Source of the DNA: Xylanimonas ulmi
GTDB lineage: Bacteria > Actinomycetota > Actinomycetes > Actinomycetales > Cellulomonadaceae
Reading direction: 5' to 3'
Assembly (NCBI RefSeq): GCF_004216535.1
Contig: NZ_SGWX01000001.1
Coordinates: forward strand, 1 to 64,000
DNA: 64,000 nucleotides
Part shown: positions 1 to 64,000 of the stretch, piece by piece
How the letters are laid out: each line of letters begins with the position of its first letter
How positions within the stretch are numbered: the stretch's first letter is position 1
The notes under the pieces: model-generated
What the model saw: only the letters and a program-made list of their open reading frames with translations
Database searches by the model: none
Told to the model about the DNA's origin: nothing
Program-made: the position numbers and the translations under genes

Positions 1-1
1 C

Positions 2-622
2 GCGGAGGACCTGCCGACGGGCTCACTGCACGAGCTCAAGGCCGAACTCGACCGCCGGTGGCCGCAGCTCGCGCTGCCGCCCGGCTGGCCAGCGCGGCAG
101 CTGCGGCAGCGGGCCGAGCGCATGGTCGAACGCCTCGCCGACTACCTGGCCGACGCGGGCGCGCCGCTCGCGGTCGAGGCCGAGTTCGACCTTGAGGTGG
201 GCCGGGCGCGGTTGCGCGGCAAGATCGACCGGGTCGAGGACGCGGGCGAGGGCGCGGCGATCGTCGCCGACCTCAAGACGGGGCGCAGCGCCCCGACCAA
301 GGAGAAGGCGGCCACGCACCCGCAGCTCGGCGCGTACCAGCTCGCCGTCGAGGGCGGCGCGCTCGAACTGCCGCAGGGCACGCGCAGCGCGGGCGCCCGC
401 CTCGTCTACGTCGGCGCCGACACGGTCCGAGCCACGCGCCGCGAGCAGCCCGCGCTGGTCCCCGAGCCCGACGGCACGAGTTGGGCCAGCGCCCTGGTCG
501 CCGGAGCGGCCGATGCCATGGCCTCCGCGCGGTTCGCCGCGCACACCAATGACCTGTGCTCGATGTGCCCGGTGCGCCGGTCCTGCCCGTTGCGGCCTGA
601 GGGAAGGGGAGTGGTCGCGTGA
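2..622 (+). CDS. adnA: AdnA-type helicase-nuclease, C-terminal nuclease part (5' end outside window)
   Basis: This is the C-terminal end of a UvrD/Rep-family helicase-nuclease subunit; the start lies left of the window. The visible part is a PD-(D/E)XK (RecB/AddB-like) nuclease domain: an acidic strand around GKIDRVED, then VADLKTG supplying the catalytic Asp and Lys, and QLGAYQLA in the following helix. Near the end CSMCPVRRSC gives three closely spaced Cys of the kind that binds an Fe-S cluster in AddB-like nucleases. The stop overlaps the GTG of the next helicase by four bases (GTGA), the arrangement expected for adnA-adnB, whose products form a heterodimer resecting double-strand breaks for recombination. 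The paralogue assignment to AdnA rests on gene order. Confidence 0.85.
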   Translation, partial: AEDLPTGSLHELKAELDRRWPQLALPPGWPARQLRQRAERMVERLADYLADAGAPLAVEAEFDLEVGRARLRGKIDRVEDAGEGAAIVADLKTGRSAPTKEKAATHPQLGAYQLAVEGGALELPQGTRSAGARLVYVGADTVRATRREQPALVPEPDGTSWASALVAGAADAMASARFAAHTNDLCSMCPVRRSCPLRPEGRGVVA

Positions 623-3600
623 GCGGCGAGGACGAGCAGCGCGGGTTCGACGAGCTCGGGCACGCGTTCACCGGTGGGCTGTGGACCGGCGCCGAGGCGG
701 CGGGCGCGTCGCTCGCGGACTGGTCGGCGCTCGACGCCGAGCCGGTCGAGGCCCCCGCGCCGGCCCCGACCCTCACCGCCCGCGAGATCGCGCGTCTCAT
801 CGGCCGTCATGAGCCGACCGACGAGCAGGTGGCCGTGATCGAGGCCCCGCTCACCCCGACGCTCGTGGTCGCGGGCGCGGGGTCCGGCAAGACCGAGACC
901 ATGGCCGCGCGCGTCGTCTGGCTCATCGCGAACGGGCTGGTCGAGCCCGAGCAGGTGCTCGGCCTGACCTTCACGCGCAAGGCGGCGGGCGAGCTGCAGA
1001 CGCGTGTGACCTCCCGCCTGGCCCAGCTCGCCCGGGCGCGCGGACGGGCGCCGGGCGCCGACACCGCGATCGACCTGCTCGCGCGGCCCACGGTCGCGAC
1101 CTACAACGCCTACGCCGCCTCGCTCGTCACCGACCACGGGCTGCGCCTGGGCGTGGAGCCCGGCTCACGGCTGCTCGGCGAGGCGAACCAGTGGCAGCTC
1201 GCGAGCCAGCTCGTCGAGTCCTGGGACATGGACCTGGGCACCGACCGCGCGGTGTCGAGCGTGGTGGGCGCCGTCATCTCGCTCGCAGGCGAGCTCGGCG
1301 AGCACCTCGTGCCCGTCGAGGACGCGCGCGCGGCGCTCGACGCGATGCTTGAACGGCTTGAGGCGCTGCCGCTCGGCACGCGGCAGCGCACACGCGGCGC
1401 CGACGTCGAGAAGCTGCTGCGCAGCCTGGGCGAACGCCGCAGCCTGCTCGACCTGGTCGCCGAATACCGACGCCGCAAGCGTGCGTCCGACGCCCTCGAC
1501 TTCGGCGACCAGATCGCGTTCGGAGCCGACCTGGCCCGGTCGGTCCCGCACGTGGGCGAGGTGGAGCGCGCACGGTTCCGTGTGGTGCTCCTCGACGAGT
1601 ACCAGGACACGTCGTACGCGCAGGTCGAACTGCTCGCCGGGCTGTTCGGCGGCGGCCACGCGGTCACCGCCGTGGGGGACCCGCACCAGTCGATCTACGG
1701 CTGGCGCGGCGCCTCGGCCTCGGGGCTCGCCCGCTTCCCCGAGCGGTTCCGCCGCGTCGACGGCGCACCGGCGCAGGTGCGCTACCTGTCGACGTCGTGG
1801 CGCAACGACGCCGCGGTGCTCACCGCCGCCAACGTGGCCTCGGCCCCGCTGCGCGCCCCCCGGCCCGCCGCCGCGCTGGTCGATCCTGTCGAGAGCACGT
1901 CGGCCGCGGTCCACGTCCCACCGCTGGCCCTGCGCCCGGGTGCGGGCCAGGGGGCGGTCGTCGCCCACGTCGCGGCGACCATCGAGGAGGAGGCCGAGAC
2001 GGTCGCGCAGTGGGTCGCGGCGCGCTGGCGTCCGGGCTCGCATCCCGCCGGGCGCACGACGGCGGCGGTGCTGTGCCGGGCCCGGTCGCAGTTCGCGGCC
2101 GTCGAGGTCGCGCTGCGCCGCCGGGGCCTGCCGGTCGAGGTCGTCGGGCTGGGTGGGCTGCTGTCGACGCCCGAGGTCGTCGACGTCGTCGCGCTGCTCG
2201 AGGCGGTGCACGACCCGTCGCGCGGCGACTCGGTGCTGCGGCTGCTGACGGGACCGCGCGTCAACCTGGGCGCCGCGGACCTGCACGCGCTCGGCTCGTG
2301 GGCGCACGACCTCGCGCGTGCCGACGACCCGCGCCGTGCCGCGGCCTGGCTCGGCCGCTCGGGGCGCGACGGTGATGATGAGCCGAGCGGACCGGACGAT
2401 CCCGCCGTGGTCGAGGGCGACGTCGTCGACCATCGCTCGCTCGTGGACGCGCTCGACGACCTGCCGGCCCCCGGCCGCGCCGCGCGCGACGGACGTGTGC
2501 TGAGTGCGGCGGGTCACGCCCGCCTGACGGCGCTCGGCGGGGTGCTGCGCGGCCTGCGTGGACTGACCTACCTGTCGCTGCCCGAGCTCGTGGTCCAGGC
2601 CGAGCGCGCGCTGGGCCTGGACGTCGAGGTCGCCACGGCCGATGTGCTGGGGCAGGTCGTGCCCGACGCGGGCGAGCGCGTCAGTCGCCGGGGGCGCGAG
2701 CACCTGGACGCGTTCCGCGACGTCGCCGCGACGTTCGCGCAGTCGGCCGACGTCGCGACGCTCGGCGCCTTCCTCGCCTGGCTCGGCGTCGCCCAGGCGC
2801 AGGAGCGCGGCCTCGACCTGCCGGTGCGCGAGCCCGACCCGGACGCCGTCCAGGTCATCACGGCGCACGCCGCCAAGGGCCTGGAGTGGGACGTCGTCGC
2901 GGTGCCGGGCCTGGTCGACGGCGTGTTCCCCACGATCGCGCAGACGTCCTCGGGGCAGCGCGCCGACTCCGGGTGGCTGACCGACGTCGGCGCGCTGCCG
3001 TACCCGCTGCGCGGCGACGCCGCGGACCTGCCCGTGTTCGGCTGGGCCGCGGCCGCGGACACGCGCGAGCTGGAGGAGCGTCGGGTCGAGTTCCGCCTGG
3101 CGTGCGGTGAGCACGCGCTCGCCGAGGAGCGCCGGCTCGCGTACGTCGCGTTCACCCGCGCGCGCCGCGAGCTGCTGCTGGCGGCGCACTGGTGGGGCGC
3201 CGCGGCCAAGCCGCGCAGGCTCTCACCGTTCCTGACCGAGCTCGTTGAGGCGGGAGTGGTCGAGGAGGGCGGCTGGAGCGCGCAGCCCGAGCCGGGTGAG
3301 GGCAACCCGCGCGACGCCGACGAGGTCACCGCCTCGTGGCCCGCGCCCGACGACGCAGACGGAGCCTCGCCGCGCGACGTGCTGCGCCAGGGCGCGGGGC
3401 TGGTCGACGCCGCGGCCGCCGCGCGCGCGGATCGGCCGGCGGGCGAGCTCAGCGCGCCCGCGGGTGTGCTGCGCGACGCGTCAGGCCACGACGTCGTCGA
3501 GCTCGCGCGCATGCTGCTGGCCGAGCGTGACGAGCGATCGGGCCACCGGGTCGAGCTGCCCGCGCACATCTCGGCCTCGGGCCTGGTGCGGCTGGCGGCC

Positions 3601-4158
3601 GACCGCGAGGCGTTCGCGCTGCAACTGCGCCGTCCCGTGCCCACCCAGCCCACGGTCCACGCGCGCCGCGGCACCCGCTTCCACGAGTGGGTCGAGCGGC
3701 ACTTCACGTCGTCGTCGCTGCTCGACCTGGAGGACCTGCCCGGCGCCGACGACGCCGACCTGCCGGGCGACGCGGACCTCGACGCGCTCAAGGAGCGGTT
3801 CCTGGCGAGCGAGTGGGCCCACCGCACGCCGATCGCCGTCGAGCAGGACGTCGAGACGCCGATCGCCGGGGTCATGACCCGCTCGCGGATGGACGCCGTG
3901 TTCCCGGACCCGGAGCGCGGCCCGGACGCCGTCGTCGTCGTCGACTGGAAGACCGGGCGCCCGCCCGCCGACGACGAGGCGCGCGCGGCGCGCGAGGTCC
4001 AGCTCGCGGTGTACCGGCTGGCGTGGTCGCGCTGGACGGGCCTGCCGCTCGACCGGGTCAGCGCCGCGTTCTGCTACGTCGCGGCGGGTCAGACGGTGCG
4101 CCCCGAACGGCTGCGCACCGAGTCGGAGCTGGAGGCGCTCATCACCGCCGGCGCGTGA
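619..4158 (+). CDS. adnB: AdnB-type ATP-dependent helicase-nuclease
   Basis: A complete 1179-residue UvrD/Rep-family DNA helicase with a C-terminal nuclease, the second subunit of an AdnAB-type double-strand-break resection machine. Visible motifs in order are Walker A GAGSGKT at about 86-92, the motif Ia-like LTFTRKAAGEL, the Walker B LLDEYQDTS near 323, GDPHQSIYGWRG (motif III), ITAHAAKGLEWD (motif V), and YVAFTRARRE (motif VI). The nuclease domain near the end contains RSRMDAVF and VVDWKTGRPP (about 1105-1110) and QLAVYRLA. The GTG start overlaps the upstream stop, indicating translational coupling. Length fits mycobacterial AdnB (about 1100 residues). The family call is firm; the A/B distinction comes from order in the pair. 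Confidence 0.92.
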   Translation: MSGEDEQRGFDELGHAFTGGLWTGAEAAGASLADWSALDAEPVEAPAPAPTLTAREIARLIGRHEPTDEQVAVIEAPLTPTLVVAGAGSGKTETMAARVVWLIANGLVEPEQVLGLTFTRKAAGELQTRVTSRLAQLARARGRAPGADTAIDLLARPTVATYNAYAASLVTDHGLRLGVEPGSRLLGEANQWQLASQLVESWDMDLGTDRAVSSVVGAVISLAGELGEHLVPVEDARAALDAMLERLEALPLGTRQRTRGADVEKLLRSLGERRSLLDLVAEYRRRKRASDALDFGDQIAFGADLARSVPHVGEVERARFRVVLLDEYQDTSYAQVELLAGLFGGGHAVTAVGDPHQSIYGWRGASASGLARFPERFRRVDGAPAQVRYLSTSWRNDAAVLTAANVASAPLRAPRPAAALVDPVESTSAAVHVPPLALRPGAGQGAVVAHVAATIEEEAETVAQWVAARWRPGSHPAGRTTAAVLCRARSQFAAVEVALRRRGLPVEVVGLGGLLSTPEVVDVVALLEAVHDPSRGDSVLRLLTGPRVNLGAADLHALGSWAHDLARADDPRRAAAWLGRSGRDGDDEPSGPDDPAVVEGDVVDHRSLVDALDDLPAPGRAARDGRVLSAAGHARLTALGGVLRGLRGLTYLSLPELVVQAERALGLDVEVATADVLGQVVPDAGERVSRRGREHLDAFRDVAATFAQSADVATLGAFLAWLGVAQAQERGLDLPVREPDPDAVQVITAHAAKGLEWDVVAVPGLVDGVFPTIAQTSSGQRADSGWLTDVGALPYPLRGDAADLPVFGWAAAADTRELEERRVEFRLACGEHALAEERRLAYVAFTRARRELLLAAHWWGAAAKPRRLSPFLTELVEAGVVEEGGWSAQPEPGEGNPRDADEVTASWPAPDDADGASPRDVLRQGAGLVDAAAAARADRPAGELSAPAGVLRDASGHDVVELARMLLAERDERSGHRVELPAHISASGLVRLAADREAFALQLRRPVPTQPTVHARRGTRFHEWVERHFTSSSLLDLEDLPGADDADLPGDADLDALKERFLASEWAHRTPIAVEQDVETPIAGVMTRSRMDAVFPDPERGPDAVVVVDWKTGRPPADDEARAAREVQLAVYRLAWSRWTGLPLDRVSAAFCYVAAGQTVRPERLRTESELEALITAGA

Positions 4159-4185
4159 CGCGGGCTCGGGCCCGATCGGACTCGC

Positions 4186-5106
4186 TCAGACCGCGTCCTC
4201 GCGCGTGGCCTCGTCCAGGTCCGCGAGCATCGCCTCGGCGTCGGCGACCACCTCGGGCAGGCCCTGGCGCACACCGTGCAGCAGCCAGCGCGCGAGCGCG
4301 AGCTCGCCGACGAGCAGCGCGCGGTCGACCAACCGCGGGTCCTGCAGCTCGGTGCGACGCAACTGGTAGGCCTCCATGATCGAGTCGACCGACTCGGGCG
4401 GCGCCGCGACCAGCAGCCAGGCGAGGTCGTCGGCGGGGTCGGCCACGCGCGCATCCGACCACCCGGTGACCGCGATGACGCGCCCGCCTGCGACGAGCAC
4501 CTGGTCGGCCGCCAGGTCGCCGTGCACCACGACGGGCCGGAACCGCCACAGGGCGACGTCCTCGAGGGCCGCCTCCCAGCGGCGCAGGAGCGCGGTCGGG
4601 ACGCGGCCGGTCGTGGCCGCCTCGTCGAGCTCGACCAGGCGCCGCTCGCGGTAGGTCTCGGCGGTGTAGGACGGCAGGCCGCACGTCTCGACGACCGAGG
4701 CGGGCAGCTCGTGGACGGCCGCGAGGGTGCGTCCGAGGTCGGCCGCGAGCCCGGGTCCCGGCGTCAGCGACTCGATGTCGAGCGGGGCGCCCGCGATGTG
4801 CTTGTGCACGACGGCGTGGCCACCCTCGGGCAGCAGCGCGGACCCGGCGATGCGGGGGACGGCGAAGGGCAGCACGCCCGCCTCGTGGTACCGGTGCAGC
4901 GCGTCGAGCAGCCCCATCTCGGCCTCGAGCGCGGCGCCGGCCACCGCCGACTGAGGCGCGCGCACCTCCCACAGCGTCCCGTCGCTCGCGGTCACGACGG
5001 CGACGTCGTACTCACCGGGCGCGTCCTCCTGACGGACCGCTCGGGCGTCGAGGCCCGGAACGGCCGCCGTGGCGAGCGCGGCGAGGGCGAGGGCGGAGCG
5101 TGGCAC
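4186..5106 (-). CDS. Aminoglycoside/macrolide phosphotransferase-fold protein
   Basis: A 306-residue protein of the APH/choline kinase fold, convergent with adnB. The catalytic loop is VVHGDLAADQVLV, and the metal-binding loop region is GWSDARVADPADDLAW. The wording of these loops resembles macrolide 2'-phosphotransferases (HGDLxxxH/Q and WSEARVxDPAxD) more than aminoglycoside kinases. The substrate cannot be read from sequence. Proteins like this are common housekeeping neighbours of nudC in actinobacteria, so resistance should not be assumed. The GTG start (VPRSALALAAL) is chosen because the divergent nudC starts 100 bases away and upstream codons lack homology features; the shared 100-base gap probably holds both promoters. 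Confidence 0.82.
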   Translation of the reverse strand: MPRSALALAALATAAVPGLDARAVRQEDAPGEYDVAVVTASDGTLWEVRAPQSAVAGAALEAEMGLLDALHRYHEAGVLPFAVPRIAGSALLPEGGHAVVHKHIAGAPLDIESLTPGPGLAADLGRTLAAVHELPASVVETCGLPSYTAETYRERRLVELDEAATTGRVPTALLRRWEAALEDVALWRFRPVVVHGDLAADQVLVAGGRVIAVTGWSDARVADPADDLAWLLVAAPPESVDSIMEAYQLRRTELQDPRLVDRALLVGELALARWLLHGVRQGLPEVVADAEAMLADLDEATREDAV

Positions 5107-5205
5107 GTGACCACCGTAGCGGCGTTCCGGGCGCGTCCCGGCCTCCGGGCGCGCGTGTCGGCTCCGGTGCGACGACGGCGCCCGCGGCGCCGCTACGGTC
5201 GTGGT

Positions 5206-6273
5206 GTGCCCACACCCCTTGGCGCCGTGGCGGCCCTCGACCTGCCGTTCGCCCGCGCCCGCCACGACCGGGCGGCAGCGCGCCGCGACACCCCCGACCT
5301 GCTCGAGCGCCTGTGCGCGGACCCCGCCACGCGCGTGCTGGTGCTGCACGGCGACCGGCTCGCCGTCGTCGGCGATCCCGCGCGCCTGGCCGTGGTCGGG
5401 CCCGCCGGCCTGCCCGCCCCACTCGACGCGAGCCCCACGCCGCCCCCGCACCTGGACGCGGCTGACGACCCGGCCGACGCCCCGCGTGACGCGCCGCGCG
5501 AGGAGGGGCCGCCGCTGTGGCTGTTCCTGGGCGAGCACGACGGCGTCGCGTACACGGCGCTGGCGGCGCCGCAGACGACGTCCGCGCTCGCCATGCTCTC
5601 GGCGGCCGCCGCCGACGCCGCCGACGCGGGGGAGCCGCGTGGCGTTGCGTGGGCGACGCTGCGCGAGCTCGACGCGCTCGACGACCTGCACCAGGGCCTC
5701 GCCACGCAAGCCGTCGCGCTCGCGAACTGGCATGCGGTGCACGCGTTCTGCCCGCGTTGCGGCGCCCCGACGCGCGTGCGCGACGCCGGCTGGGTGCGCT
5801 GGTGCCCGGTCGAGGACCGCGAGCTGTACCCGCGCACCGACCCGGCGGTGATCATGGCCGTGGTCGACGACGCCGACCGGATCCTGCTGGGCCACGCGGC
5901 GCACTGGCCCGCGGCGCGATTCTCGACGCTCGCGGGCTTCGTCGAGCCCGGTGAGAGCCTGGAGCAGGCGGTGCGCCGTGAGGTCGCCGAGGAGGCCGGG
6001 GTGCGCGTCGGGGCGGGCGCCGACGACGTCGTCTACCGCGGGTCGCAGACCTGGCCGTTCCCGGCCTCGCTCATGCTGGGCTTCCGGGCGCGGGTCGAGG
6101 GCGTCGGGGCCGATGTCACGCCCGACGGCGTCGAGCTCACGGACGTGCGCTGGCTCACGCGAGCGGCGCTGTCGGCCGCGCTGGCGTCGGGCGACGTCGT
6201 CCTGCCACCACGCCTGTCGATCGCGCGGGCGCTCATCGAGGAGTGGCACGGCGGGCGCCTGCCTGGCGCCTGA
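5206..6273 (+). CDS. nudC: NAD(+)/NADH pyrophosphatase (RNA deNADding), NudC
   Basis: A Nudix hydrolase of 355 residues that cleaves NADH/NAD to NMNH/NMN plus AMP and, in the known family, removes NAD caps from RNA. The Nudix box runs from about 244 to 265 (GFVEPGES, then REVAEEAG) and is followed by the NudC-specific SQTWPFPASLM, which differs from the usual SQPWPFP at one position. A zinc-ribbon region precedes it: CPRC at about 182-185 and WCP with Cys near 200; the expected fourth Cys is replaced by acidic residues (CPVED). The protein is longer than typical because of an Ala/Pro-rich stretch around residues 65-105. The GTG start gives the N-terminus PTPLGAVAALDLPF. Its stop lies two bases from the convergent mycoredoxin stop. 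Confidence 0.93.
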   Translation: MPTPLGAVAALDLPFARARHDRAAARRDTPDLLERLCADPATRVLVLHGDRLAVVGDPARLAVVGPAGLPAPLDASPTPPPHLDAADDPADAPRDAPREEGPPLWLFLGEHDGVAYTALAAPQTTSALAMLSAAAADAADAGEPRGVAWATLRELDALDDLHQGLATQAVALANWHAVHAFCPRCGAPTRVRDAGWVRWCPVEDRELYPRTDPAVIMAVVDDADRILLGHAAHWPAARFSTLAGFVEPGESLEQAVRREVAEEAGVRVGAGADDVVYRGSQTWPFPASLMLGFRARVEGVGADVTPDGVELTDVRWLTRAALSAALASGDVVLPPRLSIARALIEEWHGGRLPGA

Positions 6274-6275
6274 GG

Positions 6276-6542
6276 TCAGCCGGCGAGCGCCCGCTTGACG
6301 TCGGCGAGCGACGGGTTGGTCGCGGCCGAGCCGTCGGGGAACACGACGGTCGGCACCGTGCGGTTGCCGCCGTTGACCTGCTCGACGAACGCCGCCGTCT
6401 CGGGCTGGTCCTCGATGTCGATCTCGGTGTAGCCGATGCCCGCGGAGTCGAGCTGCGTCTTGAGCCGGCGGCAGTAGCCGCACCACGTCGTCGAGTACAT
6501 GGTGATGGAGCCGGGGGCGGGCAGCGTGGGGGCGGCGGTCAT
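6276..6542 (-). CDS. Mycoredoxin-type glutaredoxin
   Basis: An 88-residue thioredoxin-fold protein with the CGYC active site preceded by MYSTTW and the cis-Pro motif NRTVPTVVF, followed by DGS and a PSLADVKRAL helix. This matches mycoredoxin-1, which reduces mycothiol mixed disulphides in actinobacteria. A clear GGAGG lies seven bases before the ATG at 6542, so this start is preferred over a longer frame running to 6599. It is divergent from uvrD2 with only about 50 bases between starts. In mycobacteria the same gene sits between nudC and uvrD2, supporting the call. Confidence 0.9.
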   Translation of the reverse strand: MTAAPTLPAPGSITMYSTTWCGYCRRLKTQLDSAGIGYTEIDIEDQPETAAFVEQVNGGNRTVPTVVFPDGSAATNPSLADVKRALAG

Positions 6543-6592
6543 GTGTCCTCCAGAGTCGGACGTGTCAGGTGCGGCTGCAAGAATCGCGTGCG

Positions 6593-8635
6593 ATGTCATC
6601 CGTCGCCAACTCCGCCGCGTCCTTCGGTCATCCCGACGCGATCCTCGACGCGCTCGACCCCGAGCAGCGTGAGGTCGCCACGGCCCTGCACGGGCCCGTC
6701 GTCGTGCTCGCCGGGGCCGGCACCGGCAAGACGCGCGCGATCACGCACCGCATCGCCTATGGCGTGCGCTCGGGCGTCTACAAGCCGACGACGGTGCTGG
6801 CCGTGACGTTCACGGCGCGGGCCGCGGGGGAGATGCGCACGCGCCTGCGCGACCTGGGCGTGGTCGGCGTGCAGGCTCGCACGTTCCACGCCGCGGCGCT
6901 GCGCCAGCTCGGGTACTTCTGGCCGCGCGTCATCGGCGGCGCGCCGAGCCGGATCGTGGAGCACAAGGCGGCGCTGGTCGCCGAGGCGGCGCGGCTCGTG
7001 GGGGTGAGCGTGGACCGCGTCGCGGTGCGCGACCTGGCCTCGGAGATCGAATGGGCCAAGGTGAGCCTGGTCGCCGCCGAGGACTACGCGCGCCGTGCCC
7101 TGGCCGAGGGGCGCCCGGCGCCCGCGGGCTTCGACCACCAGCAGGTCGCGCGGCTGGCGACCGCGTACGAGGAGGTCAAGGGCGAGCGCGGGGTCATGGA
7201 CTTCGAGGACGTGCTGCAGATCCTCGCGGGCATCCTCGCCGAGAACCGGACGGTCGCCGAGGAGGTGCGGGCGCAGTACCGCCACTTCGTGGTCGACGAG
7301 TACCAGGACGTCTCGCCGCTCCAGCAGTTCTTGCTCGACCAGTGGCTCGGTGACCGCTCCGACCTGTGTGTGGTCGGCGACCCGTCGCAGACGATCTACT
7401 CGTTCACGGGCGCGAGCCCGCGCTACCTGCTCGACTTCCGCAAGCGCTTCCCGCGGGCGCACGAGGTGCGGCTGGTGCGCGACTACCGCTCGACGCCCCA
7501 GGTGGTGCGCCTGGCCAACGAGCTGCTGCGCCGCGGGCGTGTCACGGGGGCGCTCGAACTGCGCGCGCAGCGCCCCGCGGGCCCGCCCGTCGCCTTCACG
7601 GCGTACGACGACGACGACGCCGAGGCCGCGGGCGTCGCCGCGAAGGCGGCCCGGCTCGTGGCGGAGGGCATGCGCGCGAGCGAGATCGCCGTGCTGTACC
7701 GCACCAACGCGCAGTCGCAGGCGTTCGAGGCGGCGCTCGCGGACGCGGGGGTCGGCTACCAGGTGCGCGGCGGCGAGCGGTTCTTCCAGCGCAAGGAGGT
7801 GCGCGACGCCATCGTGCTGCTGCGCGGCGCCGCGCGATCGGCGGACCCGGACCAGCCGATGCCCGAGCAGGTGCGCGACGTGTTGACCTCGGCCGGCTGG
7901 TCGCCCGCGCCCCCGGCCGCGCGTGGCGCGGCGCGCGAGCGGTGGGACGCGATGGCGGCGCTCGTCGGGCTGGCCGACGACCTCGCGCGCACCGGCCCGG
8001 CGACGATCGCGAGCCTGGTCGCGGAGTTGGAGGAGCGCGCGGCGGCGCAGCACGCGCCGACGGTCGACGGCGTCACGCTCGCGTCGCTGCACGCGGCCAA
8101 GGGCCTGGAGTGGGACGCCGTCTTCCTGGCGGGGATGAACGAGGGGCTCATGCCGATCTCGCTTGCGGAGACCGACGACGCGGTCGCCGAGGAGCGGCGC
8201 CTGCTGTACGTGGGCGTCACACGCGCCCGGGTGCGCCTGGAGGTGTCGTACGCGCGCTCACGCGCCCCGGGCGGTCGCGCGAGCCGCAAGCGCACGCGGT
8301 TCCTCGACGACCTGTGGCCCGAGGCGGGCGGGGTCCGGCGCTCCGCGGCGCGCAGCCGCCCGCGTGAGCTGTTGACAGGGGAGCACGACGCCGCGCTGTT
8401 CGAGGCGCTGCGCGAGTGGCGCCGCCAGGTCGCGGCCGAGAACGACCAGCCCGCCTACACCGTGCTGACCGACCAGGTGCTCGCCGCGGTCGCCGAGGTG
8501 CGCCCCACCTCGACCATGCAACTGGCCCGGATCCAGGGCATCGGCCCGGTGAAGATCGACCGGTACGGGGCCGCCGTGCTGGCCGTCGTGGCGCGCTCCG
8601 ACGACGCGTCGGGCGACGCGTCGAAGAAGTTCTGA
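6593..8635 (+). CDS. uvrD2: ATP-dependent DNA helicase UvrD2 with HRDC domain
   Basis: A superfamily 1 helicase of 680 residues. Walker A GAGTGKT is near 40-47, the DEYQDVSPLQQ box near 233, GDPSQTIYSFTGA follows, and motif V/VI are HAAKGLEWDAV and YVGVTRARVRLE. The last about 75 residues form an HRDC domain (AYTVLTDQVL, then ARIQGIGPVKIDRYG), the architecture that distinguishes UvrD2 from UvrD1/PcrA. Mycobacterial UvrD2 has a tetracysteine block between the helicase core and HRDC; no Cys is present in that linker here. ATG 6593 (MSSVANS) is preferred to an in-frame GTG at 6569; neither has a strong ribosome site. The role is DNA unwinding in repair or replication. Confidence 0.93.
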   Translation: MSSVANSAASFGHPDAILDALDPEQREVATALHGPVVVLAGAGTGKTRAITHRIAYGVRSGVYKPTTVLAVTFTARAAGEMRTRLRDLGVVGVQARTFHAAALRQLGYFWPRVIGGAPSRIVEHKAALVAEAARLVGVSVDRVAVRDLASEIEWAKVSLVAAEDYARRALAEGRPAPAGFDHQQVARLATAYEEVKGERGVMDFEDVLQILAGILAENRTVAEEVRAQYRHFVVDEYQDVSPLQQFLLDQWLGDRSDLCVVGDPSQTIYSFTGASPRYLLDFRKRFPRAHEVRLVRDYRSTPQVVRLANELLRRGRVTGALELRAQRPAGPPVAFTAYDDDDAEAAGVAAKAARLVAEGMRASEIAVLYRTNAQSQAFEAALADAGVGYQVRGGERFFQRKEVRDAIVLLRGAARSADPDQPMPEQVRDVLTSAGWSPAPPAARGAARERWDAMAALVGLADDLARTGPATIASLVAELEERAAAQHAPTVDGVTLASLHAAKGLEWDAVFLAGMNEGLMPISLAETDDAVAEERRLLYVGVTRARVRLEVSYARSRAPGGRASRKRTRFLDDLWPEAGGVRRSAARSRPRELLTGEHDAALFEALREWRRQVAAENDQPAYTVLTDQVLAAVAEVRPTSTMQLARIQGIGPVKIDRYGAAVLAVVARSDDASGDASKKF

Positions 8636-8672
8636 AAAAAGATGTGGCATTCGCGGCGAGGGGCCCTATCCT
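8634..8672 (+). promoter_or_regulatory. Candidate WhiB7-autoregulated promoter of whiB7
   Basis: An AT-rich run (GAAAAAAGA, 8634-8642) sits immediately before a -35-like GTGGCA (8644-8649), followed after exactly 17 bases by TATCCT (8667-8672). An AT-rich tract just upstream of -35 is the known hallmark of WhiB7-dependent promoters, where the AT-hook contacts the minor groove. The A-tract begins within the uvrD2 stop codon. Confidence 0.6.
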
Positions 8673-8741
8673 CGGAGAGTCCCTGACCGAGGGGCGCACG
8701 CCGCAAGGCGCGCGTCCGAGCGCATAAAGGAGGTGGAACCT

Positions 8742-8921
8742 GTGGAGACCATGAACATGACGACGGCGCACTTCGAGCTCACGCATGCCCCCAGCTACGA
8801 CGTGACGTCCCGTCCGCGTCGGCGTGACGCCATTGATCCGTTCGGCGCCAAGCGCGCTGGGCTCGGCGGCGACCGCCTCGCCATCGCACTCGACTCCGCC
8901 CCTGGGAGAAGTCCGGTCTAG
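8742..8921 (+). CDS. whiB7 leader open reading frame (uORF)
   Basis: A 59-codon frame in the whiB7 leader. AAAGGAGGT (8726-8734) is a near-consensus ribosome site and lies eight bases before the GTG at 8742. The peptide begins VETMNMTTAHFELTHAP and ends APGRSPV. It has no resemblance to a known domain, which fits a regulatory uORF whose translation, not product, matters. Its last codons contain one arm (8901-8908) of a possible antiterminator, and the stop falls 11 bases before the intrinsic terminator at 8932. Known whiB7 leaders in mycobacteria and Streptomyces carry a uORF plus terminator in this position; the specific peptide here is not one I recognise. Confidence 0.65.
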   Translation: METMNMTTAHFELTHAPSYDVTSRPRRRDAIDPFGAKRAGLGGDRLAIALDSAPGRSPV

Positions 8922-8931
8922 CCGGAGTTCC

Positions 8932-8970
8932 AGGCCGCGGAGTCCTCCCAGGACCCGCGGCCTTTGTTCT
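8932..8970 (+). terminator. Intrinsic terminator/attenuator in the whiB7 leader
   Basis: Arms AGGCCGCGG (8932-8940) and CCGCGGCCT (8955-8963) are perfectly complementary, with a secondary GTCC/GGAC stem inside the loop, and are followed by a T-rich tail TTTGTTCT. CCTGGGAG at 8901-8908 is perfectly complementary to CTCCCAGG at 8945-8952 inside this hairpin, giving a mutually exclusive antiterminator. Confidence 0.75.
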
Positions 8971-9062
8971 CGGCGACGAGGACGGCGCACTCCGATGAGT
9001 GCGCGCCGTTCCGCAGGTCCTGAAAGAGCCACCACTGACTTTCAGCACCTGACGGAGGAACC

Positions 9063-9488
9063 GTGCGACTCGCGCACCTACTGGACGAGCGACACCTGGA
9101 GATGGCTCCTGGCGCCGCCGCCTGGACTCCCCACCAACCCCTGCCCAGCGCCTCGAACGGCTTGAGCGCCGCGAGCGCTGGGACTGTCCACACCCCCACG
9201 CAGGCGGGGGCCAGCGGCGTCGACCTGGAGTTCGACGCCGTGATGAGCAGCGTTCTGCCGTGCCGGTCGCACGACCCGGAGCTGTGGTTCGCCGAGCACA
9301 CCGCGCAGGTCGAGCAGGCCAAGGCCCTGTGCCGCACCTGCCCGCTGCGCGAGGGTTGCCTCGCCGGCGCCCTGGAGCGCGCCGAGCCCTGGGGCGTGTG
9401 GGGCGGCGAGGTCTTCGTCGACGGCGCCATCGTGGCCCGCAAGCGCGGGCGCGGGCGGCCCCGCAAGTCGGAGAGCCAGGCTGCGTGA
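9063..9488 (+). CDS. whiB7: WhiB7 redox-sensing transcription factor (antibiotic resistance activator)
   Basis: A 141-residue WhiB-family Fe-S protein. The four cluster Cys are at about 67, 90, 93 and 99 (LPCRSHDPELWF, then LCRTCPLREGC), the GVWGG turn at 111-115, and the C-terminal AT-hook RGRGRPRK at 128-135, which identifies the WhiB7 subclass. WhiB7 binds the principal sigma factor and activates ribosome-protection, efflux and modification genes when translation is inhibited. A long N-terminal extension of about 55 residues precedes the WhiB domain. The GTG start has GGAGG five bases upstream. It is preceded by about 390 bases of leader with promoter, uORF and attenuator. Position after uvrD2 matches mycobacteria. 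Confidence 0.95.
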   Translation: MRLAHLLDERHLEMAPGAAAWTPHQPLPSASNGLSAASAGTVHTPTQAGASGVDLEFDAVMSSVLPCRSHDPELWFAEHTAQVEQAKALCRTCPLREGCLAGALERAEPWGVWGGEVFVDGAIVARKRGRGRPRKSESQAA

Positions 9489-9518
9489 CCCTCACTCACG
9501 GCTGAGGGTCACGCAGCC
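9479..9518. terminator. 16-bp perfect inverted repeat at convergent gene ends
   Basis: Arms 9479-9494 and 9503-9518 are perfect reverse complements with an eight-base loop. The repeat contains the stop codons of both whiB7 (9486-9488) and the convergent ThiF-like gene (9492-9494), so each coding sequence supplies one arm. It has no long T-tract but is symmetric and could terminate transcription in both directions. Confidence 0.6.
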
Positions 9519-10535
9519 GCACCGCCGGTGCGGCCGTAGCTCGCGGGCCAGCGGCAGCACCTGGGGCAGGGCGAGCTCGACGAGCGATCCGGCCGACGCC
9601 GGCCGGATCCCGTCCAGGTGCGCGAGCACCTGGGCGCTGGCCACCGCCGCGGCGCCCGCGGCCAGCGCCGTCTCCTGTGGCGGCTCGCTCACCTGCCGCA
9701 GTTGCGCGGCCAGCGCGGGCCAGGCGGGGTCCTCGTCGGCCCGGTGCAGGTCGGCGCACCGCGCGCACGCGGTGACCCCCGGCAGCACGAACGGCCCCAC
9801 GACGACGTCGGCCTCGCGCACCGTCACCGTCAGGTGCGCCACCCCCTCGCCCATGAGCCGCGCGTAGCGTGCGGGCGCCGGCGCGTGCGCCTCCACCAGG
9901 ACGACGACGTCGGCGGCGCCGTCGGGCAGCACGCGCGTGCGCGGCGCGACGCGTGCGACCGCCTCGCCCAGCGCGGCGCCACGGGGCCGCCCGACGTCGG
10001 TGGGGGCGTAGGCGCCCAGGCCCAGGTCGGTGGTCAGGACGGGCGCGCGGTCGCGCGCGACGAGTGTGCCGACCCCGGCCGTCGCCAGCTCCACAGCGAG
10101 CGCCGCGCCGAGGCGGCCCAGGCCGGCGACGGCCACCGACGCCCGCGCGCGGCCGGCGAGCGTGCGCCTGCCCGCGCCGTCGGCGCGCAGCGCGCCGAGT
10201 GCGGGGGCGTCGGCGGCGCCGTCGCCGACCGCGGCCACCGCGGCCACCGCCTCGCCCGCGGGCGGCGCCGGGTGCAGGAAGCCGCCGCGGCGCAGCACGC
10301 CGACGATCTCGCAGCGGCGCGCGGGCGTCACCCCGAGCCGGTCGGCCGACGCGACGGGGGAGGTGTGCCGGCGTGTGGCCAGGTCGCGCAGCCAGGTCAC
10401 CTCGGCCGGGTCGAGCCCGGCCAGCCGCAGCGCCCACCGCGGGTCGGTGCCGAGCTGCACCTCGCCGCCGCCGCGGTCGAGCACGGGTGTGCCGGAGCGC
10501 AGCCGCAGCCGCGCGAGGGTCTGGTCCGAGGTCAC
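9492..10535 (-). CDS. ThiF/E1-like protein of the cyclodehydratase partner type
   Basis: A 347-residue protein with a Rossmann-like centre (VAVAGLGRLGAALAVELATAG at about 135-155) and a zinc-type CARCADLHRADEDPAWPAL, the segment typical of ThiF-like partner proteins of TOMM cyclodehydratases. A second Cys pair, RRCGC, lies near the end and could complete a zinc site. The N-terminal about 110 residues look like a winged-helix peptide-binding region (ATRRHTS, then GVTPARRCEIVGVLRRGGF). No YcaO partner or precursor peptide lies nearby, so a RiPP pathway is not supported locally. Conserved actinobacterial copies occur beside whiB7/uvrD2 without known function. The GTG start at 10535 is divergent from the metallopeptidase gene. 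Confidence 0.7.
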   Translation of the reverse strand: MTSDQTLARLRLRSGTPVLDRGGGEVQLGTDPRWALRLAGLDPAEVTWLRDLATRRHTSPVASADRLGVTPARRCEIVGVLRRGGFLHPAPPAGEAVAAVAAVGDGAADAPALGALRADGAGRRTLAGRARASVAVAGLGRLGAALAVELATAGVGTLVARDRAPVLTTDLGLGAYAPTDVGRPRGAALGEAVARVAPRTRVLPDGAADVVVLVEAHAPAPARYARLMGEGVAHLTVTVREADVVVGPFVLPGVTACARCADLHRADEDPAWPALAAQLRQVSEPPQETALAAGAAAVASAQVLAHLDGIRPASAGSLVELALPQVLPLARELRPHRRCGCVTLSRE

Positions 10536-10651
10536 CGCGTCAGGGTGCCAGCCGCGGCCGATCGACGTCGGGCGTCATCCACAGGCCCGCACGTGGCCGG
10601 TCTGGGTGTGTGAATGACCACAAGGAGGGAACATTTCGGTACGGTCGGGAT

Positions 10652-11161
10652 GTGGCCACTGACGCGCGCTCGTCCGTCGAGGTCCGTCGCAGCCGGCGGC
10701 GGACCGCCACGGTGAGCGCGTACCGCGAGGGTGACCGCACCATCGTCGCCATTCCCGCCCGCTTCTCCCGCGCCCAGGAGCAGGAGTGGGTCGCCAAGAT
10801 GCTCGCGCGGCTCGAGAGCAAGGAGCGGCGGCGGCGGCCCAGCGACGACCAGCTCATCGCGCGCGCCCACGACCTGTCCGAGCGCTACCTCGACGGCAAG
10901 GCCGAGCCCTCCAGCGTGCGCTGGTCGGACAACCAGGGGCGGCGCTGGGGCTCGTGCACGCTGACCGACCGCTCGATCCGCATCTCGACGCGTGTGCGGG
11001 GGATGCCCTCGTGGGTGCTCGACTACGTGCTGCTGCACGAGTTGGCCCACCTGCTGCACGCGGGCCACGGGCCCGAGTTCTGGCGGCTGCTGGAGGCCTA
11101 CCCGCGCACGGATCGCGCCCGCGGGTTCCTTGAGGGCGTCTCGTTCTCGCAGGACGACTGA
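10652..11161 (+). CDS. YgjP/WLM-type metal-dependent peptidase
   Basis: A 169-residue predicted zinc metallopeptidase of the YgjP (DUF45) type. The catalytic motif HELAHLLHAGHGPEFW shows the HExxH pair plus a third downstream His, preceded by RWGSCTLTDRSIRIS, the family-typical WGSC strand. The start is uncertain: GTG 10652 gives a compact protein, but AAGGAGGG at 10622-10629 sits too far away for it, and an in-frame GTG about 40 bases upstream is possible. Close homologues accompany whiB7/DUF2342 in actinobacteria; substrate unknown. It converges with the DUF2342 gene 28 bases downstream. Confidence 0.85.
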   Translation: MATDARSSVEVRRSRRRTATVSAYREGDRTIVAIPARFSRAQEQEWVAKMLARLESKERRRRPSDDQLIARAHDLSERYLDGKAEPSSVRWSDNQGRRWGSCTLTDRSIRISTRVRGMPSWVLDYVLLHELAHLLHAGHGPEFWRLLEAYPRTDRARGFLEGVSFSQDD

Positions 11162-11189
11162 GCCGCCCCTGGCGCCCGGGCGACGGCGG

Positions 11190-12602
11190 TCAGTCGTCGC
11201 CCAGCAGGTCGGCCAGGGCTTGGTCGAGCTCGCTGTCGGCCATGGCCTGGGCCGCGCGCCGGGCGAGGTAGCCCGCCGGGTCGTCCAGGTCGAGCGGCCC
11301 GGGCAGCAGGTCGGGGTGGTCCCACACGGCGTCGCGCCCCTCGGCGCCGCCCGCCGTGTACACGTGCGCGAACAGCGCCGCCGCGTCGCGCGATCGGCGC
11401 GGGCGCAGCTCCAGGCCCACGAGCGAGGCGAAGGTCTGCTCGGCCGGCCCGCCCGCGGCCCGACGTCGTCGCAGCATCTCGCGCAGAGGCACCGCGTGCG
11501 GCAGGTGGGGCAGCGCGGCCTGCGCGCTGACCTCGTCGACCCAACCCTCGACCAGCGCGAGCGCCGTCTCCAGCCGCAGCAGCGTGGCCTTCTGCTCGGG
11601 CGTCGGCTGCACGCCGAACACCCCGCCGCCCGACAGCGCGCGCCGCAACTGGTCCGGATCGGCAGGGTCGACGTCGCGCACCTGCTCCTCCAGTGTGTCC
11701 AGGTCGATCGTGATGCCGCGCGCGTACTGCTCGACCAGGCCGGTCAGGTGCGCGCGCACCCACGGCACGTGTGTGAACAGGCGGGCGTGCGCCGCCTCGC
11801 GCACCGCGAGGAACAGACGGACCTCGTCCGCGGGAGCGTCCAGGCCCTCGGCGAACGCGGCGACGTTGGTCGGCACCAGCGCGGTTCCCGGGTCGGGCAG
11901 CAGCGGCAGCCCGACGTCGGTCGCGCCGAACACCTCGCGCGAGAGCGTGCCCGCGGCCTGGCCCACCTGCATGCCGAACGCCGCCGCGCCCAGCCGGCGC
12001 ATCACCTGGCCCGGCTCGAGCCCGCCCAGGCCGAGCTGCTCCAGGCCCAGCTCCTCGCCGCCCGCGAGGCCCGGCAGCTGCACGCCCAGGTCGACGTCCT
12101 CGGGGAGCTGGTCGCCCAGCACCGTGGCGAGCGCGTCGGCCATCGACGCCGCGACCGGCGCCACCAGGCGGCTCCACGCAGGCAGCGTCGCCTCGACCCA
12201 CTCCGAGCGACTCCACGCGTGCGCCTGCCCGCCCGACGGCGGCAGCGTCGTCGCCGCGTCGAGCCACAGCTCGGCGACTCTCAGAGCGTCCGTGGCCGCC
12301 TTGGCCTGGCCGGCCGTGAGCGACGGGTCGCCCTCGGCGATCGCCACCTGGCGCGCCAGGTCGTGGGCCACGCTCGTGTTGACGGGTCCGTCGCCCGGCG
12401 TAGACAGCAGGCGCTGGACCTGGGCGAGCACCTGCCGCATGGCCGCCGAGTCGGGCAGCGGGCCGTCGCCCATCAGGGCGGACGGATCCAGCCCCTGGGC
12501 GCGCATCTGCGCCAGAACCTCGTCCGCGCGGTCGCCGAAGAGCTGACCCAGCAGCTCAAGCAGTCGGCGCTCGCGGTCGTCGGCGTCGTCGGGGTGGGTC
12601 AT
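11190..12602 (-). CDS. Zinc-dependent metalloprotease-like protein, DUF2342 (COG5282)
   Basis: A 470-residue protein of the actinobacterial DUF2342 family. Hallmarks include GQAAGTLSREVFGATDVGLPLL near the centre, VAAFAEGLDAP, the block RLFTHVPWVRAHLTGLVEQY, and LALVEGWVDEV, where a zincin-like EGHV would sit; here a Trp takes the His position, so peptidase activity is doubtful from sequence alone. The N-terminus holds an acidic, helicase-free segment and a GLDPSAL stretch. ATG 12602 (MTHPDDADD) is chosen because it opens the conserved region; a longer frame upstream is arginine-rich and non-homologous. It is divergent from the PDZ protease gene, sharing a 160-base promoter region. Confidence 0.85.
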   Translation of the reverse strand: MTHPDDADDRERRLLELLGQLFGDRADEVLAQMRAQGLDPSALMGDGPLPDSAAMRQVLAQVQRLLSTPGDGPVNTSVAHDLARQVAIAEGDPSLTAGQAKAATDALRVAELWLDAATTLPPSGGQAHAWSRSEWVEATLPAWSRLVAPVAASMADALATVLGDQLPEDVDLGVQLPGLAGGEELGLEQLGLGGLEPGQVMRRLGAAAFGMQVGQAAGTLSREVFGATDVGLPLLPDPGTALVPTNVAAFAEGLDAPADEVRLFLAVREAAHARLFTHVPWVRAHLTGLVEQYARGITIDLDTLEEQVRDVDPADPDQLRRALSGGGVFGVQPTPEQKATLLRLETALALVEGWVDEVSAQAALPHLPHAVPLREMLRRRRAAGGPAEQTFASLVGLELRPRRSRDAAALFAHVYTAGGAEGRDAVWDHPDLLPGPLDLDDPAGYLARRAAQAMADSELDQALADLLGDD

Positions 12603-12763
12603 CGCGCTGCTCCTCGGGTGGCGCTCACATGCTCGCCCGGAGAGCCGGGCTCGGTGTTTCACCGTAACCACGACGACGACGCGGCGTGCGCCGCGGTTCC
12701 CCCTTTCGCCCACAGCGGAGCCACGTGTCCGCGAGCGCTCGTCGCGGCAGGGATGATGGGTCG

Positions 12764-13828
12764 GTGGCTTCGACACAACCTCGCACCCGGCTGCTCACCG
12801 GCTCGCTCCTGGTCACCGCCGCGCTTGCCGCCGCGACCCTGGTGCTGCCGACCGGATTCGTCGTGCGCGGCCCCGGACCCACCGAGGACACGCTCGGCGC
12901 CCAGAACGATGTCCCGCTGGTCGAGATCACCGGCGCGGACACCTACCCGGGGTCGGGTGAGCTGCTGCTGACCACGGTGTCGGTGGGCGGGGGCCCGGTG
13001 AGCGACGTGTTCGCCGCCGACGTCCTGTACGCCTGGGCCTCGCCGCAGCGCGCGGTGCTGCCCACGGAGGCGGTGTTCGCCGTCGGGACCACGCGAGAGC
13101 AGCAGCAACAGCAGAGCCAGTTGCAGATGACCACCTCGCAGCAGTCGGCCACGGCCGCCGCGCTGACCGAGCTCGGGTTCGAGGTGCCCGCGACGCTCAC
13201 CATCGAGGGAGCGGTGACCGGCTCGCCCGCGGACGGCGTCGTCGAGCAGGGCGACGTCATCCGCACGCTCAACGGTGAGGCCGTCACGTCACACGGCGAC
13301 CTGCTGTCCGATCTGGCGAAGGTCACGCCCGGCGACGACGTCGTGCTCGGCGTCGAGCGCGACGGGGTCAGCAAGGACCTCGCCGTCACCACCAGCGACG
13401 GAACCACGCCCGACGGCGGACGCCGGGCCGCGCTCAATGTGTTCGTCTCGTCCCAGTTCGACTTCCCGATCGACGTCTCGATCCGCATCGACGACATCGG
13501 CGGACCGAGCGCCGGGATGATGTTCGCGCTCGCGATCATCGACCGGCTCACACCCGAGGACGAGCTCGACGGCCAGGTCGTCGCCGGCACCGGCACGATC
13601 GACGTCGACGGCGTCGTGGGGCCGATCGGCGGCATCGAGCAGAAGATGCACGGCGCCCTGCGCGACGGCGCCGGTTGGTTCCTCGCGCCCGAGGCCAACT
13701 GCGACGAGGTCGTCGGGAACGTGCCCGACGGGCTGCGGGTCGTCGAGGTCTCGACGCTCGCGCAGGCGCGCGACGCCATCATCGCGATCGGGGCGGGCGA
13801 CGGCGACGCGCTGCCGACCTGCTCCTGA
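12764..13828 (+). CDS. Membrane-anchored PDZ/Lon-like serine protease (YlbL type)
   Basis: A 354-residue secreted or membrane-anchored protease. One N-terminal hydrophobic segment (LLTGSLLVTAALAAATLVL) is followed by a region shared with YlbL, a PDZ domain around residues 140-220 (ADGVVEQGDVIRTLNGEAV) and a Lon-type catalytic domain. The catalytic Ser is in GGPSAGMMFALAII and the Lys in IGGIEQKMHGA, forming the Ser-Lys dyad. A Gln-rich stretch near residue 110 is unusual. In mycobacteria the equivalent gene (Rv3194c type) also precedes the UPF0182 gene. GTG 12764 gives the shortest frame that keeps the signal anchor; an in-frame GTG at 12725 is possible. Confidence 0.9.
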   Translation: MASTQPRTRLLTGSLLVTAALAAATLVLPTGFVVRGPGPTEDTLGAQNDVPLVEITGADTYPGSGELLLTTVSVGGGPVSDVFAADVLYAWASPQRAVLPTEAVFAVGTTREQQQQQSQLQMTTSQQSATAAALTELGFEVPATLTIEGAVTGSPADGVVEQGDVIRTLNGEAVTSHGDLLSDLAKVTPGDDVVLGVERDGVSKDLAVTTSDGTTPDGGRRAALNVFVSSQFDFPIDVSIRIDDIGGPSAGMMFALAIIDRLTPEDELDGQVVAGTGTIDVDGVVGPIGGIEQKMHGALRDGAGWFLAPEANCDEVVGNVPDGLRVVEVSTLAQARDAIIAIGAGDGDALPTCS

Positions 13829-13910
13829 GGCCCCGCGCCGCGCGCCCGGGCGAGCCGGCGCGGCCCCGCCGCGGCCTCGCTTTGGCGACAGTGCGAGCGG
13901 CTCGCCGTGC

Positions 13911-13930
13911 CCTGCGTGCTACCACGCAGG
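13911..13930. repeat. Inverted repeat between the PDZ protease and UPF0182 genes
   Basis: CCTGCGTG (13911-13918) and CACGCAGG (13923-13930) are perfect 8-bp arms around CTAC. There is no T-tract. It could be a terminator of the protease gene or an operator for the downstream gene. The rest of the 193-base gap shows no gene. Confidence 0.4.
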
Positions 13931-14021
13931 CGACAACGGTGGGAACCTGGGGCGACCCGAGGACGTTAGCCCAGACGGCCGCGTCTGCCACGCGGCCCGC
14001 ATCCATCCGAGGTAGGTACTC

Positions 14022-17000
14022 GTGTCGTTCGCACCACCCCGCCGTCCATCGCCGTCCGCGCGGCGCCGTCCCAGCCCGATCGCCATCACGGTCATCGTGC
14101 TCGCCGCCCTGGTCGCGGCCGTGCTGCTGCTCGCCCAGTTCTGGACCGAGGTGATGTGGTTCCAGGCGCTCGACTTCGGGCGCGTCATCTGGACCCAGTG
14201 GATCGCGCGAGCCGTGCTGTTCGTCATCGGGTTCGCCCTGATGTCGTCCGCCGTGTACTGGTCGTTCCGGATCGCCTACCGCTCACGGCCCATCTACGCC
14301 CCCTCGACGCCCGAGCAGGCGACGCTCGACCAGTACCGCGAGGCCGTCGAGCCGCTGCGGCGGGTCGTGATGGTCGCGGCCCCGGTGATCGTGGGGTTCT
14401 TCGCGGGCGTCGCCGCGGCGTCGCAGTGGCGCACGGCGCTGCTCGCGGTCAACGCGGTGCCGTTCGGCACACGCGACCCGCAGTTCAAGATCGACCTGAG
14501 CTTCTACGTCTTCCAGCTGCCCGCGCTGCGGTTCGCGCTGAGCCTGCTCATCGCCGTCGTCATCGTCTCGGGGATCGCCGCGCTGCTGACGCACTACCTG
14601 TACGGGGGCCTGCGCGTCGGCCCGCTGCAACAGGGCGCCGAGCGCACCACGCGCGCCGCGCGCGTCCAGCTCGCCGTGACCGCGGCGGCGCTCATGCTGC
14701 TGCTGGCCGTGAACTACTGGCTCGACACGTACTCGCTGCTGACGTCGGCGGGCGACAAGTTCGACGGCGCCACCTACTCCGACGTGCACGCCGTGATCCC
14801 GTCCAAGGTGATCCTCGCGGGCGTCGCGGTGCTCGTCGCCATCGCGTTCGTCATCGCCGCCGTGCGCGGCAACTGGCGCCTGCCCGCGATCGGGGTGGGC
14901 CTCATGGTCGTCTCGGCCATCGCGATCGGCGGCGTCTACCCGTGGGTCGTCCAGCGCTTCCAGGTCAACCCCAACGCGCAGGAGCTCGAGACCCCGTACA
15001 TCCAGCGCAATATCGACGCCACGCTCACCGCGTTCGGGCTCGACGACATCACGACGCGGCAGTACGACGCGGCGACGACGGCCGAGGCCGGGGCGCTGCG
15101 GCAGGACGCCGAGACGACGGCGTCGATCCGCCTGCTCGACCCGCAGATCGTCAGCCCGTCGTTCCGCCAACTCCAGCAGAACAAGCAGTACTACAACTTC
15201 ACCGACAACCTCGCGGTCGACCGGTACGAGATCGACGGTGAGTCGCGAGACACCGTCATCGCGGTGCGCGAGCTCAACCTCGCCGGCCTGGGCGCGTCGC
15301 AGCGCAACTGGGTCAACGACCACACGGTGTTCACGCACGGCTACGGCGTCGTCGCCGCCTATGGCAACCAGACCGGCCCCGACGGGCGACCCGCGTTCTT
15401 CGAGGGCGGCATCCCGACGCAGGGCTCGCTGACCGACTCCCAGGAGTACGAGCCGCGCATCTACTTCAGCCCGCAGACCACGACCTACTCGATCGTCGGC
15501 GCCCCCGAGGGCGCCAACGCGTGGGAGCTCGACTACCAGGCCGACGACGACCAGGGCGGCGGCCAGGTCAACACCACCTTCCCGACGAGCCAGGCCACGG
15601 CCGGGCCGGGCATCGGCTCGATCTGGAGCAAGCTGCTGTACGCCGTGAAGTTCGGCTCGCAGGAGATCCTGTTCTCCGACCGCGTCACCGGCGAGTCGCA
15701 GATCCTCTACGACCGCAACCCGCAGGAGCGCGTCGCCAAGGTCGCGCCCTGGCTGACGCTCGACAACCGCATGTATCCCGCCGTCGTCGACGGGCGCGTC
15801 AAGTGGATCATCGACGCGTACACGACGTCGCAGGCCTACCCGTACTCCACGTCGACGCCGGTGAGCGAGTCGATCGCCGACTCGCTGACCTCCCCGCAGG
15901 GCCTGCCGCTGCAGCTGCCGGAGAGCGTCAACTACATCCGCAACTCGGTCAAGGCGACCGTCGACGCCTATGACGGCACGGTGACCCTGTACGCGTGGGA
16001 GCCGAACGACCCGGTGCTCCAGGCGTGGGAGAAGGTCTTCCCGGGCGCGGTCGAGCCGATGTCCGAGATCTCGGGCGACCTCATGAGCCACCTGCGCTAC
16101 CCCGAGGACCTGTTCAAGGTGCAGCGCACGCTCCTGGAGAAGTACCACGTCACCGACGCCGGCCAGTTCTTCTCGGGCCAGGACTTCTGGAAGACCCCGC
16201 AGGACCCGACCACGGCGTCGGGCGCGACCCCCGCGACCGGCACGACGGCGGGACCGCTGCAGCCGCCGTACTACCTGACGCTGCAGATGCCCGGGCAGGA
16301 CTCGGCGGCGTTCTCGCTGACCAGCCTGTTCATCCCCGGCGGCCAGTCCGACCGGCAGATCCTCACCGGGTTCCTCGCGGTCGACGCCGAGGCCGGATCG
16401 GAGCAAGGGGTCAAGGCCGACGGCTACGGCAAGCTCAGGCTGCTGGCCATGCCGCGCGACAACACCGTGCCCGGACCCGGCCAGGTGCAGACCAACTTCA
16501 ACACCAACACGACCATCTCCACGCAGCTCAACGTGCTGGAGATCGGCTCGTCGGTGATCAAGCGCGGCAACCAGCTCACGCTGCCCATCGGCGGCGGCCT
16601 GCTGTACGTGCAGCCGGTCTACATCCAGTCCGCGTCGGGCACGCAGTTCCCCCTGCTGCGCAAGGTGCTGGTGGCGTTCGGCGACTCGATCGGGTTCGCC
16701 GACACGCTCGACGAGGCGCTCGACCAGGTGTTCCAGGGCGACTCGGGCGCCACCGCGGGCGACGCCGGCGAGGCGCCCGACGAGGTGCCCGTGATCCCGA
16801 CGGAGCCGCCAGCGGGCGAGGAGACGCCCACACCGTCCCCCGGCGACGCGACGACCCCGCCGCCCGCCACGGGCGACGCCCGCAGCCAGCTCAACCAGGC
16901 GCTGACGGACGCGAACAAGGCGATGCAGGACGGCCAGGCGGCCCTCAAGGACGGCGACTTCGCCGCCTACGGCGAGGCGCAGGACCGGCTGCAGGACGCC

Positions 17001-17051
17001 CTGGAGCGCGCCGTCGCGGCCGACCAGGCGCTGGGCGACACTGCGGGGTGA
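14022..17051 (+). CDS. UPF0182 family large membrane protein
   Basis: A 1009-residue actinobacterial UPF0182 (DUF... COG1615) membrane protein. About seven transmembrane helices occupy the first 320 residues (for example ITVIVLAALVAAVLLLAQF and RAVLFVIGFALMSSAVYW), followed by a large extracytoplasmic domain with family blocks such as ERVAKVAPWLTLD and YPAVVDGRVKWIIDAYT. The C-terminus is a Pro/Thr-rich linker then an amphipathic helical tail. Function is unknown across the family. The GTG start is preceded by GAGGTAGG at correct spacing. It stands alone and its upstream neighbour order matches Rv3194c-Rv3193c. Confidence 0.93.
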   Translation: MSFAPPRRPSPSARRRPSPIAITVIVLAALVAAVLLLAQFWTEVMWFQALDFGRVIWTQWIARAVLFVIGFALMSSAVYWSFRIAYRSRPIYAPSTPEQATLDQYREAVEPLRRVVMVAAPVIVGFFAGVAAASQWRTALLAVNAVPFGTRDPQFKIDLSFYVFQLPALRFALSLLIAVVIVSGIAALLTHYLYGGLRVGPLQQGAERTTRAARVQLAVTAAALMLLLAVNYWLDTYSLLTSAGDKFDGATYSDVHAVIPSKVILAGVAVLVAIAFVIAAVRGNWRLPAIGVGLMVVSAIAIGGVYPWVVQRFQVNPNAQELETPYIQRNIDATLTAFGLDDITTRQYDAATTAEAGALRQDAETTASIRLLDPQIVSPSFRQLQQNKQYYNFTDNLAVDRYEIDGESRDTVIAVRELNLAGLGASQRNWVNDHTVFTHGYGVVAAYGNQTGPDGRPAFFEGGIPTQGSLTDSQEYEPRIYFSPQTTTYSIVGAPEGANAWELDYQADDDQGGGQVNTTFPTSQATAGPGIGSIWSKLLYAVKFGSQEILFSDRVTGESQILYDRNPQERVAKVAPWLTLDNRMYPAVVDGRVKWIIDAYTTSQAYPYSTSTPVSESIADSLTSPQGLPLQLPESVNYIRNSVKATVDAYDGTVTLYAWEPNDPVLQAWEKVFPGAVEPMSEISGDLMSHLRYPEDLFKVQRTLLEKYHVTDAGQFFSGQDFWKTPQDPTTASGATPATGTTAGPLQPPYYLTLQMPGQDSAAFSLTSLFIPGGQSDRQILTGFLAVDAEAGSEQGVKADGYGKLRLLAMPRDNTVPGPGQVQTNFNTNTTISTQLNVLEIGSSVIKRGNQLTLPIGGGLLYVQPVYIQSASGTQFPLLRKVLVAFGDSIGFADTLDEALDQVFQGDSGATAGDAGEAPDEVPVIPTEPPAGEETPTPSPGDATTPPPATGDARSQLNQALTDANKAMQDGQAALKDGDFAAYGEAQDRLQDALERAVAADQALGDTAG

Positions 17052-17149
17052 GCGTGTGACCTCCGTCGCAGGAGGTCGTGACCTGCGGCCCGACCCCGGG
17101 AGCGGATTTGGAGGTTCCCGGGGTCGTGCCGTAATGTTCTGGGAGTCGA

Positions 17150-17223
17150 CGCGGGGTGGAGCAGCTCGGTAGCTCGCTGGGCTCATAACCCAGAGGTCGC
17201 AGGTTCAAATCCTGCCCCCGCTA
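17150..17223 (+). tRNA. Initiator tRNA-Met (CAT)
   Basis: A full cloverleaf of 74 bases without encoded CCA: acceptor CGCGGGG/CCCCGCT, D stem GAGC/GCTC, anticodon arm CTGGG-CTCATAA-CCCAG and T arm GCAGG-TTCAAAT-CCTGC. Two initiator features are visible: no Watson-Crick pair at 1-72 (C with U) and three consecutive G-C pairs at the base of the anticodon stem (GGG/CCC). The anticodon is CAU. Confidence 0.95.
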
Positions 17224-17228
17224 CGAAA

Positions 17229-17269
17229 AAGGGCCCCTGACCAGGCAGAACGCCAGGTCAGGGGCCCTT
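17229..17269 (+). terminator. Terminator after the initiator tRNA
   Basis: Perfect 14-bp arms AAGGGCCCCTGACC (17229-17242) and GGTCAGGGGCCCTT (17256-17269) with a 13-base loop start six bases after the tRNA; an A-run precedes and a short TT ends the stem. Confidence 0.85.
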
Positions 17270-17344
17270 CACTTTGCCCTCAGAACGCGAAAGTCCGTTC
17301 AAAAGTACGTACAGAGAGCTGAACGGGCCCCAGAACCGTCACCG

Positions 17345-17629
17345 ATGTCCACAGACATGACAACCGGCGAGGGTCGCCACACTGAGAGTGTGCCGATACG
17401 CGACGGCGCGGAGCAGGCTTCGGCCAACGCGCGCGACTGTCAGTCGGTGACGACGCCGGACGCGCTGATCCCGGCCCGGGTGTGGCTCACGGCTCGGCAG
17501 ACCGGCGAGTTCGAAGCCGACGGGCGCGCGGTCGCGTGGACGCCTCGCCAGGTGCGCGCGCGGTACGACGACCCGCACGGCCGCACCGGTTACGCGTGGG
17601 TGTGGTCGTCAGCCGTGACCCGGCGCTGA
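17345..17629 (+). CDS. Small hypothetical protein
   Basis: A 94-residue frame with normal high GC3 codon use, so probably expressed. The C-terminal half (VWLTARQTGEFEADGRAVAW, then QVRARYDDPHGRTGYAWVW) looks like a compact basic fold, but I do not recognise a domain. Starts at ATG 17345, ATG 17357 or GTG 17390 are all possible; none has a convincing ribosome site. It lies directly after the initiator tRNA, at the edge of a decayed region, so it may be a remnant of an integrated element. Confidence 0.5.
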   Translation: MSTDMTTGEGRHTESVPIRDGAEQASANARDCQSVTTPDALIPARVWLTARQTGEFEADGRAVAWTPRQVRARYDDPHGRTGYAWVWSSAVTRR

Positions 17630-17656
17630 GGGGCGGCATGAGCCCGGATGACAGCG

Positions 17657-17692
17657 GCGCGGCCCGCCCCGATCACCCGAGGCGGGCCGCGC
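17657..17692. terminator. Bidirectional hairpin between convergent genes
   Basis: Perfect 12-bp GC-only arms at 17657-17668 and 17681-17692 with a 12-base loop lie between the convergent ends at 17629 and 17709. There is no T-tract. Confidence 0.6.
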
Positions 17693-17708
17693 TGGCATCT
17701 GATTGTCG

Positions 17709-18650
17709 TCAGGGCGTCACAGACACCTCGAAGGTCGCGCCGTCGGGCAGGGCGCCCGCGCCGAAGAACGACGTCTCGAACCTGGCGCTGCCACCGGCCG
17801 GGAGCCGGTCGATGAATGTGAACGTGCTGCCGACGATCTCGCCCTCGGCGTTGCGGGCGACCACCGCCACGCGCAGCGAGGTCTGGTCCTCGGCGAACGT
17901 CGACGTCACGACGCCGGACACGCGTGTGGAGAACCGGTCGGTGGTCGAGTCGACGTCCGAGACGTCGAACGAGCCGATGCTGTCCGGGCGGATCGTGTTG
18001 GCCCGGGTGGGCTCCGGCCCGCGGACGTTCAACTCGGCGATGTCGTTGTCGCCGATCGAGAGGAAGGACCCCTCGATGACGGTGCGCCCGGGCAGGAGCG
18101 TGGCGAACGCGCTCGACGAGTCGAGGATGACGCCGTCCGCGTCCAGCGCCTCCACGGTGATGCGCGATCCGAGGCCGCCGGAGCGGGCGAAGACGAGGTC
18201 GGGGTTCGGGTTGTCGACGACGACGACGTACCACCAGCGCGACCCGTCGTCGCCGAAGGCGTGCTCGACGACGTTCAGCGGCTCGACGTCGGACGTGGCG
18301 GCGGCGTCCTCGGCGTCGGTCCCCGCGTCCGCCTCGGCGTCCGGGTCGGCGTCGTCGTCGGTCGGGTCGAGCGGCTGCCACGTGGACAGGTCGTCGGCCG
18401 CGTCCACGGTGTCGTCCGCCGCGCTGAGGAACGCGACGTTGATGGCGACGCCGACGACGAGGGCGGCCGAGCCCAGGATGACACCGGCCAGCGCCAGCCT
18501 CCTCCCGGCGCCGAGCCTCGCGGCCGCGCGCAGCCCGACGAAGGCCAGCACCGCGCCGACGACGCCCATGACGACGGCGCCGATGCCGAGCACAGGGACG
18601 ACCGAACCGAGCAGGCCGAGCAGCGCCAGGATGAACCCCACGGTGGCCAT
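17709..18650 (-). CDS. Membrane protein with DUF4190-like N-terminus and extracytoplasmic domain
   Basis: A 313-residue protein with three hydrophobic segments in the first 75 residues (TVGFILALLGLLGSVVPVLG, AVVMGVVGAVLAFVGL, LALAGVILGSAALVVGVAI), an acidic Asp/Ala-rich linker around 85-115, and a soluble C-terminal domain (WWYVVVVDNPNPDLVFARSG, then SARFETSFFG) resembling a FxLYD-like beta domain. In the same frame, a Pro/Ala-rich stretch of the kind normally found before the first helix continues upstream of ATG 18650 to about 18780 but has no start codon. Either translation begins at 18650 or the true start has been lost by mutation or a base error near 18720. Function unknown. Confidence 0.65.
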   Translation of the reverse strand: MATVGFILALLGLLGSVVPVLGIGAVVMGVVGAVLAFVGLRAAARLGAGRRLALAGVILGSAALVVGVAINVAFLSAADDTVDAADDLSTWQPLDPTDDDADPDAEADAGTDAEDAAATSDVEPLNVVEHAFGDDGSRWWYVVVVDNPNPDLVFARSGGLGSRITVEALDADGVILDSSSAFATLLPGRTVIEGSFLSIGDNDIAELNVRGPEPTRANTIRPDSIGSFDVSDVDSTTDRFSTRVSGVVTSTFAEDQTSLRVAVVARNAEGEIVGSTFTFIDRLPAGGSARFETSFFGAGALPDGATFEVSVTP

Positions 18651-19177
18651 CCCGTTGCCGGGCTTGGCGGACGCGGGGGGCGGGCTGACCGGGGCGGTCA
18701 GGTCAGGGGCGGGGGCAGGGGCAGCGACACTGGTTACTCCTGTGGGTGGGACCGGCGCTCCGGTCGTACCGGGAGTTCCTATCAGCCGGGCGCCGGGCCC
18801 CCAGTGCCACGGGCGCGATGCGGACGCGGTTGTGGCTCACGCTCCGCTCGCCCGTCGCCGCGGCGCACCGCCACGGCGCGCCGTGCGTCGAGGTGGCTGA
18901 TCGCGGCGTCCCCGATCCGGGCCAGGCTGTGCCGCTCGTCAGAGTCCACGTCTCCGTACTTGGAGCCGTCCACGCCGCGGAACCTCACGTGGTCCTATAC
19001 CTCACGGACCACCGCGTCGAGCAGGCGGGCGCGGCCGAGCCGGGCCGAGTTCGGCAGCAGGAAGCGCACCTGCGCGGCGATGTCGGCGATGTCGGCGGCT
19101 TTCACGCCCAGGAGAGTGGGCGTCCCGCGCGCCGAGGGCGGGCGGGAGCCCGTCAGACGAGCCGGTAGCGGACCGAG
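18651..19177. other. Region without an intact gene
   Basis: Open frames exist in several phases, but none is continuous or recognisable. On the minus strand two adjacent fragments look protein-like (KAADIADIAAQVRFLLPNSA near 19110-19050 and KYGDVDSDERHSLARIGDAA near 18960-18900), separated by an in-frame TAG. They may be remains of one gene. The downstream part joins the transposase remnant. Confidence 0.5.
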
Positions 19178-19743
19178 TCACCAGCCGCTCCGCGCGGGGC
19201 GGGAAAGGGGCCCAGTCGGACACGTCGCCGTGCCCGTGGGCGGCGGGCGCAGCCGATGAGCACGGACCCGAGGGCGGTCTTGGGCCGGCGCGCGCGTGGG
19301 AGATGACGAGCTGGACCCCGCCCAGGCCGCGGGCCGAAGGCGCCGCTGGAACGCGGTCCAGAACGTGCCGTCCTCGGAGTCGTCCACGTCGAACCCGAGG
19401 ACCGCACGGCGCTCGTCGGCGCGCGCTCCGGTCGCGGTCACGACGGCCTGGGACACGATCTGCCCGCCCTTGCCCGTGCCCAGAGCAGCGACGGGAAGAA
19501 CGACCGTTCGCAGCTTCGGGATCCGCAGGTCCAGGTCACCAGTCGTGGTCGTGAGCATCCGATACCGGGTCCGGGTGCGCTGGGTTGTGCGCGCACTGGT
19601 GCGTTCGAACGGGCCGCGCTGATCACGTCGGTCGCCTCCGCATCGATCAGCTCCTGGTAGAGCGTTTGGGTCGCGACCCTGATCCGGGCGCCATCGTGCG
19701 ATGTGCCCTTCCGTGAGTTCCCTAGTCCGGTCTCACTGACCAT
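19178..19743 (-). pseudogene. Broken IS256-family transposase remnant
   Basis: Segments of an IS256 (mutator-type) transposase lie in different frames. Near the 5' end, SHDGARIRVATQTLYQELID is the family N-terminus. After a frameshift near 19600, MLTTTTGDLDLRIPKLRT gives the conserved strand before the catalytic core. The expected continuation GSFFPSLL is only seen in a third frame. The frame then jumps to IVSQAVVTATGARADERRAV and VLGFDVDDSEDGTFWTAF, the region after the first catalytic Asp, so about 100 residues containing that Asp are deleted. The end is shifted again and lacks the C-terminus. It cannot be active; inverted repeats were not identified. Confidence 0.8.
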
Positions 19744-20055
19744 CGCACGATGGCCTTCTACGTCGTGGCCATGACGCTCAGGCCCGAGGAACCCACCACC
19801 CCCGGGACGTCACCTGGCGACGGTGGTCGGGGCGGGTTTGAGTGCTCTGGCCGGATCAGCGACAACGTGGGTGCTGGTGCGGGTGAGTGCTGGTGGCAGT
19901 ACCACTCGACGGCGCGGCGTTGGTGGTCGGACGTCATCCCGCGGTGGCGGCGTAGTAGGTCGCCCAACTTGAAGAGCGCGCGATTGGCTCCGCATTTGGA
20001 GAGACCGATGCCGAGGAGTCGCACCGGGCACGGCTCGGCGAATGGCCTGCCACGC
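19744..20055. other. Gap without recognisable genes
   Basis: Between the transposase remnant and the DUF1684 fragment no frame resembles a protein family. The sequence contains a short repeat, ATCGCACGATGG near 19742, close to CCATCGTGCGATG near 19690, which form an inverted pair flanking the transposase start and may relate to the element edge. Confidence 0.35.
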
Positions 20056-20505
20056 CTACGCGGTGGCGAAGCGGGGCTTCTTCTCTCCGGCTCGCACGGG
20101 CGTCGTGGCGAAGCGGTTGGACGGCGGCGCCAGTGGGCAGTTGAACTGGTCGCTGAAGCCGCACGGGGGGACGACGGCGCGGTTGAAGTCGAGGACGACA
20201 TCGGCCGTGCGATCGCGCTCGCCTTCGGGGAGCGCGACGTGGAGGAACCGGCCCGCGCCGTACGTCTCCGAACCCGTCGTCGCGTCGGCGAAGACAACGA
20301 GGAGCGTGTCGCCATTGTCGAGCGTCGTCAGCCGGTGGTCGGCTTCGCCGACCCGCACCACAATCTGGCCGGGGGCGTCGTGGGTTCGGGTGCGGCCGCC
20401 GTCGCGCAGATGCTCGAACGCGGCGGTCGCGCCGACCGGATTGGGCTCGTAGCGGCCGCTGAGAATCCACGACGGGTCGTACGGATACGTGTCGACCCCC
20501 TCGAA
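20056..20505 (-). pseudogene. DUF1684 protein, 5'-truncated remnant
   Basis: The last 149 codons of a DUF1684 gene. [33 protein letters not shown] and [15 protein letters not shown] match the two intact DUF1684 proteins at 25335 and 28393 (FADATSGAETF and VTLDFNRAYLPPFAF). The N-terminal half is missing. Homology stops at about 20505, where a fragment of an ABC ATPase begins on the opposite strand. No start codon or ribosome site precedes the fragment, so it is not expected to make a functional protein. Confidence 0.8.
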
Positions 20506-20880
20506 GGGATCGCGCGCGCGATCTCGGTGCGCCCCGCGTTCATCATGTGCGACGAGCCCGTCTCGGCGCTGGACGTGTCGATCCAGGCCCAGATCGTGCG
20601 GTTGCTGCGGTCGTTGCAGTCCGACCTCGGGCTGACGTACCTGTTCATCTCGCACGACCTGTCCGTAGTCCGTGACATCGCGACCCGCGTGGCCGTCATG
20701 TACCGAGGGAAGGTGGTCGAGGTCGGCCCGACGGAGCAGATCTTCACCGACCCGCAGCACGAGTACACGCGTGCGTTGCTCTCCGCGATCCCGATCGCCG
20801 ACCCTCGCCGGGCCCGGGCGTGGCAGACTCGCCTTGGTCCGTCTGGGCCGCGAGGGCAACAAGGCAGACAAGAGGACTGA
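20506..20880 (+). pseudogene. Oligopeptide/dipeptide ABC transporter ATPase, C-terminal remnant
   Basis: The sequence begins just after the LSGGQ signature position with [20 protein letters not shown] (Walker B, D-loop SALDVS), then [12 protein letters not shown] (His switch), and the Opp/Dpp-type tail [15 protein letters not shown] and [13 protein letters not shown]. Walker A, the Q-loop and the signature itself are absent, so the fragment cannot hydrolyse ATP. It ends at a TGA five bases before the DUF5302 gene. The 5' boundary coincides with the break in the DUF1684 fragment, so one rearrangement joined the two remnants. Confidence 0.85.
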
Positions 20881-20884
20881 TCGC

Positions 20885-21085
20885 ATGCCGTCCGACGACA
20901 CGCACGAAGCACCGACGAGGCCCACGCCGTCGCAGGAGGCGAGAGCGAAGTTCCGCGAGGCTCTTGAGCGCAAGGCGTCGGCCACCACGCGCCACAACGA
21001 GGGGCAGCGCAACCGCGGCTCCGTCACGGGCTCCGAAACGTCAGGACCCACCCAGCGCAGGTTCCGTCGCAAGAGCGGCGGCTGA
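20885..21085 (+). CDS. DUF5302 small protein
   Basis: A 66-residue, very hydrophilic protein with the family ends KFREALERK near residue 20 and RRFRRKSGG at the C-terminus, matching actinobacterial DUF5302 proteins. It is probably disordered and basic at the end; function unknown. The ATG is preceded by AAGAGGA. Its gene is intact although its upstream neighbour is a fragment, so it may have its own promoter inside that fragment. A strong hairpin follows 37 bases downstream. Confidence 0.8.
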   Translation: MPSDDTHEAPTRPTPSQEARAKFREALERKASATTRHNEGQRNRGSVTGSETSGPTQRRFRRKSGG

Positions 21086-21122
21086 CCGACCCCGGCAGGT
21101 CGCGGCCTGCACGCGTTCCGAG

Positions 21123-21161
21123 ATGACGGCCCCCGCAGCCGATTGCTGCGGGGGCCGTCAT
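21123..21161. terminator. 17-bp perfect hairpin after the DUF5302 gene
   Basis: Arms 21123-21139 and 21145-21161 are perfect reverse complements around a five-base loop, forming a very stable bidirectional terminator candidate without a T-tract. Confidence 0.8.
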
Positions 21162-21505
21162 GTCCGCAGGGCCGGTGGCGGGGCCCGGTGGCGCTCCGCG
21201 GGATCGGCGACGACGCCGGCGCCGTGACGTCCTCGGGGTTGTGCCCGGCGAGTCTGCCCGCGATCTCATCGCGCGCCGTCTGAGCGACGGCTCCAGTTCG
21301 ATGACCCGACGCGGCCGTACCCGCGCCCGCCGGACAGGTGCGCTGTGGGGAACCTCACCGGGCAGCGTCCCGGCGCCGGCGTCAGACCAGCAGCTCGGAC
21401 GGCGTCGGTCTCATTGAGGAGATCAGGTCCGTGGGGGCGGACCGTTGGCGCCTGCGGCTGTTCGCGGCCTTGAGCGCCGATCGAGCTTGAGGAAGGGGAA
21501 CCACA
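21162..21505. other. Upstream region of the surface protein gene
   Basis: No gene supported. An 85-codon plus-strand frame (21160-21417) is arginine-rich with no family features and is probably noncoding. The segment should contain the surface-protein promoter; I see no convincing -35/-10 pair. GAGGAAGGGG at 21488-21497 is the ribosome site of the next gene. Confidence 0.4.
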
Positions 21506-24181
21506 ATGGTGTGGACCACAAGGCTCTTCACGCAGGGGAGGTCTGCCGACTCGGTCGGCGGGCCACGACGAAGCGGACCACGACGAGGCGGACCGTGCTG
21601 GCCGCACGCCCTCGGCGCGCAGGGGCGATCGCGACGAAAGGCACGTCTCTGGGTGCGCAGGCTCGGGGCGGCGATCATGAGCGCATTGCTCGGCGTCGGC
21701 CTTGTGATCACACCGGTGGGTCCGAGCGTCGCGGCCGGAACCGGGACTCGTCTCGACATCGAGAACCAGTTCATCTCGGTGGGCACGGCGTTCGGCGTCT
21801 ACGTTCCCGAGGGCGGGACGCTTGACCTCGACCTGCACATCTTCGCTCACCGGGACACCGACCGGTCGGTCCCGAGTCTGCGCATCATCGTCACCTCGCC
21901 GTCAGGCGAGCGCACGGAGTTCAATCCGGAGATCACGCCTCAGGTCGTCAAGAAGCAGTGGTTCCGCAAGGCGAACCTGAGCGACACGTCGGCGGGTGTC
22001 TGGTCGATCGCCGCATTTGGTGGCAGTCCGCTGGCGCAGATCCCGACGATTGACGCCGACGCCCGAGTTCCGTCCCGTCGGGTCTATTACGGCCCCGAGA
22101 GCGCGATCACACCGCGGGACGCCTCCGGTGCGGCCCTTGACGGTCACGTGTGGGCTGAGGTGCTCACAGGGTGGAACGACTCGAAAGAGTATGGCAAGTT
22201 CAAGAACGCCCCCGCGGTCGCCGGCTCAGACCGCACCCTCTATCACCTTTCGAGACTCGGTGTGCTCTATCAGTCGATCGAGCACGGATTCGATGGGATC
22301 TACTCCAGTCTCCTGACCGACAATTACGGCGTGGTTGGCGCGGGGACGTGCGCGCGCACGTACAAGTCGAGCATCTTGACCAAGCCGCCCCGGGCCTCCG
22401 CTGCGTGTCCCGGGTTTGTCCAGTATCGGATTTTTCTTGAGCCGCCCAGCGCTGACCTTCCGACGCAGACGGCGAAATGGTTCGACGGTCGAACCGAGGA
22501 CACCTGGGTGAGGCCGATCTACGCCCCCACGAGCCTCGAGTCGGTGCGATATGCGCCGGATGGCGCGCGCTTGGCGGCGTCGCAGTGGGGAGGCGTGTTC
22601 ACGGCCGAGGCGACGGGCATGGAGGGCAACCTCGTCACAGAGATCGACACCAATGGAAATGGCGTCTACACCGACGCGGTGGACACCCGTCTGGAGTCGA
22701 TCGGCGTTCCCGGGGGAACACTGAAGGTCACGTGGGATGGGAAGAACGGCAAAGGGGAGCAGTTGTCCTTGAATGCTCCGGTGCGCGCGCGCTTGAGTTG
22801 GGATATGGCCGCAGAGATCCATATCCTCTCCATGGACATCGAAGCTCGGACCGAGGGGATCGAGATCAAGATGCTCGAAGGACCTCGTCCGGGAGACCAG
22901 ATCGTCCGCTGGGATGACAGTGAAGTCGCGGCCGATCTCGCTGGCGTGGCGGTTGTGGGTGTGCGCCCCGATCCGATCTCCACGGGCGGTCCTTCGGAGA
23001 ACGGAGTCGACTCCGCGGGCGGAGTGCACCGGTGGGGCGAGTACATCGTCAGCGCGAACAAGGTCGCACCCATCCCCGGCTCCTGGGCCGATCACTCCAT
23101 GATCGACGACTACAACATCTTCGTCGAGCACTCCGAGATCGAACTCGCGCTGGACGCCGCAATCGCGATCAGCAAGGCCTCCTCGCACGACGCGGCGGCC
23201 GGCGCCCTCGCCCCGGGCGACGTGGTGACCCACACCGTCGAGATGCGCAACTCGGGCAGCCTCGACCTTCCCGGGCAGACGGTCGTCGACGACGTGAGCG
23301 ATGTCCTGACGCGCGGTGACGTCGTCGTGGACTCGCTTCAGGCATCGAGCGGAGCGGCCGTCTTTGACGCGAAGGCGAAGGCGATCCGATGGACCGGGGA
23401 TCTGGGCCGAGCCGGCGTCACGGAGGACCCCGACGTTCCCGACACGGTGACGGTCTCCTATCGAGTCTCGGTCAAGGCGACTGAGGGGATCGTGACGGAC
23501 GGGGAGGTGGTCGACAACGCCTGCGTCGAGGGCCGGGTCGGCGACGACGGGGCCGCGTTCTGTGACAGTGTGCGCGACCCCGTCGACTTCCCGGCGTGGG
23601 GGTTGGACCTGACCAAGGTGGGCAGGAACCTCGACGGCTCGGTGACCACCGGGCTCGAAGGCGCCGGTTTCGAGTTGCGCGTCGACGACGGCGGGGCCCC
23701 GGGGGACATGGCGACGAGGACCGTCGTGAACGACGTCGCGCACACGACGTCGGCGCAGGACGTCACGATCGACGCGGTCGTCGACACCCCAGGCCTCTAT
23801 CGGGCGCGCGCGGTTCCACCGGGCACGTATTGGCTTGTCGAGGTGCAGCCCCCGCCCCCGTACGCGCTGGCGGCGAACCCGGTCTGCCTGCGGGCGACGG
23901 CTGATCGGGTTGACGGCGTGTGGGCACAGCGCCTCACGCTGTGTGAGGGCAGTGACACGCTGGTCTCGACACCTCAGGTGGTGGTCGATGGGAGCGACGG
24001 GTCGGATGCCCAGTTCGCGCTCACCTTCACCAACAACCATCCCCTCACCATGCCGCGCACCGGTGGGTCGGACGGGACGCGCCTGGTCTCGCTGGCCGCC
24101 GGATCCCTCGCGATCGCCGTGATGGGAGTGTCCATCTGGCGTCGCAGGAGGCCCACGGTGATGTCGCGGGGGGATCAGTGA
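21506..24181 (+). CDS. Wall-anchored surface protein with DUF11-type and SpaA/Cna-B-like domains
   Basis: An 891-residue secreted protein. The N-terminus has an unusually long basic pre-region (about 50 residues) then a signal peptide core (AAIMSALLGVGLVITPV, cleavage near VAAG). A large unique domain follows, rich in Tyr/Trp, from about 75 to 540. Residues about 550-690 carry a DUF11-like conserved repeat (GDVVTHTVEMRNSGSLDLPG, then DTVTVSYRVSV). Residues about 700-830 resemble a SpaA/Cna-B prealbumin-like domain (WGLDLTKVGRNLDG, PPGTYWLVEVQPP). The C-terminus has a sorting signal: MPRTGG, a hydrophobic segment (LVSLAAGSLAIAVMGVSIW) and RRRR. MPRTG is a variant of LPxTG. No sortase gene lies in the window. 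It may function as an adhesin or pilus-like component. Confidence 0.82.
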   Translation: MVWTTRLFTQGRSADSVGGPRRSGPRRGGPCWPHALGAQGRSRRKARLWVRRLGAAIMSALLGVGLVITPVGPSVAAGTGTRLDIENQFISVGTAFGVYVPEGGTLDLDLHIFAHRDTDRSVPSLRIIVTSPSGERTEFNPEITPQVVKKQWFRKANLSDTSAGVWSIAAFGGSPLAQIPTIDADARVPSRRVYYGPESAITPRDASGAALDGHVWAEVLTGWNDSKEYGKFKNAPAVAGSDRTLYHLSRLGVLYQSIEHGFDGIYSSLLTDNYGVVGAGTCARTYKSSILTKPPRASAACPGFVQYRIFLEPPSADLPTQTAKWFDGRTEDTWVRPIYAPTSLESVRYAPDGARLAASQWGGVFTAEATGMEGNLVTEIDTNGNGVYTDAVDTRLESIGVPGGTLKVTWDGKNGKGEQLSLNAPVRARLSWDMAAEIHILSMDIEARTEGIEIKMLEGPRPGDQIVRWDDSEVAADLAGVAVVGVRPDPISTGGPSENGVDSAGGVHRWGEYIVSANKVAPIPGSWADHSMIDDYNIFVEHSEIELALDAAIAISKASSHDAAAGALAPGDVVTHTVEMRNSGSLDLPGQTVVDDVSDVLTRGDVVVDSLQASSGAAVFDAKAKAIRWTGDLGRAGVTEDPDVPDTVTVSYRVSVKATEGIVTDGEVVDNACVEGRVGDDGAAFCDSVRDPVDFPAWGLDLTKVGRNLDGSVTTGLEGAGFELRVDDGGAPGDMATRTVVNDVAHTTSAQDVTIDAVVDTPGLYRARAVPPGTYWLVEVQPPPPYALAANPVCLRATADRVDGVWAQRLTLCEGSDTLVSTPQVVVDGSDGSDAQFALTFTNNHPLTMPRTGGSDGTRLVSLAAGSLAIAVMGVSIWRRRRPTVMSRGDQ

Positions 24182-24219
24182 GCCTCTGAGGCCGGACGGC
24201 GCGCGCGGGGCGAACGCCG

Positions 24220-25311
24220 TCAGCCCGCGGTCAGCTGGTGCACATAGCCGTCGGCCGGGTTGAAGTCGGTGATGCCGAGGTACTCCTGCGCCCAGCGCGT
24301 GACGTAGTCCAGGGGGTCGACGTCGCGGTACAGCTCGGGGTAGGCCCACTTGGCGAAGAAGAGCGGCGTGATCTGGTTGCCGGCGAGGTCGAAGGCCCAG
24401 GCGTTGTACAGGAACGTGTTCCCGCTCGTGACGGCGTCGAGCTGCGCCCAGCCGGGCTGACTGGTCAGCTCGGCGGCCTTGGCGGCGTAGTCGGCGTCGC
24501 TCGTGCCGCCGTAGATGTTCGTCGTCTCGACGGCGATCAGGTCGGGGCTCCCGGCGATCACGGCCTCGGGGTCGATGTCGATCTGGTTCCCGGCGACGTC
24601 CGCGAACAAGTTGCGCACTCCGGCGGCCTGGATCGCGAAGTTCTTGCCGCCCTCGTTCCCGGTGCTCTTGCCGGCGGAGTCCTGGTAGAACAGGACGGCC
24701 TGCTTCGCCGGGTCCTGGGGGCTGCGCTCAAGGAGCGTGGCGATGTCGTCGGAGAAGGCGTGGACCTTGGCGGCCTCCTCCTGACGGCCGAGGACCTTCG
24801 CCGCCAGGTCGATGGACGCGTCCCACTGGTCGAAGACCCAGGTGCTCAGCACGACGACAGGGATGTCGAACGCCTCGAGCGAGCTCGCGAGCTCCTGCCA
24901 GCCGTGATTGCGGTAGATGAGGACGACGTCGGCGCCCTTGGCCACGATGGCCTCGGCGTTGAGCTCGGTGCCGTTCGCGCCGACCGAGAGGCTCTCGGGC
25001 AGCTTCGAGGCCGCCAGGCGCTCGATGGTCTGCTCGTCGGTGCCGACGATCTGGTCACGCGCTCCGAGCGCCAGTGCGAGGTCGACGTTGAAGCTGCCGA
25101 TGACGACGGCGCGCTGTGCGGGACCGTCGAGGTGGACGGCACGGCCCTGGTCGTCGACGACGTCGACGGCCGCCGACGTCGCGGGCCCCGCCTGGGGCTC
25201 GGCGCCGGCCGAGGTGGGGGCGCATCCGGCGGCGGCCCCGAGGAGGGCTGCGGCGGTGATCAGCGCGGTGGCGTGGCGGGCGATGGCGTGGCGGGCGATG
25301 GCGCGGGTCAT
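24220..25311 (-). CDS. Iron-complex/cofactor-type ABC transporter substrate-binding lipoprotein (FecB/BtuF class)
   Basis: A 363-residue lipoprotein: signal peptide ending AALLGAAAGC with Cys as the lipidation site, then a periplasmic-binding protein of the type III (FecB/BtuF, PF01497) fold: RAVVIGSFNVDLALALG, VGTDEQTIERLA, AIVAKGADVVLIYRNHG, PDLIAVETTNIYGG and GNTFLYNAW. The substrate cannot be read; siderophore, haem or corrinoid are all possible. It is the last gene of the minus-strand transporter operon, following DUF1684 after 23 bases. AGGAG lies before the ATG. The order permease-ATPase-DUF1684-binding protein is unusual because the binding protein comes last. Confidence 0.88.
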   Translation of the reverse strand: MTRAIARHAIARHATALITAAALLGAAAGCAPTSAGAEPQAGPATSAAVDVVDDQGRAVHLDGPAQRAVVIGSFNVDLALALGARDQIVGTDEQTIERLAASKLPESLSVGANGTELNAEAIVAKGADVVLIYRNHGWQELASSLEAFDIPVVVLSTWVFDQWDASIDLAAKVLGRQEEAAKVHAFSDDIATLLERSPQDPAKQAVLFYQDSAGKSTGNEGGKNFAIQAAGVRNLFADVAGNQIDIDPEAVIAGSPDLIAVETTNIYGGTSDADYAAKAAELTSQPGWAQLDAVTSGNTFLYNAWAFDLAGNQITPLFFAKWAYPELYRDVDPLDYVTRWAQEYLGITDFNPADGYVHQLTAG

Positions 25312-25334
25312 GGGTGTGACTCCTGGGGTGCTGG

Positions 25335-26138
25335 TCAGGGACGGAGGAGGGGCAGGGTCTCGCCTGCGGTGACGGCGAACGGCAGCCGGTTCGCGGCCGG
25401 CGGCAGCGGGCACGAGTGGCTTGGCGCGAACGCGAACGGCGGCAGGTAGGCGCGGTTGAAGTCGAGCGTGACGACGTCGGACTCGCCCGGGTCGGGCAGC
25501 AGCAGGAACCGGAAGCGGAACGTCTCGGCGCCGCTGGTCGCGTCCGCGAAGGACACCATGAGGCCTGGCTTGCCCGGCACCGGGCTGCGGAAGGCGAGCA
25601 GCTCGTGCTCGGCGCCGTCGTAGGGGAAGACGATGCGGCCGACGAGCTCGCGGTCGTAGATCTCGCCGTCGGACTGGTCGGTGACCAGGCGGGAGCCCGG
25701 GGCGCTGCGCACCAGACGGCCTTCGATGACCCAGGCGGGGTCGGCGTCGAACGTGCCGAAGCCCTCAAGCGCGGCGCGCGACGGGTTCTCGTGGTCGAAG
25801 ACGCGCAGGGCCTGGTCCTCCAGACGGCGGAACCAGGCGAGGATCAGGCGCCCGTGGCGGACCTCCTGTCCCTGACGCAGCACGATCGTGCCGTCGGTGA
25901 CGGCTGGGCCGTCCCCGACAACCTGCACGTCACCTGTGGTGAGGCCTTCGGCGTGGACCTCGGCGCCGCGCGCGAACCAGCGTCCGGGCAGGTCGGGGAG
26001 CGCCTGCGGGGTGGGGGTGAGCCAGTAGGTGCCGACGACGGCGGCGCTGCCGTACGGGCCGGTGACGGCCCGCAGACGGCTGGCGCGCCAGCGCTCGAGC
26101 CCTGCGGCCCAGGTGGTGTCGGTCGTGGTGATGGTCAT
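25335..26138 (-). CDS. DUF1684 protein embedded in a FecBCD-type transporter operon
   Basis: A 267-residue intact DUF1684 protein. Family blocks are the N-terminal TWAAGLERWRASRLRAVTGP, FDADPAWVIEGRL, VSFADATSGAETFRFRFL, VVTLDFNRAYLPPFAF and a Cys-Pro motif CPLPPAANRLPF. It has no signal peptide or membrane helices and is expected in the cytoplasm. DUF1684 has no established biochemical role. The gene sits between the transporter ATPase (56 bases upstream) and the binding protein (23 bases downstream), so co-transcription suggests a part in handling the imported compound, which is an inference. AAAGGAA precedes the ATG. Confidence 0.85.
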   Translation of the reverse strand: MTITTTDTTWAAGLERWRASRLRAVTGPYGSAAVVGTYWLTPTPQALPDLPGRWFARGAEVHAEGLTTGDVQVVGDGPAVTDGTIVLRQGQEVRHGRLILAWFRRLEDQALRVFDHENPSRAALEGFGTFDADPAWVIEGRLVRSAPGSRLVTDQSDGEIYDRELVGRIVFPYDGAEHELLAFRSPVPGKPGLMVSFADATSGAETFRFRFLLLPDPGESDVVTLDFNRAYLPPFAFAPSHSCPLPPAANRLPFAVTAGETLPLLRP

Positions 26139-26193
26139 GCGGGTTCCTTTGGTCGGGGTGAGAACGTCGCGGGTGGAACGGGGTGTGACGAGG

Positions 26194-27018
26194 TCAGGCG
26201 GAGGCCCTGACGGGCTCCAGGTCCGCAGCGGCCGGTCGGGCGGCCGACGGCGACATGGAGCGGGGACGGACCTCGACGACGCCGGGCGCCGGGTGCGTGA
26301 CGTCGATCTCCAGGCCGTACACCTGGCTCAGCGTGGCGGCGTCGAAGGTCTCGGCGGGGCGCCCTGCGCGCAGCACGCGGCCCTCGTGCAGGAGCGCGCT
26401 GTGGCCGCAGAACCAGGCGGCGTGGTTGAGGTCGTGGATGACGACGAGCACGGCGACCGACTTGTCTGCGGCGACCTGCCGGACGACCTCCAGAGTCTCG
26501 ACCTGGTAGCGCAGGTCGAGGGCCGAGGTCGGCTCGTCGAGGATGAGCACACGGGGCTCCTGGGCCAGGGCGCGGGCGACGAGCACGCGCTGCGCCTGAC
26601 CGCCCGAGAGCTCGGCCATGGGCCGCGCCGCCAGATCGCGCAGGCGCAGGCGTTCGAGCTCGCGCTCGACGATCTGGTGGTCCTGGGCGCGCGGGCGCAT
26701 GCCGATGTGCGGGGTGCGTCCCAGCATGACCATGTCGCGGACCGTGAGGTCGAACGGGGTCGCGGAGACCTGTGGCACGTAGGCGACGAGCGACGCGTGC
26801 TCGCGGCGGGGGAGCCGGTGCAGGTCACGGCCGTCGACCGTCACGGCGCCCGAGGAGGGGCGCGCGATGCGGGCGACCACCTTCGCGAGCGTGGACTTGC
26901 CGGACCCGTTGGGTCCGAGCACGGCGGTGAGCTCGCCGTCGGGCACGTCGAGGTCGACCCCGAGCAGCACGCGCCGCTCGCCGTAGCTGACGTGCAGGTC
27001 ACGGATCCGCAGGCTCAT
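26194..27018 (-). CDS. ABC transporter ATP-binding protein (FecE/BtuD class)
   Basis: A 274-residue ABC ATPase: Walker A GPNGSGKST at about 35-43, Q-loop VPQVSATPF, VRDMVMLGRTPHIG (a FecE/BtuD-class block), signature LSGGQAQRV, Walker B VLILDEPTSALD and the His switch VVIHDLNHA. It energises the FecCD permease encoded immediately upstream, whose stop overlaps this ATG by four bases (ATGA). A C-terminal extension of about 25 residues is Ala/Pro-rich. Confidence 0.93.
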   Translation of the reverse strand: MSLRIRDLHVSYGERRVLLGVDLDVPDGELTAVLGPNGSGKSTLAKVVARIARPSSGAVTVDGRDLHRLPRREHASLVAYVPQVSATPFDLTVRDMVMLGRTPHIGMRPRAQDHQIVERELERLRLRDLAARPMAELSGGQAQRVLVARALAQEPRVLILDEPTSALDLRYQVETLEVVRQVAADKSVAVLVVIHDLNHAAWFCGHSALLHEGRVLRAGRPAETFDAATLSQVYGLEIDVTHPAPGVVEVRPRSMSPSAARPAAADLEPVRASA

Positions 27019-28121
27019 GCGGCTGCCCTCCGGCGGCGCAGGACGAGCTGGATGAACACCGGGGCGCCGACGACCGCCACGACGATCCCGACGGGCACGA
27101 CGGCGGGGGCGATGATCGTGCGCCCGATCGTGTCGGACACCAGGAGCAGCAGTCCGCCCGCGAGCATCGACGCCGGGATGAGCACCCGATGGTCGGAGCC
27201 GAGCGCGAGGCGGGCGATGTGCGGGGCGACGAGCCCGACGAACCCGATGATCCCGCAGGTGGAGACCACGACCGCGGCCAGGAGCACCGAGACCGTGATC
27301 AGGCCCGTGCGCAGCGCGGGGACGTGCACGCCCAGGCTGGTGGCGGCGTCGTCGCCCGCGAACGCGACGGCGTTGAGCCGCACCGCGAACCACAGGGCGA
27401 TGGGCGCGGCGGCGGCGAGCACCAGGGCGACCAGGCCGACGTCGGTCCACCGCGCCTCGTTGACCGATCCGAACGTCCAGCGCACGATGCGCTGGAGCGT
27501 GTTCTCGTCGGCGGTGAACTGCAGCGCCGAGGTCAGCGCCTCGAACAGCTGCGTCAGCGCGATGCCGAGCAGGAGGAGGGTCGCGGCGCCGAGGCTGCGG
27601 GCCGCTGCGACGCCGAGCAGCGCGCCCGAGACGCCGAGGGCGACTGCGAACGCGGCGAGGGCGACGACGCCGCCTGAGGCGGACGGTCCGATGAGCAGGA
27701 TCGCCGCGGCGGCGCCGAACGCGGCGGCCGGCGAGACGCCGAGGGTGAACGGGCTGACGAGCGGGTTGTGGAGCAGGGCCTGCATCAGCACACCGGCGAG
27801 CGCGAGTGCGGCGCCCGCGGTGAGGGCGAGCAGGGCGCGAGGCAGGCGCAGCCCGGTGAGCACGGTGTAGGCGGAGGCGAGGTCGCCCGTGCGCTCCTGG
27901 CCGAGCGCGGTCGCCTGGACGGCCCGCCACATGGTGGCGGGGCTGACGCCGGCGGTGCCGACGCTCACCGACACGGCGAGCGCGACGACGGTCAGGGCGA
28001 CGCCGGCGAGCAGGACGACGGAGGCGGGCACGCGCCGGCGGGTCGCGAGGCGACTGGGTTCGTCGGGCCTGCGATCGGCGTCTGGCGTGGGCGCCGGGTG
28101 GGTGGTGAGGGTGGAGGTCAT
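27015..28121 (-). CDS. FecCD-type ABC transporter permease
   Basis: A 368-residue polytopic permease of the FecCD/BtuC family with about ten helices. Conserved segments include LRLPRALLALTAGAALALAG, MQALLHNPLVSPFTLGVSPA, ARSLGAATLLLLGIALTQLF, and CGIIGFVGLVAPHIARLALG, the cytoplasmic coupling region. The N-terminal about 30 residues are hydrophilic. GGAAGAG precedes the ATG. About 100 bases separate it from the candidate leader peptide upstream; this leader space contains no other frame I can support. Confidence 0.93.
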   Translation of the reverse strand: MTSTLTTHPAPTPDADRRPDEPSRLATRRRVPASVVLLAGVALTVVALAVSVSVGTAGVSPATMWRAVQATALGQERTGDLASAYTVLTGLRLPRALLALTAGAALALAGVLMQALLHNPLVSPFTLGVSPAAAFGAAAAILLIGPSASGGVVALAAFAVALGVSGALLGVAAARSLGAATLLLLGIALTQLFEALTSALQFTADENTLQRIVRWTFGSVNEARWTDVGLVALVLAAAAPIALWFAVRLNAVAFAGDDAATSLGVHVPALRTGLITVSVLLAAVVVSTCGIIGFVGLVAPHIARLALGSDHRVLIPASMLAGGLLLLVSDTIGRTIIAPAVVPVGIVVAVVGAPVFIQLVLRRRRAAA

Positions 28122-28220
28122 GGGTCTCTTCCAGGCAAGGGCGTGCGGGCAGCACAAAGCGGCTCTCGACGAGCGGATGTGCGGGAGCGTGAGGTGTGGC
28201 GGGAGGGCGCGGGTCGCGGG

Positions 28221-28319
28221 TCAGCGACGGCGCAGGCGCACGCTCACGAGCGAGGGACAGCACATGGGCGCGCCGGACATGCCGGGGGCTGCCATGGTGA
28301 CCACTCGCGTGCTGGACAT
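28221..28319 (-). CDS. Candidate 32-residue Cys-Cys leader peptide
   Basis: A short frame between the operator candidate and the transporter permease, beginning MSSTRVVTMAAPGMSG and ending APMCCPSLVSVRLRRR. The adjacent Cys pair followed by a basic end recalls the short cysteine-containing leader peptides seen upstream of sulphur and transport genes in actinobacteria, but it is not the usual RRHVDL type. No strong ribosome site precedes it, and it might be leaderless. Translation and role are inference. If real, ribosome stalling at the Cys or Arg codons could control the operon. Confidence 0.4.
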   Translation of the reverse strand: MSSTRVVTMAAPGMSGAPMCCPSLVSVRLRRR

Positions 28320-28361
28320 GGGGGCACTGTGACACCGCGACGCCGCGATGCCAAACGGTGG

Positions 28362-28380
28362 ACCATCCGTCCCGGATGGT
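28362..28380. promoter_or_regulatory. Palindromic operator candidate upstream of the FecCD operon
   Basis: ACCATCC (28362-28368) and GGATGGT (28374-28380) form 7-bp perfect arms with a five-base spacer, embedded in GGTGGAC direct repeats on both sides. On the minus strand TTGGCA lies just downstream and could be a -35 box. No regulator gene is adjacent. Confidence 0.5.
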
Positions 28381-28392
28381 GGACTGATTCGC

Positions 28393-29193
28393 TCAGCTCG
28401 GGTAGCGCGCCCCGACCGGGACGGCGACGTCCAGCACGTTCTGGGGCGGGGCTGCCGGGCACGTCGGCTGCGGCGAGTAGGCGCACCAGAAGTTGCGGGC
28501 CCGGTTGAAGTCGACCGTCATCACGTCCGACCCCTCCGGCAGGTCGAGGTCGATGTGTCTGCCGCGCGGATAGGTCTCGACGCCGTTCGTCGTGTCGCGG
28601 AAGATCAGCCGCGCCGCCACGCGCGCGGTCGAGATGAGGGTGAGCCTCCAGGTGCGTCCCGCGATGTCGAGGTCGAGCGTGCCCGCGTCGCCGTAGTGGT
28701 TGGTCACTCCGGCGAGGGACGACGGCAGGGCGACACGCCCCGGGCGCGCCGGGGGAGTCCAGCGACCCTGGAGCCGCCACGCGGGGTCGAGGTCGTAGGT
28801 GGGGGTGCCGGGGTAGGTCAGACGCCGCGGGTTGTCCGGGTCGCGCGGTCGGACGTAGACCCCCTCCGTCCGGTGCACGACGTCGATCCACACCGAGCCG
28901 TGGAAGATCCGGGTGGGCGAGTCGAGCGGGACCCTGACGCGCCCTGCGACCTGCTCGGTCCCGACGTGCAGGCTCTGCCCGGCGTCGAGGTCGGCGACCA
29001 CATGCCCGCCCTCGACCCACCACAGCCCCGGCACGCCCGCGATCCGCGTCGGATCGGCGTCGAGCCACGTCAGTCCGGTCATCGCGAGGAAGCCGTACGG
29101 CTCGGTGAGCGCGGCCTCGGCCTCGCCATACCAGTCGCGCCACTGCGCGACGTACTGCTCGTCCGTCGTCTCCCGCGTCCCCCACCTCGACAT
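28393..29193 (-). CDS. Second intact DUF1684 protein
   Basis: A 266-residue DUF1684 protein, only distantly similar to the copy at 25335. Shared blocks are YVAQWRDWYGEAEAALTEPY, FLAMTGLTWLDADPTRI (the fuller N-terminal version), LIFRDTTNGVETYPRGRHID, VMTVDFNRARNFWCAYSP and a final CPAAPPQN. It is soluble. Its stop is 13 bases before the operator palindrome of the transporter operon, so it is either a separate gene or the first member of a longer unit. It follows the debranching gene on the same strand after 126 bases. Role unknown. Confidence 0.85.
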   Translation of the reverse strand: MSRWGTRETTDEQYVAQWRDWYGEAEAALTEPYGFLAMTGLTWLDADPTRIAGVPGLWWVEGGHVVADLDAGQSLHVGTEQVAGRVRVPLDSPTRIFHGSVWIDVVHRTEGVYVRPRDPDNPRRLTYPGTPTYDLDPAWRLQGRWTPPARPGRVALPSSLAGVTNHYGDAGTLDLDIAGRTWRLTLISTARVAARLIFRDTTNGVETYPRGRHIDLDLPEGSDVMTVDFNRARNFWCAYSPQPTCPAAPPQNVLDVAVPVGARYPS

Positions 29194-29319
29194 GGGCGCG
29201 AGGGTAGGGCGACGCGGGCGTCGTGCGCGTGCTCAGGCCACTCGTCTCAGATGCCGGACACGTGGGGGTCCGAGGCGAGCGCAGGCGCGGGCCCCCGGCC
29301 TACGCCGTCGGCCCCGGGC

Positions 29320-31353
29320 CTACGCCGTCGTCTCTGTGACGGTGACCTGCGCGCCGTCGGCGACGACGCGGAAACTGCGGGGACCGACCCGCACTCCGTC
29401 TGCGACCACGCGCGCGCCCGGTGCGAGCGCCGACGTCGCGCGCAGCCCTCCGGCGCCGTCGGGAGCGAGGCCGAGCTGCGCGGTCAGGATGGCGACCGCC
29501 GACGCCGCGGACCACGCCTGCGGGTGGCACGAGGCGGGGTAGGGGAGCGGCGCCGGACCGTCTCCGAGCGCATTGCCGCCAAAGAGCTCGGGCATCTGGA
29601 AGTCGAAGTGCGGCGCCGCCGCGAGCAGACCGTCGGCGAGCGTCAGGGCCTGGGCGCCCAGACCCGCGCGGGCCAGGCCGAGCACGGCGATCGCCGTGTC
29701 ATGGGTCCACACGCTGCCGCGGTGGTAGCCCAGCGGCCAGTAGCCCGCCGAGGTCGTCGACATGGTGCGCAGGCCGTAGCCCGAGGACATGTCCGAGGCG
29801 ACGAGGCGCGCGGCGACCTCGCGCTCCTCGTCGGGGGTGAGGATGCCCGTGCCGACGACGTGGCCCATGTTGGAGGCGACCGAGTCGACGGGCGCGCCGT
29901 GCCTGTCGAGCGCGATGGCGAGATAGCGGCCCGCCTCGTCGCTGAGCCAGAAGCGCGCGCGGAAGCGGTCGGCCAGCGCGGCAGCCCACGAGCGCCACTC
30001 GGCGCCGTCGCGCCCGAACGCCTCCAGGAGGTCGGCGGCGCCGGAGGCCGCCTCATACGCGTAGGCCTGGACCTCGGCGAGCGCGATCGGACCCTCGGCC
30101 AAGCGCCCGTCCTTCCACTGGATGGAGTCGCCCGAGTCCTTCCATCCCTGGTTGGACAGGCCGTGGCCCGTGGTGTCGGCGTAGTCGAGGAATCCGTCGC
30201 CATCGCTGTCGCCGTGATCGCGCATCCACGCCAACGCGCGCTGCAGGGGATCGATGAGCGCGGCGACGTCGTCGTCCGCCATGCCCCAGCGCCAGGCGTC
30301 GACCAGAAGGGTGATCCACAGCGGGGTCGCGTCGACCGTGCCGTAGTACTCGGGCGGGAGGGACAGGCCGCCCTCGCCGGTCAGTTGCTGGCTGCGGATC
30401 TCGTGGAGGATCTTGCCCGGCTGCTCCTGGGTGCCTGGGTCGTCGGCGACGCCCTGGCGAGCCGCGAGGGTGCGCAGGGTTCCCCGTGCGAGGTCTGTGC
30501 CGAGCGGCAGGAGCAGACGGGCCGCCCACAGGCAGTCGCGCCCGAAGAGCGTGAAGAACCAGGGGGCGCCGGCGGCGAGGAAGGTCTCCTCGGGGGCGAA
30601 GTGCGCGCTCATCCGCAGGCTGGCCAGGTCGGCGAGCGACCGGCGCACGAGCGGCGCCAGGCGCGAGTCGGTCGCCTCGACCGCCGGGGCGGACCACTCC
30701 GGGGTGGGGCTCGACGGCGGGCCGACGACGGCGCCGTCGACGCGCGAGACGACCTGCCACGTCACGGTGGCGGGCGCGCCGGAGGCGACGGTGACCCGCC
30801 AGGTGAGCGTCGCGCCCGACTCGTCGACCGCGACGGTCGCCGCCGGCGCGGTGACGCTCACCTGCGTGCTGGCGTCGGCCCAGCGGGCGGAGCCGTCGAC
30901 GAGGGCGGGCGCCAGCGGGGTGGTCGCCAGGCCCTGCTTGACCGTCTCGGTGCGCGCGAGGTCGCTGGTGAGCCGGATGGTGACCGTGCCGCTGACGGGG
31001 TGGGCCGTGCCCGCGGACAGCTCAAGCGACTCGGCCATGCGCCCGGGCGTCAGGGTGCGCCGGCGCCGCAGCATGGTCGTGGGATCGGCGCCCTCGCCGT
31101 CGATCATGCGCAGCACCGAGACCGACTCGTGGGCGCCGGGACCCATGGGCCCCGAGGAGATCGCCTCCGGCAGCGCGCCATCGACGCGAACAACGGCGGA
31201 CGCGAGGACGCGCACGTCGGCGTGGTAGACGCCCTGGAGGCCGGTCGGGGCGATCTGCCCGTCGGCGGCGCACCACGCCTGGCTCGGGGCGCGGACGGTC
31301 GCGGTCAGGTCGTCGAGGAAGGGCTGGACAGGTGCGGTCTGACCTGCGGACAT
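29320..31353 (-). CDS. Amylo-alpha-1,6-glucosidase/debranching-type glycosidase
   Basis: A 677-residue cytoplasmic enzyme with an N-terminal glycogen-debranching domain (AWCAADGQIAPTGLQGVYHA, then DVRVLASAVVRVDG) and an (alpha/alpha)6 barrel (HFAPEETFLAAGAPWFFTLF, GRDCLWAARLLLPLG, LSNQGWKDSGDSI, YHRGSVWTHDTAIAV). GxDS in KDSGDSIQW and the following acidic residues fit the catalytic region of amylo-1,6-glucosidase-like proteins. Similar genes accompany LacI regulators and sugar ABC transporters and act on oligosaccharides after import. It is divergent from lacI with two operators between. A 20-base tandem duplication covers its stop codon. Confidence 0.85.
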   Translation of the reverse strand: MSAGQTAPVQPFLDDLTATVRAPSQAWCAADGQIAPTGLQGVYHADVRVLASAVVRVDGALPEAISSGPMGPGAHESVSVLRMIDGEGADPTTMLRRRRTLTPGRMAESLELSAGTAHPVSGTVTIRLTSDLARTETVKQGLATTPLAPALVDGSARWADASTQVSVTAPAATVAVDESGATLTWRVTVASGAPATVTWQVVSRVDGAVVGPPSSPTPEWSAPAVEATDSRLAPLVRRSLADLASLRMSAHFAPEETFLAAGAPWFFTLFGRDCLWAARLLLPLGTDLARGTLRTLAARQGVADDPGTQEQPGKILHEIRSQQLTGEGGLSLPPEYYGTVDATPLWITLLVDAWRWGMADDDVAALIDPLQRALAWMRDHGDSDGDGFLDYADTTGHGLSNQGWKDSGDSIQWKDGRLAEGPIALAEVQAYAYEAASGAADLLEAFGRDGAEWRSWAAALADRFRARFWLSDEAGRYLAIALDRHGAPVDSVASNMGHVVGTGILTPDEEREVAARLVASDMSSGYGLRTMSTTSAGYWPLGYHRGSVWTHDTAIAVLGLARAGLGAQALTLADGLLAAAPHFDFQMPELFGGNALGDGPAPLPYPASCHPQAWSAASAVAILTAQLGLAPDGAGGLRATSALAPGARVVADGVRVGPRSFRVVADGAQVTVTETTA

Positions 31354-31417
31354 AGGGATCGCGACTCCTTCGACGCTGGGGCGTGTGGCGTGATGTGGAC
31401 AGGGGACCGATCGGCAT

Positions 31418-31429
31418 TTGATCGATCAA
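31418..31429. promoter_or_regulatory. LacI-family operator, perfect palindrome
   Basis: TTGATCGATCAA is a perfect 12-base palindrome with a CG centre, the form recognised by LacI-family dimers, placed between the divergent debranching and lacI genes. Confidence 0.75.
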
Positions 31430-31466
31430 TTGCGGTGCGACCACATCGACGGTACCTTCATGGCAT

Positions 31467-31478
31467 TCGATCGATCAA
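31467..31478. promoter_or_regulatory. LacI-family operator, second copy
   Basis: TCGATCGATCAA differs by one base from the first copy and lies 49 bases away, roughly five helical turns, so both could be bound on one face and allow looping. Confidence 0.7.
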
Positions 31479-31555
31479 ACGTAATGATCGGCCGGCCCGG
31501 CGACGACGTCGACGAGGGGCCGGCGACGAGGGACACGACCCGCGAGGAGGCGGAG

Positions 31556-32638
31556 ATGCGCGCAGGAAAAAAGGCCACCATGGCGGACGTCGCGGAACGC
31601 GCCGGCGTTTCGCGCCAGACGGTCTCCAACGTGCTCAACACCCCCGCGAAGGTGCTCCCCGACACTCGCGCCCGGGTCGAGGCGGTGATCGCCGAGCTCG
31701 GCTACCAGCTCAACTCCGCCGCACGCCAACTGCGCACGCAGCGCTCGTTCGTCGTCGGGATGTGCGTCCCGCCGGCCGCCGGAGGCATCTCGGGCCAGGT
31801 GCTCGACCGGTTCCTGCACGCGCTGACGGCCAAGGCGCAGGAGTCCGGCCTGCGGGTGATGCTCTTCACCGCGGCTGACGACAGCGCGCAGATCGACCAG
31901 TACGGGCGGCTGCTGTCCACCAAGTCGGTCGACGGATTCGTCCTGACCGACTCCCACCCCGACGACGCCCGCGTCGTCTGGCTCGACGAGCACCACGTCC
32001 CGTTCGTCTCCTTCGGCCGTCCGTGGGCGTCTGACGGCGACACCGAGCGCCCCGCCGCGTCCCGCCACGCGTGGGTCGACGTCGACGGCCGAGCGGGCGC
32101 GCGCGACGTCACCGAGCGACTCATGGCGGCCGGGCACAAGCGGATCGTGTTCCTCGGCTGGCCGCTGGGCTCGGGCGTCGGGGACGACCGGTACGCCGGC
32201 TACGCGGCGGCCATGGACGCCGCAGGGCTCGACGCCGTCGTCGTGCGCGCCACCGAGGGCGTCAGCGAGGGCGCCGGGGCGGCGGCACAGGCGCTCGACG
32301 ACCCCGAGGTCACCGCCCTGGTCGCCGTGTCCGACGCGCTCGCGCTCGGCGCCCTCTCCGCCGCCCGGGAGATGGCCCTCACCGCCCCCGAGCGACCGCA
32401 GGTCGCCGTCACCGGGTTCGACAACTCGCCCGTCGCCGCCGCCGTCGACCTGACCAGCGTCGACCAGCGCACCGAGGAGGTCGCGTCGGCGGCGATCGAC
32501 CTCCTGCTCCCTCAGCTCGCCCCGGGCGCCCAGGTCCCCGACCGGACCGCGCGCCCGGCGGCGATGCACGACGCCGACCGGCACGTGCTCATCCAGCCGC
32601 GGCTCGTCGAACGCGCGTCGAGCCGAACCGATCGCTGA
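31556..32638 (+). CDS. LacI-family transcriptional repressor
   Basis: A 360-residue regulator. The HTH at residues 8-30 reads TMADVAERAGVSRQTVSNVL, followed by the hinge helix (LNSAARQLRTQRS) and a periplasmic-binding-like effector domain (VDGFVLTDSHPDD, VAVTGFDNSPVA). The ATG has GAGGAGG six bases upstream; an in-frame upstream extension covers the operators and is rejected. It lies between the divergent debranching gene and the downstream binding protein-permease genes and most likely controls both sides via the two GATCGATC operators. The effector sugar is unknown. Confidence 0.92.
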   Translation: MRAGKKATMADVAERAGVSRQTVSNVLNTPAKVLPDTRARVEAVIAELGYQLNSAARQLRTQRSFVVGMCVPPAAGGISGQVLDRFLHALTAKAQESGLRVMLFTAADDSAQIDQYGRLLSTKSVDGFVLTDSHPDDARVVWLDEHHVPFVSFGRPWASDGDTERPAASRHAWVDVDGRAGARDVTERLMAAGHKRIVFLGWPLGSGVGDDRYAGYAAAMDAAGLDAVVVRATEGVSEGAGAAAQALDDPEVTALVAVSDALALGALSAAREMALTAPERPQVAVTGFDNSPVAAAVDLTSVDQRTEEVASAAIDLLLPQLAPGAQVPDRTARPAAMHDADRHVLIQPRLVERASSRTDR

Positions 32639-32709
32639 CGGCCCAGCACCGTCAGTCACCACCACGGGCAGCACCGATGCGGGCCCAGCGACACCACGAG
32701 GAGAAACCC

Positions 32710-33963
32710 ATGACACGCCAGCCCACCCGCCGCCTCACGCGCGGCCTCGCCGCCGCCGCGGCGCTCTCCGCTGTCCTCGGCCTCACCGCGTGCGGTAATG
32801 GCGGAGGCTTCGCCGACGAGTCGCCCGCCGCCGACGCGGGCGACTCGACGGACACGACCCTCTCGGTGCTCATCGGCTCGTCCGGTGACGCCGAGACCGC
32901 GTCGGTCCAGGCCGCGATCGACGCCTGGTCGGCCGCCACCGGCCACAGCGCCGAGCTCAAGGTCGCCACGGACCTGAACCAGCAGCTCGCCCAGGGCTTC
33001 GCCGCCAAGACCCCGCCGGACGTCTTCTACGTCTCGACCGAGTCGTTCCCCGGCTGGGCCGAGAACGGCTCGCTGTGGGCCTACGGCGACCAGCTCGACG
33101 CCGAGTTCTACCCCGGCCTCGTCGACTCGTTCACCTTCGACGGGCAGTTCTTCGCCGCGCCCAAGGACTTCTCGACCCTCGCCCTCATCATCAACGACGA
33201 CGCGTGGCAGGCCGCGGGCCTGACCGACGCCGACTACCCGACCACCTGGCAGGAGCTGGCCGACGTCGCCGAGACGCTCACGACCGACGGCCAGGTCGGC
33301 CTGTCCTTCGGCCCCGAGTGGGCGCGCATCGGCGCGTTCATGGCGCAGGCCGGCGGCGGCCTGCTCGACGCCGACGGCAACGCCGCGGTCGACTCCGACG
33401 CCAACCTTCAGGCGCTCGAGTTCGTCAAGCAGATGCTCGCCGACGGCGTCGCGGCCTTCCCGTCGGCCATCGGCGCCGGGTGGGGCGGCGAGGCGTTCGG
33501 CTCGGGCGGCGCCGCCATGACCATCGAGGGCAACTGGATCTCCGGCGCGCTCTCGGCCGACTTCCCCGACGTCAACTGGACCGCCGTCGAGCTCCCCCAG
33601 GGCCCCGGCGGCGACCGTGGCACGCTCCAGTTCACCAACGCGTGGGGCATCGCCAACGACTCGCAGAACAAGGACGTCGCGCTCTCGTTCGTCGAGTTCA
33701 TGGTCTCGGACGCCCAGCAGATGCAGTTCGCCAAGGACTTCGGCGTGATGCCGTCCGTGACGAGCGTCGCCGACGAGTGGGCCGCCGAGTTCCCCGAGAT
33801 GGGCGCCTTCATCCGGGGCGGCGAGTACGCCCAGGGCGTCCCGCCGCTTCAGGGAATCGGCTCCGTCCTGTCGGACTTCAACGCGCAGCTTGAGGGCCTG
33901 AGCACCGGCGACCCGGCCTCGATCCTCAGCTCGGTCCAGTCGACCCTCTCGGCCCTCCAGTAA
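32710..33963 (+). CDS. Sugar ABC transporter substrate-binding lipoprotein (CUT1)
   Basis: A 417-residue lipoprotein with signal peptide and lipobox LTAC, then a family 1 extracellular solute-binding fold (LAQGFAAKTPPDVFYVSTES, APKDFSTLALIINDDAW, AGGGLLDADGNAAVDS, MTIEGNWISGAL). It delivers an oligosaccharide to the permeases encoded immediately downstream. GAGGAG lies before the ATG. The TAA stop shares its last base with the next ATG. Likely under LacI control together with lacI. Confidence 0.92.
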   Translation: MTRQPTRRLTRGLAAAAALSAVLGLTACGNGGGFADESPAADAGDSTDTTLSVLIGSSGDAETASVQAAIDAWSAATGHSAELKVATDLNQQLAQGFAAKTPPDVFYVSTESFPGWAENGSLWAYGDQLDAEFYPGLVDSFTFDGQFFAAPKDFSTLALIINDDAWQAAGLTDADYPTTWQELADVAETLTTDGQVGLSFGPEWARIGAFMAQAGGGLLDADGNAAVDSDANLQALEFVKQMLADGVAAFPSAIGAGWGGEAFGSGGAAMTIEGNWISGALSADFPDVNWTAVELPQGPGGDRGTLQFTNAWGIANDSQNKDVALSFVEFMVSDAQQMQFAKDFGVMPSVTSVADEWAAEFPEMGAFIRGGEYAQGVPPLQGIGSVLSDFNAQLEGLSTGDPASILSSVQSTLSALQ

Positions 33964-35132
33964 TGTCCGCCACCGCAACCGGAGGGGCGGTGGCCCGGCG
34001 CCGCCGCCCCTTCGGGGGTCGCAACGGCGGGCAGACTGCCGCGGGTTGGCTGTTCGTCTCGCCCGTCATCGTGATCCTGACCGTCTTCATGGCCGTGCCC
34101 ATCGTCATGGCCCTGTGGGTCTCGGTCTCCGACTGGACCGGGCGCGGCAACCCGTTCGGTGGTGGCGCGAACTTCGTCGGCATGGCCAACTACGCCGACC
34201 TCCTGTCCGGCGAGACGCTGGCCTCGCGACAGCTCGGCACCGCGCTGCGCAACAACGTGTACTACGTGCTGCTCGTCGTGCCGATCCAGACCGCCGTGTC
34301 CCTGGGCCTGGCCGTGCTGGTCAACCGTCGGCGCCTGCGGGGGCGCGGGTTCTTCCGCACCGCGTTCTACTTCCCGTCGGTGACCAGCTCGGTCGCCATC
34401 ACTGTCGTGTTCCTCTTCCTGTTCTCGGCCTCGGGCGCCGTCAACCGGACCCTCGCCGCACTCGGGGCCAACGGCCCGAACTGGTTCGCCGACCCGCGCG
34501 GGCTGATCCACATCGTGCTCGGCGGCCTGGGCGTGACCTCCCCGCCCGAGGCGCTGCGCGCGGCGCCGCTGCTCGGCGTGAGCTGGTGGGACTGGCTCGC
34601 CGGCCCGTCGGTCGCGATGAGCGTGTTCATGATCATGGCGATCTTCACGACGTCGGGCACGTTCATGCTGCTGTTCGTCGCTGCGCTGCAGAACATCAGC
34701 GCCGAGGTCGAGGAGGCGGCGCTCGTCGACGGCGCGACCGGCTGGCAGCGCCTGCGGTACGTGACGATCCCGATGCTGCGCCCCACGATCTTCACAGTTG
34801 TGACGCTCGGCCTGATCGGCACGTGGCAGGTGTTCGACCAGATCTACACCGGCTCGCAGGGCGCCCCCGCCAACACGACCATGACGCCCGCCTTCCTCTC
34901 CTACCAGATGTCGTTCATCGACCAGCGGTGGGGCAACGGCGCGGCGATCGCGTTCATCCTGTTCGCGATCATCGTCCTGATGACGCTCATCCAGCGCAAC
35001 GTGCTGCGCGAGCGCGAGACGGTGCCACGCCGCAAACGCTTCTACCGCGACGGCGTCGTGCCGTCCGGCGCCGCATCGGGCGAGGGGCCGGCCGCGGGGC
35101 CGGCCGCCGGGTCGAAGGAGGCCGTGCGATGA
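33963..35132 (+). CDS. Sugar ABC transporter permease, MalF type
   Basis: A 389-residue permease with six or more helices and the EAA loop EEAALVDGATGWQRL. RRRLRGRGFFRTAFYFPSV is a typical MalF-class segment. The about 35-residue C-terminal tail is Gly/Ala/Pro-rich. Start overlaps the upstream stop by one base (TAATG). Confidence 0.93.
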   Translation: MSATATGGAVARRRRPFGGRNGGQTAAGWLFVSPVIVILTVFMAVPIVMALWVSVSDWTGRGNPFGGGANFVGMANYADLLSGETLASRQLGTALRNNVYYVLLVVPIQTAVSLGLAVLVNRRRLRGRGFFRTAFYFPSVTSSVAITVVFLFLFSASGAVNRTLAALGANGPNWFADPRGLIHIVLGGLGVTSPPEALRAAPLLGVSWWDWLAGPSVAMSVFMIMAIFTTSGTFMLLFVAALQNISAEVEEAALVDGATGWQRLRYVTIPMLRPTIFTVVTLGLIGTWQVFDQIYTGSQGAPANTTMTPAFLSYQMSFIDQRWGNGAAIAFILFAIIVLMTLIQRNVLRERETVPRRKRFYRDGVVPSGAASGEGPAAGPAAGSKEAVR

Positions 35133-36001
35133 CCGCCTTCGCCGGCGCCATCGCGCCGCAGCCGCTCGCGCGCCGCCGCCTGCGGATCTCCTCGGTGATC
35201 GTCTACGCGCTGCTCATCGCGCTCGCGTTGATCTACATCTACCCATTCCTGCTGTCCATCGCCAACGCGTTCAAGACCGACGCCGAGGCGGCGGCCAACC
35301 CGCTCGCCCTCATCCCGACGACGCCGACGCTCGCCGCGCTTGAAAGGCTCTTCGCCAACTCGGACTTCCCGATCTGGCTGAAGAACTCGGCCATCGTCAC
35401 GGTGTGCGTGACGCTCGGACGCGTCTTCTTCAACTCGCTCGCCGGCTACGCGCTCGCGCGGCTGCCGTTCAAGGGGCGTGGAGCCGTGTTCGGGGCGATC
35501 GTCGCGATCATGGCGGTGCCCGGCGTGGTGCTGCTCATCCCGCGGTTCCTCGTGATCAACACCCTCGGCATCTATGACACCTACGCGGGCCTGATCATCC
35601 CCTTGCTGGTCGACGCCGCGGGCGTGTTCATCATGAAGAACTTCTTCGAGTCGGTTCCCCCGGCGGTCGAGGAGGCTGCCCGGATCGACGGGGCGGGCAC
35701 GTTCCGGATCTTCTGGTCCATCGTGCTGCCCATGGCCAGGCCGGCGATCGTCACGCTCGTCATCCTGTCCTTCCAGGGGTCGTGGAACGAGCTCTCCCAC
35801 TTCATCGTCGCCTCGCAGTCGCCGGCGCTGACCACACTGACCCGTGGTGTCGCGGGGCTCGCCGCGGGTGGCCTCGGCCAGGGCTCGCAGTTCCCGCTGC
35901 GCCTGGGCGCCGCTGTCCTGATGACGATCCCCGTCGCCATCCTGTTCTTCGTGTTCCAGAAGCGGATCATGAACGCGAGCTCCGGAGCGGTGAAGGAGTA
36001 G
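35129..36001 (+). CDS. Sugar ABC transporter permease, MalG type
   Basis: A 290-residue permease with six helices, the MalG-class ANAFKTDAEAAANP, GYALARLPFKGRG and EAA loop EEAARIDGAGTFRIF. Overlaps the upstream stop by four bases. No ATPase gene follows, so the pair probably uses a shared MsiK-type ATPase encoded elsewhere. Confidence 0.93.
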   Translation: MTAFAGAIAPQPLARRRLRISSVIVYALLIALALIYIYPFLLSIANAFKTDAEAAANPLALIPTTPTLAALERLFANSDFPIWLKNSAIVTVCVTLGRVFFNSLAGYALARLPFKGRGAVFGAIVAIMAVPGVVLLIPRFLVINTLGIYDTYAGLIIPLLVDAAGVFIMKNFFESVPPAVEEAARIDGAGTFRIFWSIVLPMARPAIVTLVILSFQGSWNELSHFIVASQSPALTTLTRGVAGLAAGGLGQGSQFPLRLGAAVLMTIPVAILFFVFQKRIMNASSGAVKE

Positions 36002-36020
36002 CCCGGACCGCGGTTGCGAT

Positions 36021-36045
36021 GACGCCGTGGCGCCGTGACGGCGTC
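36021..36045 (+). terminator. Hairpin after the first sugar transporter operon
   Basis: GACGCCGT (36021-36028) pairs with ACGGCGTC (36038-36045) around a nine-base loop, 20 bases after the permease stop; no T-tract. Confidence 0.5.
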
Positions 36046-36101
36046 CCGACGTTGTCGAACAAGGTCGGCCAGCCCAGAGGCTTGCCTCAGCCATGCAGGA
36101 T

Positions 36102-36111
36102 GGTCTATACC
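36102..36111. promoter_or_regulatory. dre-like operator 1 (GntR/DasR type)
   Basis: GGTCTATACC in the context TGGTCTATACCTCA is a near palindrome matching the core of the DasR/NagR response element (TGGTCTAGACCA). It lies about 200 bases upstream of the second transporter operon. Confidence 0.65.
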
Positions 36112-36223
36112 TCAGCCGCTCATCATGAAGCGTCGACAACGTTATTGGCGGCCCATCTGTCTAGGCCAATCTGCTCGAAACGCTCTCGACACCGATGTGT
36201 AACCCAGCCTCTTGCCGGGAGGG

Positions 36224-36252
36224 TTGACAGATTGGTATACACCTGTGATGCT
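36224..36252 (+). promoter_or_regulatory. Promoter with overlapping dre-like operator 2
   Basis: A consensus -35 TTGACA (36224-36229) is followed by GGTATACACC (36234-36243) inside the spacer and a weak -10 GATGCT (36247-36252) at 17 bases. Repressor bound here would block RNA polymerase directly. It drives the binding protein gene at 36303. Confidence 0.7.
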
Positions 36253-36302
36253 CACCGTGGTGTAAGCCAGACCACATCGTGGCGGGATCACAGGAGGCAG
36301 GG

Positions 36303-37595
36303 ATGAGGAACCGACGACTGGTGGCGACCCTCGCGGGCATCACCACGGCGATGACCCTCGCAGGGTGCGGCTTGTCCGGAGCTCAGGCGGACGACGCGGG
36401 ATCGGAGCCGTCGAGCTCTGATGTCACTGGCGAGATCACAGGTGACGTGACGCTGCAGACTTGGGCGCTGAAGGCGGGCTTCTCGGACTACATCGAGGGT
36501 GTCATCGCCGCTTTCGAGGAGAAGTACCCCGGCACACACGTCAACTGGATCGACCAGCCAGGCGAGGGGTACGAGGACAAGCTGCTCGCTCAGGCGAGCG
36601 CGGGGGAGTTGCCCGACGTCACCAACACGACGCCCGCGTTCGGCTTTCAGCTCGCCAAGGAGGGTTTGCTGGAGGACTTGACGCAACTCGACGATGAGCT
36701 CGACTCGACCTACGTCGCAGGGGCGCTCGAGGGCTTCCAATTCGCTGGCATCGAGGGCACCTACGGCTACCCCTGGTACCTGACGACTGAGCTGAACTAC
36801 TGGAACACCGATCTGCTCACCCAGGCCGGGCTCGACCCTGAGAGCCCGCCGCGGGACTTCGACGAGCTCCTCGCAGCAGCGCGGACCGTGAAGTCGGCGA
36901 CCGACGGCCAGGCCTACCTCATGAGCAAGAAGCCGAACCTGGGAGACTTCGCCTCGGCGGGCGTCAAGGTCATCAACGACGAAGGCACGGAGTTCGTCTT
37001 CAACTCCAAAGACGCCGTCGCCCTGCTCGACGAGTACCGCCAGGCCTACGCCGACGGGTTGCTGCCCCAGGACGTGCTCACCGACAAGTTTCTCGGTCAC
37101 ACCGAGCTGTTCAAGAAGGGCGCGGTCGGATGGACGACCGGAGGCGGCAACTTCATCGCGGGCGCCATCGCCGACAACCCGTCGCTCGAGGACAAGTTCG
37201 CCCTCTCGCCCCACTTCGGCACCCCGCCGCTCGATGTTCAGGGCGTGTCCGTGCCGAAGACGTCGAAGAACAAGGCCACGGCGATCGCGCTTGCCCGCTT
37301 CCTGACGAACGCCGAGAACCAGGAGGCGTTCGCCGACCTCGTTCCGGGCATCTTCCCGTCCACGCTGTCCTCGCAGTCGGACTTTGCCGCGTCTGACGGC
37401 AGTGACATCGCAGAGGCGAAGGCGATCGCCTTCGCCTCGCTCGACGACGCGCGTGTGCTGGAGCCGGTCCAGGTCTCCTCGGCGATGTCCACGATCATCA
37501 ACCAGGAGATCGCGGCGGCGATGACCGGACAGGTGTCGTCGCGTGAGGCGCTCGACACGGCCGTCGAGAAGTGCAACCAGATGCTCTCCGAGTAG
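36303..37595 (+). CDS. Sugar ABC transporter substrate-binding lipoprotein (second CUT1 system)
   Basis: A 430-residue lipoprotein with lipobox MTLAGC, a short acidic Ser-rich linker and a family 1 solute-binding fold (AAFEEKYPGTHVNWIDQPGE, ASAGELPDVTNTTPAF, WYLTTELNYWNTDLL, KGAVGWTTGGGNF). First gene of the largest sugar operon in the window. AGGAGG lies eight bases before the ATG. Slightly lower codon bias than the first system suggests a different history, but the difference is small. Confidence 0.92.
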   Translation: MRNRRLVATLAGITTAMTLAGCGLSGAQADDAGSEPSSSDVTGEITGDVTLQTWALKAGFSDYIEGVIAAFEEKYPGTHVNWIDQPGEGYEDKLLAQASAGELPDVTNTTPAFGFQLAKEGLLEDLTQLDDELDSTYVAGALEGFQFAGIEGTYGYPWYLTTELNYWNTDLLTQAGLDPESPPRDFDELLAAARTVKSATDGQAYLMSKKPNLGDFASAGVKVINDEGTEFVFNSKDAVALLDEYRQAYADGLLPQDVLTDKFLGHTELFKKGAVGWTTGGGNFIAGAIADNPSLEDKFALSPHFGTPPLDVQGVSVPKTSKNKATAIALARFLTNAENQEAFADLVPGIFPSTLSSQSDFAASDGSDIAEAKAIAFASLDDARVLEPVQVSSAMSTIINQEIAAAMTGQVSSREALDTAVEKCNQMLSE

Positions 37596-37677
37596 AGCCG
37601 CCCGCGGACGGGGCCGGGTCGTCGACCGTGACACGGCCCCGTCCGATCAGCGCGACCCCAAACGAACGGAGGAGCCG

Positions 37678-38679
37678 ATGAGCGCGACGGCACAGGCCGG
37701 CGGAGCGCGGTGGTCCGCACAGGCGGGCGGCGGCGCAGAAGGTCAGAGCGAGTCGATCGGCGCCAGCCGACCGACCACGGCAGCATTCGGACGCGCCCGG
37801 AGGATCCGCACCCACAGTTGGTTCGCGCCGTGGCTGCTGTGCCTTCCGGCGATCGCCTTTCTCGTGGTCTTCAACCTCGTTCCCGCCATCAACGTCGTCG
37901 TGCTCGCTTTCACGAACGCCAAGATGCTCTCCGGCGGGACGTTCGTCGGAGCGGACAACTTCGTGCGGATGCTCCACGACGACCAGGTCGGCACCGCCTT
38001 GGTCAACGGGCTGGTCTACCTGGCGGTCTGCTTGCCCTTCCTCTTGGTCCTTCCGCTCGGTTTAGCGGTCTTGGTCGAGAAGAAGATCCCGGCGATCGGC
38101 TTCTTCCGGACGATGTTCTACACCCCGGTCGTCGCCTCCGCGGTGGTGGTCGGGCTGATTTGGACCTGGTTGCTCGACGATCGCGGCGCGATCAACGCGA
38201 TCGCCAAGAGCCTCGGGCTCATCACGCGGTCGGTCCCCTTCCTGACCGACCGATGGCTGCTGCTCCTGAGCGCCATCAGTCTGACGATCTGGAAAGGCCT
38301 GGGGTACTACATGGTGATCTACCTGTCCGCGCTGGGCAGCGTGCCTCGCGAGTTGCACGAGGCGGCGGCCGTCGACGGCGCGTCCGCGTGGCGGCGGTTC
38401 TGGAGCGTGACCGTTCCAGGCGTGCGCGGCACGATGTTCCTCGTCGGGGTGCTGATCACCGTCGGGGCCCTGCGGGTGTTCTCGGAGCTGTTCATCCTGA
38501 CTAACGGGACCGGCGGTGTCGGCGGCGCAAACGTATCGATCGTGATGCTCGTCCAGATGTACGCCAGCGGCTTCAACGGCAACCTCGGCTACGCCTCGGC
38601 GTTGTCAGTGCTGTTGTTCGTGGTCACGTTGGTTCCCCTCGCGGTCATCGCACGAGTCCAGCGCAGGACTGAGCAGTGA
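37678..38679 (+). CDS. Sugar ABC transporter permease, MalF type (second system)
   Basis: A 333-residue permease with six helices; RTHSWFAPWLLCLPAIAFLV opens the first helix after a hydrophilic tail of about 40 residues, and LHEAAAVDGASAWRRFW is the EAA loop. GGAGGAG precedes the ATG. It overlaps the next permease by four bases (GTGA). Confidence 0.93.
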   Translation: MSATAQAGGARWSAQAGGGAEGQSESIGASRPTTAAFGRARRIRTHSWFAPWLLCLPAIAFLVVFNLVPAINVVVLAFTNAKMLSGGTFVGADNFVRMLHDDQVGTALVNGLVYLAVCLPFLLVLPLGLAVLVEKKIPAIGFFRTMFYTPVVASAVVVGLIWTWLLDDRGAINAIAKSLGLITRSVPFLTDRWLLLLSAISLTIWKGLGYYMVIYLSALGSVPRELHEAAAVDGASAWRRFWSVTVPGVRGTMFLVGVLITVGALRVFSELFILTNGTGGVGGANVSIVMLVQMYASGFNGNLGYASALSVLLFVVTLVPLAVIARVQRRTEQ

Positions 38680-39569
38680 CCGCGGCCGAAACCTCGACCG
38701 GCGCTGCGATGTCCAAGGTCGGCCGATCGCATCGAGGCTTCTCGTCCGTCCGCCCGAGTGAACTCGTCGTCCGGTACGCATGCCTCCTGGTCGTGCTCGC
38801 GGTGACGATCGGGCCCTTCCTGTGGCAGCTGTCGACGTCACTCAAGGGCCCGGCTGACGACATCTACAGCTCCACGCCACGACTCTTCCCCTCCGATCCG
38901 ACGCTTGCGAACTTCATCGAGGCGGCCACGAAGATCCCGATCCTCGGGTTCGCCGCGAACTCTTCGCTCGTCGCGCTGCTTGTGGTCGGTGGGAACATCA
39001 TCGGCGCGACCATGGCTGGTTACGCGCTCGCGCGACTGAGGTTCCGAGGCCGAGGCGTTGTCCTGGGGGCCATCCTCGCGACAATGCTGTTGCCGGCAGA
39101 GTCGACGATCGTCGCGCAGTACCTCACGGTGCGCGAACTCGGCTTGGCCGACACACTGCTCGGGGTCGCGCTTCCAGCGATGGTCTCAATGATCAACATC
39201 CTCTTGATGCGTCAGGCGTTTCTCGCGGTGCCGAAGGAGCTGGACGAGGCCGCGATCGTCGACGGCGCGAACGTCTGGCAGCGCTTCTGGCGCATCGGGC
39301 TCCCCAACGTTCGGGGCATGGTGGCGGTGATCTCCGTCTTCGCGTTCATCGCGGCTTGGGACGACTTCCTGTGGCCGTTGCTCGTGCTGACGACCCCCGA
39401 GAAGTTCACGCTGACCGTCGGGCTGCAGTACCTCTCGGGCGCGTTCTCGTCCAACCCGCGTGTCGTCGCGGCCGGCACCATGATCGCCTTCATCCCGATC
39501 GTCGTCTTCTTCCTCGTTCTCCAGCGGCAGTTCTTTCGAGGCGTCGACGCGGGCGCCATCAAAGGGTGA
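38676..39569 (+). CDS. Sugar ABC transporter permease, MalG type (second system)
   Basis: A 297-residue permease with six helices, the MalG-type LSTSLKGPADDIYSSTPRLF loop and EAA loop LDEAAIVDGANVWQRFW. GTG start coupled to the upstream stop. As in the first system, no ATPase gene is present. Confidence 0.93.
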   Translation: MTAAETSTGAAMSKVGRSHRGFSSVRPSELVVRYACLLVVLAVTIGPFLWQLSTSLKGPADDIYSSTPRLFPSDPTLANFIEAATKIPILGFAANSSLVALLVVGGNIIGATMAGYALARLRFRGRGVVLGAILATMLLPAESTIVAQYLTVRELGLADTLLGVALPAMVSMINILLMRQAFLAVPKELDEAAIVDGANVWQRFWRIGLPNVRGMVAVISVFAFIAAWDDFLWPLLVLTTPEKFTLTVGLQYLSGAFSSNPRVVAAGTMIAFIPIVVFFLVLQRQFFRGVDAGAIKG

Positions 39570-39664
39570 CCGCCGACGCCTCACCCAGCGGTGCGAGCAC
39601 GGCCGAGCAAGGTCGGAGCGCGCCGCCACGACCAAGGACGGTATCGAGAGGAGCAGTGAAAGGC

Positions 39665-42085
39665 ATGAGTCACGATCGCGCAGTCTCGCCTTATCGATGG
39701 GCTGTCTTGCGGCGCGCGCCACGCGCGTTGCTGGTGCTCGCGCTGGCCGCGGTGGGGATGAGCGTCCCTCCACCCACGGCGAGCGCCGATGCCACCGAGG
39801 TCGACCGCCCGACAGTCGTGGCCGCGGACGGCGCGCAATGGGCCATCGACGCGGTCAACACTGGTCGAGGCGCTGGGATGCTCGTCCAGTACACGCCGGA
39901 CTACGGGTTCTCCACCTTCACCAACCCCTGGGGAGCAGAGGCCGTCGTCGAGGCCACCGCGGAGCCGAACACGTACCAGGTGCTGACGGTCGGCTCGGCC
40001 CAGAGGGATCTGTCGACCAGCGGGAACCGCCAGATCCCGGCCGATGGCTTCGTCCTGTCTGCCGGCCCGGACGGCAGCCCCGACGCCGTCGCCTTCATCA
40101 CTGACCACTTCACGCCCGGAGATCTGGTCACGATCGTGCGCCCGACGTCGCTGAACGCCAGCAACCCGCTGGCCGTGGTCGACCCGACGCCCGAGACGAA
40201 CCCTTCCGGCGCCGAGTTCCCCGGTTACCGAGGCGCTGACCAGCTCATTCAGTACACTCCGGCCTTCGGGCAATCCACTGGCACCAACGAGTGGGGATAT
40301 GAGCTCGTTGTACGCTCCGGGGTCGTGGCCGCGGTCGGTGGGGCGAACTCTGCCATCCCTCCTGACGGCTACGTCCTGTCCGGCCATGGCGTCGCGGACG
40401 CGTTCCTGCGCGCCAACGGCATCGTCGGCGCATCGGTCGAGATCGAGGCAGGCGCTGTCCGGATCCGCTCGGACGTCGGAACGGCGATCAGCAGCGCGAC
40501 CGCCGAGGTCGCCAGGGTCGCCCAAGCTGTCTCGGAAGGCGACGCCAACTTCCTCGACGCGGACTTCGCCACTGCGAACGACGCGCTCACCCGCGCGGAC
40601 GCCGCTCTGAGAGTGGCACGGTCCGCGATGGGCGTCGACGACCAGACGGCCCTATGGCAGGTCGACCAGGCCCTGGCCGCCTCGCGCGCGGCGTCGTACG
40701 CCGCGACGCCCAGCCGTGTCGCCGAGTCTCGCGGCGTCTGGTACCGACCGGTCGAGCTCGACGCCGAGGCGGTTCGAGCGACCGTGGCGAGGATGGCGCA
40801 GACGGGCGTCAACGAGCTCTACCTGGAGACCCTGTGGGGTGGATACACCATCTACCCGAGCGCGGTCGCCGCTCGGTACGGACTACCCGCGCAGCGCCCC
40901 GAGTTCGCCGGCTTCGACGCCCTGGCGGTGTGGAAGGCGGAGACCGAACGGGTGGGCATCGCGCTGCACGCCTGGGTCGACGGACTCGCCGTCGGCAATG
41001 AGCTGGGAGACGGTGTCGGTCCGATCGTGACCACTCACCCCGAGTGGCTCGCCCAGCCCCGTGACCATGCCGGCTCGGACGCCGCGTTCCCGTCCGCCAA
41101 TGGGTTCTACTGGCTCGACGTCACCGATCCCCGCGCTCGGCAGTACTTCCTCGATGTCACCTCCGAGATGGTCCACCAGTACGGCCTCGCGGGCCTGAAC
41201 CTGGACTACATGCGCTACCCGTCGAACGGGAGCTGGCAGAGCGCCTACAACTTCTCCACCGATGCCGTCGCGACGTTCCAGGCCGCCTACGGAACGGACC
41301 CGCTGACACTGTCGGGGGACGACGAGGCAGCGTGGTCGCAGTGGACCACGTTCGTCGAGTCCGAGGAGAATCGCATGGTCGGCGAAGTCTCCCGGGCGGT
41401 GAAGGCGGTCAAGCCGGGCGCAGTCGTGTCTGACGCGCCGGAGGCCGGGACCGAGGCGGACAAGATCGGCCAGTGGTCCCACGTGCTCGACGTCGTCATC
41501 CCGCAGGCCTACACCACGAACCTCGACGCGATCCGCCAGCGGGTCGACACGGTCGTGCACAGCATGACCGGGGGTCAGCTGGTGTACGCGGGGCTCAGCG
41601 CGATGTACGAGCGCGGCGGTGCGGACGCGACCGTCCAGCAGACCCAGGCGGCGCGAGACGTGGACGCCGGGTCGGTGATCTTCGCGTTCGGCCAGGCGGG
41701 GCCAGCGCACGTCAGCGCGCTCTCAAGCGGGCCGTGGCGTGAGTCGGCGGTGTCGCCGGGCGTCCACCCGATCGAGGCGACACGTGCCGTCGTCGACGAC
41801 GCTGTGGAGCGGATCGCGGCCTCATACCTCCCCCGCAAGGGGCTCGACAGGGTCATCGCCACGACGCTCACCGCCCGGCTCAAGGCGGTCAAGGCCGTCC
41901 TGGGGGGCGAGGCGCGGCCCATCCAAGTCACCGTCGCCTCGCGCCAGGTCGCGGCGCTGCAGTCCGTCGTCGAGCGCGAGCAGTCCGCCGGGCGCATGGA
42001 TGCCGCGGTCGCTGCCCGCCTGCGTGACAGTCTCGGCGAGTGCGCCACCTTCCTCGCGTACGCGTCAGCGAGGAACATGCGATGA
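39665..42085 (+). CDS. Secreted GHL10-type glycoside hydrolase-like protein
   Basis: An 806-residue secreted protein. Residues about 15-45 are a signal peptide (ALLVLALAAVGMSV, cut near ASA). Residues about 50-270 hold two copies of one domain (GMLVQYTPDYGFSTFTN with PADGFVLSAG; then QLIQYTPAFGQSTGTN with PPDGYVLSGHG). After a helical linker, residues about 355-690 form a family-10-like (GHL10, PF02638) TIM barrel: ESRGVWYRPVELDAE, GVNELYLETLWGG, GIALHAWVDGLAVGN, GLAGLNLDYMRYPSNG, with Asp and Glu candidates for catalysis. The C-terminal about 100 residues are helical. It probably cleaves or remodels a glycan outside the cell. Its stop overlaps the GH36 gene by four bases. Confidence 0.82.
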   Translation: MSHDRAVSPYRWAVLRRAPRALLVLALAAVGMSVPPPTASADATEVDRPTVVAADGAQWAIDAVNTGRGAGMLVQYTPDYGFSTFTNPWGAEAVVEATAEPNTYQVLTVGSAQRDLSTSGNRQIPADGFVLSAGPDGSPDAVAFITDHFTPGDLVTIVRPTSLNASNPLAVVDPTPETNPSGAEFPGYRGADQLIQYTPAFGQSTGTNEWGYELVVRSGVVAAVGGANSAIPPDGYVLSGHGVADAFLRANGIVGASVEIEAGAVRIRSDVGTAISSATAEVARVAQAVSEGDANFLDADFATANDALTRADAALRVARSAMGVDDQTALWQVDQALAASRAASYAATPSRVAESRGVWYRPVELDAEAVRATVARMAQTGVNELYLETLWGGYTIYPSAVAARYGLPAQRPEFAGFDALAVWKAETERVGIALHAWVDGLAVGNELGDGVGPIVTTHPEWLAQPRDHAGSDAAFPSANGFYWLDVTDPRARQYFLDVTSEMVHQYGLAGLNLDYMRYPSNGSWQSAYNFSTDAVATFQAAYGTDPLTLSGDDEAAWSQWTTFVESEENRMVGEVSRAVKAVKPGAVVSDAPEAGTEADKIGQWSHVLDVVIPQAYTTNLDAIRQRVDTVVHSMTGGQLVYAGLSAMYERGGADATVQQTQAARDVDAGSVIFAFGQAGPAHVSALSSGPWRESAVSPGVHPIEATRAVVDDAVERIAASYLPRKGLDRVIATTLTARLKAVKAVLGGEARPIQVTVASRQVAALQSVVEREQSAGRMDAAVAARLRDSLGECATFLAYASARNMR

Positions 42086-44241
42086 GGATCGGGACTGACG
42101 ACGTCGCGCACCTGCGCGCAGGAGGGGTCTCGCTCGTCGTGGCGGTCGGTGAGGGGCTGCCGCGCGTCGTGCACTGGGGGCCGGACCTTGGGTCATTGAG
42201 CCAGGAGCACCTGCGGGCGCTCGTGACGTCGTCAGTCCCGCCGATCGTCTCAGGTCCCGTCGACGCAGTCGTGCCGCTGGCGGTGCTGCCCGAGGCGCAT
42301 CGAGGCTGGTTTGGCACCCCCGGCGTCAGTGGGCACCGGGGCGGGCGCGACTTCTCGCCGGCCTTCACATCACGGGCCGTTGAGCACACCGAGCACGATC
42401 AGGGCGCCCAGCGCCTGGTCGTTCATGCCCGCGACGCGAAAGCCCTCTTGTCACTCGTGCTCACGATCGAGTTGGCCTCGTCGGGTCTCGTCACGCTCCG
42501 AGCGACCCTCACGAACGACGACCATGACAGTGAGTACTGGCTCGACCAGATGAACCTCGCGCTGCCGGTGCCGACCGAGGCGACCGAACTGCTCGACTTC
42601 ACCGGGCGGCACCTGCGCGAGCGTGCGCCACAGCGAAGCCCGTTCACACAGGGCACACACCTGCGGGAGAACCGGCGCGGACGAACCGGATCGGACGCTG
42701 CGACCCTCTTGATCGCGGGCCGCCCCGGATTCGCTTTCGAAGCGGGTCAGGTGTGGGGTGTCCACGTCGGCTGGTCGGGCAACCACCGCGTGCTTGCCGA
42801 GCGCAACGCCGAGGGACAAGGTGTTCTGGCGGGTGGCGAACTGCTGCTGCCCGGCGAGTTGCGCCTCGCGCCCGGGCAGTCCTACACCACGCCCACCGTC
42901 TACGGATCGTGGGGTGACGGGCTCAACGCATTGTCCTGGCGCTTCCATGACTACCTGCGTGCCCGCCCGAACCACCCGAGCCCGCGGCGGGCGGTCCTGC
43001 TCAACACCTGGGAGGCGGTCTACTTCGCTCAGGATGTCGAGACCCTGAGCGAGCTCGCGGACGCCGCGGCCGACGTCGGGATCGAGCGGTTCGTGCTCGA
43101 CGACGGATGGTTTCGTGGCCGTCGCGACGACTCCGCGGGGCTCGGGGACTGGTTCGTCGACCCCGACGTGTGGCCCGATGGACTCGACAAGTTGGTTGAG
43201 AGGGTCCGCGAGCGCGGAATGGAGTTCGGCCTGTGGTTCGAACCCGAGATGGTCAACACCGACTCCGACCTGGCGCGCGCCCACCCGGAGTGGATCTTGT
43301 CGGCCGGAGAGCGCCTGCCTCCGGAGGCGCGCCACCAGCAGGTGCTCGACCTGACCGAGCCGGAAGCCTTCGAGTTCGTGCTCGCTCGCCTCGACGCACT
43401 CGTCCTTGAGTACGGGATCGACTTCGTCAAGTGGGACCACAATCGGGACCTCGTCGACGCCGGACACGAGGGGGCGCCCGCAGTCCACTGGCAGACGCTC
43501 GCCGCCTACCGGCTGATGGACACCCTGCGAGAGCGGCATCCGGGGTTGGAGATCGAGTCGTGCGCCTCAGGCGGTGCGCGTGTGGATCTGGGTGTTCTGG
43601 AGCGCACTGACAGGGTCTGGGCATCCGACGCGATTGACGCCCTCGAGCGGCAGCACATCGAACGCTGGACCCGTCTGCTGCTGCCACCCGAGTTGATCGG
43701 GTCGCACATCGGTTCGGCGTGGGCCGCCGCGACAGGGCGCACGCACGAGCTTGAGTTCCGCGCGGGCACCGCGTTCTTTGGCTGCCTTGGCGTCGAGCGG
43801 GACCTGCGGCGCGCCGACGCGGCAGAACGCCAGGCGTTGCGCGAGTGGATCGCCCTGTACCGGCGCCACCAGGTTCTGTTGCACACAGGCCGGTTTCACA
43901 CTGTCGACCACGGCGACGATTCGCTCCACGTGCACGGTGTGGTCGCACGCGATCAGAGTGAGGCGATTTTCTCGTTCGCCGCTGTGGCGACCTCGCCGTA
44001 CGCCCGGCCGGGTTTGGTCCGGCTTCCCGGACTTGACCCCGACGCCGAGTACCTGGTGACGCCTGTCGCACTGGCGTCGCAGGTCGAGAAGTTCATGGGG
44101 CGGACCGTGCCGCCGTGGTGGGCGACTGGAGCACGGCTGCCGGGAGGCGTCCTGTCGCGCCGCGGAGTGCAGATCCCCGCGCTGTTCCCTGAGAGGTTGA
44201 CGATGGTGCATCTGGTCCGGACGGTGGAGTCCACGCCATGA
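42082..44241 (+). CDS. GH36 alpha-galactosidase-type glycosidase
   Basis: A 719-residue cytoplasmic enzyme of clan GH-D. An N-terminal beta-supersandwich domain precedes the barrel. The nucleophile Asp is in FVKWDHNRD (about 453) and the acid/base Asp in WASDAIDALER (about 516); other family blocks are VLDDGWFRGRRDD, GLWFEPEMVN, CASGGARVDLG and RAGTAFFGCLG. GH36 includes alpha-galactosidases and alpha-N-acetylgalactosaminidases, so an amino-sugar substrate is possible. No signal peptide, so it acts on imported oligosaccharide. Four-base overlaps on both sides show tight coupling. Confidence 0.92.
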   Translation: MRIGTDDVAHLRAGGVSLVVAVGEGLPRVVHWGPDLGSLSQEHLRALVTSSVPPIVSGPVDAVVPLAVLPEAHRGWFGTPGVSGHRGGRDFSPAFTSRAVEHTEHDQGAQRLVVHARDAKALLSLVLTIELASSGLVTLRATLTNDDHDSEYWLDQMNLALPVPTEATELLDFTGRHLRERAPQRSPFTQGTHLRENRRGRTGSDAATLLIAGRPGFAFEAGQVWGVHVGWSGNHRVLAERNAEGQGVLAGGELLLPGELRLAPGQSYTTPTVYGSWGDGLNALSWRFHDYLRARPNHPSPRRAVLLNTWEAVYFAQDVETLSELADAAADVGIERFVLDDGWFRGRRDDSAGLGDWFVDPDVWPDGLDKLVERVRERGMEFGLWFEPEMVNTDSDLARAHPEWILSAGERLPPEARHQQVLDLTEPEAFEFVLARLDALVLEYGIDFVKWDHNRDLVDAGHEGAPAVHWQTLAAYRLMDTLRERHPGLEIESCASGGARVDLGVLERTDRVWASDAIDALERQHIERWTRLLLPPELIGSHIGSAWAAATGRTHELEFRAGTAFFGCLGVERDLRRADAAERQALREWIALYRRHQVLLHTGRFHTVDHGDDSLHVHGVVARDQSEAIFSFAAVATSPYARPGLVRLPGLDPDAEYLVTPVALASQVEKFMGRTVPPWWATGARLPGGVLSRRGVQIPALFPERLTMVHLVRTVESTP

Positions 44242-45926
44242 CCGTGACGCCCTCATCCCCGGCGCGCGCGGCCTGGTGGCGTCAGGCGGTCGTCTACCAG
44301 GTCTACCCGCGCAGCTTCGCGGACGGCAATGGCGACGGTGTCGGTGACTTCGCCGGCATCCTGGGCCGGATCGGTCATCTCGAGGCGCTCGGGGTCGACG
44401 CCGTGTGGATCAGCCCGTTCTATCCGTCGGCGCTTGTCGACGGAGGCTACGACGTCGACGACTACACCGACATCGATCCCCGTATCGGCACGCTTGAGCA
44501 GTTCGACCTGCTGGTGCACGGCCTGCACGAACGAGGCATCCGATTGATCATCGACCTCGTTCCGAACCACTCCTCGAACCGGCATGCTCGGTTCCAGGCA
44601 GCGCTCGCCGCAGGGCCGGGATCGCCCGAGCGGGATTGGTACGTGTTTCGAGACGGCAGGGGAGAGCACGGCGAGCTGCCGCCCGCCGACTGGCGCTCGC
44701 TGATGGGCGAGCCCGCGTGGACGCGCGTGCCGGACGGACAGTGGTACCTCCACCTGTTCACCTCCGAACAGCCCGACTTCAACTGGTCCAACCCGGCGGT
44801 CCGCGACTTCTTCACACAGGTGCTGCGCTTTTGGGGGGACCGGGGCGTGGACGGGTTCCGCGTCGATGTCGCCAACGGCCTGACTAAGCGGCTCGACGCC
44901 GACCTGCCAAACCAAGAGCAGCTTGATGACGCCTCTGCGCACGCGGTCGGCGATCACCCGCTGTGGGACCGCGACGACGTCCAGAGCGTCTACCGACAGT
45001 GGCGGCGCGTGTTCGACGAGTACGACCCGCCGCTGATGGCGGTCGCCGAGGCGTGGGTGAGCGCCGATCGGCGACTCCGGTACACCGCGCCCGGGTCACT
45101 CGACCAGGCGTTCGGCTTCGACCTGCTGCGAGCGCCCTGGGACGCGAGCGCGTTCCGTCGGGTCATCGCGGAGAGCTACGACCTCGCTGACCGCTCGGGA
45201 GCCCCGCCGACGTGGGTGCTCTCCAGCCACGACGTCGTGCGGCACGCGACCAGGTACGGGCTCGTCGGCGCCGGTGACGAGAACGACTGGCTGCGCAGCC
45301 GAGGGGCGCAGCCTATCGAGGACCGTGAGGTCGGGTTGCGGCGGGCGCGTGCGGCGACTCTGCTCGCGCTCGCCCTGCCAGGCTCGGCCTACCTCTACCA
45401 GGGCGAGGAGTTGGGTCTGCCTGAGGTCATGGTCCCCGACGACCAACGTCAGGATCCCGTGTTCTGGCGCAAGGACGGGCTGGAGGTTGGCCGTGACGGA
45501 TGCCGAGTCCCGCTGCCGTGGACCACGGATGGCACGTCGTTCGGCTTTGGCGCCGGCGGTGCTCACCTGCCTCAACCGTCATGGTTCGGCGAGTACGCGG
45601 TCGACGGTCAGGAGCGCGACCCCGCGTCGACGCTCACGCTCTACCGCCGCGCGCTGAGGCTGCGCCGGGTGTTGCAGGTCGCCGAGAGCATGCGGCTCCT
45701 CGACCTCGGCAACGGTGTCGTCGGCTTCGAGCGTCCCGGTGGATGGATATCTGTCACCAACTTCGACGAGGCGCCTGTGCCCTTGCCCCGCGGGGAGGTG
45801 GTGCTCGCGAGTGACGCGGAGGCGGTGCGAGCTGGACTCCTCGGACCGAACGCCACGGTCTGGCTCACGCAGAACGGTGTTCAGGCCGCTGCCGCGTCCC
45901 GAGTCGTCGGAGGCGACCCGTCATGA
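44238..45926 (+). CDS. GH13 alpha-glucosidase (oligo-1,6-glucosidase-like)
   Basis: A 562-residue cytoplasmic alpha-amylase-family enzyme. Motifs in order: AVVYQVYPRSFADGNGDGVG, LGVDAVWISPFYPS, region I DLVPNHSS, region II GFRVDVAN with the nucleophile Asp near 209, region III VAEAW with the acid Glu near 271, and region IV SSHDVV with Asp near 332. The region IV and B-domain style fit exo-acting alpha-glucosidases. It is coupled to GH36 upstream and DUF4127 downstream. The exact linkage specificity is not readable. Confidence 0.93.
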   Translation: MTVTPSSPARAAWWRQAVVYQVYPRSFADGNGDGVGDFAGILGRIGHLEALGVDAVWISPFYPSALVDGGYDVDDYTDIDPRIGTLEQFDLLVHGLHERGIRLIIDLVPNHSSNRHARFQAALAAGPGSPERDWYVFRDGRGEHGELPPADWRSLMGEPAWTRVPDGQWYLHLFTSEQPDFNWSNPAVRDFFTQVLRFWGDRGVDGFRVDVANGLTKRLDADLPNQEQLDDASAHAVGDHPLWDRDDVQSVYRQWRRVFDEYDPPLMAVAEAWVSADRRLRYTAPGSLDQAFGFDLLRAPWDASAFRRVIAESYDLADRSGAPPTWVLSSHDVVRHATRYGLVGAGDENDWLRSRGAQPIEDREVGLRRARAATLLALALPGSAYLYQGEELGLPEVMVPDDQRQDPVFWRKDGLEVGRDGCRVPLPWTTDGTSFGFGAGGAHLPQPSWFGEYAVDGQERDPASTLTLYRRALRLRRVLQVAESMRLLDLGNGVVGFERPGGWISVTNFDEAPVPLPRGEVVLASDAEAVRAGLLGPNATVWLTQNGVQAAAASRVVGGDPS

Positions 45927-47452
45927 GGATCGCGTTGCTGCCGCTCGATGAGCGCCCTGTCAACGTGCGCCTGCCCGCTGAGGTCGCGGCGGTCGCGGGC
46001 GCCGAGGTCGTCGTGCCTCCTGCGGGAGCGCTGCCGCGGATGCGTGTGCCGGGTGACGTGGACGTCCTCGGCGACTGGCTGGTCGGCCAGTGCCTCGACC
46101 CTGCCACCGACGCAGCGGTCGTGTCGCTTGAGATGCTCCACCACGGCGGTTTGCTCCCCTCGCGCCTGAGTCACGACGACCTGTGGAGCACCCTCGGGCG
46201 ATCACAGGTGTTGCGCACCATCCGAGCCGCTCGACCGAGCCTGCCGATCGCCGCGCTGTCCGTCGTCATGCGCGCAAGCGACTCCTATGTGGCGGATGAG
46301 GAGCCCGAGTACTGGACGCTGTACGGCCGTGACCTGCACGCCGTCGGCGCGGACCTGCACAGGAGCTTCCTGGGAGAGCCGACGTCGGGCGCCGGCGCCC
46401 GCGTGCCGCATGAGGCGCGCGCGGACTTCCTGCGTCGTCGGCTCCGCAACCACCTGGTCAACCTTGCGGCGCTTGACCTCGTGGCTGACGGCGTGATCGC
46501 CCCGTTGCTCGTCACGGCCGACGACACCGCGTCCCGATCCGCCGGATCGGTCGAGCAGGCGTGGATCGCTCACTGGTCGCGTGCGCTGTGCCGGCCGGAG
46601 GGGTCTGTCGTCAGCCACCCTGGGGCCGACGAGGTCTCGGCCGTCCTGGTCTCTCGCGCGCTCGGCGCCCTCGACCCGCGACCGGTGTCGATCGCCGTCG
46701 CGTGCGCAGACCCGCTGGGGCTCAAGCGCACGGCGCCCTACGAGAACGCGCCGGTGGGTGTGGGGGCGGCGTCGCAGATTCGCGCGTCGGGCAGTGTCGT
46801 CGCTGACGGGCCGGGCGACGCGCTGCTGGTCGTGCACGCGCCCGATCCCATCGGCGGGGACTGGCGCGGGAGGATGCCCCACGACTGCGGGCGCGAGCCC
46901 GGGCCGGCCGCTCGGGGGGACGAGGCCGTGCGATCGACCGCCGCGGTCATCCGAGCCGCGCTCGACGCGGGCGCCGCCGTGGGCCTGGCCGACGTCCGAT
47001 ACGCCAATGGAGCAGACCCGCGGCTTGTCACGGAGTTGTTGGAGCAGGGGCTCATCGAGAGGCTGTCCGCCTACGCGGCGTGGAACACCGCAGGGAACAC
47101 TCTCGGGTCGGTCGTGGCGACGCTCCGCGCCGGAGTGATCGGCAGGCGCGCCGGCGCCTTCGACGCTCACGCGGCGCGAAGGCTGCTGGTGGGGCGTGTC
47201 CTGGAGGATTGGGGGTACCAGGCCGTGGTGCGCACCCGCCTGACGGGGACGCTCGACCCTCAGGCAGGAGAGGACCCCGCCGCCGACGGCCGTGGGGACA
47301 GCTACCTCGCCCGCGCGCGCCGTGAGCTCGCGGGGCTCCTTGAGCGTGTCTCGCCCGGAGCGCGGCTCGACCGCGTCACCCTGCCGTGGCGTCGTTCGTT
47401 CGAGGTCGAGTTCGACGTCCGACTGCCCCACGACAGACCGCGGGGGGCCTGA
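45923..47452 (+). CDS. DUF4127 protein
   Basis: A 509-residue cytoplasmic protein of DUF4127. The diagnostic start is IALLPLDERPVNVRLP; other blocks are VVSLEMLHHGGLLPSR, VMRASDSYVADEEPEYW, PLLVTADDTASRSAG, VGLADVRYANGADPRL and YAAWNTAGNTLGSVVA near 385. No enzymatic role is established for the family. Conserved Asp, Glu, His and Asn residues in these blocks look like an active site, and its place between glycosidases and a sugar kinase suggests an enzyme of sugar processing; this is inference. Four-base overlap with the GH13 gene, zero-base gap to the kinase. Confidence 0.85.
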   Translation: MRIALLPLDERPVNVRLPAEVAAVAGAEVVVPPAGALPRMRVPGDVDVLGDWLVGQCLDPATDAAVVSLEMLHHGGLLPSRLSHDDLWSTLGRSQVLRTIRAARPSLPIAALSVVMRASDSYVADEEPEYWTLYGRDLHAVGADLHRSFLGEPTSGAGARVPHEARADFLRRRLRNHLVNLAALDLVADGVIAPLLVTADDTASRSAGSVEQAWIAHWSRALCRPEGSVVSHPGADEVSAVLVSRALGALDPRPVSIAVACADPLGLKRTAPYENAPVGVGAASQIRASGSVVADGPGDALLVVHAPDPIGGDWRGRMPHDCGREPGPAARGDEAVRSTAAVIRAALDAGAAVGLADVRYANGADPRLVTELLEQGLIERLSAYAAWNTAGNTLGSVVATLRAGVIGRRAGAFDAHAARRLLVGRVLEDWGYQAVVRTRLTGTLDPQAGEDPAADGRGDSYLARARRELAGLLERVSPGARLDRVTLPWRRSFEVEFDVRLPHDRPRGA

Positions 47453-48373
47453 GTGCGTTGCTTTCTGGGGGTTGACGTCGGCGGAACGAAGACCGCCGCC
47501 GCCGTGGTCGACGCGTGCGGGCGGGTGCTGCTGAGCTCCGTCGTCGCGACGCCCGCACGGCTCGGGGGAGCGGCGGTGCTGGAGGCCGCAGGCGCTGGTG
47601 CGGCCTTGACGCTCGAGCGCGCCCGTGCGGAGGGTCTGCGACCCGAGGCATGCGGCGCCGGTGTGGCTGGGGTCATCGGCCCCGACGGGGTCGTCACCAG
47701 TGCGACCGAGGCGCTGCCAGGCTGGGCCGGCGTCGATGTTCGATCGGGCCTGGCGGCAGCGACCGGCCTGCCGGTGCGTGTCGTCAACGACGTTCACGCG
47801 CTCGCTCTCGGTGAGGCTCGGTTCGGCGCCGCGGCGGACGCGCGAAGTGTCCTGGTCGTCGCCGTCGGGACCGGCGTCGGCGGCGCCTTCGTCCACGACC
47901 GGAGGTTGGTCGCGGGGCGCAGCGGAACCGCCGGGTCGATCGGGCACACTCCGGTCGCAGGTCGTGAGGGCCGCCGGTGCCCGTGCGGCGCCGAGGACCA
48001 CCTGGAGGCCTACGCCTCGGGTCCGGCGATCGTGAGCCGCTACGCCGCGCGTGGTGGGCAGGGCGAGCGCCTGGAGGACGTTGTGGCCGCTGCGGGGCGC
48101 GGAGACGACGCCGCGCGCACGGTGCTGGTCGAGGCGGGGACCCTGATCGGGCAGGTCGTGGCAGGCGCCGCCAATCTCCTCGACCCGCACGCGATTGTGT
48201 TGGGCGGCGGGGTGCTGCACGCAGGGGCTCACCTGCTCGATCCGCTCAGGCGGGCCTTGATGGCGCACACGCTGCCGGGACCGCGCGCTGCGCCGGTGAG
48301 CGCTACGGCGCCGCTGCCCCATGGGAACGTCGTCGGTGCCGCAAGCCTGGTGATGGATGGTATAGACCTTTAG
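47453..48373 (+). CDS. ROK-family sugar kinase
   Basis: A 306-residue kinase of the ROK family. The phosphate loop is GVDVGGTKTAAAVVD, the sugar-binding Asp is in VVNDVHALALGEA, then GTGVGGAFV, GSIGHTPV, and VLGGGVLHAG. The usual zinc motif CxCGxxGCxE appears as CPCGAEDHLE: two Cys are kept but the third is lost, with His in its place. With the adjacent NanE, the most sensible substrate is N-acetylmannosamine or another amino sugar (NanK-like), but glucose-type sugars are not excluded. GTG directly follows the DUF4127 stop. The last codons contain a GntR operator. Confidence 0.88.
   Translation: MRCFLGVDVGGTKTAAAVVDACGRVLLSSVVATPARLGGAAVLEAAGAGAALTLERARAEGLRPEACGAGVAGVIGPDGVVTSATEALPGWAGVDVRSGLAAATGLPVRVVNDVHALALGEARFGAAADARSVLVVAVGTGVGGAFVHDRRLVAGRSGTAGSIGHTPVAGREGRRCPCGAEDHLEAYASGPAIVSRYAARGGQGERLEDVVAAAGRGDDAARTVLVEAGTLIGQVVAGAANLLDPHAIVLGGGVLHAGAHLLDPLRRALMAHTLPGPRAAPVSATAPLPHGNVVGAASLVMDGIDL
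48359..48368. promoter_or_regulatory. dre-like operator 3, inside the end of the ROK gene
   Basis: GGTATAGACC, flanked by AT and TT, encodes the Gly-Ile-Asp of the ROK C-terminus and lies 15 bases before the GntR start. Binding would give autoregulation. Confidence 0.7.
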
Positions 48374-48382
48374 GATGGCCTT

Positions 48383-49114
48383 ATGACGGCAGAACCCGGG
48401 GTCACAGCCCCGCCTCGCTCGAAGTACCTGCAGATCAAGGACGCTCTGCTCGAGGCGTACATCGACGGCAAGCCGGCCGGCAGCGCTCTTCCCCCCGAGC
48501 GGGTCCTCGCGGCTGACTTCGGCGTCACTCGCGTCACCGTGCGTCGCGCCATCGACGAATTGGAGTCCGACGGGTTGGTCTACCGGGTTCAAGGCGGGGG
48601 CACGTACTCCGTCGGCCCGTCGATCGCCAAGTCGCTGCGCCTGACGTCGTTCAGCGAGGACGTCCGGGCTCGTGGCAGGACGCCAAGCTCGCGACTGTTG
48701 GAGGTCGCTCACGGCGCCGCTGGTGACGAGGTCGGGCGCAGCCTCCACCTCAGTCCGGGGGACGGTGTCGTGACCGTCCGGCGCCTGCGCATGGCAGACG
48801 GCGAGCCGATGTGCCTGGAGGTGTGCGCTCTCGCGGCAGCGACCGTCCCTGGCCTGGAGGACCTCGATCTGACTGGCTCGCTCTACGAGTTGCTCGAGCG
48901 GCACTACGGCATCGCGCCCACGCGCGCCGAGCAGCTCATCGAGGCGACGGTGCTCGACGAGCATGACGCCGCGATGCTCGGCGTGCCGCCGTTCTCCGCG
49001 GCGCTGCGCGCGACACGGACCTCGTACGACTCGCGAGGTGGTCCCGTCGAGTACGCGGTGACGACGTACCGGGCCGACCGGTACTCGCTTCGGTTCGCCG
49101 TGCGCAGGGACTGA
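48383..49114 (+). CDS. GntR-family (HutC/DasR/NagR type) regulator
   Basis: A 243-residue regulator. The winged HTH spans residues about 12-75 (YLQIKDALLEAYIDGKPAG, LPPERVLAADFGVTRVTVRR, AIDELESDGLVYRVQGGGTY) and a UTRA effector domain follows (TSFSEDVRARGRTPSSRLLE, LEVCALAAATVPGLE, TRAEQLIEATVLDEHDAAML). DasR and NagR of this class bind GlcNAc-6-P or related amino-sugar phosphates at TGGTCTAGACCA-like sites, and four such sites lie around this locus. AGGATGG precedes the ATG. It is the likely local repressor. Confidence 0.92.
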   Translation: MTAEPGVTAPPRSKYLQIKDALLEAYIDGKPAGSALPPERVLAADFGVTRVTVRRAIDELESDGLVYRVQGGGTYSVGPSIAKSLRLTSFSEDVRARGRTPSSRLLEVAHGAAGDEVGRSLHLSPGDGVVTVRRLRMADGEPMCLEVCALAAATVPGLEDLDLTGSLYELLERHYGIAPTRAEQLIEATVLDEHDAAMLGVPPFSAALRATRTSYDSRGGPVEYAVTTYRADRYSLRFAVRRD

Positions 49115-49154
49115 CGGCGGATCCTCCCAAAATCGTTGCATGGCCGAGATAAAT

Positions 49155-49164
49155 GGTATATACC
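49155..49164. promoter_or_regulatory. dre-like operator 4 upstream of nanE
   Basis: GGTATATACC is a perfect palindrome overlapping the probable -10 (TATATA, 49157-49162) with TTGCAT at 49136-49141 as -35; repression by occlusion is expected. Confidence 0.75.
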
Positions 49165-49171
49165 AAAGCCT

Positions 49172-49975
49172 GTGAAATTGACTCCCGGCTCGCGCCCCCG
49201 AGGGACCGGACGTCCATCTCGTGATGTGACCGTCGCGAAGCTGGCTCACGGCCTGGTCGTCTCCGCGCAGACCCACCATCCGGGCGGACCGCTCGACCAC
49301 CCCGCCACGCTGGTGCGCCTCGCCCTGGCGGCAGGGCACGGCGGGGCTGCCGGCTTCCGGGTCGCGTCCCCGGACGTCGTCGCCCTGCTGAGCGGGAGCA
49401 CGGACCGACCGGTCATCGGCATCACGAAGCGTCGCGTGCCAGGCCAGGAGGTGTTCATCACTCCGTCGGTGTCCGACGCGGTGGCCCTGGTGAACGCGGG
49501 GGCGGACCTTGTCGCGGCGCATGCGGCGACCCGAGGACGACCAGCGGAGACGTTCGGCGAGATCGTCGCCGCCTGCCACGCACTCGGGGTGCCCGTGATG
49601 GCGGACTGCGCAACCGAGGCCGAGGCGCATGACGCCGTCGAGGCAGGCGCGGACCTCATCGCGACCACCATGGCTGGGTACACCCGAGAGACGAGGGACG
49701 TCGTCCCGCCCGCACTGGAGCTGGCGGAACGGTTGGTGCGCGCCCTCACGGTCCCGGTGGTCGTCGAAGGGGGTGTCTGGGACCCGGCTGTCGTCACCGC
49801 GGCCTTTGCGACGGGTGCGTATGCGGTCGTCGTCGGCTCGGCCGTGACCGACCCCGAGCGCATCACGCGACGGATGGTGGCGGCGATCCCGCCGATCCCC
49901 GAGAACAGGTCCGCTGTCGAACAGGTCGACGCGCGTGGCCCCTGGGCCTCGACCCCGAATGGAGAGTGTCGGTAA
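49172..49975 (+). CDS. nanE: N-acylglucosamine-6-phosphate 2-epimerase (NanE-like)
   Basis: A 267-residue TIM-barrel epimerase converting ManNAc-6-P to GlcNAc-6-P in the known family. Conserved blocks are HGLVVSAQ, GGAAGFRVASPDVV, GITKRRVPGQEVFITPS with the catalytic Lys near 86, ADLVAAHAAT, VMADCATEAEAHDAVEAGAD, and VPVVVEGGVWDP with the catalytic Glu near 199. Some positions depart from the usual wording (EGGVWDP for EGRIxTPE). GTG 49172 sits about ten bases after the -10, consistent with a leaderless message; GTG 49226 is the alternative and would remove a basic 18-residue extension absent from relatives. The Gfo/Idh gene follows after two bases. Confidence 0.82.
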   Translation: MKLTPGSRPRGTGRPSRDVTVAKLAHGLVVSAQTHHPGGPLDHPATLVRLALAAGHGGAAGFRVASPDVVALLSGSTDRPVIGITKRRVPGQEVFITPSVSDAVALVNAGADLVAAHAATRGRPAETFGEIVAACHALGVPVMADCATEAEAHDAVEAGADLIATTMAGYTRETRDVVPPALELAERLVRALTVPVVVEGGVWDPAVVTAAFATGAYAVVVGSAVTDPERITRRMVAAIPPIPENRSAVEQVDARGPWASTPNGECR

Positions 49976-49977
49976 CC

Positions 49978-50991
49978 ATGAGAGTGGGAATGATCGGCGC
50001 CGGCGGAATCGCCGTCGAGCACGCCGCCGCCTGGGCGGCGCTCGGTGCTGAGATCACGGTCTTCAGCGCCGAGGGTGCGCAAGACCTTGCGACGGAATGC
50101 GGCGGGAAGGCGGTCGCCAGCCTCGACGACCTTTTGGGCCGCAGCGACGTCGTCGACGTCATGACGCCGACGGACACGCATTACGAGTACACGCTGGCCG
50201 CAATCGAGGCCGGCCGGCACGTGGTGTGCGAGAAGCCGCTCGCGCGCACGCCGGCACAGGCTGGTGAGCTCGTGTGGGCAGCCGCCCGTGCGGGGGTGCA
50301 GCTCTATCCGGCCCAGGTTGTGCGCTACTTCCCGGAGTACGTCGCCACCCGGAACGCGGTTGCCGCCGGGCGTGTCGGACGCCCCGCCGTGCTGCGGCTC
50401 ACGCGAAGCGGCGTGTTCCCCTCGTGGTCGCCATGGTTCGCCGACGACGCACGGTCGGGTGGGATCGTCGCTGACCAGATGATCCACGACCTGGACATCG
50501 CGCGGTGGATTGCTGGAGAGGTCCGTGAGGTGTACGCGCTGCGCTCGCGCGCCGACCAGCGGCAGACCGCGCACGTCACGCTCACCCATGTGAGCGGAGC
50601 CGTCAGCTCGGTCGCCGGGCTGTGGGGTCCGCCGCACCTGGCGTTCCGCACCGCCGTCCACGTCGCCGGCGACCGCGGAGTCCTGCGGTACGACTCTGCT
50701 CAGCCAACTGGTGTGCGAGCCGACCTCGCCCCGGTCGCGGTCGACGGGCGACCTCGCCCCGCCGCGGTCGGAGGTGAGAGCCCCTATCTCGCGCAGTTGC
50801 GTGAGTTCGCAGCGGCATTCGACGGCGGGCCACTCCCGCGCGTCGACGCCGTCGACGGGGCGATCGCCGTCGAACTCGCCGCCGCCGCCCAGACCTCGAT
50901 CGCGCGCGGTGAGCCTGTGCGCGTCGACACAGCGGCACGCGCGTGCGCACTGGCTGCCGCTGTCGGCACCACGGATCGGAGAAGCGCGTGA
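49978..50991 (+). CDS. Gfo/Idh/MocA oxidoreductase 1
   Basis: A 337-residue NAD(P)-dependent oxidoreductase. GMIGAGGIAVEHAAAWAALG is the dinucleotide-binding turn, VCEKPLAR holds the catalytic Lys, and VADQMIHDLDIARWI the conserved His. Substrate in this family is usually a sugar, inositol or sugar acid. Two-base gap from nanE, so it is in the same unit. GGAGAG lies 11 bases before ATG. Confidence 0.88.
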   Translation: MRVGMIGAGGIAVEHAAAWAALGAEITVFSAEGAQDLATECGGKAVASLDDLLGRSDVVDVMTPTDTHYEYTLAAIEAGRHVVCEKPLARTPAQAGELVWAAARAGVQLYPAQVVRYFPEYVATRNAVAAGRVGRPAVLRLTRSGVFPSWSPWFADDARSGGIVADQMIHDLDIARWIAGEVREVYALRSRADQRQTAHVTLTHVSGAVSSVAGLWGPPHLAFRTAVHVAGDRGVLRYDSAQPTGVRADLAPVAVDGRPRPAAVGGESPYLAQLREFAAAFDGGPLPRVDAVDGAIAVELAAAAQTSIARGEPVRVDTAARACALAAAVGTTDRRSA

Positions 50992-52031
50992 ACCACGACA
51001 AGCCCCGCCACGCCGACCTGAAGGTCGCGGTGCTCTCCTTCGCGCACCCACACGCCGAGGCGTACGCGGACCTGCTCACCGCATGGCCTGGCGTCCAGGT
51101 ACTGGCCGCCGACCCCGACGGCTCGACCGAATCGGGTGGGGGCCCCCGGGGTCGGGAGCTTGCACAGACTCTCGGCGTGGACTACGTCGAGACGTATGCC
51201 GAGGCGTTCGCCTGGGGTCCCGACGCCGTCATTGTGTGCAGCGAGAACGCCCGTCACCGCGACCTGGTCGTCGCCGCCGCCCGGGCGGGGGCGCACGTGC
51301 TGTGCGAGAAGCCGCTCGCCACGAGCGCCGCCGACGCGCGCGCCATGATCGAGGCGTGCGACGGAGCCGGCGTCTTCCTCATGACCGCCTACCCGGTCCG
51401 GTTCAGCCCCGAGTTCGCGACGCTGCGCGCGCACGTGGACGCGGGATCCCTCGGACAGGTGATGGCGTTGGTGGGGACCAACAACGGAAAGATCCCCCTG
51501 GACGGGCGGCCCTGGTTCGTCGACCCCAGGCTTGCGGGAGGTGGAGCGCTTGTCGACCACGTCGTGCACGTCGCAGATCTGCTGGATGCCTTGCTGGGCG
51601 TGCGAGCGGAGTCCGTCCGTGCGGCGACGAACCGCATCCTGCACGCTGACGATCCGCGTGTGACCGTCGAGACCGGTGGGCTGGTCAATGTCACCTACCC
51701 CGGTGGGGTGATCGCCACGATCGACTGCTCATGGAGCCACCCGAACGCAGCGCCCAACTGGGGTGGGCTCACGCTTCAGGCGGTCGGCACAGAGGGTGTC
51801 ATCGACATCGACCCGTTCGGCGCCCACGTTGCCGGGACGGCCGAAGACCAGCCCGCGTGGCTAGCGTTCGGCGGCGATCTTGACCGTGCGATGCTCGGGC
51901 ATTTTCTGGACGGCGTCCGCAGCGGCGTGGCTCCGCAACCAGACGGGCCCGCGGGACTCCGCAGCCTGGAGGTGATGTTGGCCGCTCAGGAGTCCGCGGC
52001 GACGGGTCAGGCGGTCCGACTGGCCACGTGA
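50988..52031 (+). CDS. Gfo/Idh/MocA oxidoreductase 2 with atypical nucleotide-binding turn
   Basis: A 347-residue protein of the same family but its N-terminus reads VAVLSFAHPHAEAYADLLTA in place of the glycine-rich GxGxxG, a form known in a subgroup with an F-x-H-x-H start. LCEKPLATS and GGGALVDHVVHVADLL keep the catalytic Lys and His. Start GTG overlaps the upstream stop by four bases. It may act on the product of the first oxidoreductase. Confidence 0.87.
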   Translation: MNHDKPRHADLKVAVLSFAHPHAEAYADLLTAWPGVQVLAADPDGSTESGGGPRGRELAQTLGVDYVETYAEAFAWGPDAVIVCSENARHRDLVVAAARAGAHVLCEKPLATSAADARAMIEACDGAGVFLMTAYPVRFSPEFATLRAHVDAGSLGQVMALVGTNNGKIPLDGRPWFVDPRLAGGGALVDHVVHVADLLDALLGVRAESVRAATNRILHADDPRVTVETGGLVNVTYPGGVIATIDCSWSHPNAAPNWGGLTLQAVGTEGVIDIDPFGAHVAGTAEDQPAWLAFGGDLDRAMLGHFLDGVRSGVAPQPDGPAGLRSLEVMLAAQESAATGQAVRLAT

Positions 52032-52173
52032 GTGTGCCGCTGCCGGGCTCGCCCGCGGGCGCTCCTGCCGTCCAGGTGATCAGTTGATGGCGGGTCCGGA
52101 CCGCGGACGCATACGGTCTGCTCAGGCGCGTCCGGCGACCGGAGCGCGCACCATCGATCATGCGGTGTGGGGG

Positions 52174-53370
52174 ATGATGAAGTCGCTTAGCAGGCCACGG
52201 CTGGCGGTCGCCGTCGTCGGCGCCGGGCAGCGCGCCGGGATCGGGCGTCATGTCGCGGCGGTCCGCGACGACGCCGCGGTGAGCGCCGTCGTCGACAGCG
52301 ACCCGGTCGGCCTCGACCGCGGCCGGACCCTGTTCGGCGACGTCCAGACCTTCGCCAGCCACCGCGACCTGATCGCCGCGCGCGCCGCCGACGCGGCGAT
52401 CATCACGACCCCCGACGACACCCACGCGGACATCGCGGTCGACCTGTTGCGGGCGGGCGTGGCCTGCTACTTGGAGAAGCCGCTCGCCACGACGCTCGCG
52501 GACGCCGACCGGGTGCTGGCGGCCGCGGCCGAGAGCGGGACGCCGCTGTACGTCGGGCACAACTACCGGCACGCGGGCGTCGTGCGCGCGATGCGAGGGG
52601 TGATCGAGCGCGGCGAGATCGGTGAGGTCAAGGCCATCTGGGTGCGCCACTTCGTGGGGCATGGCCCGGACTACTACTTCAAGGACTGGCACGCCGACCG
52701 GTCGCGCACCGGCACGCTCCTGCTGCAGAAGGCGAGCCACGACATCGACATCGTCCACTACCTCGCGCGGGGGTACACGCGCCGCGTGGTCGGCATGGGC
52801 GACCTCATGGTCTACGGCGAGGTGGCCGACCGTCGCGAGCGGCCCGGGCAGACGATGGCGGACTGGTTCTCGCTCGCCAACTGGCCGCCCGCGAGCAACA
52901 CGGGGCTCAACCCCGTCGTCGACGTCGAGGACGTCTCGATGATGCTGATGACGCTCGACAACGGGGTGCAGGCCAGCTACCAGCAGTGCCACTTCACCCC
53001 GGACTACTGGCGCAACTACACGGTCATCGGCACGCAGGGGCGACTGGAGAACATCGGCGACACGGCCGGGGGAGTCGTGCGCGTCTGGAACCGCCGGCAC
53101 GACTGGCAGATCCACGGGGACGCCGAGCATCCGATCGAGGGCGTGACCAGCGGGCACGGGGACGCGGACGTGGCGACCATGGCGGAGTTCCTCGGCCTGG
53201 TCATCGACGGCGCGCCGACCGTCGTCTCACCCGTCGCCGCCCGCGCGGCTGTCGCCGCGGGGGCGCTCGCCGCGCAGTCGCTGCGCGACGGGTCGCGCCC
53301 ACGAGACGTGCCGCCGCTGGCCCGGTCGGTGCTCGACCACTTCGCCGCCACGACGCGGTCGCCGGTCTGA
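52174..53370 (+). CDS. Gfo/Idh/MocA oxidoreductase 3
   Basis: A 398-residue oxidoreductase with AVAVVGAGQRAGIGRHVAAV, YLEKPLATT and LLQKASHDIDIVHYL. It is longer than its neighbours, owing to an insertion (VVGMGDLMVYGEVADRRERP, SLANWPPASNTGLNPVV). It starts 142 bases after the previous gene with no coupling; ATG 52174, ATG 52177 and GTG 52165 are close alternatives. No dre-like site precedes it, so regulation may differ. It converges with the nitroreductase-like gene. Confidence 0.87.
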   Translation: MMKSLSRPRLAVAVVGAGQRAGIGRHVAAVRDDAAVSAVVDSDPVGLDRGRTLFGDVQTFASHRDLIAARAADAAIITTPDDTHADIAVDLLRAGVACYLEKPLATTLADADRVLAAAAESGTPLYVGHNYRHAGVVRAMRGVIERGEIGEVKAIWVRHFVGHGPDYYFKDWHADRSRTGTLLLQKASHDIDIVHYLARGYTRRVVGMGDLMVYGEVADRRERPGQTMADWFSLANWPPASNTGLNPVVDVEDVSMMLMTLDNGVQASYQQCHFTPDYWRNYTVIGTQGRLENIGDTAGGVVRVWNRRHDWQIHGDAEHPIEGVTSGHGDADVATMAEFLGLVIDGAPTVVSPVAARAAVAAGALAAQSLRDGSRPRDVPPLARSVLDHFAATTRSPV

Positions 53371-53387
53371 GCGCGGGGCCAGCCGCG

Positions 53388-54449
53388 TCAGCCGAGCACC
53401 TCGCGCAGCGGGCGCCGGGGCGATCGTCGCGGGTGCCTGGTCGGGTCGACGGCGCCGAGGCGCAGCACCTGCAGCAGCGCCTCGTCCCGCAGGCTCAACA
53501 GGTCGCCCGCCCGCGCGCGGGCCTCGTCGTCCTCCACGACCTGGCCGAGGAACCCGACCCGGGCCTCCTCGGCGGTCGCCGCGAGCATGGCGCGCTGCAT
53601 CGCGGCGCCGGCCCGGACCCAGGTGGTGGGCCCGTCGGGGGCTCCGGCGAGCACGAGCAGCCGCGGGCTGACCTCGAACACGTCGGTGGATGGCGCCGCG
53701 GTGTCGCCCGACGGCGCAGGAGCCCTTCGCGGGGAGGTCGGTGAGACCGCGAACTCGCGCCGCGGCACGTTGCCGCTCGGGTCGCCCGGCCCGATCAGCG
53801 TGGGCGGGATGCCGCGACCGCCGTCGGGCTTTGTCCACCGTTGGACCTCGGCGAGATAGGCGACGTCGTCGCGCCATCGCGCCTCGACCGCCCGGGTGAG
53901 GTCGACCAGCGCCGCCGTCTGAGCGGGGTCGGGGCGCAGCGCGCGGATGTGCCAGCCGTCGCCCGCGGCGCTCGCGGCCGCCATGACCGTGTCCCACGCC
54001 GCCGCCTCCAGGTCGCCGTAGAGCGGGCCGCGGCTCGTGCGGCGCTCCAGGATGGCGGTGTGGAGGCGGTCGTCGAGCGGGTCGCCGCGGGCGTCGTCGG
54101 CGATCTCCACGACGGCGACGACGGCGCCGGTCAGGGTCGCGGTGGCGCCGCTGGCCGCGCCCGCCTCGTGCGGGTCGAGGTCCGGGAACACCTGGGTGCG
54201 GGTGGTGCGTCCGGTCCGCACGCGCATGCCCAGCTCCAGGTTCGCGATCGCCGCGCCGAGGGACTGCAGAAGCCAGCGGCCCTGGCGGTCGATGATCCGC
54301 GGGCGCAGGGTGGGGTCGACGCGCACGGCGACCCCCTGGGCGATCATGGTGAAGTGCCAGGGCTGGCTGTTGTGCACCGACGCGGCGAGCGTCGCGTCGC
54401 TGACGGCCGAGCGCAGCTGCCGCTTGAGGGGGCCTACGACGCCAGGCAC
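53388..54449 (-). CDS. Acg-like nitroreductase-fold protein
   Basis: A 353-residue protein with the Acg/nitroreductase signature SVHNSQPWHFTM and RQGRWLLQSLGAAIANLELG near the N-terminus and LLVLAGAPDGPTTWVRAGAA and MQRAMLAATAEEARVGFLGQ near the end. Acg-type proteins have an unusual FMN-reductase fold and are often hypoxia or stress induced; binding of flavin here is not shown. The GTG start lies inside the last codons of frdD (16-base overlap), so it is coupled to the fumarate reductase operon. Confidence 0.8.
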   Translation of the reverse strand: MPGVVGPLKRQLRSAVSDATLAASVHNSQPWHFTMIAQGVAVRVDPTLRPRIIDRQGRWLLQSLGAAIANLELGMRVRTGRTTRTQVFPDLDPHEAGAASGATATLTGAVVAVVEIADDARGDPLDDRLHTAILERRTSRGPLYGDLEAAAWDTVMAAASAAGDGWHIRALRPDPAQTAALVDLTRAVEARWRDDVAYLAEVQRWTKPDGGRGIPPTLIGPGDPSGNVPRREFAVSPTSPRRAPAPSGDTAAPSTDVFEVSPRLLVLAGAPDGPTTWVRAGAAMQRAMLAATAEEARVGFLGQVVEDDEARARAGDLLSLRDEALLQVLRLGAVDPTRHPRRSPRRPLREVLG

Positions 54450-54793
54450 AGCGCCCACCCCCCAGCGGGAATCACGATCGCCAGGCCGTACGTCGCGGCT
54501 CGCACGATCTCGGGCGGGTTGAGGTGCAGGTCGTGCAGGGCGTGGTAACCGCGGTGGCAGCAATGCCACAGGATCACGCCCAGCGTCGCGAGAATGGCGA
54601 ACGACGCCGCCGGGTGGGTGGCGACGCCGGCCAGCGAGCGGTACGTCGTCGCCGCGTCGCCGAAGACCTCGAACGGGACGATGACGCCGAAGACGATCAC
54701 GACGGCGGGCATCACGAGGACGGCCAGTTGGCCGCCCCCGGCGAACAGCGCCCACATCACGGACTCGTTGTTGCGGCTCTCCCAGCGCCTCAT
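54434..54793 (-). CDS. frdD: Fumarate reductase membrane anchor subunit D
   Basis: A 119-residue protein with three helices and the FrdD blocks SRNNESVMWALFAGGGQLAV and WHCCHRGYHALHDLHL. With FrdC it anchors FrdAB to the membrane and forms the menaquinol site. Four-base overlap with frdC. Confidence 0.88.
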   Translation of the reverse strand: MRRWESRNNESVMWALFAGGGQLAVLVMPAVVIVFGVIVPFEVFGDAATTYRSLAGVATHPAASFAILATLGVILWHCCHRGYHALHDLHLNPPEIVRAATYGLAIVIPAGGWALCLAS

Positions 54794-55296
54794 GACGCGC
54801 TCCTCCAGATCCAGACGACGGTCGCCGCCAGGACGGCGAGAGCGACCACGTATTGCGCCGCGACGATCCAGCGGCCGGACAGGTACGCCTGGCCGATGCG
54901 CACGCGCACGATCTTGGGCGCGGCGGCGTACCAGGTGGTGGCGTGGACCAGCGTCATCGCCAGCACGAACACGATGAGGACGACGTTGAGCGGGTGGCGC
55001 TGCAGCGTGACCCACGAGTCCCACGCCTGCGGGCCGCGGTGCAGCGCGACCATGCCGACGACGAGGTCGAGCAGGAAGAGCCCGACGATGAAGGACGAGA
55101 CCTCGCGCAGGGCGTAGGCGCGCATCTGGCGCGAGCGGAGGAACCAGGTGCGCGGCATCGGCCGGGAGACCGGCCGCCGGGCGCTCGCCGGCTGGCCCAC
55201 GCCGCGCGCGTCCAGGACCGCCAGGACCCCGGACATGTCGCGCCGCGGGCTCGGTGGTGCGGGACTCGATCCGGGCGTGCGGTCGGCGTGGGTCAT
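54790..55296 (-). CDS. frdC: Fumarate reductase membrane anchor subunit C
   Basis: A 168-residue protein. After a Pro/Ser-rich N-terminal tail, RPVSRPMPRTWFLRSRQMRA and YALREVSSFIVGLFLLDLVV match FrdC, then HRGPQAWDSWVTLQRHPLNV and LVHATTWYAAAPKIVRVR, with three helices. GGAGGGG precedes the ATG and the start overlaps the frdB stop. Confidence 0.9.
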   Translation of the reverse strand: MTHADRTPGSSPAPPSPRRDMSGVLAVLDARGVGQPASARRPVSRPMPRTWFLRSRQMRAYALREVSSFIVGLFLLDLVVGMVALHRGPQAWDSWVTLQRHPLNVVLIVFVLAMTLVHATTWYAAAPKIVRVRIGQAYLSGRWIVAAQYVVALAVLAATVVWIWRSAS

Positions 55297-56183
55297 GGTG
55301 ATCCCCTCCGTGCGGTCTTGTCGCTCAGGTCGCCGGCCGTGCCCTTGTGCGGCGTGACGAACTCGGCGGCCCAGGCCAGCGCGGTGGCGATCTTGGCCTG
55401 CTGGATCGCCGCCGCGGGGTCCACGCCCTTGGGGCAGACCGTCGAGCACGCGCCGACGAAGGTGCAGGGCCACACGCCGTTCTCGGTGTCGAGCACCGGC
55501 AGACGTCGGTCGGACCCGCTGTCACGCGTGTCCTTGTCGTAGCGGACGGCCGCGGTGATGGCCGCCGGCCCGAGGAAGTCCGACGCGATGCCGACCTGCG
55601 GGCAGGCCGCGTAGCACAGCAGGCAGTTCACGCACATCGTGAAGTCGTGGTAGGCGACCATCTGCTCGGGGGTCTGGGTGTTCCCCTCGCGCCCCGGTGA
55701 CCCGTCGGGCGCCTCGGCGCCGGGCACGACCCACGGCATGACCGAGGTGAGGCGCGCGAGGAACGGCTCGAGGTCGACGACGAGGTCGCGGTCGACGTCG
55801 AAGTTCTCCAGCGGCTCGACGCGCAGCCCCTCGTCGGCGTACGTGCGCAGGAACGTCTCGCACGCGAGGCGCGGGCGGCCGTTGACCATCATCCCGCAGC
55901 TGCCGCAGATGCCCATCCGGCACGACCAGCGGAACGCCAGCGACGAGTCGACGTGGTCCTTGACCCAGTTGAGCGCGTCGACCAGGGACGTCTCGGTGCT
56001 GTACGGCACCTCGTACGCCACGGTCCGCGGTCCGTCGCCGTCGTCGGGCCGGTAGCGGAACACCTCCAGCCGCACCGTGCCGAGGACCTCGGTCGAGCCG
56101 CTGCGGCTCTCGCCGGGTCCGCGACCGTCGTCCGGGCCGGGCGGGGTGGGGGCCACCGCCTCCGCGTCGTGGTCGTCGCTCAT
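55293..56183 (-). CDS. frdB: Fumarate reductase iron-sulfur subunit B
   Basis: A 296-residue protein with three Fe-S sites: [2Fe-2S] in SCRMGICGSCGMMVNGRPRL and the later AC; [4Fe-4S] in CVNCLLCYAACP; [3Fe-4S] in CTFVGACSTVCPKG. The about 35-residue acidic N-terminal tail and the insert GAEAPDGSPGREGN are unusual. It transfers electrons between FrdCD and FrdA. Overlaps frdA by four bases. Confidence 0.95.
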   Translation of the reverse strand: MSDDHDAEAVAPTPPGPDDGRGPGESRSGSTEVLGTVRLEVFRYRPDDGDGPRTVAYEVPYSTETSLVDALNWVKDHVDSSLAFRWSCRMGICGSCGMMVNGRPRLACETFLRTYADEGLRVEPLENFDVDRDLVVDLEPFLARLTSVMPWVVPGAEAPDGSPGREGNTQTPEQMVAYHDFTMCVNCLLCYAACPQVGIASDFLGPAAITAAVRYDKDTRDSGSDRRLPVLDTENGVWPCTFVGACSTVCPKGVDPAAAIQQAKIATALAWAAEFVTPHKGTAGDLSDKTARRGSP

Positions 56184-57966
56184 TCCTCGTCCTTCCCGGC
56201 GGCGGCCGCCGCCTTGGCGCCGGCGGCGCCGTACTCGCGCGCGGACGGTGGGGACGTGGTGATGACGACGTCCTGATACCCGATCAGCGGCGCCTGGCCG
56301 GGTCGGTGGGTGGCGACCGAGTGCGCCAGGAACCGCTCGTCGTCGCGGGCGGTGTGGCCGTCGAGGCGCTGGTGCGACCCGCGCGACTCGGTGCGCCGCA
56401 GCGCCGAGTGGACCATCGTCTCCGCCACGTCGAGCAGCGCGCCGAGCTCGACGGCCTGGGCCCAGTCGGTGTTGTAGACGGGGCAGGTGTCGCTCACGCG
56501 CACGTCGCGGTGCCGGTCCTTGAGGCCCGCGATCACCGTCGCCGCTCGGCGCAGGCCGTCGGCCGTGCGGAAGATGCCGACCTCGTCGTCCATCACCCGG
56601 CCCAGCTCGGTGCGGATCTCGCTGGGGCTCTGCGTGCCGCGGCCCATCATCGCGACATACCGGTCGGCGATCTCGGCGCCGGCGGCGCGCACCGACGTCG
56701 ACGGCCCGCGCGGCTCCCGCCACGCCAGCTCTGCGGCGCGCTCGCCCGCGACGCGCCCGAACACGACGAGCTCGGCGAGCGAGTTGGATCCGAGTCGGTT
56801 GGCGCCGTGCAGGCCGCTGGAGGCGCACTCGCCGACCGCGAAGAGTCCCGGCGTCGACGTCTGGGTGGTCACGTCGGTCTCGATGCCGCCCATGGTGTAG
56901 TGCGCCGTGGGCGCCACCGGGATGGGCTCGCGCGCGGGGTCGACGCCCACGTACTGCTCGGCGAGCTCGCAGATCAGAGGCAGGCGCTCGCGCAGGTAGG
57001 CGCGGCCGAGATGGCGCAGGTCGAGGTGGACGGCGTCCCCGCGCGGGGTCGGGATGGTGCGCCCGGCGCGCTGCTCGTGCCAGAACGCCTGCGAGAGCCG
57101 GTCGCGCGGGCCCAGCTCCATGTGCTTGGTCTTCGGCTGCCCGACGGGGGTCTCGGGCCCCAACCCGTAGTCCTGCAGGTATCGGTACCCGTCCTTGTTG
57201 AGCAGGACGCCGCCCTCGCCGCGGCAGCCCTCGGTGATGAGGATCCCCGAGCCGGGCAGGCCTGTGGGGTGGTACTGCACGAACTCCATGTCGCGCAGGC
57301 GCACGCCCGCGCGATAGGCCATCGCCATCCCGTCGCCGGTGACGATGGCGCCGTTGGTGTTCTGCGCGTAGGCGCGCCCCGCACCCCCGGTCGCGATGAC
57401 GACGGCGCCGGACTCCAGCAGCACCGGGTAGCCGTTGCGCTGGTCGTAGGCGACGACGCCGGCGACGGCGCCGTCCCGCACGACGAGCTCGAGCGCGAAG
57501 TGCTCGTCGAAGCGCCGGATCTGCGCGAACTGCAGGGACGTCTGGAACAGCGTGTGCAGCATGTGGAAGCCGGTCTTGTCGGCGGCGAACCAGGTGCGCG
57601 GGCGGCTCATCCCACCGAAGCGGCGCACATTGACCGCGCCGTCCGGGCGCCGGCTCCACGGGCAGCCCCACCGTTCGAGCTGGTACATCTCCGCCGTCGC
57701 GTGCTCGACGAAGTACCGCACCACGTCCTGGTCGCACAGCCAGTCGCCACCCGACACGGTGTCGTCGAAGTGCCGATCGAGTGAGTCGTCCGCGCCGACC
57801 ACGCCCGCGGAGCCGCCCTCGGCGGCGACCGTGTGCGACCGCATCGGGTAGACCTTGGACACGAGGGCCACCGTGAGCGTGGGGCGGGTGCGGGCGACCT
57901 CGATCGCCGCGCGCAGGCCCGCTCCGCCCCCGCCGACGATCACGACGTCGACCCGTTCGACCAGCA

Positions 57967-57967
<1 letters not shown>
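56180..57967 (-). CDS. frdA: Fumarate reductase flavoprotein subunit A
   Basis: A 595-residue FAD protein. VDVVIVGGGGAGLRAAIEVA binds FAD; SHTVAAEGGSAGV has the His for covalent flavin attachment; HPTGLPGSGILITEG and CRGEGGVLLNKDG, VAPTAHYTMGGI and GANRLGSNSLAEL carry the dicarboxylate-binding His and Arg residues. The four-subunit order frdABCD and FrdC/D types indicate the quinol:fumarate reductase of E. coli type, not the aerobic SdhCAB. The ATG shares one base with the fumarase stop. Confidence 0.95.
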
Positions 57968-59391
<1,424 letters not shown>

Positions 59392-59468
59392 CGGGTGCTC
59401 CCTCGTGTCGGCGGCGCTCGGTGCGCCGGGTGGCGCTCGACGGCGCCGGGTCGCGGGACGCTCGGCGC

Positions 59469-60992
59469 TCACCACATGCCGAGCACCTTCATCCACACGC
59501 CGCCCAGGCCCATCCAGATCGCGATGTTGAGGACGCCGATCGCCAGGCCGTAGCGCCACCAGTGGCCGATCGACACGTAGCCGGCGCCGAACAGGACGGG
59601 CGCCGGCCCGGACGAGTAGTGGGTGCAGGAGGCGAAGAGGGAGGAGATGAAGCCCAGGACGAGCGCGGCGAACAACGGCGGCGCGCCCGCGGCGATCGCC
59701 GTGGCCAGGAAGGCCGCGTACATGGCCGACACCTGGGCTGTGTTCGACGCGAACAGGTAGTGGGTGAAGAAGTACACGAGCGTCAGGATGATGAAGGCCA
59801 CCACCCAGTCCATGCCGGCGACCAGGCCGGACATCTGCTCGCTCACCCACGGGATGAGGCCGAGCTTGTTGAGCTGCGTCGCCATCATCACGAGCGCGGC
59901 GAACCAGACCAGGGTGTCCCACGCCTGCCGCTCGCTCTTGACGTCCTCCCAGGTGAGCGCGCCCACCACGAGGAGCACCCCCAGGCCCGCGAGCGCGGCC
60001 GTCGTCGCCGACATGTCGAGGGCGACGTCGCCGACCGTCCACAGCAGCAGCAGGAGCACCAGGGTGCCGACGACCGCCCACTCAGGCGCCGTCATCGGGC
60101 CGAGCTCCTTGATCTGCCTGCCGGCCTGGGCGGCGGCCTCCGGCGTCCTCTTCACCTCGGGCGGGTAGATCCGGTAGAGCACCGCGGGCACGATGGTCAG
60201 CGACGCGACGCCGGGGACGACCGCAGCCAGGGCCCACTGGCCCCAGCTGATGGAGACGCCCTGGTCGCCGGCCAGCTGCGCCGCCAGGGGGTTGGCCGCC
60301 ATGGCGGTCAGGAACATCGCCGAGGTGACGACGTTGACCTGGAACGCGGTCAGCGTCAGGAACGACCCCACGCGCCGCGACGACGGCGAGTTCGGCTCGC
60401 TGCCGTACGTCGAGGAGATCGAGCGCAGGATCGGCATGATGACGCCGCCCGCCCGCGCGGTGTTGGACGGCGTCGCGGGCGCGAGAATCAGGTCGGTGAG
60501 CGTCATCGCGTAGGCGACGCCCAAGATGCGCGAGCCGATCTTCGACACGAGGTACAACGCGATCCGCGCGCCGAGCCCGGACTTGATGACCGCGCGTGAG
60601 ATGAGGAACGCGGTCACGATGAGCCAGATCGTCGAGTTGGAGAAGCCGGACAGCGCGTCGGCCGGCTCCAGGGTCTTGGTGACGATGACGACCGCGACGC
60701 CGATGAGGCACACGGCGCCCATGGGCAGGGGCCGGGCGATGACGCCCACGATGGTGGCGACGAACACCGCCAGGAGATGCCAGGCCTGCTGCTCGATCCC
60801 GCTCGGTGGTGGGATGAACCAGATCACGAGCGCCACCCCGACGGGGATGAGCAGTCGGCCGAGGGAAGCGGGGCTGAGCGCGGTCACCCGCGCCGGCGGT
60901 CCGGCGGACCCGGCGCCGCCTGGCGCCGCGGGTCCAGGGCCCGCGTCCGCGGGCGGTGTGGGCGTGGGTCGAACACTGGGAGTGGATGCCAT
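59469..60992 (-). CDS. DASS-family dicarboxylate/anion transporter
   Basis: A 507-residue permease of the divalent anion:Na+ symporter (CitT/2-oxoglutarate-malate) family, with about 12 helices after a Pro/Ala-rich N-terminal tail. Family segments are [38 protein letters not shown] (the SNT motif), [20 protein letters not shown], and [17 protein letters not shown] (second SNT) with [12 protein letters not shown]. It probably imports or exchanges malate, fumarate, succinate or citrate. ATG 60992 is preferred over an in-frame start at 61040. Confidence 0.88.
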
Positions 60993-61322
60993 CGGTATCG
61001 CCCGTCGTCGCGCTGCGTGCCTGAGCCTGGCCGGCGTCATCTCCGGCCGAGCGCTCAGACAGCGGGTCTGGGTGGCCCGTCGACGCTCACGCTATTGACG
61101 CGCCGGCGCCGCAGATCCGCGGTTTGCTGGGCTATGGAGTTGTGTGCTTTGCGATCACGGCGGAGCCTGAGATTTGTCGCCGGGTCACGCCTCTTGTGTT
61201 CATAGAGAAAGTGGGCGAGTCGGACCCCTCTCGCGAACAGCGGATGCCGCGGGCGTCAATTCCGCGTGCGCATTGTTTATCGGGGCTCCTTGGGCTGATC
61301 GCTCTCGGGTCATAATGGCGTT
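60993..61322. promoter_or_regulatory. Divergent promoter region of the transporter and sensor kinase genes
   Basis: No gene. On the plus strand CATAAT (61311-61316) is a clear -10 with TTGGGC about 15 bases upstream, and the kinase GTG starts seven bases after it, so the message would be leaderless. On the minus strand TTGACG near 61258 is the only -35-like hexamer; no confident -10. I see no clear response-regulator repeat. Confidence 0.5.
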
Positions 61323-63062
61323 GTGGAGCGACCGGTCCGCGAATATCCGACAATGGCGCCGGCCCGAACGGGCGCGCGCCATCATGCGACCGACGGCGCG
61401 CCCCTGCGCGAGCGTGACAGCCGCGAGCGTCACAGCCTGGGCCGGCTGGCCGGCGGCGTCGTGGCCGTGGCGCTGATCGCCGTCGTGGGCGTCGGGGTCG
61501 TCCTCGGGTACGCCGCGGCCCGCGCCGCCGCGTTCGACCAGGCGCGCGCGACCGTGCGGTCGGCCGCCCTGCTGCTGGCCCAGGATCGCGACGTCGTCGA
61601 CGGTGCGCTCGCCCCCGCCCCGGCCGCCGCTCTGCGCGCTCGCGCTGAACGGGCGCGCAAGACGGCCGGCCTGGACTTCGTCGTGGTCATGGCCGTCGAC
61701 GGCACCCGCTGGACCCACCCCGACCCGGAGCGCGTGGGCGAGCCGTACATCGGGTCCATCGCCGCGGCGCAGGCGGGCGGCGTCGTCGTGGAGGAGCACG
61801 TCGGGACGCTGGGGCCCTCGGTGCGCGCCGTCGCCCCGGTCCTGGGGCCGAGCGGACGGCCGATCGCCCTGGTCGCCGCCGGGACCCGAGTGGGCGCCAT
61901 CCACGCGACGGTGGCCAGGAGGGTCGCGGTGCTGGTCGCGGTGGGCGCGGCCGCCGTCGCCGCCGGCACGACGGTCGCCTCGCTGGTGCACCGCAGGGTC
62001 GACCGGCAGGCGCACGGGCTCGGCCCGCGCGCCATCGTGCGCACGCTCGCGCAGCACCAGGCGTTGCTCGGTTCGGTGCGGGCCGGTTACCTGCTCGTCG
62101 GCCCCGACCGGCGTGTCGAGCTGTGCAACGACGAGGCGGGTCGACTGCTGGGGCTCGACGACGTCGTCGGGCGCCGGATCGCCGACCTCTCGCTGGAGCC
62201 CGGGCTCGCCGAGCTGATCGCCTCGGGACGCCGAAGCGCCGGGCAGGTCCACACGGCCGCCGGGCGGACCGTCATCGTGACGCAGGTGCCCGCGCGGAGT
62301 GACGCGCACGCCCCCGGGTGGGTCACGACGATCGCCGACCACACCGATGTGGTGCGGATGGCCGGGGTCATCTCCTCCCAGAAGACGCTCATCGACGCGC
62401 TGCGCGCGCGAGCGCACGAGGCGGACAACCGGCTGCACACCGCCGTCCTGCTGGTCGAGCTGGGCCGCGACGCGCAGGCCGTCGAGTTCGCGACCGGCGC
62501 CCTGGAGCTTTCCCGCGAGGTCGCCGAGCGTCTGTCCGCCGCCGTCGACGACGCGGCGCTGGTCGCGCTCCTGCTGGGCAAGAGCGCACAGGCCCACGAG
62601 GCCGGGGTTGAGTTGCGGTTCGCGCGGAGGTTCGCCATCCCCGCGACGCACCTGCCCGCCGAGGACCTCGTGGTGATCCTCGGCAACCTCGTCGACAACG
62701 CCGTCGAGGCGGCCTGCGGCGCGGCCGAGCCGCGGTGGGTCGAGGTGCGCGCCTGGGTGTCGGACGCGCCGGCCGACGCCGGACCCGACGGGTCGACGCT
62801 CGTGGTCGAGGTCGCCGACTCGGGGCCCGGACTGCCCGCTGACGCCGTCGCCCGCGCGTTCACGCGCGGGTGGACGACCAAGTCCCCCGCCCCCCAGTCG
62901 CCGGGCGAGCGGGGGATCGGGCTCGCGCTCGTGGACAGCGCCGTGACCCGGCTGCGAGGCTCAATCGAGGTGCGCCGCGAGCGCGGCGCGACCTTCGCGG
63001 TGCGTCTGCCGCTGCGCAGCGCGGCGCCGCCCGTCCCGGCCGGGAAGGAGGCGCGCGGATGA
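61323..63062 (+). CDS. CitA/DcuS-type sensor histidine kinase
   Basis: A 579-residue membrane kinase. The first helix is at about 43-65 (AGGVVAVALIAVVGVGVVLG), an extracytoplasmic sensor domain of about 120 residues follows (FVVVMAVDGTRWTHPDPERV), then the second helix (VAVLVAVGAAAVAAGTTVAS), a PAS domain (LLVGPDRRVELCNDEAGRLL), a DHp helix (LRARAHEADNRLHTAVLLVE with the phospho-acceptor His) and a HATPase (LVDNAVEAACG, DSGPGLP, GERGIGLALV). The HEADNRLH wording matches the C4-dicarboxylate/citrate kinase group (HEFxNRLH). GTG 61323 fits a leaderless start; ATG 61353 is the alternative. Likely senses a dicarboxylate for the divergent transporter and fumarate reductase genes. Confidence 0.9.
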   Translation: MERPVREYPTMAPARTGARHHATDGAPLRERDSRERHSLGRLAGGVVAVALIAVVGVGVVLGYAAARAAAFDQARATVRSAALLLAQDRDVVDGALAPAPAAALRARAERARKTAGLDFVVVMAVDGTRWTHPDPERVGEPYIGSIAAAQAGGVVVEEHVGTLGPSVRAVAPVLGPSGRPIALVAAGTRVGAIHATVARRVAVLVAVGAAAVAAGTTVASLVHRRVDRQAHGLGPRAIVRTLAQHQALLGSVRAGYLLVGPDRRVELCNDEAGRLLGLDDVVGRRIADLSLEPGLAELIASGRRSAGQVHTAAGRTVIVTQVPARSDAHAPGWVTTIADHTDVVRMAGVISSQKTLIDALRARAHEADNRLHTAVLLVELGRDAQAVEFATGALELSREVAERLSAAVDDAALVALLLGKSAQAHEAGVELRFARRFAIPATHLPAEDLVVILGNLVDNAVEAACGAAEPRWVEVRAWVSDAPADAGPDGSTLVVEVADSGPGLPADAVARAFTRGWTTKSPAPQSPGERGIGLALVDSAVTRLRGSIEVRRERGATFAVRLPLRSAAPPVPAGKEARG

Positions 63063-63733
63063 TCCGCGTGCTGGTCGTGGACGATCAGCGAGCCGTGGCG
63101 GACGGGCATCGCGTGCTGGTCGACCGGGTGCCCGGGTTCGTGACCGTCGCGGTGACGCACAACGGCGAGGACGCGCTCGTGCGGGTCGCCTCGGGCGGGG
63201 TCGACCTGATCCTGTTGGACTTCGGCCTGCCCGGCATCCACGGGCTGGAGGTGTGCCGCCAGCTCCAGCAGACCGAGGCGCCCGTCGACGTCATCGCGAT
63301 CACCGCCGACCGGAACCTGGTCACGCTGCGGCAGTCGGTGCGCCTGGGCATCGTCGGCTACCTGCTCAAGCCCTTCTCGTTCGCCGCGCTGCGGCAGACG
63401 CTGGAGCGTTACGCGGCCTTCCGTGTCGCCGTCGCCGGTGACCGGCCGGTGGACCAGCAGGAGATCGACGCGGCGCTCGACCGGCTCCGGGAGCGGTCGC
63501 ACACCGAGATGCCCAAGGGCATGAGCCGCGAGACGCTCGACGACGTCCGGCACGCGGTCGCCGTCGCGCCGGACGGGCTCACCGCGGCGCAGGCCGCCGC
63601 CGCGACCGACGTCTCGCGCGTGACCGCGCGCCGCTACCTCGAGTTCTTGACCCACTCGGGCGGGTGCCTGCGTGAGCCGATCCGCGGCCATGCGGGCAGA
63701 CCCGAGATCCGCTACCGGGTGCGGCCCATCTGA
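63059..63733 (+). CDS. CitB/DcuR-type response regulator
   Basis: A 224-residue regulator. Receiver domain residues about 1-120: VLVVDDQRAVA with acidic pocket, ILLDFGLPGIHG with the phospho-acceptor Asp, and GYLLKPFSFAAL with the conserved Lys. The C-terminal about 90 residues are a helical-winged HTH (LTAAQAAAATDVSRVTARRY, LEFLTHSGGCL), as in DpiA/DcuR. Four-base overlap with the kinase gene; it is the natural partner. Confidence 0.93.
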   Translation: MIRVLVVDDQRAVADGHRVLVDRVPGFVTVAVTHNGEDALVRVASGGVDLILLDFGLPGIHGLEVCRQLQQTEAPVDVIAITADRNLVTLRQSVRLGIVGYLLKPFSFAALRQTLERYAAFRVAVAGDRPVDQQEIDAALDRLRERSHTEMPKGMSRETLDDVRHAVAVAPDGLTAAQAAAATDVSRVTARRYLEFLTHSGGCLREPIRGHAGRPEIRYRVRPI

Positions 63734-63772
63734 GGGCGGCCGTGGGCGCGGCGCCCGTCGCCGCCTCGTCGC

Positions 63773-64000
63773 CTACTCGGGCCCCGGCCGCGTCGCCGGG
63801 CCCGCGGCGGGGCAGGAGGCGGCGATCGCGCGGACCGCGGTCTCGGACGCCGCGACGGCGGCCAGGATGCGCTCGGCGTCGTGGGCCAGCCGCAGGCCCG
63901 CGGGGGTCAGGGACACCTGCCGGGTGGTGCGGTCGAGCAGCCTGGCGCCCATCTGCGACTCCAGTTGGCGGATCGCCTGGGACAGCGCCGGCTGGGTGAT
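63773..64000 (-). CDS. LysR-type DNA-binding protein, C-terminal part, short (5' end outside window)
   Basis: Seventy-five codons read from the right edge: ITQPALSQAIRQLESQMGAR is the LysR recognition helix region, followed by LLDRTTRQVSLTPAGLRLAH (wing) and a linker helix, then a short GPATRPGPE end and a TAG at 63773-63775. A full LysR protein has about 200 more residues of effector-binding domain, which are absent; the region to 63733 is the end of the response regulator. It is either an HTH-only protein or a truncated gene. Confidence 0.75.
   Translation of the reverse strand: MTQPALSQAIRQLESQMGARLLDRTTRQVSLTPAGLRLAHDAERILAAVAASETAVRAIAASCPAAGPATRPGPE

Follow-up and report, generated by a model that had tools for sequence, protein, structure and literature searches.

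In a high-GC bacterium that seems to be an actinobacterium, thirteen genes on the same strand occupy positions 36303-53370 of the window, i.e. the whole 64,000-nt stretch of DNA that was analysed. According to profile searches, they form a transporter, glycosidase, DUF4127, kinase, regulator, NanE and Gfo/Idh set, with three Gfo/Idh/MocA proteins at its end (Table 1). All families named in the original prediction were recovered with Pfam and NCBIfam profiles at the positions it gave. The GntR/UTRA regulator was missing from its gene list. A transporter ATPase is not encoded among the 13 genes.

Table 1 Genes and candidate operators of the cluster (positions within the window)
Feature	Position	Strand	Basis
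Operator candidate O1, GntR-type (TGGTCTATACCT, 1 mismatch)	36101..36112		Motif search; L129 counterpart at 1605
Operator candidate O2 (TGGTATACACCT), upstream of SBP	36233..36244		Motif search; L129 counterpart at 1734
SBP, extracellular sugar-binding (SBP_bac_1/8; PF13416/PF01547)	36303..37595	+	Pfam; lipoprotein signal by eye; 72% identity with L129
ABC permease 1 (BPD_transp_1)	37678..38679	+	Pfam; 43-55% identity with permeases of L063, L067, L068, L091, L096, L097
ABC permease 2 (BPD_transp_1)	38676..39569	+	Pfam; 50-56% identity with permeases of the same six loci
GHL10 (PF02638), putative glycan-cleaving enzyme	39665..42085	+	Pfam; secreted judging from N-terminus
GH36, alpha-galactosidase-type glycosidase	42085..44241	+	Pfam; solved relatives
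GH13, alpha-glucosidase-type glycosidase	44238..45926	+	Pfam; solved relatives
DUF4127 (PF13552) protein	45923..47452	+	Pfam; alignment
ROK-family sugar kinase, Ser at usual Glu/His sugar-contact position	47453..48373	+	Pfam; residue mapping
Operator candidate O3 (TGGTATAGACCT), upstream of gntR, within end of ROK gene	48358..48369		L129 counterpart at 13818
GntR/UTRA transcription regulator	48383..49114	+	Pfam; 80% identity with L129
Operator candidate O4 (TGGTATATACCA, perfect palindrome), upstream of nanE	49154..49165		L129 counterpart at 14632
NanE-family 2-epimerase, Arg208 to Asp	49226..49975	+	Pfam; NCBIfam; residue mapping
Gfo/Idh/MocA oxidoreductase 1 (Gfo1)	49966..50991	+	Profile match
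Gfo/Idh/MocA oxidoreductase 2 (Gfo2)	50991..52031	+	Profile match
Gfo/Idh/MocA oxidoreductase 3 (Gfo3)	52180..53370	+	Profile match; GH188 weak best solved match

The GHL10 protein scores 70.5 bits with PF02638 (cut-off 27.9), and phmmer at E 0.01 found no PDB relatives. Its Asp-Tyr motif is kept in all eight cluster GHL10s. The GH36 protein (Melibiase, 386 bits) possesses the Melibiase domain as well as the N- and C-domains and is closest to AgaB/AgaSK/AgaA among solved structures. The GH13 protein (293 bits, Pfam) is closest to the solved alpha-glucosidases 8yif and 8yie (490 and 486 bits). Both remain far under their best NCBIfam equivalog models, beta-L-arabinopyranosidase for GH36 (90.8 of 1100 bits) and a model named beta-galactosidase BglA for GH13 (336.8 of 900 bits), and their sugar specificity can therefore be given at the family level only.

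Control of the cluster as one regulon, as originally proposed, is backed in silico by near-unique predicted operators at its promoters. The palindrome TGGTATANACCW has only three perfect copies in the 3.97-Mb genome, namely O2, O3 and O4, and O1, a near copy with one mismatch, also lies in a promoter region of the cluster. Elsewhere in the genome, three further one-mismatch sites are found, the same number as for a reversed control pattern. All four candidates occur at matching places in locus L129, from a second species of the same genus, in which all 13 genes are present in the same order (61-84% identity).

The nearest relatives (L063, L067, L068, L096 and L097) combine the transporter, GntR, DUF4127, NanE, kinase and GHL10 genes with a FAD oxidoreductase and a GH38 gene, which stand where the window cluster has GH36, GH13 and Gfo. 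Among related FAD-oxidoreductase operons, L091 is without a GH38 match and L011 without GHL10. The recurring core consists of transporter, kinase, DUF4127 and NanE, and GH36/GH13/Gfo is a rare variant. GH36 and GH13 lie outside the core and may therefore reflect decorations rather than the pathway itself. The Gln-x-Tyr motif of GHL10 also differs between the two congeneric clusters and the FAD operons, so that the polymers may differ. All loci examined are without a characterised substrate, and a homologous cluster with a known ordinary substrate, which would have spoken for a conventional pathway, was not found among them. We regard the window cluster as real and as a previously undescribed form of a probably glycan-degrading operon that is fed by an ABC importer.

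The DUF4127 protein matches PF13552 with 397 bits (cut-off 27) and contains the family-invariant residues in the alignment. The search of solved structures returned no sequence relative, the confidently predicted model (pLDDT 88.3) has no clear fold match, and no paper on the family was found in the literature searched. The 48 DUF4127 loci sampled comprised 30 from the window's own class and 18 from Bacillota, Armatimonadetes, Pseudoduganella and others. NanE is present in 16 of the 48, always together with a sugar kinase (13 ROK, 3 BadF-type), and the linkage of DUF4127, NanE and kinase is seen across several phyla. That DUF4127 is a genuine cluster member is supported by the genomes (not independent of each other), since NanE lies within 10 kb of it in 12 of 30 DUF4127 genomes versus 0.22 expected by random placement. 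The other 32 loci, some on short contigs, are without NanE and contain, for example, a FAD oxidoreductase and an ABC importer, or enolase-superfamily and AGE-epimerase genes; DUF4127 is therefore not specific to ManNAc. Judging from gene company, the relatives of the cluster probably tie this widespread family to amino-sugar glycan chemistry. The link with NanE, amino-sugar kinases and sugar oxidoreductases makes DUF4127 a testable candidate enzyme of glycan catabolism.

We lean, by a little over even chances, towards a catabolic operon under GntR control that is fed by an ABC importer and handles an oligosaccharide with an N-acetylhexosamine of manno configuration (ManNAc or something closely derived from it), here probably with alpha-Gal and alpha-Glc decorations. 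Outside the cell, GHL10 would cleave a polymer that is most likely a glycan of bacterial envelopes, and the SBP and permeases would import the fragments with an ATPase shared from elsewhere. At the family level, GH36 and GH13 would remove the alpha-linked sugars. From its gene company, DUF4127 may be an enzyme that works inside the cell on the amino-sugar core left behind, with oxidoreductases as partners, namely Gfo/Idh in the window and the FAD enzyme in the nearest relatives. The freed amino sugar would be phosphorylated by the ROK kinase and inverted at C2 by NanE, and the resulting GlcNAc-6-P would pass to NagA- and NagB-like enzymes encoded elsewhere. NagA and NagB are indeed lacking in the cluster, as had been noted, but the genome contains a NagB-family gene at 980823 (PF01182, 227 bits, a family with other enzymes as well) and, at 398215, a NagA-like gene whose 209.9 bits stay below the NCBIfam cut-off (225.65). 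The predicted co-regulated glycan pathway with an amino-sugar branch of kinase and NanE is in line with operators and gene content, and it corresponds to none of the textbook clusters known to us.

NanE is well assigned (PF04131, 138 bits, cut-off 27; PRK01130, 207 bits, cut-off 189) and keeps the active-site residues Gln11, Arg40, Lys63, Asp124 and Glu180 (SaNanE numbering). It lacks Arg208 and the signature VG[SG]AxTR, reading VGSAVTD instead. PMC8482478 describes the roles of the active-site residues, among which Arg208 binds the substrate at its C3 and C4 hydroxyls. The ROK kinase (PF00480, 181 bits, cut-off 22.9) stays far under the cut-offs of the NanK models (104.5 of 283 bits, PRK05082; 95 of 450, NF047821) and also under that of its best model, glucokinase (129.5 of 260). 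Among its sugar contacts, Asn-Asp, His and the last Glu are kept, and the Glu/His position of Glu/His-x2-His is Ser (Ala in L129). In MurK, small residues at this position make room for a C3 substituent and give MurNAc binding, as described in PMC10465942. With a sugar-contacting residue replaced in kinase and NanE alike, their substrate may be a sugar other than ManNAc. Of the predicted release of ManNAc from a ManNAc- or GlcNAc-containing wall polymer, the kinase/NanE branch is supported, while ManNAc itself is uncertain.

Both proteins could instead be adapted to a 2-acetamido sugar modified at position C3 or C4, such as the C4 epimer or a derivative with a 3-amino or 3-keto group, and the redox steps at C3 would fall to the three Gfo/Idh enzymes; we regard this reading as possible but rather unlikely. 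Besides the nature of the two positions, it is favoured by their coincidence: the NanE and kinase changes occur together in 5 of 42 NanE-ROK loci, the remaining 37 never show one change without the other, and 3 and 2 changes are required in the best trees. In addition, the best solved match of Gfo3 is an NAD+-dependent sulfoquinovosidase of GH188, a family that oxidises C3 transiently, but this similarity is weak (about 80 bits, first 200 residues). The phylogeny also speaks against it. The trees do not reject one common origin of the changes (AU p 0.33 and 0.24), and well-supported branches hold only two independent pairs in the NanE tree and one in the ROK tree, where fewer than six independent gains cannot reach 0.05. 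Moreover, position 208 is not fixed elsewhere in the class, where NanEs also carry H, N, S, V or A. Asp208 is also found in L129, L055, L057, L139, L007, L193 and L194, the residue is acidic in five loci with a BadF-type kinase (Asp in L007, L193 and L194; Glu in L179 and L180), and His208 occurs in loci resembling sialic-acid clusters; Asp208 therefore need not change the substrate. At the level of residues, the paired changes hint at a modified ManNAc-like sugar, and one origin is also possible. They offer a concrete and cheap biochemical handle on a possible non-standard sugar. An unlikely extension would be a glycan built on an unusual C3- (or C4-) modified manno N-acetylhexosamine, with DUF4127 and the Gfo/Idh trio (the FAD enzyme in relatives) as a new oxidoreductive unit that cleaves or demodifies glycosides, and with jointly changed O3/O4-side contacts in kinase and NanE. 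If true, this glycan would be handled by no described pathway.

An ordinary raffinose- or melibiose-like operon for alpha-galactosides or alpha-glucosides, with NanE, ROK and DUF4127 incidental, would suit the solved relatives of GH36 and GH13 and the glucokinase model preferred by ROK. It is quite unlikely, as the core with NanE, kinase, DUF4127 and transporter recurs without GH36 or GH13, and NanE has its own candidate operator. The cluster copy is also the sole strong NanE (>100 bits) in eight of the nine NanE-DUF4127 genomes first recognised, including the present one; G209 has one more full copy, and additional partial matches just above the cut-off (27.7-27.8 bits versus 27) occur in G102 and G116. 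To our knowledge, raffinose-type sugars need neither a secreted GHL10 nor three Gfo/Idh enzymes. Recovery of peptidoglycan or MurNAc, with a murein-cleaving GHL10 and a small kinase residue fitting the lactyl ether as in MurK, would agree with the GHL10 protein Cwp19, characterised as a lytic transglycosylase (PMC6016235). This is very improbable: MurQ is above its cut-off in none of the five genomes with this kinase/NanE variant (partial matches up to 27.3 bits; one genome 89% complete), versus 8 of 18 genomes searched overall, which disfavours MurNAc as substrate and peptidoglycan as the predicted wall polymer. In the window genome, the best MurQ match reaches 27.3 of 302 bits over 65 residues. 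We know of no role for NanE in MurNAc recovery. Equally remote is a rearranged sialic-acid operon with the lyase elsewhere or lost, to which NanE and ROK would contribute the canonical nan pair. The genome has three lyase-superfamily matches (139.9, 98.2 and 95.6 bits versus a nanA cut-off of 382), none near the cluster, and they may yet be lyases because the cut-off is strict: only one of 14 control genomes passes it, and in G209 the gene resembling a lyase next to the second NanE reaches just 83.7 bits. Against it, a lyase family is absent from the 13 genes, as originally stated, and nanA exceeds its cut-off in none of nine genomes. In addition, most of the other family members looked at have NanE/ROK loci that encode MsmK-like ATPases, as a rule two, along with a NanE bearing His208, unlike this cluster.

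In bacterial sialic-acid (nan) operons, an amino-sugar kinase and NanE feed GlcNAc-6-P to NagA/NagB, a route that the window would share; the cluster differs by the lack of a lyase among its 13 genes, by the additional GHL10, GH36, GH13, DUF4127 and Gfo/Idh genes and by the altered contact residues of NanE and kinase. Raffinose/melibiose ABC operons have the ABC importer, GH36 and GH13 in common with the cluster, which adds the amino-sugar module, DUF4127, GHL10 and Gfo/Idh. GHL10 enzymes include DigH/YddW and Cwp19, and the window protein has the GHL10 domain, the Asp-Tyr pair and a Gln-x-Tyr motif, as mapped by motif rather than structure. With the oxidoreductive glycosidases of GH109 and GH188 the cluster shares the Gfo/Idh family, the similarity of Gfo3 being limited to the N-terminal part given above. 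The closest resemblance is to the unnamed operons of L067, L068, L096 and L097, which are ordered SBP-permease-permease-GntR-ROK-DUF4127-FAD oxidoreductase (PF12831)-NanE-GH38, plus GHL10, and of L063, which has a BadF kinase. These share the transporter subfamily (permeases 46-56% identity), GntR, DUF4127, NanE, ROK and GHL10 (36-40%) with the window cluster, which has GH36, GH13 and three Gfo/Idh genes in place of the FAD enzyme and GH38. In these operons, NanE position 208 is Arg and the ROK contact position His, in contrast to Asp and Ser in the window.

The cluster consists of 13 plus-strand genes in a single-contig genome of 3.97 Mb (window G+C 72%). By coordinates, seven of its 12 junctions overlap or abut, one is a gap of 9 bases and four are gaps of 82-148 bases. 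Every family named in the original prediction, which had proposed a glycan pathway, was recovered with Pfam and NCBIfam, and a GntR/UTRA regulator was added to the list. The cluster is genuine: a catabolic operon that is conserved and apparently co-regulated; no description of this gene combination was found in the literature searches made. The G+C and the gene content suggest an actinobacterium; the UPF0182 family, for example, present elsewhere in the window, is typical of actinobacteria and cyanobacteria.

Features of the cluster, its surroundings and two compared loci (L numbers)
Feature	Location	Remark
Cluster	36303-53370	Order: SBP (sugar-binding protein), permease, permease, GHL10, GH36, GH13, DUF4127, ROK, GntR, NanE, Gfo1, Gfo2, Gfo3 (Gfo/Idh oxidoreductases)
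GntR/UTRA regulator	48383-49114	
TGGTATANACCW, one mismatch	36101	fourth copy
TGGTATANACCW, perfect	36233	before SBP
TGGTATANACCW, perfect	48358	before gntR
TGGTATANACCW, perfect	49154	before nanE
UPF0182 gene	14022-17051	
Glycogen-debranching-type protein	29320-31353	minus strand, upstream of cluster
LacI regulator, binding protein, two permeases	31484-36001	separate, upstream of cluster
Purple-acid-phosphatase-like protein	L011:45-1844	adjoins the Pseudoduganella DUF4127/NanE/GH38 cluster
Protein resembling the DUF4434 protein of L006 (BLAST, 26%)	L139:10103-12638	followed directly by NanE and ROK

The palindrome TGGTATANACCW has three perfect matches in the genome, every one at a cluster promoter. 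One-mismatch matches beyond the cluster number three, equal to the count from a reversed control pattern, and no copies were found among the upstream genes (29320-36001). All four sites recur at equivalent positions in L129, the sister locus of a second species of the genus (genome G926). These in silico data support a predicted single GntR regulon with three promoters. The pattern is absent from most other GntR-bearing clusters scanned, so it is specific to this genus's version of the cluster.

When the window's NanE was used as query against 221 genomes of the family, a close copy was found in one other genome only, G926 (69% identical; next best 48%). L129 holds all 13 genes in unchanged order, with protein identities of 61-84% (13 pairs), and third codon positions are the most divergent in all 13 pairs, as expected of genes under selection. 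GC3 is 0.82-0.89 from SBP to Gfo2 (36303-52031), compared with 0.94-0.98 in 13 flanking genes. Unlike the rest of the cluster, Gfo3 is host-like (0.96); host-like values are also found in L129 (0.92-0.96 in 12 of 13 copies, all those measured). Horizontal acquisition of the window's copy is possible.

Sampling 396 genomes of the order and 394 of the class gave DUF4127 matches in 20 and 15, respectively, or 32 distinct genomes in all. The NanE search covered 30 of these, omitting two whose DUF4127 fragments fell below the cut-off; in 12 the two genes are no more than 10 kb apart, against 0.22 expected by random placement, a contrast that is not a p-value because the genomes are related. Among 48 DUF4127 neighbourhoods (30 from the window's class and 18 from Bacillota, Armatimonadetes, Pseudoduganella and others), NanE is encoded in 16, always with a sugar kinase: ROK in 13 and BadF-type in three (L007, L063, L091; confirmed by Pfam for L063, while L007 and L063 match the NagK model below cut-off). 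NanE is absent from the other 32, partly through short contigs or short fetched stretches. A second DUF4127 context is formed by NanE-less loci that also encode an ABC importer and an FAD-dependent oxidoreductase (L052, L053, L064-L066, L069, L070, L089, L095); the oxidoreductase was assigned by BLAST to a PF12831 protein, Pfam having identified that family in the NanE-bearing L063. In a third context DUF4127 lies beside large, apparently secreted proteins (L056, L058, L059, L061, L062, L090, L092-L094), several of these loci also encoding an enolase-superfamily protein and an AGE-type epimerase (by Pfam in L090 only). DUF4127 is thus a broader glycan-catabolism partner, tied to the amino-sugar module often, not always. 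Conversely, NanE-kinase-ABC clusters without DUF4127 occur in the class (L179-L185, L195), so that it is dispensable for some such modules.

The nearest relatives of the window's cluster (L067, L068, L096, L097) share the order SBP, permease, permease, GntR, ROK, DUF4127, FAD oxidoreductase, NanE, GH38, or its mirror image, with GHL10 alongside. A BadF kinase replaces ROK in L063, L091 also has no GH38 hit, and L011 lacks GHL10. Permeases are 46-56% identical to the window's in the four nearest relatives and L063, and 43 and 54% in L091. The window's cluster lacks the relatives' FAD enzyme and GH38 (the latter closest to the NCBIfam mannosylglycerate hydrolase model, at 291 of 1138 bits); GH36, GH13 and three Gfo/Idh enzymes stand in their place. 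In the Bacillota versions the regulators are of RpiR type, and some of these loci encode other secreted or glycosidase families, namely DUF4434 (L006, L008) or DUF4855 and GH20C (L003). What stays constant is the set of transporter, kinase, NanE and DUF4127; the glycosidases vary, perhaps because related substrates carry different decorations.

The active site described for S. aureus NanE comprises Gln11, Arg40, Lys63, Asp124, Glu180 and Arg208. The last of these is in contact with the C3 and C4 hydroxyls, and an Ala substitution there cuts activity to about 4% and increases KM from 2.9 to 31 mM (PMC8482478). The window's NanE keeps the first five residues and has Asp for Arg208. ROK kinases are reported to contact the sugar through a Glu, E154 in PsNagK (PMC10031466), and in MurK small residues where homologs have Glu/His are described as giving space for the C3 lactyl ether (PMC10465942). 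This residue is Ser in the window and Ala in L129. Acidic 208 and a small kinase residue occur together in exactly five of 42 NanE+ROK loci (window, L129, L055, L057, L139), and the remaining 37 have neither. Five more loci have acidic 208 with a BadF-type kinase, to which the kinase test is inapplicable (L007, L193, L194, L179, L180). The best trees require three changes for NanE and two for ROK, but the AU test does not reject a single origin (p 0.33 and 0.24). Position 208 may also be H, N, S, V or A, His being the rule in loci resembling sialic-acid clusters; in the NanE/ROK loci of this kind from the window's taxonomic family (L131-L134, L136-L138, L140-L143 and L145-L148), it breaks the published NanE signature. 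L139, with Asp208/Ser, has ABC and GntR genes and no DUF4127. Taken together, the residues hint at, without proving, a sugar that would differ from ManNAc at C3 or C4. The MurQ search speaks against a lactyl ether, with scores above cut-off in none of the five variant genomes, versus 8 of all 18 searched.

The cluster NanE is the sole strong NanE (>100 bits) in eight of the nine genomes first recognised with NanE next to DUF4127. A second full copy is encoded in G209, and extra partial matches (27.7-27.8 bits, just above the cut-off of 27) occur in G102 and G116. nanA was found above its strict cut-off in none of the nine, and weaker lyase-superfamily matches in all nine make a divergent lyase possible. 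Outside the cluster the genome encodes a NagB-family protein and a NagA-like one, the latter under its NCBIfam cut-off, so a cytoplasmic ManNAc-type sugar could enter central metabolism.

The nearest solved relatives are the alpha-galactosidases AgaB and AgaSK for GH36 and the alpha-glucosidases 8yif and 8yie for GH13; both proteins score far below the cut-offs of their best-matching NCBIfam equivalog models, so these relatives do not fix the exact sugars. Gfo1 best matches 8w9s chain A (200 bits; chain B is named RifT), Gfo2 an aldose-aldose oxidoreductase (85 bits), and Gfo3, over its first 200 residues only, 8qc2 (80 bits), described as an NAD+-dependent sulfoquinovosidase of family GH188 with transient oxidation at C3 (PMC10755693). 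In GHL10, an Asp-Tyr pair is present in all eight cluster members and a Gln-x-Tyr motif in those of the window and L129 only; by motif, the latter was equated with Gln295/Tyr297 of Cwp19, reported to be a lytic transglycosylase (PMC6016235). Such an activity would fit, without showing, a wall glycan as GHL10 substrate, and the wall glycan originally proposed, possibly containing ManNAc or GlcNAc, is plausible. A nan operon and a MurNAc operon were set aside by the features tested, and a raffinose-type operon needs fewer genes than the cluster holds. The operon works like an ABC-fed glycan utilisation system with an amino-sugar exit.
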